A stretch of DNA of 64,000 nt from Branchiostoma lanceolatum (taxonomy: Eukaryota; Chordata; Leptocardii; Amphioxiformes; Branchiostomatidae). A program made the position numbers and the translations under genes. This document shows positions 1 through 64,000 of the stretch, in pieces. The stretch's first letter is position 1. The number at the start of each line of letters is the position of its first letter. The notes below the pieces were generated by a model. That model ran no database searches. It was not told the origin of the DNA and saw nothing but the letters and a program-made list of their open reading frames with translations. The stretch covers positions 6,759,383-6,823,382 of the forward strand of contig NC_089732.1 in NCBI RefSeq assembly GCF_035083965.1, read 5' to 3'.

Positions 1-582
1 TGAACTTGTTGCTTCATACGATTTTACATGGGAAGTTTTTAGAATAACATATTCTGTAGTTTCGTGTATATGTAGCTTTAACATGACGTAAACAATGTTT
101 TTCTAATCATAATGTCGAGCATATTTGTCTTAATCCGCCATTTTTACGGAATACAAATTCTCTTTAAAGAATACGATTTTCTCAGAGCTAAGTTGATCTA
201 GTCACAACAAGTACTCTTATGAAACAAAACCCAGCAAGAAATACGTCTTTAGTTCGCAGACCATCTTTTATTCATGCCTTTCAACGTTCACATACCACCT
301 GCCTGTTGTACCGACGCATGGCAGGTAAACAAGCAGGCATTTTGTGTGACCCGCATAAAAAACGAGTCCACCCGACACACTTCTTTCCCAACTACGCTGA
401 AACTAGCTACTCCACCTGCTGATATATGAATATTGCGAGTCTTGGCGAACTTTCTGTGACTAAAACTTTGGCTTCAATGAATTCTACACAGTTATAACAA
501 TTGTAGAGCAGGAATGTGCGCAACAGTTGAAACGACTACAAGTAAAACTGACAGATACCAGACAATAATAACGCGGACAAAC

Positions 583-716
583 CTGCCGAGTCCCTTGATC
601 CCACTGGAACCCCGAGAGAGACACTGTAGTCTGAGCTTCTCTACCGGATCTTCTGTCTTCGCCAGCTGGTTCTTACACTTGATCTTCAACTCGTAGTTGT
701 GCCGTGCGGTGGCCAT
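583..716 (-). CDS. CAPSL: CAPSL-like gene A, first coding exon only (gene runs off the left edge)
   Basis: This is the first coding exon of a calcyphosine-like EF-hand protein. The ATG is at 716, and an upstream in-frame Met at 731 was not used because the family begins with M-A-(G)-T-A-R-H. The 134 bases encode a 44-residue leader ending in SRGSSGIKGLGR, the family signature just before the first EF-hand. They stop in phase 2 at a donor (CAG|GTTTGT) exactly where genes B and C split. The EF-hand exons would lie left of base 1; nothing resembling them is in 1-582. The long leader groups it with CAPSL (gene C) rather than with the short-leader gene B. CAPSL relatives are calcium-binding proteins expressed in ciliated cells. 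An RFX-type X-box lies about 180 bp upstream. Whether the full gene is intact cannot be seen. Confidence 0.85.
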
Positions 717-891
717 GTTGGTTGGACACAATCAGAGAGAGACAACAAAAACGAGACTCAGGAATGAAGTAAGTAAGCGCGACCGATCACCCGTAACGTG
801 TTGAAGACACTACTGTTGGTATTTGTGTGGGGCACGCTACACAACAAGCATCCAACGATCCAAGCAAACCGGTCGGACGGATTTACGTACC

Positions 892-905
892 GTCACCATG
901 ACAAC
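892..905. promoter_or_regulatory. Candidate RFX X-box upstream of gene A
   Basis: GTCACCATGACAAC is a near-consensus imperfect palindrome of the X-box type (GTNRCC-AT-GRCAAC), about 180 bp upstream of the gene A start codon. RFX factors drive ciliary genes through such sites, and CAPSL is expressed in ciliated cells. The motif is seen; binding is inferred. Confidence 0.5.
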
Positions 906-1607
906 CAGGTGTGGAACAAAGGATAAAGACAGGTGTGACACAGGGAGGACGTCCCGCCCTACAACACAGCACCTTGTTGTTCTGGTCCGTGGATTTGTTC
1001 TCCGAATTCGGGACGTCTGTCGCGTATAGGACACTGGCGACATTGCGCAATATAGGCCGACCGTGTCTGTGTAAATGAACAGTCGTGCATGTCTCGGCCA
1101 AGTTTGTTCTGGGATGTTTCAGGACCATGCATTACTAGGAACTGGCGCTCCTGCATTTGCGATGCATTCAAGCGAAGATTAACACCGTGAGTGGTGGAAA
1201 CTCTTCCCATATCATCGGCCGAATAAGTGAGTACTGAATCATGATCTTCAGATTGTTATCTGTCAGAAGGTAACATAAAATATAAACATGCACAGACCAA
1301 AAATGTACCGAATATCATGTACAAAACATGGTGTTGGCTTATATGAATTTGTGTGGCAATTTTGGAAGGGTGTGACATTCAGTTGCAAATTTGCAGTTAC
1401 TTCCCCCCTTGCATTGCAAACATTGTATTAGAAACACTGTGTCATTGTAGCATCCAAGAACCGATATCAAATTAGGTAGATTTTGATAAGATTAGATTTA
1501 TAGCCGTAGGTCTTGAAAAGTTTGCAATTGCGCTATTCATACACGAAATATTCACCGAGGCCTTCGCACAGCGAAAACTGATAATACATGTTCATGTGTA
1601 TCATAAG

Positions 1608-1808
1608 CTAGCCTCTAACAGGCCTTTCTACGGGGGTATGGATCGTAGAATTCGGGGGAAAAGGAATGACTGGCCAGTAAGTAGAGTTAGTCCACGGTAA
1701 GGTATATATTTCCCTCGTGGAGCTTGTAAATGAAACCCTCTGGTGTCCAAACTGCTTCCCTGGTAAATATCTCCCTATAGCTGGTGTAGTTATCTGGTAG
1801 AGACTGAT
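1608..1808 (+). mobile_element. Two-copy MITE, copy 1
   Basis: This stretch of about 200 bp matches the reverse complement of 43846-44024 along its length. Shared landmarks are the CTAGCCTC start, a GGGGGTATGG...CGTAGAATTC block, TCCACGGTAA, and ATGAAACCCTCTGGTG. The ends are short inverted repeats (TAGCCTCTA... and ...TAGAG). No coding capacity is seen, so it is a non-autonomous element. Confidence 0.65.
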
Positions 1809-3127
1809 TATAAGCTGTATGTATGGCTGTTTCAACAGTGCGGACTTTCTCGTCGCATCAGCTTCATATATATATACTCAGCTTCAGATGTCGACTTAGT
1901 GTAGTGAATAATGCATCTACATAACTTTCTTTGGGTACGCTCCCTGAGCAGACATTAATGAATATCATATCGTCCAGACACCAAAGCATGTCTTTCCGAT
2001 AAATTGTATCATTTTTTTTTTCGAAACTTAATGTCAATTCTTGATACGATAGCTCTGGTTCAGTTGATGCTGATTAGCTTCCACTACATATTATCAAGTT
2101 TCTGCCACATAACCCAAGCCGTAACTAATAAGAAAACACACACCGAGACAACGAATTCAGCAAATAAAACGTGTTCAAGAAGTAATGGTGCAAGTAATGT
2201 TCACATGTCAATATTAAGGCTTCGGGAGGTGGTCAGCTTATACAATACTATGTGCCCGCATCGCCCAACCCCTCGGGCATTTCATTGACAATGCTTTAAA
2301 ACTATAGGTTAACATATCCTACTACAAGCTTTACTATAGCTAATTATCACCATCTCACTTCATATGGCTTTTGAAAAAGAAAATATTCGGATCCGATAGT
2401 TGAAAGTTAGAACAAATTGGTTAAAACTACTCAGACAAACTAAGATTGCCATGCAGTCATGTGACTTATGTATCAACAACATCATCAACAAAATAACAAT
2501 TGCATCACAGGACTGTACAAATTCAACGTTCTTGTTTGTTCTTATATCTAAATGTCAAGTACGTGTATCTCACAATATCAAGGTTACTTCGTCACTATAT
2601 CAACTGAAGTTTGGTGTATACATAACACATCTCTAGCAAAAAGTCACAGTATTCTTTCCAAACACGACAAGAATAGGCACATTGACCGTTTCTGTTGTTG
2701 TTGTTGCACTTATCATTATCACGCCAGTACTAGCAGATGTAGAAGGCATTGGTTTTTTGCATACTTGTGTATCATACTGTTTCATGTGTTTGGCATTTCA
2801 TAACATGAAGAACACTGATCGGATCGAAGGGCAAGTATTTAAGGCCTATTTGTAGGAAACAGCTAAACTGCTCTCAAGAATTTAGTCTCAAGAATTTTCG
2901 GCCGGTCGTACTGTAGCCTTCAGCAAGTCCAAATGGCCAATCACGATAGAGCACGTGACCTAACCGACACGAGACAGTAGTATTGATTATTTGAACTGGA
3001 TGAAGGCTAGAGTGTTGCGACTCGTTGTAGTACTAGTGTTGGAACTTGGGAGGCCCTAGTTTAGTTGTTTACTACGTTTAACACTCAGACCGATGGACAT
3101 TCAAGGTCAGGCCTATCGATGGAGCCC

Positions 3128-6718
<3,591 letters not shown>

Positions 6719-8415
6719 CTTGATAAACAACAGTGGCGTACTGTTTCGACCGAACACTAGATCAACACAACAGGACGACCTGTTCACACGATATATATAA
6801 GCCTTTAGTAGCCTGGCTTGCCATTGGTCAGTGGGCGTGCACCTGTCTGATGACGTCATGTTCAGGATGAGGTAACGCCCATGGCGTGATTCCTGAGGGG
6901 AAAACACTTACAGGAAAAACTAGTCGGACGTGTTTGTGTTATGACAACCAGTTCTTAAAGAGCATGCCTGTACTATATAATGACCTGACCCAACCCGATA
7001 AAAGGCGAAACATAAACAACCAGCCCTCAGTCTAACATAAACCTTCGTGGTGTTCACATCGCGGAGAGCTCCGGTTGTACTATGTACTTCAAAAGTTACG
7101 CTACCCACTGATAGAACAACTTCACTGGTTTTTGTATGATCAGTATGTGTCAAACTTCAAACGGCAAATGTCACCGAAATAAAATTCAAGGGCGTAGCTG
7201 CAGCCTGACGCTATAAGGCAGCTTGCCCGGCCCGCAGTACAGTCCCGCGCGGTGAAATGTGCCGCGACCGCCGGGTAAATAGCCAGAACGCTTCGGTAAA
7301 CCATACACCCGTCTAGCCACAAGTACTGGGGGTTTTCAAACATTTCAAATACATGTGTGACGATGTGGTGTGGTATATTGAATAAACCCACAGAAAGGAG
7401 TAATTCCCGACTTAGTGCCGACATATTACGGGGAAAAACACGACAAAAGTCTGAAGGACTTTGAGCCGTTTATACATACAAGTCAACAAGAAACCGTTAC
7501 TCACCGCAGCGCACGCCTCGCGAAAGCCACCACCCTATATAACGTTATACCGTCGGTGCGATGTTGCGAGTATATTCAATGATTTGTAACGGAGTTGAAT
7601 GGGTTATTTTGACAATGAAGTAGTTCTACTAATAAAAGCAGCTTGCTCTGATCTAAAATCAGAGGCAAAAGTATGACGAGATTCAAACACAGGGTGCTTG
7701 ACTGTGGTAACTGAATACTAGTACTAATATAATTTTTTGTGGATAGTCAGCGCGACCGGGCGGGTTATCGAGATTTTCCTTCGTCGATCTTCCCATCAAG
7801 AATTGTTCTTCTTTACAATCGTAATCTATAGGCTTGGCTGAGTTAGAAAATGGATACTTTTTGCCCCGAGACAGCCTCAAATGTGATACAATGAAACTCG
7901 CTTTTCAAACTTTCAAAATTCCCGTCAACCGAAATATGCAAATGACTTCCTGTTTACGGTTCGGAGGTCGTGACCTTTGACCAATCTAACACGTCTGTCT
8001 GTTTACATTCCACCCCGTGAAGAAAGATGAATATAGCTCAATCATTGTGCAAAATCACTTACCTCAACGCTCCTTTCAGCACAGTACCTACCACCCTACA
8101 CAACAGCGTTGCTCCTCTGTTAGTGTTTCTAACACGGCCTTGGATTTCCAGTAACGTAACTACAGTTATACGTACCTGTCAGCGAGTTTATGCAACAAAA
8201 TATTGCGTGTTTAGGTCAGAGAATATTGTCCACTACAGCACATTATGGGAAAAATGTGCTGCTGTTGACTACAACAAAAGCTTTCAAAAATACAAATGTA
8301 ACTGTACAAGATAAAAACGAATAAAATGAGTCATGATGTTGATAGATATAGCTCTTTGTGTCAGAAGTGGTGGCCCTGAAAAGGGCCGGTGGATACAATT
8401 TGTCCAGGAAAACTT
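6719..8415. other. Gene B upstream region and intergenic sequence
   Basis: No gene can be supported. About 220 bp upstream of the gene B start is GTGTTATGACAAC (6936-6948), a degenerate X-box-like sequence with one good half. An open frame of 94 codons on the minus strand at 7140-7424 matches nothing I recognise. Confidence 0.5.
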
Positions 8416-9039
8416 TCACACCCACTTGTGGCCGAGATAAGCTTTTCCCCGTGGGTTAGGGAATCTGCCGCGTACCAGCTTCAAAACACACTTTGGCATG
8501 ATCTCACGGACCGTCCCACCGCCAGCGATGACCAGTCGTCTTGCGGCGGGTTCCAGGGCGATGTCTTCTGCCAGCTTCTGATCTTTTCTCCTCAAGTAAC
8601 GGTCATCGTACCAGGGGCTGGGCATCATGTTGGCCATAGTTGCCCAGAAAGTTTTGTACTTTACCTTTCTCAAGGCCGCGTTTTCCTCACAAGCAGGCTG
8701 CTGACCCAACCACAAAGGCTCAGGGGTTGTCACACACGGTTTACAAAGACATCGTGGACACTCAGCAACCCCGTCTGCCTGGGGGATCAGGGCAGCAAGA
8801 CCTGCCTGATCGGCGGGTGGGGGTGGGGGAAGTGGGTCGTCCTGGGGGTCGGCTTGTGGTTCGGGTGGGTTCTGGGGTGGGTCGGCGCCGGGAGGTGCTT
8901 CTTGGGGATGCTCGGAGTGCGGCACACTGCTGACTTCGACCACATCACCGTCTCCAAAGCCAAAATGATCAATAAAACCTCGCATGTACTCTTCACCGTC
9001 GGGAGTTACACAAAACGTGATGTGCTTTCTGCCCGCCAT
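8416..9039 (-). CDS. Intronless protein with a CxxCxCxxC motif and a P2X7-C-terminus-like tail (207 aa)
   Basis: A single-exon frame of 207 codons. The start is ATG at 9039 (MAGRKHITFC); the frame stays open to 9120, but the codon there is GTG. Residues about 1-40 are acidic and mixed, and about 45-85 form a Pro-rich linker. Then comes the cysteine motif CPRCLCKPCV, a basic aromatic stretch, and the tail REIMPKCVLKLVRGRFPNP followed by Y-x-GHK. That tail follows the pattern (I/M)P-x-C-C/V...(V/I)R-x-x-FP...G-x-Y-x-G of the P2X7 receptor intracellular C-terminal domain. Invertebrates carry many such domains as stand-alone or fused proteins, some near transposon-derived genes. No membrane segment is present, so this is not a channel. 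It is divergent from the transposase-like gene, with 619 bp between their start codons. The family call is by motif memory only. Confidence 0.6.
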   Translation of the reverse strand: MAGRKHITFCVTPDGEEYMRGFIDHFGFGDGDVVEVSSVPHSEHPQEAPPGADPPQNPPEPQADPQDDPLPPPPPADQAGLAALIPQADGVAECPRCLCKPCVTTPEPLWLGQQPACEENAALRKVKYKTFWATMANMMPSPWYDDRYLRRKDQKLAEDIALEPAARRLVIAGGGTVREIMPKCVLKLVRGRFPNPRGKAYLGHKWV

Positions 9040-9563
9040 TCTCTGACACTGTACCAGGAAATTTTGGCGGGAACAGGAAGTCAGCCTGACCTCTTTGGAG
9101 CGAGGTGTGACACTCCCCACCAGGATCGTCTCATGAACAATACTTTCCTATCTCAGAGGTCAAGCTGATACACGCTTTTCAAGATGTTCTACAGGAATAG
9201 TGACGCTATTCTTCACAAGCGCGCGTGCCCCTTTGATTGTCAACAATATATGAAACACTATACCGATTAATCATTTTCAGTTATGATTTTTTTAACAAAA
9301 AAATATGTTCCCATCATACCCGAAAAGCGCCGCATTCCCGCCTAAATGCTTCTTCCAGCAGATGAAGGTGTTATACTTGTCACTCCAACAATATGCAAAG
9401 CACCGAGGTCAAAAATCTTTCTAAGCTCTTGCAAAGGGATAATGTCGCAACATTACACAAATATGAGTATTATTCAACTGCCTTTAATAAATACAACACA
9501 ACAGCATTCATTGTATCGACTTCACATAAAAATAATTCTTCCCATGATCCCTCGACTACTTAC

Positions 9564-9570
9564 TATAAAA
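9564..9570 (+). promoter_or_regulatory. TATA box of the transposase-like gene
   Basis: TATAAAA lies about 95 bp upstream of the ATG at 9659, a workable distance allowing for a short 5' UTR. It is followed by an E2F-like palindrome. Confidence 0.5.
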
Positions 9571-9578
9571 AGGGAAAG

Positions 9579-9593
9579 GGCGCCAAATTTGGC
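9579..9593. promoter_or_regulatory. E2F-like site GGCGCCAAATTTGGC
   Basis: A near-palindrome with TTTGGCG-type half sites on both strands, between the TATA box and the ATG at 9659. It suggests cell-cycle-linked expression; binding is inferred. Confidence 0.4.
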
Positions 9594-9658
9594 CTCTACT
9601 CCACTCTCAACTTCACATCGCTCGGTCGATATTCACAAACGCGTTTTCTGTAGCAGTC

Positions 9659-12600
9659 ATGGCTGAAGGTGGCCTACCCCCAAGGCCACCTCTCGCGACC
9701 ATCAATGGCAACGATGTCAACGATCCGCTGTCGCGGAAGAAGACATTGAAGAATGGGAGAATTTCCCAAACGAAACGGTCCGTCAGAAAGACACTGGAGT
9801 GTCTGTTTCCTGCAGACACGAAGGAAGAGGGCGAGGCGCAGAGAGATAGGATGGAAGAGAAAATCAAGCAAGTAAAGACGCTGATGGGAGGCGTCGACGC
9901 AACGACTAACACGGACATGATTGACACCCTCATGGACTGCTACGTGTCAACGAGGGAACGTTTTTTATCGTCCGGCACCGCCCCCCTTTGCGATTTTCAA
10001 CCCTGTCCCGTTGGGAGGGAAAGGCAAGGGCTCTTCGTAGTCGCCGAAGATTCACTGCGATACCTGCTGGCCACCGTCAGCCAGCACGACGAGCCAGTAT
10101 CCAGCCCTGACCCAGAAAAACACGGAAAGCCACGGTGCCCCGAGGCGCTCACATTGAGGAAGGTCACGTACATTGGCCACGTCGCTGTCGTCAAGATACA
10201 GTGTCGACGAGGGTGCATCTACCGGTGGACGTCCTCACCCCACGTCGGGAAACCATTTCTTGTGAACTTGAGGTAAGTACGATATCCTCATCAATTTATG
10301 AAATTGACCCGGGAAAGGGGTGTTGCACGGTCGGAAGTATGGGCTAAAAAAAAATGAGTTTGTTATTATCTCGTGGGTCGCCCTTTGCAAATAGCTACAT
10401 CATTAGCTGTCTCAATAGGGATGATTTCAAACAGGGTACATCTGAAGAGAAGCCCCTCACATTTTCAATGCAATACTGATAAAAAATACAATGGAAACAA
10501 AAGAAAGTAACGAAAAGTTTAAATGTGTTGTCCTTCAAAAGCGACTTATATATTCTATAAGGCACCTGCTACCTGTTTACATTTTGATAGCTAAAGGATG
10601 TATATTTTTCCTGTCACAGGATAGCACATGGATACTTATCCAGCGGCATCTTGCCAAACCAGTATCAAAGGATATGTAAAGCCGCAGGAATCGGCAAGCT
10701 ATCTGATGACAAGCTGAAGAAGTGTAAGGATATTATTTGCCTCTTTTTTGTCACCACACAGTATTTGTGTAGTTATTTTCATATCTGATAGATATCTACG
10801 ACGTTGTACAGTAATGAAACATTAGCACTTCTTCTAATAGATGTGCAGAATTAGTCCAACATGCTCATAGATTTACATTTAGCACTACTAACTAGTACAT
10901 AAAAAAGAGCTCTACTATTGAGGTTGAATTGCACAAAACTATAGAAAAAATTGATCTTGTAACTCTTTGAATAATCCTATGTTAGCTTTTCATCTACATG
11001 TACCTGTAAAGCGTTGTATTCCATGGTATTGATTATCATAGATAATTGCTGATCAAATCAAAAGCATCCATTGGAGAATATGAAACTGAAATTTTTGATG
11101 ACCTCTACTCTCCCCTTTACAGCTATGATACTGTACAGTGAAGTCGTGGATGCCATGGTGACGGCGTCCATGGAAAAAGCTATGGATGAGGTAGGTCATT
11201 CTGCTTGCATTTTGTAAAAGACAACAAGTTTTTATTTTCCAATAGCTGGACAATAGGTGCGGTGTATAAATATAGTAAAGTAAAAGTAAAGCAATGACAT
11301 CCTCAATTTAGGTGAAGCATGATGCTTTTCCAAGTACCTAGTGGTAGTGCGATGCAGTTTTGCTACAGCTCATGTTTTTGGCCAAGCACACTGGGCTGCC
11401 CCTAATCTGCTCGATAAGTGTGTTGGGTTCTTCTACGTGTAGAGGCTAATGCCTCAAGCTCCCTCATACATGGGGCCACCGTCTATGCATCACCATCCGA
11501 AATGACGAATGCAATCCCTTACAACATGCCCAGGCTGGAGTCGACCCAAGAATTCATGGAATAAATATACAATATATATATTTATAAAATTGTACCTATA
11601 TATGTCCAACATATGCTAACAATGTAATAATCGCTGCTAACATGCTTTGGAACTTCTTGCATTGGTTTGTAGTTTGAATAGATCCCTATTGTAGGGGTGC
11701 TGATAGCAGAACACTCATTGCATATGTATAGATAGATACATAAAAAGTATGCCTGTAATTTACAACATAACTCTGACTCTTGTAGGAAATTGGAGATGGA
11801 GAGCAAGAAGAAGAGGAATCCAAGCTGAGCATTGTGACAGATGCCAGACATGCCCAGCGGAGGAATTCACATCGCTCCGACATAATGGCGTTGGGTCAGA
11901 CGTAGGTCAACTGTAAAAGTATATTTTGACAAGACATATCACATTGAAGTAGATAGTAGTGGTTGACAGTGACAGTAACTATTTTGCTGCTCAAGTTCTG
12001 AAGATAGTTGCATTGTTCTTCATCTCTGAATTTCTTCCACATCTTCTCAGCAAACATCGTGTGCTGGGATACGCTCCGGTGACGAAAGCTGAAGAAGTGT
12101 CCAGCCAGAGGCACGAGATGAGGGGGACCAAGAAGCTGTATGATCGCTTTGATGAACTAGGTTTGTAGACAGTATTTGCTCTGATGAAAAAAAAAACAAT
12201 AATCACAGTACACCTTACATGGTAACAATCAATGCATAATAAAGCCCAGATTGCAGAAGAGCCACCTCGTTTAGAATGTACTAGTATGCAATAACAGAAT
12301 TTTCCTTTCCTTGATCCCAGTCATGATTTTAAATGCTATTGTCTCATAATAGTATTGTGTTGTGACAGGTGTCCAGATTGTGGACCATGCCCATGACAGG
12401 AGTAATGTGATCAACAAACTCATCCGGGACCGACAACCATATCCTGATGGCTCCAAAACAACGAACTCCAACGACACCTGGCATGGTAAGACAAAGAGCA
12501 TGGCAAACATACAATTTCATGGCAAGGACTGTCAAACCAAGGAGGTTAAAATCTAAATTTGATTTGAACCTCCTTTGTCAAACCAATTTTGACTCATTGG

Positions 12601-15239
12601 TTTTGAGCTTTATTGTTTCACTTGAAAATACTAGTAAATTTTTCTACTTGAAACAGTGTTTGGCAGGGAAATGTTTCATTATAGGAGTACTATTAACAAA
12701 GTTGTGTTATTGTCCTGTTGTTAGAGCTATGGAAAATGGCAACATTTGTACTTTCATCAATAACATGACCACTGTATTACATCAATTAGCTTCTTGACAT
12801 AAATGATAGATACAGTACATAAATTCCTTCTCCATCAACCCCAGCTACCAAGGGCATTGCACGAAAATTCAAGAAAGTCTCCCATGGTGCCAAGAGGACT
12901 GAGGGTGTCACCTGGCATGCCGAACTGGCTGATAAAGGTACGTATTTCTAATTACCAGTGTGTTGGAAAACTTATCTGTAGCTGCAACAATTTAGTAGAA
13001 TGGCTCAATATGTGATCAAACACTATTCAAACATGCACCTGTTACCCCTGTGTGATCATGAATAGAACATAGATATTGGAGTGACAATTGAGTCTTTGGC
13101 AAATGCACATAAATTTGTAATTCATGTAATCCAAGGTACAGTACACTGTAAAATAATATTATCTTACCTATAGGTGCACCAGTGAAGACCCACTTTTATT
13201 GGTGCATGGCCAGGTGCGGCGGCAGTGAGCAGGTGCTACGAGAGTCACTACTGAACATAGTAGACCACTACCGGGTGGGTCCAACATGTGTTTCTGTGGG
13301 GAATCAACAACATGATATGAATTAGGACTCATGAAACCCATCTATGACTTGTAATTTGCAGAACAATTGCAGACAGAACATGGTCTATTGTATGTTCATG
13401 GGGACTTGCTGAGTATAACAAATTGCTTCGTCAGTTTACAGCAGCGTATACATAACAAAGCCTAGGTTCCTAGATTTGTGTTACAAAACAATGTGTATGA
13501 GGATAATACAAATCTACAGGTAAAGAAGGTTATGATGATGATGTTTGTCCATGGGGGGGAGGGGGGTTCAATGAGGACCATGGCTTCAGCAAGAGGGTGT
13601 AACCTGGTAAGGTAGGAACAACGGCTCAGTATATGTCATTTGTATGTCAACAGAACCAGCACCAAAACTGTCATGAGGGCTCCAGGTGCCGGCGTGACCA
13701 GAACTACCTGCCTACAAAGTTAATCCTGACAGACCAACGTGCAGTGGATCTGCTACGGACGTTCATCACTTCCCAGGATGTCTACAAACATGCATCTGAC
13801 TATGTGCGGGTAATGTGACCAGTTATTTTCCTTGGGAGTAGACCAAGAGGATCATGGGAGGGGGGAGTCCATTTTTACAGGTGTAAAGTCATTTTTCAAA
13901 TATCTTACTTTAATCACAAACAAATGAATAATAGGTTGTTAGTGTGAAACAATCATTATGCTTGATGCCTTCAAGTATCAATAATCAAGATCTTACTCTT
14001 GCCATCTTGGTACATGTATACTTATTTAAAAGGAAAGGAAACCTGACTTACCTTTCGCTGTTGTATGTCGTTGTATGTCTCTGGTACAGACACATCTTCA
14101 CTTCATCAGGTTTGGACCAGGCTTTCATTCAAACAACCATCATGTTTTATTGCTACCAACAGACTTCCAGGAAGTGGCCTTTCATGGAAAATCTTAAACT
14201 TTTTTAGTTTTTAGATTTTAGCTGTCAAGTGAACTTGACTAAGACTTAGATAGCTGTACCCGGTGCTGAGTACTGAGACTTTGTAGATTTGATATTCACA
14301 CTCTGTCTTCAGTCTTCAGCTCTTGACGTGATGTTCCTGGAGGTAAAGAGTTTCCAAGGATTCTGATATGTTCAGGACAAGTGACATACAAACATACATA
14401 CAAAGAAAGACACAGGAATGACAATATAATGTGGTGTGATATTACTGAGATAACCAGAATACAATACAGAATAACCGGAACTATGCTGTTGAATATGATT
14501 TTGTTAGCTGCAATTTTCTCAGATGTAACTAGAGTATGTTTTTTTCCTACCATTTCAGTGCCGTGACACATTATACGTAGAATCCTTCAACAACGCTTGT
14601 CTACAGTACCTGGATAAAAGGATTTTCTTTGGATCTATGAACTATGGGCTGCGGATGGGTTTGGCTATTCTTGACTGGGTACGTATACTTTAGCTATGTT
14701 AGATCAGATATGTCCATTACCAGTATATCAGTTAAATCTGGGGTAAGTATGTATACTTTAGCTATGTTAGATCAGATATGTCCATTACCAGTATATCAGT
14801 TAAATCTGGGGTAAGGGAATTATACACCAATACAATGTACTAGTACTTGCCAATATGGAAAACAGAATTTGACAGTAACATAGTAATAGAGAGCAAATTT
14901 AAGAATAAAAAAAAAAAACTATGCAAGCAGGTCTTATTCAAGTTGTAACTGTGATTATATCTTTTCCAGAATGAGCATGTCGACCGACATGCAACGTCAA
15001 GATACGTCAAGTACAGTGTGGCCAACCCCAGGCAAAACGAGGGCCAAAGGGTCTTGGTGGCCAAGACAAACACCTTCCTCCATGACATCGAGGGGACGTT
15101 TGTGGGCAGGGTACGGCACAATGAAGATCTTCCTGCCCTCCCCCCCAGGCGTGCCAGGCAAGACGTGCAGCATGAAGATGGGGACAGATTTTCAGATGCT
15201 GATGACAGTGGCAGTGGCTACTCTTCATCTGACGAGTAG
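9659..15239 (+). CDS. Kolobok-type transposase-derived protein (11 exons, 622 aa)
   Basis: Exons are 9659-10272, 10620-10723, 11123-11190, 11786-11901, 12051-12160, 12369-12485, 12845-12937, 13174-13274, 13654-13809, 14559-14678 and 14970-15239. They total 1869 bases, in frame throughout with consensus splice sites. The N-terminal 205 residues are basic and unlike known domains. Residues about 315-530 follow the Kolobok transposase pattern: DHAHDRSNVI...RDRQPYP, NDTWHATKGIARKFKK, KTHFYWCMARCGGSEQVLRE, HQNCHEGSRC, CRDTLYVESFNN, YLDKRIFF and LAILDWNEHVDR. The Asp, Asp and Glu in these blocks fit a D-D-E (RNase H-like) catalytic core. The tail is acidic and Ser-rich (DADDSGSGYSSSDE). Ten introns and no flanking terminal repeats suggest a host-adopted gene rather than a mobile copy. 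It may still bind DNA; catalytic activity is unknown. Confidence 0.8.
11305..11535. repeat. Dispersed SINE-like repeat in intron 3
   Basis: Contains blocks such as GATAAGTGTGTTGGGTTCTTC, GCTAATGCCTCAAGCTCCCT and CACCATCCGAAATGACG, a wording I recognise from abundant short repeats of marine invertebrates. No clear tRNA head or target duplication was found, so the class is uncertain. Confidence 0.4.
14683..14817. repeat. Tandem duplication of a 68-bp unit in intron 10
   Basis: Two nearly identical 68-bp copies, each starting GTATACTTTAGCTATG and ending GGGGTAAG. They begin five bases inside the intron 10 donor. Confidence 0.95.
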
Positions 15240-15365
15240 TTTATCATGTATCATGACAACATTTTTTGTGTAGATGACTAACTTAGCATGTATTATTGAC
15301 TATATTTGGTTATGTTCATGTGACTGGTGTACTATTTTTTGGCTGGACCCATGTCAGGGTGGGGA

Positions 15366-16197
15366 GTGAAAAGTTGCCCAAGTGTGAAAAGTGCAGCAAG
15401 ATTATTGTGTGTTATTCTACTTGTCAACTCATCATCTAAAGTTAGTGCTGTTATATTGTGCATTTTTTTTATCTGACTAAGACCATTGTTCTTTTGTAGA
15501 TGTATAACGTTAAAGTCATGCGAGTGGAGACTTTGTGAGACTTTGCAAGTGAGGATGTAGGTGTTAAAAGCAATTTTGCTAGATAAGCTGTGTTACAGGC
15601 ACAGATGCAGTACGGCTATTGTAACTTACTATAAAAATGACACTTGATTCAAGTACAACTACAGTAAAACTTGGCAGTTCAAGTGCTTCTCCATTTCAAG
15701 GAGATTCCATTATACAGTATATGACATGTTTACCTTATAATGTTCTGTGTTAGGCATAAGTAGATGCAAATATAGGAATTGATGTTGGTGGGTGTGGGAG
15801 TGAAAAGTTGCCCAAGTGTGAAAAGTGCAGCAAGATTATTGTGTGTTACTCTACTTGTCAACTCTTCATCTAAAGTTAGTGATGTTATATTGTTCCTTTT
15901 TTTATGTGACTTATAGTAAGACCATTGTTCTTTTGTAGATGTATAACGTTAAAGCTTTTTATATGCGAGTGGAGACTTTGTGAGACTTTGAAAGTGAGAA
16001 CGTAGGTGTTAAAAGCAATTGCTGTAAGGCTATTGTAACTTACCATAAAAGTGACACTTGATTCAAGTACAACTACATTAAAATTTGTCAGTTCAAGTGC
16101 TTCTCCATTTCTAAGGTGATTCCATGACATAGAATGTTATAATGTTCTAATGTTCTGTATTAGGCATAAGGAGATGTAAATATAGGAATTGATGTTG
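15366..16197. repeat. Tandem duplication, 434-bp period
   Basis: GTGAAAAGTTGCCCAAGTGT at 15366 recurs at 15800. The following sequence matches with scattered substitutions and small indels, ending with TATAGGAATTGATGTTG in both units. It lies just past the transposase-like stop codon and may form its 3' UTR. Confidence 0.9.
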
Positions 16198-16436
16198 TTT
16201 AACACTATTTGAGTGTTATTTTTCATATGTATCCAAGTGTACAACAAGCAAAACACATACTAGTAAGTTATCAAAGGTAAAAAATTAATTTTGCCAACAA
16301 CAAAATACCATAAATGTTATGTAACCTCAACGTTATTTGGAATGTAGACTAAAAACATCCAACATTTGGGGTAAAAAGAGTCTACAGATCTGCCCAATTT
16401 CCTATAAAATTATTGGAGGTAATGGTACCTGGTAGG

Positions 16437-16720
16437 GGCCTGATAAATATTACACTGCTTCAACCATGTCAACGCGTGAACTACAAGGTTCCAACGAAAA
16501 CAGCACGCCCCCCCCCCCCCCTTTAGAAGTTGGCTTTACGACGATGCATGCAAACTTTATAGTAAAATGCCACTGGAAATCTACTTAGAATCCTTTAGGA
16601 AAACACCACCCTTCTGAGGAAACCGGGGAGTGATTCAAATTGGTAGGGACCCGATAAATATCACACTGCTTCAACGCGTGAACTACAAAATATTTCCAAC
16701 GTAAACAATACGCCCCCCTC
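16437..16720. repeat. Diverged short duplication with C-rich tracts
   Basis: GATAAATATTACACTGCTTCAA with the following CGTGAACTACAA and a run of C (near 16440-16520) recurs about 205 bp later with substitutions (16648-16725). Confidence 0.7.
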
Positions 16721-17279
16721 CCCTCTTCGTCAAGTTACGAAACTTGAGGGATCTTGAGCTAATTTTTCATAAGAATTGTCCAGTTCCTTTATGAAGAACT
16801 ACAATTTTTCGGCACTAAACACGGGGTATTTCAAACAAGTAGGGACCAGACAAAATTATATCGCATCAACAGAAAGAAGAAGAATACGTAACGTTACTTT
16901 GTTGTTGTTATATACACGTACAGCACACGAACAACTAACGTAACATTACTAAATGACCAAACAGAAAATTAATGCGTGCAACTTGACATGGTCTTTTACT
17001 TACCTGCCATGCTTGGGTGGTTTTAGGTCCGGTCCCGCACACAACGACTCGAAATCAACTTCCGTGCCATGGATTTACGACGAACCTTTTTTTCCAAAAA
17101 GTCATAACAAGACTCACAACTTGCAACGTTGCGCAGTCGCATAGTTTGACGCAGCGATGTGCTTTAATTGCAAATTTAAAAATACCGGTGAGGATACCAT
17201 GAAACTAACATGCATTTGCACACTTACGTTTTAGTCTCAACGATCTTTTACACAGCAAGGAACTCACGTTTCTCGGCAT

Positions 17280-17460
17280 GCAAAATATCGCGCCTGTTTT
17301 CAAAATGGCGGCCCCGCTGCCATGTGGAACTTGTTTATTTACATTCTGGTCACGTAATGTCATCACGTGACCGCGCTAGCCGGCGCGGGGCGCCAGTCTG
17401 GCCTGAGCGCTTTGTCGCGCGTGCAGGGGTGTCTCGCGCGGCGCTTCCCGTGGAGCTGTC
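17280..17460. promoter_or_regulatory. Orphan GC-rich promoter-like patch
   Basis: It contains CAAAATGGCGGCCCC at 17301, a YY1-type core-promoter motif, then TCACGTGA and a CpG-dense stretch with GCGCGGGGCGCC. The ATG inside the YY1 motif opens a frame of only 21 codons. No exon that could belong to it was recognised on either strand. Confidence 0.35.
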
Positions 17461-17621
17461 AATCCATTTATTGAGTCAGAGTCAATTTAGTCTTCTGCAT
17501 CACAGTATGAACCATTTTTTTATTGGTGAAGGACCCTGGGTTCCCCCGTCTTCCTCTTTAAGACAAAAGGAATATCATGAATATGAAGTTTTTAATTTGA
17601 AGGCTGCGCCAATTTTGGAAA

Positions 17622-19530
17622 TTTGTAGACAAGGTATCATTTGTATTCTGACCAAGTAGGTTAGAATTTATAGACAAGTCCCATGACACTTATCAATATG
17701 CTAAACATCACACAAATAAGGACAAATTAGCTGATTTTGGAGCAAATTGTTTTGTAGACTTAACTACAGCATATATTACAGACATACAAATTTGAATACA
17801 GCGAAACCAAAACCTAACATCGTCTTCAGCCCACTGCAACCAAAAGCTTTCTTCTAGACCGCTAAAGTTTCACCTACTATGGGGTAGACCAATTTTGTTT
17901 TACTTTCCAGAACATACTTTTCCTTTCGTTTTTTAAATCTGAGGATTCCTTTTCGCAGTTGATCGGTCCTTGCTCCTTAGAAATCATGCACATAGCTCAT
18001 TTTCTATGTAAATCAATGTGTTACTATTTTCTACTTGTTTACAATCATATCAAAGCCACAACAATTTAGGAAATTTATAGACAACATATCATTTGTATTC
18101 TGACCAAGTAGGTTAGAATTTATAGACAAGTTATGTTAATTAGAACGTCCCATGATACTGATCAATATGCTAAACATCACACAAAAATTGACAAATTAGG
18201 TGATTTTGGAGCAGAAAAATTGTTTTATAGACTTAACTACAGCATATATTACAGGCATACCAATTTGAATACAGCGAGACCAAAAACCTAACATTGTCTT
18301 CAGCCTACTGCTACCAAAAGTTTTCTTCTAGACCGCTAAAGTTTCACCTACTATGGGGTAGACCAATTTTGTTTTACTTTCCAGAACATACTTTTCCTTT
18401 CGTTTTTTAAATCTGAGGATTCCTTTTCGCAGTTGATCGGTCCTTGCTCCTTAGAAATCATGCACATAGCTCATTTTCTATGTAAATCAATGTGTTACTA
18501 TTTTCTACTTGTTTACAATCATATCAAAGCCACAACAATTTAGGAAATTTATAGACAACATATCATTTGTATTCTGACCAAGTAGGTTAGAATTTATAGA
18601 CAAGTTATGTTAATTAGAACGTCCCATGATACTGATCAATATGCTAAACATCACACAAAAATTGACAAATTAGGTGATTTTGGAGCAGAAAAATTGTTTT
18701 ATAGACTTAACTACAGCATATATTACAGGCATACCAATTTGAATACAGCGAGACCAAAAACCTAACATTGTCTTCAGCCTACTGCTACCAAAAGTTTTCT
18801 TCTAGACCGCTAAAGTTTCACCTACTATGGGGTAGACCAATTTTGTTTTACTTTCCAGAACATACTTTTCCTTTCGTTTTTTAAATCTGAGGATTCCTTT
18901 TCGCAGTTTATCGGTCCTTGCTCCTTAGAAATCATGCACATAGATCATTTTCTATGTAAATCAATGTGTTACTATTTTCTACTTGTTTACAATCATTTCA
19001 AAGCCACAACAATTTAGGTAAGTCCAATTTTTCTTGTGTTGGTAATTACAGTTTAAACTCGTTTAAGAACAATTTAGAAAATTTATAGACAACATATTAT
19101 TTGTATTCTGACCAAGTAGGTTAGAATTTATAATTTTTAAAAAGAATTTACAGACAAGTTATGTTAATTAGAATGTCCCATGACACTGATCAATATGCTA
19201 AACATCACACAAATAATGATAAATTAGGTGATTTTGGAGCAGACAAATTGTTTTATACACTTCGCTACAGCAAATATTACTTACAAATCTGAATACTGCG
19301 AGACCAAAACCTAACATTGTCTTTAGCATGCGGCTACCAAAAGTTTTCTTCCAGACCTTTAAAATTTCACCTACTATGGGGGTAGGTCAATTCGTTTTTC
19401 TTATTTGAGGATTCCTTTTGGCAGTTGATCGGTCCTTGCTCCCTAGAAATCATGCACATAGCTCATACTCTATGCAAATCAATGTGTTGCTATTTTCTAA
19501 TTAGATACAATCATATCCAAGTCATGATAC
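17622..19530. repeat. Tandem array of a unit of about 474 bp (four units)
   Basis: The anchor TTGTATTCTGACCAAGTAGG occurs at 17641, 18093, 18567 and 19101. Units 2 and 3 are almost identical. Units 1 and 4 are diverged, and unit 4 carries an insertion before it. The unit has no open frame. The high identity of the two middle units points to recent unequal exchange. Confidence 0.93.
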
Positions 19531-20387
19531 CACACTTTTAAGTTGTATGTAAAAGTTTTTTTCTTACATTCATTCAATCACAAGCTAAAAGTGTCAAACA
19601 ACAGACTTACAATTAACACAGTTATGTACAATATGACTTAAAGTAACTGATACCAATGTCACAAGTGTTCTAAACTGTCTTATACATCAAAACTATAGAG
19701 AAGTGTTTAACAGTATGGTCCATTCACTACATTGGTCACATCAACTCTTAGTGTTTATCAGCAAAGTAATCTTGGACCCTTAAGTCTGCCCCCCCCCCAT
19801 TTTCTACTGGAATGGCTCAGTACCTGATATCTTTTACTTACAATGTAGACTGTTCCACTTCACAAATAGGGAAGATAATGTTGAATAAGATAAAATCAAC
19901 TTATTCATGGTTACTACATGTATTATCAAAGATAAAATATGTACATTTAAAATTCTACTATAATCATTACAAGAAGCAAGCAACTTAAAATAGCTACATA
20001 GCAATTTTTCTTGTCTTAAGAGAAGTTTGCACATGATAATCACTAACTGGACGAGAGAACAGTTCACTCTACAGTGCTATAGCCCTATCACTAACACAGA
20101 CAGTACTGTACATATCATGCCATATAACTGTGGGAATCAAACTTCTATGCATTCTAATTGATGTCACTGGCTAAACTTGAAGCATGTCAGAATTTATAAC
20201 ATTATTACATTGTAGATCAGATGAATTCGTACGTGTCATACAGTCATATAATTTTACCCACAATTTCGTCTAACGAACTCTATGGAAATGATTTTGGAAT
20301 CAATTTTCAAAACAAGTACATGACTAATAGACTTGTTTTATCTGCGACAGCTGCACTTTGACATTTTTGCACAAAAGTTAGAAGTTT

Positions 20388-26542
<6,155 letters not shown>

Positions 26543-29500
26543 ATGGAAGCCAACTCAGCACCAAGTAAAGTAAAGGTATGTAGAATCATCATCATGCATC
26601 ATTATAGACAGATTGATAGATATACGTATTCATTTAAATACTAAGATTTTATTTTATTTCATCTATAGAGGTCAACGACATGTATATAGGATTCCTGTTC
26701 CAAGTCTATCATGTTCCACGACCTCATACTGTATCTTCGCCAAAATTATATATCAAACTGTATTGTTTATGAATATTTCCCATTGATTGTGCAAATAAGG
26801 ACACCAGGTCCTCATTTTATACAAAAAAATATTGTCTCAGTTGATCATCATCTCTACCCAAATATATTACAACACAAGTTGTTAAAAGTTTGGAAGTCTT
26901 ATATTTCTATATAATGTCCTTGTCTCAACAAAAAGTGAGGCTATTGTAGTGTTTCCTCAGAAATGATGTAAACGTGACCCTGATTTTCATAATTTATGTC
27001 TAATAGCATTCACTTAGCTTGGTGATGCTGTATGTGTGAAATTTCCATCATTCACCACCATGGAATTAGTGTTTTCTCATTAATTATGCAAATGAGGTCT
27101 TAATTTGCATAATTGGAATCTATCGACATTCCTCTCTTACTTAATAAGTCAATTACAGTGTTGTCCTGTCAAATGTCCTAGGCCTATGATACAAGGTTAC
27201 TTCTTTTGCCTCCAGATTTTTTTCTGACCTGCAGCCCTGATCAAGATTTCTGTACAATATTAAACATTTCCTTTGTTAATGATTGTGAGCTTTTCACACA
27301 GCACTCCTGTGATCTTATGATTTTTGACATTATTGTTTCAATATACATTGCATGTTCAGACAAAGGTGAGAATTGCGGCTTTCGAATCTTTGCAATGGCT
27401 ACAGACACGACATAGTGGATTACAATATACATATGCATGTAGTTTTCTTTATTCTAAACATAGGCTGTAAAGATCTTGTAACTTGTTTCAGATCGGCATC
27501 ATCGGAGGTTCAGGACTGGACAACCCTGATATCCTGGATAACAGAAGAGAGAAACATGTGGACACCCCCTATGGGAAGGTCAGTAGTCAATGCACCTATC
27601 ATTTAGATTTGCTGTCCTGATACTTTCCCACACTGTTTTCCCACAAGTCTGGGGATTGTTTGGCTTGAATTGCTACACTATCCTAATTTGCATGACAGCT
27701 ATTAATTTTGGCCATATTACTATTATAGTATACAAAACCATGGATCAATGTATTGGTTTAATCAGCAGATAAGAATTGCTAATACAAATGATCAACTGTG
27801 ACCATCTCTTTCAGATCATAATAAAGCATCAGTATGAAACTTATTTTGCATGTTTACTTCCCATAGCCCTCTGATGCCCTGATCTTGGGTGATGTAGGAG
27901 GTGTGGAGTGTGTGCTTCTGGCCAGGTGAGGTGTCCTCTTTAGGAAATGCTGAAAGTAATAGAATATCTCTGCCAATGTTTTATAACTTTTAACCAGCTT
28001 TTGTTCTTTTGGATTGTTGGTTGGTTGTTTGCCATGGTTTGTTTGTTGGTTGGTTGGTTGGTTGGTTGGTTGGTTGGTTGGTTGGTTGGTTGGTTGGTTG
28101 GTTATAAAAAAAACAGGATGATTAAAAAGTTAATAGATATTAAAGATTTTTGTGGCCAGGGAAAAAGAACTTGGCGAGTATCCACACATGCGTTCAATTA
28201 TTTCTGCCAGAAATCTTTTATTAACCTTCTCCCTGCTGAAGTAGCCTTCTGGCACCAAATTTGTATTGGTTACAGGGTTAGGCAGCAGGGAGAAGGCTAA
28301 TGGTGATAACATACTTGTGGAATTCAAGTTCAGGGCTTCATCATTTAGCTGTGACACCCTTAGTTAATGATCATTTTGCTTATGGTTTCAGGCATGGGCG
28401 TGGCCATACTGTGATGCCGACCAACATAAACTTCCGAGCGAACGTCCACGCCCTGAAGACTGAAGGCTGTACTCACCTGATTGTCTCAACAGCCTGCGGG
28501 TCACTCAGGTACTGTAAATACATTTAAGTTGGCGAGGTTTTAATTTCGCGCTAAGGGGAAAATGGAGTGTTTGCGGTTGTTTTAAGTTCGCGGCAGTGCT
28601 ATAGTCACATACTGCTTAAGTATTGAACAAAAATGTTCGCGGTGGTTTTAAGTTTGCGGTCGCCGCAAAAACCATGAACATAAAACCACCGCAAACATTT
28701 CTGCATTTACAGTACTGTACCTGGGTTTTGTGTTCCGTGTTTTATCTATGTTGTAAATGAGGACGTTTTTTAAGTATCCTCAACTCAAAACTATATTTAT
28801 AAATGTTGATGAAGGTCAGACATCCAGCTAGACGATATAGTATACAAATCAAATCAAAATCTATAATAGATTCAGACATTTTAGACACTAGCTAACTGTT
28901 TGACTTATTCAGTCTTATTTGTATACTGTATTATCGACCTAGTTTCAAGTATAAATGACATTCAAGATTATCTTGTAATTGTTGAAATACGAACGTAGGT
29001 GTGACATGTGGTTTTATTGGTAATTCATCTGTTCCCTATGTTTTATCTCAGAGAAGACATCCATCCGGGAGACATGGTCATCCTGGACCAGTTTATTGAT
29101 CGGACGACAAAACGGGCAACAACGTTTTACGACGGCAACCCTGGTAGTCCTGTGGGCGTGTGTCACCTTCCCATGGACACTCCTTTCTGTCCTCACACCA
29201 GAAAAGTATGTTCCCTGAGAGCACCCTCGTGAAACTCTTTTCTTGCCGTACCCTGTAATTTGTGCTGTACCCAACTCACGAGTAACCTGGGTCCCATCCG
29301 ATTACTAGCGGGGCTCCTACACTCCCTGCCCTGAAAAAGGCACCAAGACAAGCTCGCGAGCACTCCATACTACATCTCACTGCCATTTGCATGATGTGTA
29401 CAACGCCAATCGGCAGAGAGGTGGTCAGGAATGTTTGCCTTGGCATCAGCCAATGAGATTGTGTGTTGTTTGCCGTACAGGATGCCTAGACATGACTTTA

Positions 29501-31836
29501 GAGTGACTACGCACTTCAATGTCCGCTGATGAGTACAGCAAAAAAAGTGCTGTGTATGGTAAGAATTACGGTGTACGGAAAGAAAGGAGTTTCATTGGGG
29601 AGGGGAGATTGCTTCGTTGTAAGACACATACATTATGATAAGAACTTTGCTTTACAGCCCCAAAATGAGGTCAAACTTTTCAAACAATGCCACAATATTC
29701 CCATAAGGTATTAAAAGCTCGACGAGAATTGTAATAAAAGCCAGTAGATTTTATTCTCTGTCTTGTTTTTTCTTCATTCAGATTCTGCTTGATGTGTGCA
29801 AGGAGTTGGAAATCAGGCACCATGAAAGTGGCACCATGGTCACCATCGAGGGGCCTCGCTTCTCCTCGCGAGCAGAGAGTAAGATGTTCCGCATGTGGGG
29901 CGGTGATGTCATCAACATGACCACGGTACCGGAGGTCGCTCTGGCCAAGGAGGCGGGGATGTGCTACGCTGCTGTTGCCATGGCAACAGATTATGATTGT
30001 TGGAGGGATGATCCAGGACATCATGTATGTGTATTGTAGCAATGTCTTTGTTTTTCTTGTGATGCATATATGTGTGCATGTGTTTGTGTGTGAGTATGTG
30101 TTTGCTTGTGTGTGTAATCATGAGTGAGTGTTTATGCATGTATGTGTGTGTATGTGTATGTATGTGTGTGTGTGTGTGTGTGTTCATGGGTGTTCATGTG
30201 CATATGTGTTTGCCTTGGCCTTGATGGTATTGAATATCAAGAAATCTTGCATGACGTGTGTTTACAATGTTCTAGGTGAGTGTTGAGGCTGTACTGAAGG
30301 TCTTTAAGGGCAATGCTGAGAAAGGAGTCCGCATCTTTAAGACAGCCATTCCCAAGATTGCCCAGCGGGACTGGTCCGCTGTACTGGAGGAGAACAGGGT
30401 AAGATTAGACCTGAGGAAAGAAATTCTGTGTTTCCCATTACAGTTCTGAAGAAAATAGGGTTAGTGGGTAGGGATTTTTTTTCTTTCATTTATTTAGATT
30501 TCAGCCAAAGTCATCAAACAAGTACCATTTAACCGCATGTAAAACTGGAGTTCATCAAGACACTGGTTTCTTCAATATGGTGTTGTAACTGTACAGATAT
30601 ACATTGTACAAGCACAAGTATATTGATAAATTAAACAAAGAAGTAGTTTACTACACATTCCTAGATTTTCCGAGGCCTGTCAATGTTTGAACATCTGGTG
30701 TTGTCTGTAGGCAATAAGCCAAAGATCTGTTGTGGTGTTTTTTTTTTCATTTAGTGTATCTCCTAAGCACTTGATGATAACAGTCATATACTAATAATCA
30801 GTTCACTAAAGTCATGTCATGATCTTTACTGATGAATGATGTCTTTGCATCAGTCATGTTTCTTTTTAATTGAATGAATTAAGCCAAATACCATCAATGA
30901 AATAGATAAGTGATATCAATGAAGGTTAGACATCCAGGTAATAAGACACAATACAAAAGTTACTCAAGCAACTGGATTAATTTTCTAAATGGTCAGACCT
31001 TCAGATAGCATCCAATTTCATTCATCAATGACTAAGAAAAGTCAATCACTGATGAAAGATAGTGTATGCTATCTAAAACATCTGACTGTTTACAGAAATG
31101 TATCCAGTTGCTTTAGTACCTTAGAAACAAATTCCTTCAAATTTCAAAGTGATATTACAGTGACAGTAAGTTAAGAAAGTAAGCAGTGTGGTAGTTGCTT
31201 TGGTCTCTTCCCAGGGTCTTGTCACCAGTTCAGTAATCCAACCTCCATCAGTAATATCAACCTGCATGCAGAATGGTGGTACTAACACCACGGTACATGG
31301 TACCACAGCAAGGTACTGCTGCAAGCTGCAGAACTTATAACTGCGCTGTGTGATGCTTGCCGTGTTTCTCTGTTTACCTGTCCATCTGGGACAGTCCTAT
31401 GTTCCCACACCCCAATGTTTCAACACCCCTATGTTAGGGTTGGGGGGTGTTAGGAAATAGGGGTGTTAGGATATAGGGGTGTTGGAACATAGGGATGTAA
31501 CATGACAGCCCTTCTGTGGATAAAGGGTTTGTTAGACAAGGAATTTTCAAGTGCAATGCGTATATTTTGCAGTTTTACATTATACTTATTGTTTGCTTGT
31601 ATAGCTCCCTGCACATCATGCTGTTGGCTGTGTCTTGCTACACCTACATTGTATAACTCTTATTCAGTCCAGCATTCAAAATATATAGTTATGAAATGAT
31701 TATGAAATAGGTTGTGAATAATTCATGTCAGGCCGAGTTTGTTCTTTCTATAGCTTGCATACATTTTATCATTTATCCCTGTGTTTTCCAGGTGACAGTG
31801 TCCAGCTCTACTATGCTGCCACCATCTGAAGGTTAA
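26543..31836 (+). CDS. MTAP: S-methyl-5'-thioadenosine phosphorylase (MTAP), 8 exons, 286 aa
   Basis: Exons are 26543-26575, 27492-27578, 27867-27925, 28392-28508, 29052-29205, 29782-30024, 30276-30398 and 31792-31836 (861 bases, in frame). MTAP splits methylthioadenosine, the by-product of polyamine synthesis, with phosphate into adenine and methylthioribose-1-phosphate, feeding the cytosolic methionine salvage pathway. The phosphate-site motif [10 protein letters not shown] is at the N-terminus. R60-H61, the block [18 protein letters not shown]196-T197 in NMTTVPE, and D220/D222 in ATDYDCW fall at the same numbers as in the human enzyme. Length agrees (human 283). Only the C-terminal tail diverges ([12 protein letters not shown]). 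Introns carry several MITEs. It is convergent with CDKN2, as in human 9p21. Confidence 0.98.
28044..28103. repeat. (GGTT)n microsatellite in MTAP intron 3
   Basis: About 15 uninterrupted TTGG units. Confidence 0.97.
28510..28715. mobile_element. MITE with TACTGTAAAT ends abutting the MTAP exon 4 donor
   Basis: The left end TACTGTAAATAC and right end GCATTTACAGTA are inverted. The interior repeats GCGGT/GTTTTAAGTT motifs and pairs with itself (AACCACCGCAAACATTT against GTTCGCGGTGGTTTTAAG). A relative is at 58751-59085. The element starts at the T of the exon 4 donor GT. Confidence 0.75.
28805..28850. mobile_element. Fragment of the GAAGGTTAGACATCCAG hairpin family
   Basis: GATGAAGGTCAGACATCCAG resembles the left end of the full copies at 30919 and 42695; the rest is degraded. 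Confidence 0.45.
29223..29602. mobile_element. MITE with terminal inverted repeats of about 35 bp in MTAP intron 5
   Basis: The left end CCTCGTGAAACTCTTTTCTT with GCCGTACCCTGTAATT pairs with the right end AATTACGGTGTACGGAAAG and AAAGGAGTTTCATTGGGG. The interior of about 310 bp is not coding. It begins 18 bases after exon 5. Confidence 0.65.
30063..30185. repeat. (TG)n-rich simple repeat
   Basis: An imperfect TG/TATG tract at the start of MTAP intron 6, ending in about ten pure TG units. Confidence 0.9.
30919..31125. mobile_element. Hairpin MITE, GAAGGTTAGACATCCAG family, copy in MTAP intron 7
   Basis: The left arm ATGAAGGTTAGACATCCAGG...AAGCAACTGGAT...GGTCAGAC...AGATAGCATCC pairs with a right arm carrying GTATGCTATCT, TCTGACTGTTTAC and ATCCAGTTGCTTTAG. 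The same layout as 42695-42900 shows these are one family. Confidence 0.75.
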
Positions 31837-31959
31837 CCTTACCAAGAACAGGACCTGCCTTAGTTTTTCTACAGTTAACACACCTGGGGTTTATTACCAT
31901 CTTCGACTGATGACATTAAAGCATGCTCACTTTACAAACTGTACACAAGAGGGTTAATC

Positions 31960-32410
31960 AGAAATGCTCAACTCGGATTTTGGGACATAACTACAAAGCT
32001 TCTGTCAGTGTCCACCAAATTTCAAATCACTGCCTCACCAACTGATGATTTAAAGTTTGGTGGACATTGATAGAAGTTGTTGTTGTTGTTGTTGTTCACC
32101 TTGTATGCTGTAGTGCCTAGTGGTACATAGGGCAGAAGTTTCCTTACTGTTTCTGTAGCCGGGTATATATTTTACAGGGAGGGGTTGCTAGCCCTTCCCC
32201 TTCAATTTGCTCGAGGCACCACCTCGAACATGGGACCCCAATTTATGTCCCTTCCGAAAGATAGGTGCAGCTCCAACCGAGATGCCCTACCCAGGACTAA
32301 TTGGACCCAGGAGCTCAACTGTGAGGCTGCTACCAGTTGAGCTACAGGGAGATCCCTCACATTGATAGAAGGCTTTGTAGTTATGTCCCAGAATGTGAGT
32401 TATGCTGCTT
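31960..32410. mobile_element. Hairpin MITE interrupted by a SINE, downstream of MTAP
   Basis: The left arm GGGACATAACTACAAAGCTT...GTCCACCAAA pairs with the right arm TTTGGTGGACATTGATAGAAG, continued after the SINE by GCTTTGTAGTTATGTCCC. Removing the SINE and one target copy restores a clean inverted repeat. Confidence 0.8.
32077..32358 (-). mobile_element. tRNA-derived SINE (282 bp) with perfect 13-bp target duplication
   Basis: Read on the minus strand, the head CTCCCTGTAGCTCAACTGGT carries a Pol III A-box (TAGCTCAACTGG), and GTTCGAGGT resembles a B-box further in. The tail is (CAA)n. ACATTGATAGAAG occurs on both sides (32064-32076 and 32359-32371). The head resembles a tRNA D-arm, but the rest does not fold as a tRNA, so this is a retroposon, not a tRNA gene. 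Confidence 0.8.
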
Positions 32411-33510
32411 CCTTAGGGTGAGGCACTTAATTGCTGATTTCCTCTAAGATACATTGAAACGTTTTCATCTATTCTATATTTCTGGTAGGAAAAACCCATA
32501 AAACATTACACGTTAAAAAGAATACAGGCTTCACATATACACAGAAGGACATACAAACATACATCTAGATAACCTAACTGCACAGTAAACCATAGGTGTT
32601 ACAGAAAAACAATTTTCTGTAGTAGGTAAACAAAAGCGAGACACTAATATGCTCTACATTTTATAGTCTCCAATTTATGGTTCGAGGTGACAAATATTAA
32701 AGTTGCCAAAAGTATGTGTGAAATATGAAGTAATGAGAAGATAGAGGTAGACTGAATATTGACTCAATTTGAAATTACTGCTGGGTGTCTGTGGTGGTAG
32801 ACTAGCCACAGAAGCAAACTACTTGCTATAACTTGCAGAATTGATACAGCAACAGCTGGAAAAGCTATACGATACATTTTGAATCATTGAGTCAACAGTG
32901 CAAATCTCGTCACAGTATTCTTTATTTTGTATAAAGCAAAACTGCTTTCAAATCAGCAATGCAAATTGCAAGCAATGTGTTTTGGTTTAAGATATCCAGT
33001 TCCCTTTATGCATCAGTGAAGGTGGGAAAATGCAATGTTGTTGAAGTGTCTGTTGTCTAATTATATGCACTTATTATATGAACTTGAAACTGTGATAAGC
33101 CTATCAGTTATCAGCTGCTCTGCAACACTTTATCATCCTACATAATAACTGATAAATCATCAAGATATATGAGGAAAGCAATAGCAACATTGTACTTCAC
33201 ATGTACAAAAAGATTACAAGAGTTTTTATTATCTTAGTGTCCAGACTTTTATTTTCTTGGTCAGTAATGCTGGCAGAAATATATTTGACAGGGTTTTCAT
33301 AAGCAAAGGATGTCTTTTTTTATATTCTACTAATAAAGATGATGCGTCAGAATATAGCAACTTGCATTACATTTCTTCTCTCATTCTTGTTACGTCTCTT
33401 TTATTAGTTGATTATTTCAGAGGATAGAGGGTTTAACCAAAAACAATTTCCTTTTTAGTACATTTATCAGTGAAAGTTTTTTTTTTTAATCAGTAACATG
33501 GACTGAACAG

Positions 33511-34235
33511 TTGTATGTGAGTACCATTCAGTACCAGGGACTTACAGTTGTGTGTGGATATCATTCAGTACCAGGGACTGTACAGTTGTTTGTGAATACC
33601 ATTCAGTACCAGGGACTGAACAATTGTGAGTGTGTGTGTGAATACCATTTAGTACCAGGGACTATACAATTGTGTGTGAATACCATTCAGTACCAGGGAC
33701 TGAACAATTGTGAGTGTGTGTGTGAATACCATTTAGTACCAGGGACTATACAATTGTGTGTGAATACCATTCAGTACCAGGGACTGAACAGTTGTTTGTG
33801 AATACCATTCAGTACCAGGGACTGTACAATTGTGAGTGCGTGTGTGAATACCATTTAGTACCAGGGACTATACAATTGTGTGTGAATACCATTCAGTACC
33901 AGGGACTGTACAGTTGTGTGTGAATACCATTCAGTACCAGGGACTGAACAATTGTGAGTGTGTGTGTGAATACCATTCAGTACCAGGGACTATACAATTG
34001 TGTGTGAGTACCATTCAGTACCAGGGACTGAACAATCGTGAGTGTGTGTGTGAATACCATTTAGTACCAGGGACTATACAATTGTGTGTGAATACCATTT
34101 AGTACCAGGGACTATACAATTGTGTGTGAATACCATTCAGTACCAGGGACTGTACAGTTGTGTGTGAATACCATTCAGTACCAGGGACTGTACAATTGTG
34201 TGTGTGTGAATACCATTCAGTATAAGGGACTGAAC
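33511..34235. repeat. 38-bp minisatellite, about 18 units
   Basis: The basic unit is GTGTGTGAATACCATTCAGT followed by ACCAGGGACTGTACAGTT. A longer variant with an added GTGAGTGTGT alternates with it, giving a higher-order pattern. The open frames across it are products of the repeat. Confidence 0.95.
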
Positions 34236-34237
34236 AG

Positions 34238-34664
34238 TTGAGTATCATAGTACATGTATTCCAAATGTGTTCATCCAGTGTGGTATCCATGATAAAGTGT
34301 CTGACTTGCTTGGATGACCATTCTGCAATTTGCACTTCAGTCAAGCGAGGGCGCTGCTGCACGGACAGGTCCCATTTTGATTCATGGGTACTACGTAGGC
34401 GTGGCACATTAGCTGTGAGAACAATATACGTCTCGGTGATTGCCATCCCAACCTCATGGAAGAACTTTATCACATGCGCCATTAGGGCATGCCTGGACTT
34501 GCCCTCAGTGACCATATTTCCGAACAATAGTTCATTATCTCTGTTTGTGTAGGCACTATCTGAATCGCCACCTTGTCAGAAAGGCTGACATTGCCGTTCT
34601 TGGAACTCGCTTCGTCATCATAGCTGTCGTCTGATACTGACAAGCCTGGACTTGTTTTGTGCAA
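34238..34664 (-). pseudogene. Unrecognised coding-like stretch, possibly a gene remnant
   Basis: Two overlapping minus-strand frames look more protein-like than their surroundings. One has KTSPGLSVSDDSYDDEASSK and ends near 34482. The other, from 34527 down, has HALMAHVIKFFHEVGMAIT and TEVQIAEWSSKQVRHFI and then runs into the minisatellite. No splice pair joins them and no family is recognised. It could be a broken gene or a chance frame. Confidence 0.2.
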
Positions 34665-35077
34665 ATATTCGGAAGGGAAAATAGCTCATGATTTCTGCTT
34701 CGTGAAAATGTGTTTCGATGTACGTTCTGTTGCCCTTTTTTTACTGGACTGCAACGAAACACAAATCAATATTGTACTACGCGTTATTTTATTCGTCATG
34801 GAGAGTTCTGGTCATGGTGAGAGGCTGTGATTGAAATCTTAGGCGATTTTCCCCCCAAAGAATCACCAAACTTTGTCCTTTTCTTGCCCTCTTCAGAGCT
34901 GACATTTTTCATTTTCTTTTAGGCACGTATTACGAAAAGGTCATGACGTCAGTTGGAAAAGGGTAAGCGAACTTTGATTGAGTAACTTGTATGACAACGG
35001 AGACGAATTAACAAAGGGTGGAAAGCACATTTACATCGCTTTTAATGGCAGACGTGAGCCAACGTATGGAGCTCTTT

Positions 35078-35312
35078 GGGTTTTACTCTCCAAGCGGAGG
35101 AGGGTTTCCGGCAGGTTTTTGACGTCTTTTAGGCGTTTTTGTCAGGCTTTCTACTTTGTAATTTTTTTTGCTGTCTTCTTTTTTTGGGGGGGAGGGGGGT
35201 GTCGAGACAAAAAAAATTACGAAGTAGAAAGCCCGACAAAAACGCCAAAAAACACGTCAAAAACCTGCCGGAACACATCCTCTGCTTGGAGAGTATTTGG
35301 GTTTCACCAAGG
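35078..35312. mobile_element. Long hairpin element (arms about 95 bp)
   Basis: TACTCTCCAAGCGGAGGA, CCGGCAGGTTTTTGACGT, GGCGTTTTTGTC and GGCTTTCTACTT on the left are mirrored on the right by AAGTAGAAAGCC, GACAAAAACGCC, ACGTCAAAAACCTGCCGG and TGCTTGGAGAGTA. A short T/G-rich loop separates the arms. Foldback MITE. Confidence 0.85.
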
Positions 35313-35810
35313 AGGTTTACCAAGGAGAACCTCGCTGGTTCCACTAAATCGGGTTGGGCTCTTTTCAAATCCAACAGTGCCCGAGGAAAGTGTGTAGGAG
35401 CTACATCACACTACCTCGCAAGTTGATAGACTTGTCTCAGTACCGTTTGCGTTGACTAATTACCATTCAAGAGTTCGAAAAAATAATATGATTGAATTGT
35501 TGTCTTTTTCTTACCACTGACCCCTGATTTGTGTTCTATTGTTTTCTGTCTCGGTGTTAATAGTCCCAAACATTGAGGACTAAAGGTGAGCTATTTATGG
35601 TGTCAGGTGTGTTACCTGTCCAGACATGCCCAGTTCGTCTCAGGTAGATGCATCGCTGTGGAAGTTTCCAATGTATTTCTCACCTGTAACTTGCGTAAGG
35701 TGTGCTCACTCGTATTACAGTGTGTAAATAAGACAACGTTTATAAACCCTTCTGATAGTAGGGAAGGCACTTGATATGATGTACCATCTCATTTTCTCCT
35801 TTAAGGAAGT

Positions 35811-35969
35811 GGCTATTGACAGGATCATCCTGTCAGCAGTGCAATTTCTTTCTACTGCTGACAGGATGATACTGATAGCAGTGCAAATTTTTCTACTGCT
35901 GACAAGATCATCCTGTATTAAAGCAATGCAATTTTTTCTACTGATGACAGGATCATCCTGTCAATAGCC
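35811..35969. mobile_element. Palindrome-cluster element, copy 1
   Basis: Four diverged copies of the palindrome GACAGGATGATCCTGTC, spaced by spacers of the type AGCAGTGCAAATTTTTCTACTGCT. The ends GGCTATTGACAGGAT and ATCCTGTCAATAGCC are exact inverted repeats. See also 46728 and 56533. Confidence 0.85.
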
Positions 35970-36432
35970 TCAGGCCTTTTCCAATGGCATCAGGGCCCTC
36001 GTCAATATTTCGGGCCTGTATTGCATTCTGGTCTCCCCTATGATAATTTGTTTATTGTAGACCCGCCCACACCTTCCGAAACATATCAAACCACTTACAT
36101 CATCCCTGTGACCCCAATGTAGATTGGTTCATATATTGGTTTTACCTTTTAGAATAACCATGTAGAAATTAGACATGATCTACTTGAAGTAGCCCTCAAT
36201 TTCTTGAAAATTAACATCTTACTTAATTATTTCCACTTAATCTCTGAGACTACGAGTGATCCTGGTGCAATAAAAATGCATCACACGAGACACAGACGTT
36301 CTAATTCAATAATTTATTAATATACGTCTTTGAATTATGACGAAACATGGCGCATTTGTACACTTTCTATTGATCTATCGTACAGAACATTACAAGTCAT
36401 TAATGAGAACGGTATGTACAGTTGTAGTTTTA

Positions 36433-36795
36433 AAGGCAACCAAAGCAATATTAGTGCCCAAAAAATGTTTGATAAAATAATGCTGAAATCTTTATGGTAG
36501 AGACATTTACTAACACTGTTTAGCACATGTGTGTAGTAACTTAATACTTTGAGCATTTTTAAAACCGCGCAAAAACGTGCCGTATAATGATCCCCATAGT
36601 TTCGTGAGCCTACAAAAACCCCGGCGATGATTTTCAGTGAGTTATCACCTCACAACGACGTCGTATTTTTGCATCATGAACATTGCTATACATTGTGATA
36701 GTGTTGTTTGAACTAATCATGTATAGAAACGACAAAATAAATAGATTTCAAAATTAAAAGAAATATTCAGGCCCTAATATTGCTTGGATTTCCTT
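36433..36795. mobile_element. MITE with TTAA flanks, copy 1
   Basis: AGGCAACCAAAGCAATATTA at the left and CTAATATTGCTTGGATTTCC at the right are imperfect inverted repeats of about 22 bp. TTAA flanks both ends. The interior closely matches 46207-46575, for example GCCTACAAAAACCCCGGCGA and GTGATAGTGTTGTTTGAACT. Non-coding. Confidence 0.85.
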
Positions 36796-39700
36796 TAAGA
36801 GCATAGTTATAAATAGAGAAATCGTCTAGCATGCATGGTGTAACATATATTATTAAGACGTCGTAGAAACGACTGATGAACTTAATAAGATATAAGGAGT
36901 GCAACAAAGAACGAGAAAACTGTACATATTGCCGAAATGCCATAATTTCAATGATTTATAAACAAAAGCAGCGATTATGATGAATGTATTTTGATTAAGA
37001 ACGTAACAATTACAATTTCTTTAACTTCAATCAAGGGACGAACCATTGTCAGTTGGGGGTGTTTTTTCAGATGACTGCTCTCTTTAATGTAATAGAGAAA
37101 AACCTTTAGAAAAAAGGTGTCCCAAGATTTTAGGAGACAACAAAGTTTGGAATTTTGTAGCATAAAACCATTATATTCCCCAGAAAACAATGGACCGTCC
37201 CAAACACAGCAATATTTATCAAATTCTGCCTTTAAAATAACGCCCATCCACTATGAGAGGGTATGGATTCGTCAATCAAGTGTATTACAAAACAGCATGA
37301 GAATTTTCAGTGTAAGTGTACTTAGGATATGTATGTGTACGAACGCAGACTCGGTCATATTGTTGCAGTTTTGTACATTCTACAGACAAGCAATATCTTC
37401 TTCCGTTTGTCCTTAGATGAGAACAGTAAAACCGCACCGTGGCTCATTGTTTATTGGCGAGGGTAGTACGAAAGAAGGAGAACTTGCAATAAGACACTTG
37501 TGGCACTTTTAGTTTTGTTTCCTGATTTGTTTCTTGGTCACGATTGAATTGGATCATTTTGTGCTTTTTCCAAACTAAAGAGATTTTCTTTCAAAAGTGT
37601 AAACGGTGAATATTTTGGGGAGGGGGGTTTTTAGAACCATGCGGCGGTTTGACTGAGGGCACCTGCAAACCAGGCTTCGTGAGTCACCATGACGAAGACG
37701 AAACAATTGGATACGGTAGTAATTCCGTTTTCCACTTAATTAGTCTGACATAAAAACCCTTTGTCAACCGAAGGACATTAGATAATGTCCTTGGTCAAAC
37801 AATACAATGTTTCACTTTATGCAGAGAGGTTTTATAAACGTACTAAAATCTGGTTACTGTTCCTACAATTTTGCAGCTTTTCAATTCTCGTTGACCAGTC
37901 ATGTAGCTAGTAACCAACATTATATCATCATGATTTCTTCAGACTTTGATAAGTTTTAAAGTTTACAGATCAAGAAAAATAGGAACTTTCTAGCTTCCCG
38001 CCAAAGAAGTCTAAAAGCCCAGGGCCATGTCGGTAGAGCCGACCGTGACGAATATAAATGCCCCTGTAGAACACGTCCGTAATTGTGAAGAGACTACATA
38101 AACAAATACGGCGTCCCACCTCGCACTTTGTAGTCCATCAACTTTCAATTAAGGCCCATAGAACAGCCATTTTGCCTCAAACCGAGACGGCTGTCCCATA
38201 ACTCATGGTGTCAGTCGTTTTATTAGAGCGTGCCTAATTCGATTTTCGAGGTCCGAAACCTTTCAATGCCGGATGATAACTTAATACGCGATGCTTTGTG
38301 GGCGGCAGGCAAAATATTGTTCCGGTTCCTGTACCATACGATATCCGTATCCGAGCTACTCTTACTTGTAAATTACCGTCTCAAATTCAGTAAACTGTCA
38401 GTAGAATTGAAATTTGTTTGTAAAATACTTCTTTTCGTCAATTGAGAAGACCTTTCTGTACAGTTATTTGGCTACAATTATCAAGAAATTGTGACAATTT
38501 CTACAGTTTTCAGAACTAGTGTAAACCTTGACTGTAAGCTGTCGTATCTTAAAACCTACAATTCTATAAATTACCTACGATCTGCCCGCAGAGGTGATAC
38601 ATTATACAACAAAACTGTCGTTAAGGATCTGACTTTGACTAATGCCACAGTCCAACCGCCTTTTAAAATTTGTCCGTTAAGTAACTGCCAAACAAAAAGG
38701 ATATTTAAACACTAGAAGTCCTTGTAGTTGACATGGCTGATACTGCCCGTTTGCGACACTCTATGTCTGTGAACTTGACCTGTGAGGCGGAAACTGGTAC
38801 TTTCCGCGTGTAACACGAGAAACGGGCTTGGAAGGTCGACGTCACTGGAGCGGGGGTAAACAACGCTCGTGTTCGAGCCAATCGCGAAAGCTGTTTGAAA
38901 GCAGACTTTCATTTGATGAAAGGGTGGCAGTGAATGGGTATTCAAGATATTCAAGATATTCGGGACGTCACGACACAAGTCCAGACAGAGCAGCGCACTC
39001 ACCCCGCCCTCTTGACTTCTGTTTTTCTGTTCTTAATTCAGACAAAAAAGGTGGTGGACCAGGAGGGGGGTAGGATTTACAAACACAGGGCAGGAAGGTC
39101 GGGCCTGCCGATAAACACGTTTGGGGAGAAGTCTGTACGGTAACCTGACACGAGTCTACCCGCACACACGCCCGCCACACGCCACGCCGACTCGACTTCA
39201 GAAAGTTTACTTTGTCGCCACATGATTGACCTTTTTACGGTCCTTTGAACCTGTTAAGACCCCCCTGCTCTTTCGTTACAGGCGTGGGGTAAGGCTCTTC
39301 TTTTGCGGCTCTGGTTTCGTACAGTTTGACTCTGACAAACCTCTAAAAAAGCGAAGAAACGTCAGCAAGGGGATGAGACGGTGAAGCCACGAGCTTCGGC
39401 CAGGGCGCCCCACAGGACGCGTGGGACGGCGAGGCGTCCTTCTGGCCGGCCGGGCTCGGTTTACAGCTACCAGCGGGTGTGAGTGGCCGGACACGTGTCG
39501 GGCGCGCGACCCTCCCCACCCCCTTGTCACTCACAGCCCCCTACCTGTCTGCCCTCGTAACAGATGTGGCCGACTTTCCCAAAACAACACTTCAGCGTCT
39601 TACACTAACGTGTTCCCTTCTGTTGATACAACTCTCCCGTCTGTTACAGGCCCGTTGAACAAGCTGCTAGTTCCCAACTACGTCTGGTTTGTTTGCCTGT

Positions 39701-41022
39701 GACTCGCACGACACAACTTGTTTCCTATTGTTTGTGACTGCGCGTTTGTTCAGTCTTAAACAACGCTAATCAAGACTCATGTCCAAATAAGGCGCGTGGC
39801 TTCTCTTGTTGGTAAGCGTTCAGTCAGATTTCTCACACTGATAGGCGTGCTACTGTGGAGGGGTGGGTAAGAATTAGCTGTGCTAGTAATGAACTCTTGT
39901 CTAGCCCTGTGCGACAACACTGATTAGATTGTTGACATATCTCGCACTGCTAGAAGCAATCAACGGCCCTTAATCCATATTGAGACCAGAAGTGCCCTTG
40001 CCGTGCCTCTCAGGCTGTCTGTGACAGCTTCAAATATGACACCGGCGTCAAGTCAAGAGCGGGCCACTCGATGTCTATTATCTGATTCCGTACAAGAGGG
40101 TAGCGTCGGTCTGAAACCCGACACTGGCTGACCTACACCAAACGAGAACCACCGCTAGCTCCCCACTCCGATACCGTCTCTAGGACCCAATGATTTGAAG
40201 GGAAAACGTTCCAGACCAAGTTTTTCAACTCTTATCGACTTTTTTTCCTGACGCATTTCCCTTCAATGTCGAGTTTCAAAGCCTGTTTCTGCACACGCGG
40301 AGTACGAAAAAAACAATCACGTCTGTGAAAATAAGATGTAAACTAAACAGCGCCATTCGCTTATCGACAGTGCAGTATGTCACTACAGTCAAGATGTGTT
40401 AGTCTCCGATTGTACAATAATTTCGTATGCTAGTTTGGCAGTATCATTGAAAGCAGCAGTCGTTATTTTCTCTTACTTATTAGATTATCTTTGTTGTCTA
40501 AATTCTGTCGTAGTCGTTCTTCAAATTTGTAAAATGCTGCACCATAGAAGACAGCCAGTTGAACAAACAGGGCAAATTTGTACGACGTTATAAGATCATC
40601 TTTTTCTGGTGCAAATGGTAACGATCAGTATGCCCTGTTGGATGACTATGAGTGGCACAGTGATAATACAAATGTTGGTCAGTTCTTCCAAATACAGTTC
40701 TATAAAGCTGAATGCAACTGTCGTCTGCAGAAGGGTCACCAACCTTGTGGCTCAACGTAGTATTCAAAATATACGATATCACCAACTGTTTGAGATATTT
40801 CCAATCACATGTGATTATTAAATGTTCAACTGAAACCCGTTGAGGTGTGAGGGACATTTTGTGTTTGTAATTGGGGAGGGCATGGCCTCCCTTACGTTAG
40901 ACCGTTTGGTGTCAGGTCCAACTAACACTTGACTAGGAGGCCGTGAGGATTCCCTCGTTTGACGAGAAATTGGGAGAATATGTAAATGAGAGACTCACAA
41001 GAGTTCTAACGGTCCCGTGACG

Positions 41023-44000
41023 TCATTGCCCTTGCTGCTCGGCATGCTGCTCCGGAAAGCTGCCTCGGAACCAGGCGGTCACGTCCGTCTTCCCGTGGAT
41101 TCTCGCGAGGTCTCGCGGCGTCTGTCCCCGCCTGTTTTTAGCCCACAGGTCCGCACTCTTGGCGCGTAAGAATTCTAGAATTCTGACGTGACCTTTCGTA
41201 GCGGCAAGGTGTGCCGGCGTCATGTCTTCCTTGTCCTTGACGTCCAAGATTGCGTGGTACTCGAACAGAAGCTTCAGCGACTCTTCCCAGCCGTCGCGCG
41301 CGGCGTCGTGGACGGGCGACAGACCGGTCTCCTCGTCGCGAACGTTCGGGTCGGCGCCGTTCTCCAGTAGTTCCTTCGCGATGAAGTGATGTCCCAACTT
41401 CATCACCTGCAAACGGCAATAGAAATATCACATCCAGATCAAAGAAAAAAATAATCCAATGAGTTGTCGAGAAGCATCGGGTGATATAGCAACAAACCTT
41501 ACGCCTCCATGCATTTGTGGCTCACACTCCGAAAATATACAATAGGTATAGGGCGATCCACTATAAACTCTTGATTTTTGAAGTGGTTGGAATTAGAGGA
41601 GCCTGACACGTAGAAATACATACAGATGAATTTCAAGTGGGGCAACAACGTACTTAGTATGTGAACGTTCAATGAAAAACTAGTTGAAGCGATATCGGAA
41701 AATTGGGCTAAACGCACGACTGAGACTCCAAATCTCGTACGAGTACACACGACGACGATTTACCCGTACTTTTTCCCTGCAATGTTTTCATCACAAGTCT
41801 TTTCTTCTAACTTCGAAGCTTTTAGATCTTTCATATTTGTTTTCTTGTTTTTTTTTTATATTTGTTTTCTTGCTACGGAATAACGGACACATATTTCCTT
41901 GTTCTTCAATACGTCTGTACCGCCAACGTCTTTTGGGGCCTCGCCAACTTTGTAGTTACTAGTAAACCATTTGTCGGCATGCTAATGTTGTATGATTGCT
42001 AATGTTTCAGGAAAAGTATCTCCTACAGATAAATCGACTGGAACAAAACATCCGTAAAATGATGCATAGGACGATCGTTTGTTTTGACAATCAAACTCAA
42101 AAGAAACTTGACACTGCAACTGAATAAGGATTTGGGGGAAAATTTGAATCTAAACTGTATCTACTACGCACCGTTACATCTAACGGTTCTGTCTAGACTA
42201 GTTGGGAAATGTCGTGCTGGTGCTATAATTCTTGATCCTGAAAATCGGTGCAAAACAAAGCCATTTCGAAACACGTATACATTACAGTTATATATACACA
42301 GCAACAATAAATTCACAGAAAAAACGTTGAAAGATTCAGTCATTTCCGGCAACCTCCAGATTCAAAGTCAGAAAGCTCAAAACTTTTGCATAATATAATG
42401 CTTCAAAATGAAGTAAAATTGACTCAAAGGTAAGCGCAAGAAGATAGCATCGATATGTGTAGAATACCTTGTAGTTACCCTACTATATACACTGTACCAC
42501 CTGTTTGAGTTAGCATTAGGTTGTGGTCGCTTACGAGACCACATACATACACACAGCCAGGCAGTCATGCAAGTACCTACCATTCAACTCTATAGAATAA
42601 ATCTGCAATGTTCGACATCATGAAAACCGGAACAGCGTTTTTACAACAAAGCACACACCGCACATAAAAGTCGTATATAAAAGTACCACACGTCGGTGAA
42701 GGTTACGCATCCAGGTAATAAGATACGCCAAATAGCAGTTACTGAAGCAATTGAATAGAATTTGGAAACGGTCAAACGTTTCAAGTAGCATCCACTACTT
42801 TTCGTCAAATTCACTAACGAAAAGAAGTGGATACTACTTGAAACGTCTGACCGTTTCTAAAATCATACCCAGTTGATTGAGTAACTGTTATTTGGCGTAA
42901 AAGCACAAGACTTGTTCTTACACTTCGGGTATTGTTATCTAAACTGGCCACCATATTTATGTTAGCCCCTTGTGTAAACATCATCTCCTCGAAATATTCT
43001 GTAGCAACTAGATCAAGTGTTAGATTGCCATGTTCATTTTGATATCTAACTCAAACATAATTCAGTCACACAGTATTGTATTACACAATACACGTTATTG
43101 TTCCTACAACACAGCGGTATTCATCAAACGGTTTTCGTCTAAGACGAATCAAGCCGTACAATATCTCAATATTTATGTCTTACTGAAAGGACTATAAATG
43201 CATTTCAGGGCCATATAATAAAATAAACGCTTAGTTGTTTGCACAATTTGCCAACATGGCTAAGGCCTTTAGCAGATAGCATAGTTTTTGGCAGGTGCAC
43301 ATGCTAATGTCTTGGAGATGACCAACTGCTCAAATATTTCCTATTTTTCTGCTTTACTTAGTACGATGACATCCATATCTATGGATGATACGTAAGGACT
43401 ATACCTCTAACGTGATATCACTGTTTGTTTGCTATATAAGCGTTTGTCCAACATAGAGGATCCTGCTATATTACTAGCGTAGTTGTGTGGCATAAGGTAG
43501 TGGCATATAGTTAAAATTTAGGAACATAAGATGTTCAGTACAGCTCTTCAACTGTTTTCATGCGATCCACGCATATTGTAATGTTTCGCCTACTCAGACA
43601 ACGATATGCGGTAAACCATGCTTCTTACACTAAGACGAACACAACAAGAAGAACTTTTCTACCTCGGATTTGTAACGGATGTAGCGAAAGTTGCTGTAAT
43701 GAATTGAGTAAGCTGGCCACAAAACTGAGTCATTTTAAAAGACGACTTGATTACCAACCGATTTTGACCTCTAAATGAGTGGTTGAGTTTTGGCTCTATG
43801 TGCTGCGTGGTGAAACAGACCAGTGTGAGTAGACCAGATCTACATTAGCCTCTACCAGACTAACCACGCCGGATTTGCCAGGGAAGGTTGGCCACCAGAG
43901 GGTTTCATTCGCAGGCGCGGGGAAAATATTAACTTTACCGTGGACTGACTCTACTGACCAATTATTCCCTTTTTTGCCGAATTCTACGACCCATACCCCC

Positions 44001-47000
44001 GTAGGAAGGCCTGGTGGAGGCTAGATCTATATAGTGCGCGCTGACAGCGTACATGTGCGCTGGGCCAATAACGTCAACCACAAGCTTAATTAAATCCAAC
44101 AGTTAAACCTTAGTGTCACTGGTGGTCACATCGGGCGTGTTATAATTAGCCAAATGTTTTGCCAATTGATAATCTCTAAGATATTCTTTCTTCGTCTTAT
44201 CGATATGTATTTTCAATTATGTCATAGGAAATTATGACTCTGCGTATATTCCTATGTCTTGTTCCCATTCAAAACGATTCAGATCATATACGATAACATT
44301 TTTTGACATACTAGTGAACAACATATTTGATTATATCTTATGTAAGTAGTACTGTATGATATATATGCATTATGGGATAACGATGCTAAATAACTTAAAA
44401 CTAATGAAAATTGTTAGAAGTATGTTAGAGTAGACTGAACAAAGTCTGGATATGTCAAAGCATTGGAAAATTCGCTGACATAATCTCAGAATAAACGAAA
44501 CAAAATTTTCTACGAATACTATTGCGTAGATTTATCTGTACTGAAGAAAACGAGCACTATATTTTGTGTGGTTTTCAAAGACTCACACCGTACAAAATTA
44601 CTCCACATACAACACTGCACTTATGGTTGTGTGGGTACAGTGTCTTCTTACAATCAACTGCACTAATGACAGTGTTAATACAGTCATTTTTACAACCAGA
44701 TTTGGTGTAATAATGAAACTGTAATTTTTGGTTAAAACAACGCAGATCCCTGGCTTTTATAACAAAATTCCGTTGCAGCAATGCAAAATTGGACTGTACT
44801 TTGTTGTAAGACAAGAACAGTATACTATAACATGTGTCCATCTTGTCACTATAGCAGAATGTACGGGTTGTTGTGGCATATGCATGTGTACAATGTACTA
44901 TACATCTACATTTATATGTAGAACGTTTTCCTGGTACTCAATCATGCACCGACTCATTGTGGTAAGGTTTTGTAGACAACCGGCAGGTAAAAATGGCGGC
45001 CGACTTTCTGCATGGCTACACGCTTTTCTGGACTCTACTTGTAACAAATTCAAAGTTACCAACTAACAATTTCCTTCCTAAAAGAAAGAAGTACATACAC
45101 AGGTATCTGGCAACAAGGGAAGAATACATGCTGTGAACTCATGTTAACTGTTTATTTACTACAGTGAGCCAAAACCAACAATCGCATGGGTTAACGGTTA
45201 AATTTCCAAGTCGAGTTTTAGGTTATAAGCTCGTTTAGCATATACAAGACGTGGTGCTTATACTTTTCAGAACATTTTACCCAACAGTTCATTTATGATA
45301 GTGAGCCAAAAGTAACAACCGTATGGGTTGATGGTTGAATTTCCAAGTAGTATCTTAGGTTATATCAAAGCTGAAAGTTTAGCGTACACACTCTAGCAGT
45401 CAAGCTTTCAGAACATTTTGTGAGACCAACGTGTATCCATGATTCCATTCCAGCTACATGTAGTTACAACATACATGTAGGTGTGGGAATAAGAGACCTT
45501 ACATGACTGTACAATCACTTAGTCTATAAGTGATACAAGAACACAAAAAAAGCCCATTCTGTGCAATTTAAAAAAAATATAATAAACATATTTCAGCACT
45601 AAACGACAAAGTTACTAGGTTAGCCATAGAAAAGGATACATTCACGTCTACCCTAAATAGCACTAACATTTCTATAGTACAGTACACTGTTGGTATACAT
45701 ATGTTACAGGTCATTTTCAAGGGCTTGTTTGTTAAATATCGTCACTTTATCGCACAAAGAACTTAAGGCCAAGCAATACACATGGGAAAAATGTACATAA
45801 ACAGTGCAGAGAGACACCATCCTATTAACTTACTGAATGACGCACAAAAAGTTACTGATTTGAGTCAAACGGAGCGTTATTTGCTAGTATGACAGTTGTA
45901 CTGGGAATTTTTTCAAGTTGTACTTTTTGCCATTTGTGTAATGTATTCTTTAATTTCTTATCATGAAAAGGAAAGCAGTCTAGCGTAAAGGAGTAGAAGA
46001 CTACTTCTGACAAAAGAAAACTGTTCTCTTCTCTTTTTTCTCGGAACACCTGTTTGTTGCCGAACGGAACATCCGGCATGCTTCGCGGAAGGAGAGGGGA
46101 AGGCGGGGTCGGCGCGACTTCCGGTTCGGTTGTGGGAAAAGTTTGGAGGAGTTGGAGTGGTCAGATAGATACTGGGGACGAGAGTTTGTGTTGTTCCTAA
46201 TCTTAAAGGCAACCAAATCAATATTAGGGACCCCAAAAATGGAAATGAAAATAAAAGCTGAAATCTTTATTGTACAATGCAGTGACATCTACTAACACTG
46301 TCCAGCACATTTGTGTAATAACTTCATACTTTGAGCATTCTAAAACCGTGCAAAAACATGCTGTACGATGATCCCTTTTTAATAGTTTCGCGAGCCTACA
46401 AAAACCCCGGCGACGATTTTCAGTGAGTTCTCACATTACAACGAAGTCATATTTTTGCATCATGGACGTCGCTATACATTGTGATAGTGTTGTTTGAACT
46501 AATCATGTATAAAAATGACTAAATAAATTGACTTTCAAAATCAGATTTTCGGGCTCTAATATTGCTTGGGTTTCCACGTCAACATACCGTCAACAATGGC
46601 AATAGAAAATTATATTTGGACATTGGCAGTTTTTGTATTATATTCTTCAAAAGCTAGGGAGCATTAAATTAGCTTTATAGACAATAGTAATGTACGGGTG
46701 ATAAGAACTAGAAAATTGAGTGCCTTAGGCTATTGGCAGGATGATCCTGTCAGCAGTAGAAAATTTTGCACTGCTGACAGGATGATCCTGTAAGCAGTTG
46801 AAGAAATTGCACTGCTGACAGGATGATCCTGTCAGCAGTGCAAATCTTTCTACTGCTGACAGGATCATCCTGTCTATAGTCACTTCCAATCAATAATGCC
46901 AGATATGATATTTTGAATGAGTACCCCACAATATGCACATTCAAAACGACGACTTTGTAGTTTATGAGGACTTGGGAATAGAGCAACGAGACTATGGAGA

Positions 47001-50000
47001 ATTTTACTATGGAGAGTTTCTTCTGTGATGTTGATTTCAAGCTTCAACGGGCATGCTAAAAATCAAGCAATGGAAAGGACCGACAGATAAGTACAAATTA
47101 CTTGTACAGTTTGAATTCCCTTTTGACCCCTTGTGTTGTTTCCACCAAGCGGCGTCTAGAAAAAAAACCTCTAGATACAGTATTCTGAAAAGCCATTAAG
47201 AAAGCGCATGTGATAATGGTTGGATCTTCATTTCATTGATAAGACATTTATAGTAACATTTTCCCAATACAATTCAGTTCTGTATGTCTGTATGTATATA
47301 CATGTATATGTAGTTTTTCAGCGGGGTAGTGAGGCAGATTGGAAGTATCCCCCCAGGGCAGTGTGCACTAAGGTGTGTTGTCAGCTAAAATCGAAACAGT
47401 CCCACGATCGTCTTATCTTTAAACCGATACTACACTACCGTATATCCGAAGTTTACCTTTGGCATAGAATTAGCAATATTTGATCATTTTCTGGAAGGGC
47501 ACATTTCCTAGAAATTCGGGGGCGATGCATGCATCGAAAACTTATTAAAACTGTTTTCAAATCTGTCAGAAAACACTTGAGAAATTGACAAAAACACTGC
47601 TTGCAACAGAGCAGAGGAACATTATGAGGTAGACCGAAAATATGAACTTTATAAACTATGAGAGGATCGATCCATTAGACATTCTTTGTCAACGAAGAGC
47701 CCATAACATAAGGTCTGTCACGTAAGATTTATGTATTTCGTCGCTGGTAGGTCTAACACAGTTCAAACGTCAGTGAATGATGTACGCCTTTTGGAGGAGC
47801 TGTTACATCGGCAGCGATATGGTTTGGGCGACAGGTCGAGCACTTCAACCGTCACTCAATTGTTTGTTAGGTTCTCCTGCAGTACATGTACATCAATATT
47901 CGTATACCAACACCCGTTCAATCAAGCTTACGGGGTACAACAAACAAACACACACACACAGTGATCAGAAAACACTGTTAACGCCAGGCTACCAGTTGTC
48001 AGACCACATCATTTTGAACTGTCAATCAACTAGATTCACGTTAATGATTACGAGGGGCCATATTCAGTCTTTAAGCAGTTGTTTAAGTCAGTAAATAGTG
48101 CAGATATAGCGGTGGGTCCCCTGCGTTGTATTTGCCGTTTGTTCGAGTACAATGGCAGGAGTAGGCTACACTCCCCTTGGCCAAGGAACGCGGCAACCAG
48201 CCACGAAGCTAGAAACGTTCACCGGGTGCCCTGTACATAGCAATACCAAACACTGTTTATGGTCTATAGGTACGAGACAGGCAATAGTCAATCGTAACAC
48301 TGTTTGTCATGACACAGCTTTAAAAAATAACGACTCTCTCCAAGTTGATAATTGAAGGACACGTTTTTTTGCTAAGAGTGACCTTGAAAGCACCAACGAC
48401 TGGGCAACGAATAAAGTGCTGGTTTTAACAAGAAGGAAAGCTGGTGGTTTCTAAAATTCCTTTCTTATCGAATTGGGTTTCAGAGACTAGTTTCAGCATT
48501 GACAAATACATATGTCATGCTCGTCTTATGTTCTAAGCACAATTGTTGACACGGCGTAGTTGTTAATACTCCACGGTTGCCGCATTCGACCGTCGTATTA
48601 AATAATCGGCCGTATCACGTGTCTGTGTGGTTTGTTGACATGGATAACAATAACGAACACAAACCGCGAAAAAATACGGGGGTCACTTCTCTAATAACCA
48701 GCGTAACCTTAATTGTCGAGCAGGGCACGCCGCGTGTGTGCTACGGATTGTGACAGAGGGAGACGCCGTCGCTTTTTGTACGTCAGAAAAGTCGATATTA
48801 CAGACGGATGTATCAATAGGATATAGAGATAGGCGGTGAGGCGTTATTTACATTGCGGTGCGTCCATGGCGGTTCTAAGGGACGCGGTACGTACGCATCG
48901 TTCGATCGGTCTGAATCATTTCTTGGCGCCATGCCAGCGGCAGGGGACGCTGGGCCCGAGCCAACTGGGCGAAATTGTTTCCACAGAAAAATAGGACAGC
49001 GTGTTCGCTAGGTACGCCACCGCTTAGTCGAGAAAAACGGTTTACCGAATTTCTACAAATATCGCAGACGGATATACAATTCTTTACTGCAGCAGAACAC
49101 CTGTATAAACACATATGTACAGTGGTTTCAATGGAAACACATGCGGCTTACAAATACAAATCCATCGGTTGCTTAGATGACAACATTAATGTTTTTATCT
49201 AACAAAACACGTTTAAGGAGGCCGTTGTGCCAATTTAAGAGTCATGTCTTCGAGATTTTTGAGACGTATGGCACAAAAACTGAATCGCAAGTGGCTGACC
49301 AAACGGTTTCAACTCGAGACTACAGAAGTAACCACTCCAAGCTCAGTGCCGCCATTTTTTGGGTCAAAACAGATGACGTTTTTCAGGCAACAACTCGCGA
49401 ACTGCTATTATTGATTGAAAACAGACGAAAACACCCCACAGACATTGGTTACAACCGTTACATGCACCGTAGTACTCGTAACACACATTGCCACATACAT
49501 ACATAACCTGTATAACAGTTTTTGTGTCGTCAGATTTAGTATGCGCGCGAGTTTGCCTCGTGATTTCAGCTTCAATAGTCGGTACACAGCAGTTGTGATG
49601 AATGAACTGACTGTCAAAAGACATCAAAAAGATCTGTTGAAGAATGATTACAACAGAAGTGAACCGTTCTACCATTGCCATGAGACATCCATTGACAAGA
49701 GTCGAATCGCACAGCGAACGGGTTCTACGATATCAAAAGCATCCACCATTCTAAATATATTTGTTTACATCACAGTTACCATCCTTTTTCGTTAGATAAA
49801 TACATCAGAAAATTTGAAATATTTATGACATAACGCCGTGTCACCGTTGTCCTTACCATTCATTCATTCGGTAATCTATGTTACATGTAACCGTTCTTAT
49901 GTGCCAGTGAGTGACAGTTGTACTAACTGGCAGTTTGAATATTTACGCCGTGATATTTCGCGGTGGTGCACAACAGGCGTTAGCGGGACGTGTTGTTTAA

Positions 50001-50466
50001 CAGATAGCTCCCCGGCCTTGTGGGCTGCGTTAGTCTGACGCGGGTTGAAGTGTAAACCAAAGGCCGGGTGAGTTATGATTCCTGCTGCCCGACACGCGCG
50101 TCGCGTTCTGTAGCATGGCGTCCCAACCCCTGCCAAGTTCTGCCGACGCGTCTGCTCTAAATCACGCCACGATCCACATAACGTCCAGCCTCAGCATTCA
50201 GGATCTTTAAAAAGTGTATTAGTAGGAAAAAAAGTAAGACCTACCTGTATCGCAGTCATCCCGTGCTGGTTTTGAGCGTTGACGTCGACTCCTACTTCTA
50301 AGAGTCGCCGTACTTCGTCCAGGTCGCCTCTGGCCGCGGCGGTTGTCAGGTCGTTGCCGTCGTTGATGGCATGGAAGCCGGCCGCCGGCGCTTGTACCGC
50401 TTGGCCACCGGCTGCTCCTTCAGGAGAACTGGTCCCAGCTTCTCCGGCGGCCCCGTTGTGAGCCAT
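41023..50466 (-). CDS. CDKN2: INK4-type cyclin-dependent kinase inhibitor (2 exons, 201 aa, five ankyrin repeats)
   Basis: Exon 1 is 50245-50466 and exon 2 is 41023-41406 (222+384 bases), joined in phase 0 across an 8.8-kb intron. The ATG at 50466 has GGGGATGG context; the frame reaches 50562, but the codon there is GTG. Residues 1-36 are Gly/Ala/Pro-rich. Ankyrin repeats span about 39-71, 70-102, 103-135, 136-168 and 169-190. [22 protein letters not shown], the junction [19 protein letters not shown] (HDAAR at 107-111) and [10 protein letters not shown] match the INK4 family. Five repeats resemble p18/p19 rather than p15/p16, and the junction is where vertebrate INK4 genes split. INK4 proteins bind CDK4/6, block cyclin D kinase activity and keep RB active. 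The neighbours MTAP and FAF1 match those of vertebrate paralogues. Confidence 0.93.
42695..42900. mobile_element. Hairpin MITE, GAAGGTTAGACATCCAG family, copy in CDKN2 intron
   Basis: ACGCCAAATAGCAGTTACTG, AAACGGTCAAACGTTTCAAG and TAGCATCCACT on the left pair with AGTGGATACTACTTGAAACG, TCTGACCGTTTC and AGTAACTGTTATTTGGCGT on the right. It is the same family as 30919-31125. The right end is truncated. Confidence 0.85.
43846..44024 (-). mobile_element. Two-copy MITE, copy 2
   Basis: Reverse-orientation relative of 1608-1808. Ends TAGCCTCTACCAG and CTGGTGGAGGCTA form inverted repeats. Confidence 0.7.
45150..45421. repeat. Tandem duplication of a 135-bp unit
   Basis: AGTGAGCCAAAA...CATGGGTTAACGGTTAAATTTCCAAGT...TTCAGAACATTTT recurs immediately with about 15-20 percent divergence. 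Confidence 0.8.
46207..46575. mobile_element. MITE with TTAA flank, copy 2
   Basis: Full-length relative of 36433-36795. The left flank is TTAA and the right flank has lost it (GGTTTCC|ACGT). The ends AGGCAACCAAATCAATATTA and CTAATATTGCTTGGGTTTCC are inverted. Confidence 0.85.
46728..46881. mobile_element. Palindrome-cluster element, copy 2
   Basis: Four palindromes of the GACAGGATGATCCTGTC type. The last has the mirror core (GGATCATCC) and mirror spacers, so the whole cluster is an inverted repeat as well. The ends are GGCTATTGGCAGGAT and GATCATCCTGTCTATAGTC. Confidence 0.85.
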
Positions 50467-50581
50467 CCCCCGTCGAGGAGACCCCGTACCTCTCACGGGG
50501 TCCTCTCGCCTTTCTCCTACACCCGGCGTCTTGCCTGTCGTCCGAGTGACAATGCTTCTCACAAAAATACAGTCACGTGTG

Positions 50582-50613
50582 GACTTCCGCTACTTCCCCC
50601 TCCCCGCGATTGG
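50582..50613 (-). promoter_or_regulatory. CDKN2 proximal promoter motifs: inverted CCAAT, two ETS-like sites
   Basis: Read on the minus strand, CCAATCGCGGGGAGGGGGAA is followed by GTAGCGGAAGTCC. This gives a CCAAT box, a GC-rich stretch and two GGAAGT ETS cores about 115-145 bp upstream of the ATG at 50466. ETS factors are known activators of human p16. Binding here is inferred. Confidence 0.45.
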
Positions 50614-51744
50614 ATGGGGTGCACTCGAGTCGTTCCTTTTTTGTAGCGTCACCTTCTAAACAGTACGCTTTACTACGAGACGATTTGTGAGCTTCTCGCT
50701 TGTCACTTACGGCACGTTACTTCTTAAAGTGTTTGTCATGCCCATAAAAACATTACGTCATCAAACAACGTGCAGACTTGTAAGTCTATTGACGTCTTCC
50801 ATTCATATTTGACTTCTCCGCTCGGTGAAAGCGTACACTAAAATATCCTCTTGTTTACCTTTGGTGCGAAAGTTCTGTGTCTTCTTACCGCGTTGTCCTA
50901 TCAGTTCGGAGTCTCTGAAGACGTTATCGCACGATAACAGCCCGTTTCCTTGACAACGCGACAATATTTCGATCCTGACGAAAACTGGCCGGCGGTTTTG
51001 CCGTCAGGTTTTGAAACTGTGAGCCCGATGGCTGGCGTCCACCTGTATGGCGAGGCTCGCAGCGGGAGAGCTGACACAGTCAATGCAACAGATAATTGCC
51101 CCCAGCTTGACCTGCAGCTCCGCGACCTCGCAGTACCCGCACAGGGCACCGTCTGAACTTTCGTCTCCGCTGCCTACCTTGTACCCGCACAGCTCCGATT
51201 CTGCCAAAATACCAGCTCAATCAAATAGTTTGTAAAGATAAAAGAGTACGACGTCTCTCAATACCGTATCGATGTTCTTGAATGTGCTTGACAGGGGTCA
51301 CCGAAACATGTCATCAGACTGGTTCTATGACTCTAGTAGTAGTACTCTCGGGTTGGCGCCATAATTTGACTACCGGTGTTCTGCGGTCGGTGAAGGACTC
51401 TTCTGGTGCTTTTATGTTTTGCTGAAGGTTATGAGTTCGATTCCCAGGGCGCTATAAAGTTGTTCAGTAGAGTTGACACAGATAATAAGGTGTTGACAAG
51501 GCTGAACTGTCTCCACCCGCTGTGAGTTGTATCCTTCTCAGACGTGTTCTGACATCTGTAGTAATGTGCTCTGTCTGTGCCTTGCTTCTGATCGTATTTC
51601 TTGTCAATCCGGTCGGCTTCTCTTATAATTGCTTAATGTACGCTACATGGAAAGTACGTTAAGTGTCCTCTGGCCACTGGACGACTGTCCTATGTGTAGC
51701 CTGGCGCCTTAGATGTCTAGTAGAGGGAACGCAATTATCTCTAC
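50614..51744. other. CDKN2 upstream sequence
   Basis: No gene is supported. A Cys-rich minus-strand frame at 51004-51207 lacks an ATG. Confidence 0.5.
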
Positions 51745-51921
51745 CTGGATATCGTCTGTGGTCGGGACTAGCTGACACCAGTCTTTCCCCGGCAGCCCCG
51801 AAAGTCTATCCCGCAGAAAGCGACGTTTGTTGGTAGCGCGACCTTCCCGTAGCCAAGCTGAACGTCGACGCCTGAAGTCACCTGCGTGTCCCTTTAAATA
51901 CGTGTCGCCTCCTCCGTCCAT
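51745..51921 (-). CDS. Putative alternative first coding exon (59 codons), upstream of CDKN2
   Basis: The frame starts MDGGGDTYLKGHAGDF at an ATG in perfect Kozak context (ACCATGG, 51921). It has an Arg/Lys-rich middle (FRRRRSAWLREGRA, NKRRFLRDRL) and ends TTDDIQ at a donor CAG|GTAGAG in phase 0. The frame would close 12 codons into the intron. Phase and the terminal Gln match CDKN2 exon 1, so splicing to 41406 would give a 186-residue protein lacking the first ankyrin repeat. The position, upstream of the normal exon 1 on the same strand, recalls exon 1-beta (ARF) of CDKN2A, but here the reading frame would be shared. It could instead begin an unrelated gene or be chance. Confidence 0.35.
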
Positions 51922-52587
51922 GGTATTCAAATGGAGCGGGCAGACCCGGGCACGTCCCGCTGTCGGGTGCCGGATTGGCCGAGACCCCGGTCCGCGTGGG
52001 GCGGTCTCGGATGTATCCCGTTCCCGCCTTCCCGTACAAAATTTCAGCCGTGCTGCCAAAGGAGAGTTGCCCCGGTAATATCGCAACTTGTCTTATCCGT
52101 ACAGCTTTTTGGGCGCGGATCATAAAGCCATTCAAAGCGATCAAATGACCATTAGGGCAGAAAAAAGCTCCATCTATAAGCAAGCGTGCCCACGGCGCAG
52201 GTGAACAGCAACAGATAACGTCATCGCGTACCTTCTAAAAATAGACGACGCTATACATGCCGTAAAACGAGGTAGATAACATGGGACAGTCGTAAAATAT
52301 AGCTGTCGTAAAACACGCATATCTCGCACGTATTTTGTACATGCGTAACGCTAAACTACAATGGAACGCCCCGAAAAGGGGTGATATTTTTCTCTTTGTA
52401 TTTTGATATCAATATTTCGCCATACAGTTTCGTATCAAAGTCATTAGAGAGTATTTTAGAATATGTTTCTTTCATGTCATTACAGCATACTGTTCTTATA
52501 AGATTCGTTACTTTACTGGAATAGTTATATATTTTATTTATTTTCCCCACATAGTCTGTGGTATGTTCACTTGCATCATAAACAACA
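51922..52587. promoter_or_regulatory. FAF1 upstream region (divergent from CDKN2)
   Basis: The CDKN2 and FAF1 start codons are 2.1 kb apart in head-to-head orientation. The ATG of FAF1 is embedded in AACAATGGCGGCGGAC, a YY1-type start motif. No TATA box is evident. The rest is AT-rich and unremarkable. Confidence 0.45.
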
Positions 52588-55500
52588 ATGGCGGCGGACA
52601 GGGAGATGATTCTGGCCGATTTTCAGGTACTTTTTGGTCAAATTTGAAGCAAAAACAGCGTCATGTGTGTACCATTTTAACGTCATCGGCTGTCAACAAA
52701 ATAAGAAATCGATTCATAATCATGATATGAACTCGTTCCCTCTGGATTTTGGGCGATGACGTGTTTTTTTCTTGGTTGAAGAAGAAGGCACTGGAAGCCA
52801 TGTCTTTGTCATTCAGTCGCAGTCCGCAGACAACATGCATGCATGACGTCTACAAGACCCCAGACTTGTCCTGACTGCATATTGAACGATCTCGTAGCCA
52901 TTCGTTTTCCTTTTGATGTCTGGAAACGATTCAGTATCGCTAAACAGTCGTATAGTCCGTGCAAAGAGTTCGCAAACACGCTTTTCCAATCTTCCGTGCC
53001 AGACAAAAATGGGTAAGGGGAAAACCCTGTATAGGTACCCGTACCCGTATACCTGTATAGGTATACCGGTATACCCCATTTGGGGCCCCGACAAGCCAGG
53101 AAACACGCTATGACGGCCGCCATATGGGGCACCCAGAACGGCTTTTTTTTACGGTCTCCACATTGATATAAGACACCGTGAAACAGTTGACTATACTCGG
53201 TCAGAAAATAGCTGAACCATCATATTGTACGATCTTTTGATTTCTATGAAGGACAGAGTTTTGGAATATGCGACGTTCGTACGGAGCTCCTGTCAGAACG
53301 TGCGAGCACCAATCTCGGAGACCTTTTAACTAAACCTGTTCTGAAAAGAAATAGAAAAAAACACTCAAACTATCAACCTTTCCGCATTTCATTATCTTCA
53401 GATGCAATACTCATGATCTGTTTGGCTGGAGCTGCCAGTAAACCTGCGTAAAACCTACAGAAAACGCCCGGTTCTCGATGCATGTTACGCGCCGAAATGA
53501 CCACTTTATATATTGCGACACAAACATTACGGCCATTCGGCGTGATTTGTCTGAATATGCCGTGCTCGGTCTCTGTCTTTAGCGTGAGGTGTTTCCTGTA
53601 GGTTTTCCGTATTAAACCTTTTCAGAACGGGTTCAGTTGAAAGGTCTCCGAGATCGGTGCTCGCACGTTCTGACAGGAGCTCCGTACGAACTTCGCAAAT
53701 TCCGTATATTCCAAAACTCCGTCCTTCATAGAAATCAAAAGATCATAAAATATGATTGTTCAGCTATTTTCTGACCGAGTATAGTCAACTGTTTCACGGT
53801 GTCTTATCATATCAATGTGGAGACCGTAAAAAAAAAGCCGTTCTGGGTGCCCCATATGGCGGCCGTCATAGCGTGTTTCCTGGCTTGTTGGGGCCCCAAA
53901 TGGGGTATACCGGTATACCTATACGGGGACCTATACGGGTACGGGTACCTATACAGGGTTTTCCCCTTACCCGACAAAAATATGCATGTGCGATTGGTCT
54001 CCAACTTACAGTAACTTTCCCATCGTATATATTCAAAGATACCCCGGAGAAATATTACTACTAGTGCATGTATCTTTATCTGAAGTAGGCTCACTAAAGA
54101 AAGGGGGCAGGAAATCTTTAAATCTCTGTCTTAATTTAAAGTTCACATCGCTAAGTAAAAGGAGATGTTATTTTAAGGGTTGGAAAAACAGCTGATTACA
54201 TAATGATGATTAATCGTTATATATGCTACATATTTTCTGAGATGACAAACAGGCCTTTTATTTGGATTCACTTGGGAATTACTGGGTTTGTAAACGTTGG
54301 AATATACATCTTTGTAAACTTCATTGGTTCTAGATTCATTACTTCAGCATAAGGTATCAAGAGACAGTTTATCTCATTCTCATAAAACCTTCAAGCAAAG
54401 CAGATTACATCACATGTATGCCATAGAAATCAAACAAAATCTATTCCTATGAATGAAACATATGTATTGGAAATACTGAATGAAGAAACTAAGAAAGAAA
54501 TTGTTCTTTTGTCAATACATGTATCACACTTTCCATTTTGTTGCACCAAGGAGGTTTAACCTTCTTGGTTGCACTTCATTGAAACTTGAAAGACACAGAA
54601 GAGACAGTTTGAATTAAAATCTGATGTACAGTGGCAAATACATCAAAAGACTAGCAACCTTTAATCAAGTGTATTGAACAGCTCTACAAGTAAAAATGAG
54701 TCTTTGGGACAAAAACATAAGTTTATTACTACACAGTACAGCATATTTCTCTTGCAAAGTTAGATTGCAAACTTACAAAACAGTACGTGTAAGTTCCATA
54801 CTCACACAGTGTGAAATGCAGATGTAAAGTTGAATGAGTCATTAGATGGTATGACAGCACGACATGTCCAAATCCCTCTAGCCCGATAACCTCCGAGATT
54901 CCTGCCACTGTTACAGCAACAAGGGAGACATTCCGATGTCCTGACATCTAACATAGACACAGGACATGACACACATTCCCACCAACTCCACAATTCCAAG
55001 TATGCGTATTTGTAGGTTTTGTCCATTTCATCCCTTACCCTGGATTAACAGATTCAAGTCAATTCAAATCTAATTCAAGTGCTACTTTCACACAGTTGGC
55101 TGAGGCAGTAGTAGAATCATGTGGAATTCCATATTTGTACAATTTCAACATCTATCAAGAAGATGGTAAAGTTATCAATTAAATGGGACCACTAACCTCA
55201 ATGACAATGGACAATGTAGATTTCTACAGCGTGAAAGCAATGACAATGTTGTTATATCCTAATTAGAGTCATGTGAAAGGTATTTGTTCAGAGTAAGCTG
55301 TCTCAAAAGCTGCTTATCTTCAAATTGCTGGCCATTTAAGGGATGAGCGACATGGAATGTATTGTGTGCGATTTGTCATGTACCCACTTCATCTTACCAA
55401 ATGTCCTTTATAGATTAGCATAGTGAAAAGATTGTTGGAAATAGGTGTCATTATGAATTACGGCTTATACAGAAGCTGAGTATGAATTGTCGTTGCGTAT

Positions 55501-58500
55501 GATGTTATTTGGGTCCAAACGTAAGCCTGTGATTATGCTCATTTTTCAGCAATTGGCATACCTGATGCATGACAACATTCCCTGTGATTCTTAGGGTGGT
55601 CTCTAATTATGTGTCTTTGACATTGGTTATTTGGCAAATACTGAAATAGTAGTGGACAACCTCAAGCCAATCGTTCACACTCATGTCATATCTTCAGAAA
55701 AGACATTGTTGCTGCCTAGTTCCCGTTGAGAACTTCATTTGAGCCCACACCAACTAGTTTCACCTTGTGTGTGGCTTTTTCAAGGATCAGAGCTCAAATG
55801 AGTGCAAGCACAGTGTGTTCTGGGTTTTATAGGCCAGGTGCAAAGTGCCCTAGGTGGCTTAACCAATCACAGTTCAGCAAATATCAAGTAGTGCACTCTG
55901 CTCAGTGCACTGGCATTTGACATTGGTTATTGTTGCAGAGAAAGCCTTACATGACTTTTTCCTTAACTGGTGTTGTATACTGTGTGCATAGGTTGTTTGG
56001 CCATGGTTTGGGTTCAGTGCTGTTGTATCTCATATTCAGAGATTTCCTGAAAAGGAAAAATACAGTCCCTAATGGGATATGGACAAAAGAACAATGTTAT
56101 TGAATGGTATCGCATAGGTGATAATGTAAATCATGAAATTTCTGTGGTGGTTTTACATTTGTGGTTACTGCAGTACTCTTACTGCAAACTTATCACACCA
56201 CAAACATGTACCCTATCTGGCATTTTGATACCAATGTTGTTTCTGCCACCAACTAAAAACATGTGATTCACTGTGAACACCTGCTTCCCAATCTACTACA
56301 AAATTAAGTCCCGGCAAGGTTATATCAGTTTACATTACTGGTACTTTCTCATTTAGTAACTTCTGAGAAACTGTGAACTTACATTTTTCATCATCGCATC
56401 CTAGAATACAACAGAGAACATTACAAACGATAGCACTAGAAATATTGTGAATGCATTGTTTTGGATTAACTAAAAGGGAAAGAAAATGAGAAGTGCAGGT
56501 GAGATTTGTCTAGTGCAGGTACTTGCAAAGGGGACATGATGATCCTGTCAGCAGTTGAAAAATGTGCACTATTGACAGGATGATCCTGTCAGCAGTGGAA
56601 AATTTGCACTATTGACAGGATGATCCTGTCAGCAGTAGACAAATTTGCACTATTGACAGGATGATCCTGTCAGCAGTAGACAAATTTACACTATTGACAG
56701 GATGATCCTGTCATCATTTGAAAATTTGTACTGTTGACAGGATGACCCTGTCAGTAGTGGAAAATGTGTACTATTATTGACAGAACGATCCTGTCAACAG
56801 TGAATTTTCCGCTGTTGACAGGATCATCCTGTCAATAGTGCACATTTTTCCACTGCTGACAGGATCATCCTGTCAATAGTGCACATTTTTCCATTCTAGA
56901 ACATAAGTACAGTATCTGTTTTCGGATATTTTTGCAATTTACGGCATGTACTCGCTCATTTTGCAGCTGCTTTGTACGATTTGCCGTATGATCACAAACT
57001 TTTCTCCTTTTTTTGGAAACGGATAAAAATTGATGTATTTTATTCAACCCATCTCAAAAGGAATACACACCTTCACATAGGAGTAGAATGCAAAGCCTTT
57101 GTCAGGTTTTATTTTATTTCAGAATATGGCTAATTTTGTTGAATATTACATTATACACTAACTGATATATCATATTTACACTTTGTTTCCAGGCTTGTAC
57201 AGGGATAGAGAACATAGACGAAGCGATCACATTACTGGAACAGAATGACTGGAATCTTGTGGTAAGTATGAAGGTTTTGTAGTGACGACTTTACTACTTT
57301 TACTTCTTCATTACTAAATGTTTATTGTATACAGAAAATATTAATTTTTTTGACTTCGAGGTATGATATTTGAAGGTTCAAAAATTCTTAATGTGAATTG
57401 CATCAGGCTGTGGCGGTGGAAGCGGAACAGGCTTATTTTTGTTTTCAAAGTTTTGTTATCGCCAGGCATGTGCCGTTTTGTCAAATTCGATATGCTTGTC
57501 GCGCTGGATAGTCGCCACCGCAAGCCATATTTGGTAAAGGGTCGTCTTGTTTTCGGTTCTCTTAGCCGTGAAGAGGAAGTAGCCAAAGGATTGGCACATT
57601 TCTGCTTTATACAACTATTTGAATATGGCAAATTAGTTGATCAGATTTTCTTTTTTCTTTTCATCAAGAATTGTTGTAGATAGCAAGAGCCTTTCGTCTT
57701 GAAAATTTTATATGTGGTCAGACTGCAATAATTCATATGCAGTAGAATGAACAGGATATTGTGGTATTGTTAAAAGGATGTTCCCACGGTTAGGGCAGGG
57801 CCTTGTCAGAGTTTTATTCCGTGCGGAGCATGGCGTCGTGCCAATGGAATTCAACGCCATTACATCACCTTCCATAGCGTCTGTGCGCTCAGTGCGAAAT
57901 TCCCTTCAGGATACGCTATCGGAAAAGCGTATGATGGAAATATGCTAACAGATGTTTATTCTTGCGGATATTTTTGAGATACCGCACTTTGCGGTAAAAG
58001 CCTTTGATTTGGCGAGAACTTCTGCTAGCGTACTGGGAAACTGTCCGGAAAAACGTGTTGATTGCGTTAGTAGGAACGGATGTGCGGTCGGACGAATATG
58101 CGGAAACCGGAACGGCGCCTATCATCTTTGCTACCCTTTACTAAACCCGTTCGATAAAGGGGGGAAGTTCCAGTCACAATGCCACCCACCCACACAAAAA
58201 TGCTGTTTTCAATATTTTCTTTATGTTGGCAAATGAATGGTACGTACTACAAGTAACTGTAAGAGTTACCAAGTACCGCAAACAAAATGAATAAAAAGGA
58301 AATGGCAAAAATATTTTTTTCATATGGAGCAAGACATGTAGACTTGTTGTCTTTCTTGCAGCACTAATGACTAAATTTCGCTCCTGGTAGCAGCCCACCC
58401 AACTGACTGACCCAATTAAACCCTTACAGCGAGAGATTTTAGAACACAGACAGAGACTACATTGTAGAACGTTTATGATGAATGACAATAATTGTGAACT

Positions 58501-61500
58501 TAAGGTACAAACTGATGCAAATGGTACTTTGATGCTTAGATCCACATGTGTTGTTTTGTTTTCCTGTGTCTTCAAACCAGGCTGCTATCAATGGAGTCCT
58601 CCCAGAAGAACCCATGCAACAGGCCCCCAGCGTTCCCGAGGTTCCCCCGCCTCTAGTAGAAAGGTGAGATACATCTAACACAAAGTCACGCTTATGATCT
58701 TTCTTTTCTGTGTAAAAGAATGTCCGCATTTCCATCCACACACTACTCAGTACTGTGAATGCAAAAAAATAAGTGGGGACTTAATTTGGCGGTAGGGATA
58801 AAATGGAGTGTTCGCAGTACTTTTGAGTTCGCATTTGAACCAAGAGTAACGCATTTCCATCCACACACTACTGTAAATGCAGAAATGTTTGTGGGGATTT
58901 AATTTCGCGGTAGGAGAAAATGGAGTGTTCGCAGTGCTTTTGAGTTTGCGTTTGAACCAAGAGTAACGCTACAGTCACACAATGGAACGGATTTTTGCTG
59001 TGGTTTTAATTTAAGTTCGTGGTTAAGAGTTCACCGCGAAAACTGCAAACATAAATCACCACAAACATTTCTGCATTTACAGTATCTTAGAAGTGGCAAT
59101 GATGTCGGACACAGTCTCCATTGTTTTGAAACTCCATCTTTCATGTGTGAAATAATATAAAGCTATGTTTGTATGAAGAATTCTAAGAAGGTTGAAAGTT
59201 TAGACTGGTAATCACTAGATTTGGGAAGTTGTAATGGGAAGGATACAAACCCACCCTTTCCTCCAACATCTTTCCTATCACAACAGGAGGATGTGTACTT
59301 CTGGTCTTTTATAGTCTATACACTCATGCTGTACTGTATTGTCCTATGGAGTAATACTATGCTTTTTCTGGTCCTGTATTTCTGACACAAGCCCAAAAAA
59401 AGTCTTAGACACAAAGACGTTTTTGCAGAATAGGGACACTGCAACTAGCCTGAGTGTCATTCTAGTTAGTTCCGGGGCTCCCATACTCTCCCATTCACTG
59501 TATGGGTGCCCTGGAACTAACTAGGATGACACTCAGGTTATACTGCAACATTCTTGTAGATTCAAGTTTAGTAACAATAACCTGTCACAAGTTTTAACAA
59601 TTGATATTTTCGTTCACGTGTTCTCCAGTCCTGACTTATCAGTAGTTGGACAACAACTACAAGCAATGGCGGGGACGTCCACGTTAGGGTCGCCATGGGA
59701 ACCAGTGATGGCAGGCCCCATGATGCGGCCGACACCCCGCATGTTAGAGTTCAAAGTGGAGTACAGGGAAAGAACAGTGGACGTCATGCTAGACGATACC
59801 AGTACTGTAGGTGGGTTGGATGATTACGGCAGGATGATTTTCCATCATCTCTGTTTGTTTGTTTATTTATTTGTTTGTTTTATTTAGATCTTTTTTTTGA
59901 ACATTTCTTTAGTCAGTTTTTTAACAGAAACAAAGAAAGGCTTCCTGTGTTGAATATGCAATGTACATGCATGTTCTCATTGCTAGTGGTATATACCATT
60001 GGCCATGTTTACATGCTCAAGTCCAAAGGCCTTTGATTTTGTTTCAAAGTCTGCATAAAAGGATCAAGCAGCATGAAGTTAGTTCTGCAGTCTTTATTCA
60101 GGTGCAGGTATTTAAAGCTTTTGTGCAGGTATTTAAAGCTTTTAGTGAGTGTAATACGAGCTAGCATTTCACCCCAACATTTTCACAAACCTATTGAAGA
60201 TGATCACAAACTACATGTATTTCAAAGAAACCGCATGATGATTTGAGAAAGCCATGTTGACTTTCCAGTCGACTTGTTTTTAAGAGGCTCTTATACTTCG
60301 TGCTTCCACATAAAAGGAGTCCCACACATCAAAGGATGTCATTGAGAACTGGTATTGTCTGTCCAAGCCAATGAGATCCCACCTGTGATTATGCCTTGTT
60401 CTCGTAGCATGACGTCATTACACAGCGTGTGAACCCCCTAAGGCTAGCACTGACACTTAGAAGGGTACGAAATAAGAACAAGATACGTTTGACTTGAAGG
60501 AACTGATCTTATAATCACTTGGAAGTACTCCAGGCCAAGGGTTCAAACAAGGGCTCGCCCCTGACAAGAGAATATTCCAAGGAATAATTGAGTTGTCTTT
60601 ATAATTAGTTTTTAAGACAGGCAGCCAGGTGCTTGTGATATTGTGTAACAGTCCTGTCAATATACATTGGAGAGGAACACAAAGGGACCTTTATGATCAA
60701 AATGTGCGGAGATGTATTCATACTCATGCACTGTTTTGTTTTTACTGAATTTTTTCATGTGCTGTGGCAGGACAATTATTATACGGAAAAAAAGTTTTGT
60801 CGAATAAGGACATTCTTTTATCAAGTTCAACAGCAGTATCTTGATACAAGGAGCGAAACATGCAAGAAACTTGAATAAGAAGTGAACTTGTTAATGAACA
60901 GAAGACATATGTATTTATATCATTGGACAATTTTGAATTATTTTACAACTAGACCTTGAATAAATTGAAGAAAAACTCATTTGAGTGTTAGAGAGAATAT
61001 TTATTCTGTACAGGCTAACATGTAAACACAGCTGTGCCATACAAAGAAAATCTATCACATTGGCCCTTGTAGCAGAGATACATGTATGGCCCTGGGTCTA
61101 TTAGTATTGCAGTAAAAGGCTCAAGGCCTCTGATGCTTCATTGGGTTTCCTTGTAGCTTCAGGCATCAGGGCAGAAAATCCTTGACAGGAAGGACACTGG
61201 AGTCTTCGTTTACAGTTCAAACGTTCATTCGATATCTGTAGAATGATGGTTGTTCTGACACCCCCTCCCCCATCTGTCTGTATCCCCCCTCAGGTAATAT
61301 TAAGGAGGTTTTACAAGCAGAACTGGGGATTCCCACAGACCAGCAACACCTGCGAGGGTTCAGCCAGGAGGAACCTGATGATGTGAGTATAGTTTGATGG
61401 ACAGAAATATAAGTCTTGTTTCTTCAGTGGATTCTCTTTACTGTAATTCTTGTGTCTTTCACTGTTACTTAATGTTTCACTGTTTTCACGATCACCTCTT

Positions 61501-63774
61501 TACCATGAACTTATCATCACGGTGAAAAAACTGTTGTTATTCTTTTAAAGTTCAGTGAAAATTGCAATTTTCCTTACACCGTGACATTTTGCTACTGTAA
61601 AGATAAAGTGAATTACAATATCCTAGCTACATGTATATAGCCTGGTATCTAAACCTATCATACTATCTGCTAAGTCTTTTTCGTCTTCTCTATGATAGTT
61701 TTATATACCAGGCTAGGTACCGGTCTATTGTTAGCTTCCTGCGATTTTGTCAGTACTGCAAAGTGACTCTGCAGCCCCTAATCAGTTTTGATACACCCTT
61801 TTACAGTCAGACAAATTTGTTGCTTGTAGGCAAATCTCCTAATTATTTAGTCCATTGCCTGTTTGAAACCTTTTCCCAGTCCAAGCAGTCACTAACTCAA
61901 GCAGACCACATCTCGGCTTTGTTAAACTGTCTCTCTCACAGCTTGTTCGTTTGCAAAGACAAAGAGGCTCTTTGTGTGTGCTTGTAATTCAATCCTGGAT
62001 CCCTGCTAGATTCATTCAAGGAGGTCCTTGATTCATTTGAGCTAAGTGATTGTTGAGAGGCCAGTTAGCACTCCAAATATCAGCTGTTCTAAAAGGCTAA
62101 GTCGCAATTGCTCCAGACAGGGAGGAGTCTAATTAGATTAGCCTTATTATCCAATGAGGTTAACTCTGGGAGATAGTTTTCCCCATCATACAGGCTGGGC
62201 CGAACCATATCAGGTTAGGGGGGTTGTAGAATTGTGTGCAAGAGTGTTGCATTAAACAGTAGCAGTTTTAACCAAGTATGTGTTTTCATTTTTGTCTGTA
62301 ACATATTCTGATGTGCTTACGAATTAGAAATAATTACCACATTGAAAGTGTTGATTTTTCTCATGTCTTAGGCTGTCCTGTCTAGTTTGAATCTTCCAAG
62401 AGAGAACCGGCTCTTTCTGTTGACCCCTGACCTCCCCGTGGCTTCAGGGTCAGGGTCACAAGAAGTGGATGGAGAAAGGTAAGTTGAGGAGCATCCATTG
62501 CTATGTTTTCCATGCATGATATAATATATGTACTGTGTCAGATTGTTATCTGTCTCGAGTGTTGACTGGTCAGTAGGTATGTCAGGCAAGGAGGTAACAT
62601 ATTCACTGGCTTGAAGTAGCTGTTGGTGAACTGGTTTGGACAAGGATGTTTCAAAATGTTTTATATCTATTTTGATGGAATGTTCTTTGTTGTAGATAGG
62701 CATAAACTTAAATGCAAATGGACTTAATCTATTGCTTAACTTTTTGGGAAAATCTCTATCTGTATGCAGGTCCAGGAATTCAAGTTTTCCTAATCAGCAC
62801 TGTAGTTGAAAAGTTTGGAAACTACAGCTTCGATAGAGTCCATTCCGAGTCACCGCGAGGGTTTTATAATAATATTTGTAATCATTTTGAAAAATTTTTA
62901 ATAAAAGAATATCTGACTGACAATAGTTCTAAATTTTTCTAAAAGATCAAATACAAAAATATGAATTTATTTGAATTTAATTAGATAATTTAAAAATATT
63001 TTGAAAGTAACTGCACAAAAACCTCTTTATTTGTAATAATTTCTAAACATCTATGTGATTATTTAACTTTTAGAAATATTAACAAGAAATGGTAGAAAAT
63101 GGTTAACAATGGTAGAATGGTGATTGCCCCCATAAAAGTAGGTGCTAATCTGGCCCTTCTGTCTGCCTTTGTACATCTTTAGACTTCACTGCAGGACACT
63201 GTTGGGTCCTTTGTGCAAAGCATTCTTCCCTAAACTTCGCAAGGATGTGTGAATTGCTTTCTTCCCAGCCCTCTGACCTATTTATAGAGATTTTACAAAT
63301 AATGGTAGAAAATGGTAAGAAATTGTAAAAAATTGTAAATAATGGTAGAATGCTGTTACCATTATTTAGAAACCATTGTAAATATCATATTCTACATCAT
63401 GAATATTTCTAAAGTTTTAGAAAACGTAAGAAATATTTAGAATGTTGAAATCACATGCAAAATATTTCAAAAGTATCAAATCTCTTACACAAATAATAAC
63501 AATAACTTGAAAATAGTTCTAAATTATGACAATAACAACCCTCGCGGTGACTTGGAATGGACTCTATGCTATTTAGGTTTCCAAGAGTTTTACTATTTGA
63601 TAATCCACCATGCAGTTATTCACATGCTTATGAATCACTTGTTATATTTACATGTACCCTTCTTGCAGCATTACTCTTGAAAGGATGCTCCTAGAGTTCA
63701 AACTTAATGTGGTAGATGTAGACAAGGGGATCGAGTACAATCTCCATTTCCCAGGCAGCCGTACCATCCACCAG
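52588..63774 (+). CDS. FAF1: FAS-associated factor 1 (FAF1), first 7 exons, continues past the right edge
   Basis: Exons are 52588-52626, 57193-57261, 58581-58663, 59629-59810, 61294-61382, 62372-62478 and 63669-63774: 675 bases, 225 codons, in frame. FAF1 is a UBX-type cofactor of the p97/VCP segregase and acts in ubiquitin-dependent degradation and death-receptor signalling. The UBA domain (residues 1-45) reads MAADREMILADFQ, ACTGIENIDEAITLLEQNDW and AAINGV, almost as in human. A low-complexity linker precedes the first ubiquitin-like domain, which starts near residue 101 (RMLEFKVEYRERTVDVMLDD) and ends near FLLTPDLP. The second begins in exon 7 (LEFKLNVVDVDKGIEYNLHF). UAS and UBX domains would lie beyond the window. 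The 4.6-kb first intron carries a foldback transposon and a palindrome cluster. It is divergent from CDKN2, as in human FAF1/CDKN2C. Confidence 0.97.
53011..53972. mobile_element. 962-bp foldback transposon with perfect 9-bp target duplication
   Basis: Arms of about 345 bp are inverted around a loop of about 270 bp. The ends are GGGTAAGGGGAAAACCCTGT and its complement. GACAAAAAT flanks both sides (53002-53010 and 53973-53981). The arms contain GTACCC/GTATAC-rich subrepeats and match closely to near 53345 and 53615. No transposase frame is present. A 9-bp duplication with long inverted arms is typical of Mutator-like (MULE) elements. Confidence 0.92.
56533..56893. mobile_element. Palindrome-cluster element, copy 3 (nine palindromes)
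   Basis: GACAGGATGATCCTGTC or close variants start at 56533, 56574, 56614, 56655, 56696, 56736, 56779, 56817 and 56858, a period of about 41 bp. The last two carry the mirror core GGATCATCC and mirror spacers (AATAGTGCACATTTTTCCACT), so orientation flips inside the array. It lies in FAF1 intron 1. Confidence 0.93.
57363..58140. other. Unrecognised sequence of different composition in FAF1 intron 2
   Basis: Richer in GC and CG than the flanking intron, with a 106-codon plus-strand frame at 57363-57683. Neither frame nor DNA resembles a family I know. It may be an old transposon fragment. Confidence 0.3.
58751..59085. mobile_element. MITE with TACTGTAAAT ends, internally duplicated, in FAF1 intron 3
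   Basis: The left half (TACTGTGAATGC...GGAGTGTTCGCAGT...TTTGAACCAAGAGTAACGC) occurs twice, the second time from 58870. The flank CATTTCCATCCACACACTAC is also duplicated before each. The right end is ACCACAAACATTTCTGCATT and TACAGTA. Relative of 28510-28715. Confidence 0.8.
59446..59540. mobile_element. Hairpin element of 95 bp in FAF1 intron 3
   Basis: AGCCTGAGTGTCATTCTAGT with TAGTTCCGGGGC...CCATAC on the left is mirrored by GTATGGGTGCCCTGGAACTA and CTAGGATGACACTCAGGTT on the right. Stem about 40 bp, loop about 15. Confidence 0.9.
61638..61716. repeat. Small hairpin (TAGCCTGGTAT...ATACCAGGCTA)
   Basis: Arms of about 24 bp with a few mismatches in FAF1 intron 5, probably a MITE remnant. Confidence 0.7.
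62833..63567. mobile_element. 735-bp AT-rich DNA transposon with TIRs of about 31 bp in FAF1 intron 6
   Basis: The left end ATAGAGTCCATTCCGAGTCA with CCGCGAGGGTT is mirrored by AACCCTCGCGGTGA and CTTGGAATGGACTCTAT, with one mismatch. The interior is very AT-rich with GGTAGAAAATGGT-type repeats and no coding frame. It is a non-autonomous element. Confidence 0.88.
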
Positions 63775-64000
63775 GTAACAACGAGACTGTGATGAGGAAT
63801 GCAGAGTGTTGCCTGCAGAAAAGACTTAGGCCCCCATTCTACTGGACGGGGATCGTGCTGCGCTCTCACTGCGACTTAAGTAGGATTTGTCTAATCCTTG
63901 ATTTCATATTTGGAATATCATGCAAAATCAGGGTTGTCTCCAGAACCCGTTCCTCCGTCCCAGGACAGAAATTTGCTTGTTGGGACGAAAATTTTTTTTA

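What the first reader, a model, noticed from the sequence alone, without database searches (positions are those of the whole stretch)
26543..63774. One locus carries both human INK4 neighbourhoods: MTAP - CDKN2 - FAF1
Seen: MTAP on plus, a single INK4 gene on minus (convergent with MTAP), then FAF1 on plus (divergent from INK4). Known: in human, MTAP and CDKN2A/B are adjacent and convergent on 9p21, while CDKN2C and FAF1 are adjacent and divergent on 1p32. Inferred: this is the pre-duplication arrangement, and 9p21 and 1p32 are its descendants, each having kept one flank. It would mean the MTAP-CDKN2A link, often co-deleted in tumours, is older than vertebrates.
Basis: partly seen in the sequence, partly recalled or inferred. 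Interest (0 to 1): 0.93.

Follow-up and report, generated by a model that had tools for sequence, protein, structure and literature searches.

The report
Undivided ancestor of two INK4 neighbourhoods
In this animal, probably a lancelet, one small stretch of DNA holds in a single row three genes that humans keep on two different chromosomes around their p16 and p18 tumour-suppressor genes, which looks like the arrangement from before the vertebrate genome was duplicated.

Summary
MTAP lies on plus (26543 to at least 30398), one five-repeat INK4 gene on minus (50466-50245, 41406-41023), and FAF1 on plus from 52588 past the window's end, with no N. INK4 is convergent with MTAP and divergent from FAF1, as at human 9p21 and 1p32 (human strands and CDKN2C-FAF1 adjacency recalled). 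Best reading: an unduplicated locus from which 9p21 and 1p32 each kept one flank.

Added support: the INK4 protein is mosaic, with the fifth repeat of p18/p19 and a loop residue otherwise seen only in p15/p16. CAPSL (human chromosome 5, recalled) lies left of MTAP, so the recognised genes point to human chromosomes 1, 5, 9 and 19, the four that a published amphioxus scaffold matches best.

Not settled: the INK4 tree (mammals only) is unresolved, no other species' gene order could be read, and the lancelet source is inferred. The kind of finding (quadruple conserved synteny) is known; my paper searches found no description of this trio. Corollary: a FAF1 copy was probably lost where the human 9p21.3 gene desert now lies.

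The parts
26543..30398 (+). MTAP (methylthioadenosine phosphorylase): exons 26543-26575, 27492-27578, 27867-27925, 28392-28508, 29052-29205, 29782-30024, 30276-30398; last short coding exon not found
   Evidence: tblastn; single splice solution; PDB human MTAP E 1e-118; Pfam PNP_UDP_1
50245..50466 (-). INK4 exon 1 (74 codons, ends after a Gln codon, GT donor, phase 0)
41023..41406 (-). INK4 exon 2 (127 codons plus stop; ankyrin repeats 2 to 5)
   Evidence: PDB p18 135.6 bits, p19 117.1 bits; Pfam ankyrin
50467..52587 (.). Head-to-head INK4/FAF1 intergenic region, about 2.1 kb between start codons; CpG o/e 1.20, 0.94 and 1.28 in the 1-kb bins of 50-53 kb (bins elsewhere in the window are as high)
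52588..63774 (+). FAF1, N-terminal part: exons 52588-52626, 57193-57261, 58581-58655 (one of three splice solutions, chosen by agreement with human FAF1); further coding blocks near 59630-59811, 61293-61382, 62373-62478, 63669-63777 (edges approximate, no script solution for the first three of these); gene continues beyond the window
   Evidence: tblastn; DNA; PDB FAF1 E 5e-53; Pfam UBA-like
20388..25600 (-). CAPSL (calcyphosine-like) gene, head-to-head with MTAP (943 bp between start codons): exons 25600-25464, 24831-24654, 24301-24098, and two possible last exons, 21995-21894 or 20489-20388
   Evidence: tblastn; one splice solution with each last exon; PDB calcyphosin-like E 1.3e-96
3131..6706 (-). 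Second CAPSL-like gene: coding blocks about 6706-6644, 4413-4237, 3851-3621, 3229-3131 (edges approximate; N-terminus not found)
   Evidence: tblastn; Pfam EF-hand
582..713 (-). N-terminal coding exon of a third CAPSL-like gene (edges approximate), rest not in the window or not found
   Evidence: tblastn

Best explanation
The locus is the unduplicated form of one piece of an old chordate chromosome: CAPSL(-) MTAP(+) INK4(-) FAF1(+). In stem vertebrates the piece was copied by whole-genome duplication. The copy on human 9p21 kept MTAP and INK4 (later tandem-duplicated into CDKN2A/B) and lost FAF1. The copy on 1p32 kept INK4 (CDKN2C) and FAF1 and lost MTAP. The 19p13 copy kept only CDKN2D of the three, and the chromosome-5 copy kept CAPSL but no INK4. 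The gene itself most likely encodes a five-ankyrin-repeat inhibitor of CDK4/6. The INK4-FAF1 pair probably shares a head-to-head promoter region. Shown here: genes, order, strands, splice structure, INK4-type protein features. Inferred: duplication history, CDK binding, shared promoter, lancelet source.
For: Gene identities. INK4 exon boundary Gln | Val, phase 0, the same place as human p16 c.150/151 (recalled). All 7 INK4 rows (window, p15 x2, p16, p18, p19 x2) share a one-residue deletion in repeat 2 that both DARPin outgroups lack; the branch between the 7 and the 2 has 100/100 support. Mosaic: the window gene has the fifth repeat of p18/p19 and the extra loop residue before HDAAR found in the three p15/p16 rows but not in p18, p19 or the DARPins (alignment). 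Human side: p15, p16, MTAP in that order on 9p21, INK4C on 1p32, INK4D on 19p13 (PMC5644615, passages). dmrt4-elavl2 and dmrt5 with elavl4 and faf1 are conserved between fish, reptile and human (PMC7689362, passages). An amphioxus scaffold matches human chr1, 5, 9 and 19: 203 of its 277 genes with clear human orthologues have one on at least one of these (PMC6292497). 25% (3,950/15,884) of amphioxus neighbouring protein-coding genes are arranged in bidirectional promoters (same paper). Amphioxus chromosomes show extensive internal gene-order rearrangement relative to ancestral linkage groups (PMC7269912, passages), so a surviving ordered trio is informative. Window CpG o/e is 0.72, unlike jawed vertebrates (recalled about 0.2 to 0.3).
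Against: The INK4 tree does not place the gene outside the vertebrate paralogues: the best tree joins it to p18, weakly (60/59); joining p15/p16 is not rejected (p-AU 0.143), joining p19 is borderline (0.055). The outgroup is two designed DARPins, and the window protein is not much less like them (59/153 and 60/144 identical) than like the INK4s (54/124 to 72/152). No second genome was available, so 'kept' against 'secondarily assembled' rests on parsimony. The extra loop residue taken alone would group the gene with p15/p16. Immediate CDKN2C-FAF1 adjacency, human strands and CAPSL/CAPS positions are recalled, not from a call. CpG-rich bins also occur elsewhere in the window, so they do not by themselves mark a shared promoter.
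Confidence: 0.84

Rival explanations
1. Tandem-first model: the ancestral locus was MTAP - INK4(A/B-like) - INK4(C/D-like) - FAF1 before genome duplication; 9p21 kept the MTAP-side copy and 1p32 the FAF1-side copy, and the window species lost or never had the second copy.
For: Explains why the p15/p16 type sits by MTAP and the p18 type by FAF1; PMC5644615 (passage) describes a first split into INK4A/B-like and INK4C/D-like elements and speaks of tandem duplication.
Against: Only one INK4 gene is seen in the window. DMRTA1/ELAVL2 and DMRTA2/ELAVL4 beside the two human loci (and recall) point to block duplication, which suffices without a tandem step.
Confidence: 0.08
2. The window comes from a vertebrate (for example a jawless one) or another lineage in which 9p21-like and 1p32-like pieces were joined secondarily.
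For: The tree weakly joins the gene to p18.
Against: Fusion of two descendant loci would be expected to bring two INK4 genes or other orientations (inference); here one gene has both neighbours in both expected orientations. CpG o/e 0.72 and 64% MTAP identity to human suggest a non-vertebrate.
Confidence: 0.04
3. Chance adjacency or assembly join: the neighbours came together independently or the contig is chimaeric.
For: No read data or second assembly to check.
Against: 0 N in 64,000 bases; the probability of both neighbours in both orientations is about 2.5e-7 even within one linkage group (assumed gene numbers).
Confidence: 0.02

Closest known systems
Human 9p21 MTAP-CDKN2A/CDKN2B
   Same: MTAP is the gene next to INK4 and convergent with it (strands recalled); INK4 exon 1/2 boundary at the same Gln|Val codons, phase 0 (human boundary recalled); the extra loop residue before HDAAR
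   Different: Human has two tandem INK4 genes with four repeats, ARF, and no FAF1 beside them; the window shows one gene with five repeats, no ARF exon match, and FAF1 next to it
Human 1p32 CDKN2C-FAF1
   Same: INK4 and FAF1 adjacent and head-to-head (human side recalled); five ankyrin repeats; highest score to the window protein of the four human INK4s
   Different: MTAP absent; p18 lacks the extra loop residue; human start sites are closer together (recalled)
Human 19p13 CDKN2D
   Same: Five-repeat INK4, 46% identity
   Different: Neither MTAP nor FAF1 beside it (recalled)
Quadruple conserved synteny of amphioxus with human chromosomes 1, 5, 9 and 19 (PMC6292497, Extended Data Fig. 1h legend)
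   Same: The recognised window genes have human counterparts on these chromosomes (FAF1, CAPSL recalled)
   Different: That is a scaffold-wide content match; the main text names none of MTAP, CDKN2 or FAF1

Membership tests
INK4 (CDKN2) family | Ankyrin-repeat protein of INK4 length, closer to INK4 than to generic ankyrins | tested here: met
   p18 135.6 bits and p19 117.1 bits over about 150 aa, against at most 81.8 bits for a single stretch in the five alignments printed (of 385 chains matched), all ankyrins or DARPins; whole-chain ranking is headed by long ankyrin and DARPin chains whose repeats add up, and per-stretch scores of the other chains were not printed. Identity margin over DARPins is small
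INK4 (CDKN2) family | Shortened second repeat (one-residue deletion against canonical ankyrin) | tested here: met
   Shared by all 7 INK4 rows, absent in both DARPin rows (alignment)
INK4 (CDKN2) family | Exon 1/exon 2 boundary after the Gln of the (I/L)Q-V motif, phase 0 | tested here: met
   human position recalled
INK4 (CDKN2) family | Binding and inhibition of CDK4/6 | not testable with these tools
   HDAAR motif kept, but the FLDT that follows in the six vertebrate rows is WEES here; single-sequence model of exon 2 was poor (pLDDT 57.3) and not used
Unduplicated orthologue of all vertebrate INK4s | Branches outside p15/p16, p18 and p19 | tested here: inconclusive
   p-AU 0.242 for all vertebrate INK4s held together; best tree has window + p18 at 60/59; mammals only
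MTAP | PNP_UDP_1 fold, MTAP rather than PNP | tested here: met
   Pfam 9e-48; 12 of the 13 PDB sequences below 1e-20 are named methylthioadenosine phosphorylase (one of them 'hypothetical') and one RsfP; human MTAP first
FAF1 | N-terminal UBA followed by ubiquitin-like domains, best match FAF1 | tested here: met
   UBA_4 1.6e-8, ubiquitin family only below its cut-off (19.4 against 25.4 bits); PDB FAF1 first at 5e-53
FAF1 | C-terminal UAS and UBX domains | not testable with these tools
   Gene leaves the window after about residue 219 of human FAF1
Vertebrate 1-5-9-19 paralogon, unduplicated side | Genes with human counterparts on these four chromosomes | tested here: met
ARF | Exon 1-beta and an open alternative frame in exon 2 | tested here: not met
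   Human exon 1-beta has no match (best E 0.60); the ARF frame of exon 2 is open for 88 codons, as far as or further in 7.1% of 5,000 synonymous reshuffles; literature: earliest documented ARF is in chicken (PMC4657621, passages)

The most novel reading that the evidence does not exclude
If the ancestral order was MTAP(+) INK4(-) FAF1(+) followed by DMRTA and ELAVL, then the human 9p21.3 gene desert between CDKN2B and DMRTA1, which holds ANRIL and the coronary-risk haplotype, is the site of a lost FAF1 copy. ANRIL starts divergently from the INK4/ARF genes, as FAF1 does from INK4 here (human positions recalled). Some enhancers of that desert may descend from elements once inside FAF1 introns, kept after the coding exons decayed.
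Probability: 0.25. Interest if true: 0.85.

Novelty: new member of a known kind. Interest (0 to 1): 0.6.

Why it matters
If the source is a non-vertebrate, it dates the MTAP-INK4 linkage, the basis of MTAP/CDKN2A co-deletion in tumours, to before the vertebrate duplications, and makes the origin of the human INK4 loci readable from one locus. It gives a testable origin for the 9p21.3 gene desert and predicts that DMRTA and ELAVL follow FAF1 in this genome.

Tried and rejected
Whole-genome search failed: no genome is held for this window, so DMRTA/ELAVL and the INK4 copy number could not be checked. A viral-contig scan with INK4 exon 2 found no relative. The structure prediction of exon 2 alone (one sequence, pLDDT 57.3) was too poor for a fold search and none was made. 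ARF: no exon 1-beta match, and the open alternative frame is within chance. Pfam on ten ORFs (nine of the left flank, one of the MTAP-INK4 gap) found EF-hands in four; the only other matches, in two, lay below their cut-offs. Rfam at gathering thresholds gave one hit, a histone 3' stem-loop; no tRNA. Shared MTAP intron positions with human were considered but not claimed, because my recall of the human boundaries is not firm. One search, for papers holding at least five of FAF1, CDKN2C, MTAP, CDKN2A, paralog and conserved synteny, for at least three of ANRIL, gene desert, FAF1, DMRTA1 and ohnolog, gave 0 papers; the other eight showed no paper on this trio, judged by titles and abstract openings of the rows listed (in only a part of the papers found). 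Passages of six papers were seen (PMC7689362, PMC3757083, PMC5644615, PMC4657621, PMC6292497, PMC10516590) and of a seventh, PMC7269912; none was read in full. Many subscription papers are not held; Gilley and Fried 2001 was seen only as a reference entry.

Full report
Observation. tblastn with human proteins, inspection of the DNA and splice-site checks give MTAP on plus in seven exons from 26543 to 30398, one INK4 gene on minus in two exons (50466-50245, 41406-41023), and FAF1 on plus from 52588, running off the window. PDB sequence searches name the same genes: human MTAP E 1e-118, human FAF1 E 5e-53, and for INK4 p18 at 135.6 bits and p19 at 117.1 bits. In that last search long ankyrins and DARPins score higher as whole chains because their repeats add up; the best single stretch in the five alignments printed (of 385 chains matched) was 81.8 bits. 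For FAF1 the first three exons had three splice solutions, of which I took the one agreeing with human FAF1, and the script found none for the next three blocks. The sequence has no N. Between MTAP and INK4 and between INK4 and FAF1 no other gene was recognised; 11 ORFs of 90-158 aa, of 259 ORFs of 30 aa or more in the two gaps, were scanned and gave no Pfam family below E 0.01.

What the INK4 gene is. The protein has 201 aa and five ankyrin repeats. It shares with all six vertebrate INK4 rows a one-residue deletion in repeat 2 that both DARPin rows lack, and the branch between the seven INK4 rows and the two DARPins has support 100/100. The DARPins are designed proteins, and identity to them (59/153, 60/144) is only a little below identity to the INK4s (54/124 to 72/152), so the deletion, the intron and the neighbours carry more weight than percent identity. 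The intron lies between Gln and Val in phase 0, as in human p16 (recalled). The protein is mosaic: it has the fifth repeat, present in p18/p19 and lacking in p15/p16, and one extra loop residue before HDAAR, present in p15/p16 and lacking in p18, p19 and the DARPins. That is expected of a gene from before the A/B and C/D types parted, each type having lost one feature; the loop residue alone could also be read as a tie to p15/p16. There is no sign of ARF. That invertebrates have distant Ink4a orthologues is already stated in print (PMC4657621, passage).

The tree. With nine rows (three p15/p16, one p18, two p19, window, two DARPins) the window gene sits beside p18 with 60/59. Held with p15/p16 the p-AU is 0.143, with p19 0.055, and all vertebrate INK4s held together against it 0.242. 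Only mammalian INK4s could be had, and the window row is a long branch.

Human side and reconstruction. On 9p21 the order p15, p16, MTAP, and p18 on 1p32 and p19 on 19p13, are stated in PMC5644615 (passages). Fish and human share dmrt4-elavl2-caap1, and dmrt5 with elavl4 and faf1 (PMC7689362, passages); a study of fish also treats Faf1 as lying within 200 kb of an Elavl4 intron in medaka (PMC10516590, passages). From recall of human coordinates, 9p reads MTAP(+) CDKN2A(-) CDKN2B(-) desert DMRTA1(+) ELAVL2(-), and 1p, turned round, reads CDKN2C(-) FAF1(+) DMRTA2(+) ELAVL4(-). Overlaid, they predict MTAP(+) INK4(-) FAF1(+) DMRTA(+) ELAVL(-). The window shows the first three in exactly that order and orientation and ends before the rest could be tested.

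The left flank. Two CAPSL-like genes and an exon of a third lie on minus to the left of MTAP. The nearest is head-to-head with MTAP, 943 bp between start codons, and has two possible last exons. So the recognised genes point to human chromosomes 1, 5, 9 and 19. PMC6292497 (Extended Data Fig. 1h legend) reports that amphioxus scaffold Sc0000001 shares most orthologues with precisely these four: 203 of 277 genes with clear human orthologues.

Source. CpG o/e of 0.72, 64% MTAP identity to human and a single INK4 in view fit a non-vertebrate deuterostome. I recall repeats of the TACTGTAAAT...TTCGCGGT type as common in lancelets, and such motifs occur here, but that is recall. A hemichordate or echinoderm is not excluded.

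How it most likely works. The protein is probably a CDK4/6 inhibitor (inferred from family; the FLDT of the vertebrate rows is WEES here). INK4 and FAF1 start 2.1 kb apart in opposite directions across CpG-rich DNA, though other bins of the window are as CpG-rich; 25% (3,950/15,884) of amphioxus neighbouring protein-coding genes are arranged in bidirectional promoters (PMC6292497), so a shared promoter region is a reasonable reason for that pair to stay together. For MTAP and INK4 I have no mechanism; neutral retention is enough.

Verdict. The kind of evidence is known (quadruple synteny of amphioxus and human); I found no description of this trio in the paper searches listed under Tried and rejected, and the main texts of PMC7269912 and PMC6292497 contain none of FAF1, CDKN2 or MTAP. 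The boldest corollary is that the 9p21.3 desert with ANRIL marks a lost FAF1 copy; it was not testable here.

Noticed in passing
582-25600, minus strand: Tandem CAPSL-like (calcyphosine-like) genes, at least three, left of MTAP; the one next to MTAP has two possible last exons, each with its own stop (21995-21894 and 20489-20388).
   Followed up: partly
8346-8392 and 8419-9147, minus strand: An Rfam histone 3' stem-loop match (34.4 bits, cut-off 34) lies just after the stop of a 243-aa ORF that has no Pfam match (E up to 0.1) and no convincing PDB match (best E 0.22).
   Followed up: partly
9569-10276, plus strand: A 235-aa ORF with a plausible start (MAEGGLPPRPP...) and no Pfam family above its cut-off; possibly the first exon of an unnamed gene.
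   Followed up: no
53052-53927: Large fold-back element in FAF1 intron 1: three nested inverted-repeat arm pairs, 93-98% complementary, 269 nt between the innermost arms.
   Followed up: no
17678-19524: Tandem array with a 474-nt unit, about 2.8 copies at 97% plus diverged pieces.
   Followed up: no
46737-46874, 56533-56875, 35817-35961: Short arrays of 41-45-nt units containing GACAGGATGATCCTGTC or nearly its reverse complement, in the INK4 intron, FAF1 intron 1 and the MTAP-INK4 gap.
   Followed up: no
41404-41141, minus strand: The frame used by mammalian ARF is open for 88 codons in INK4 exon 2; 7.1% of 5,000 synonymous reshuffles reach as far.
   Followed up: yes
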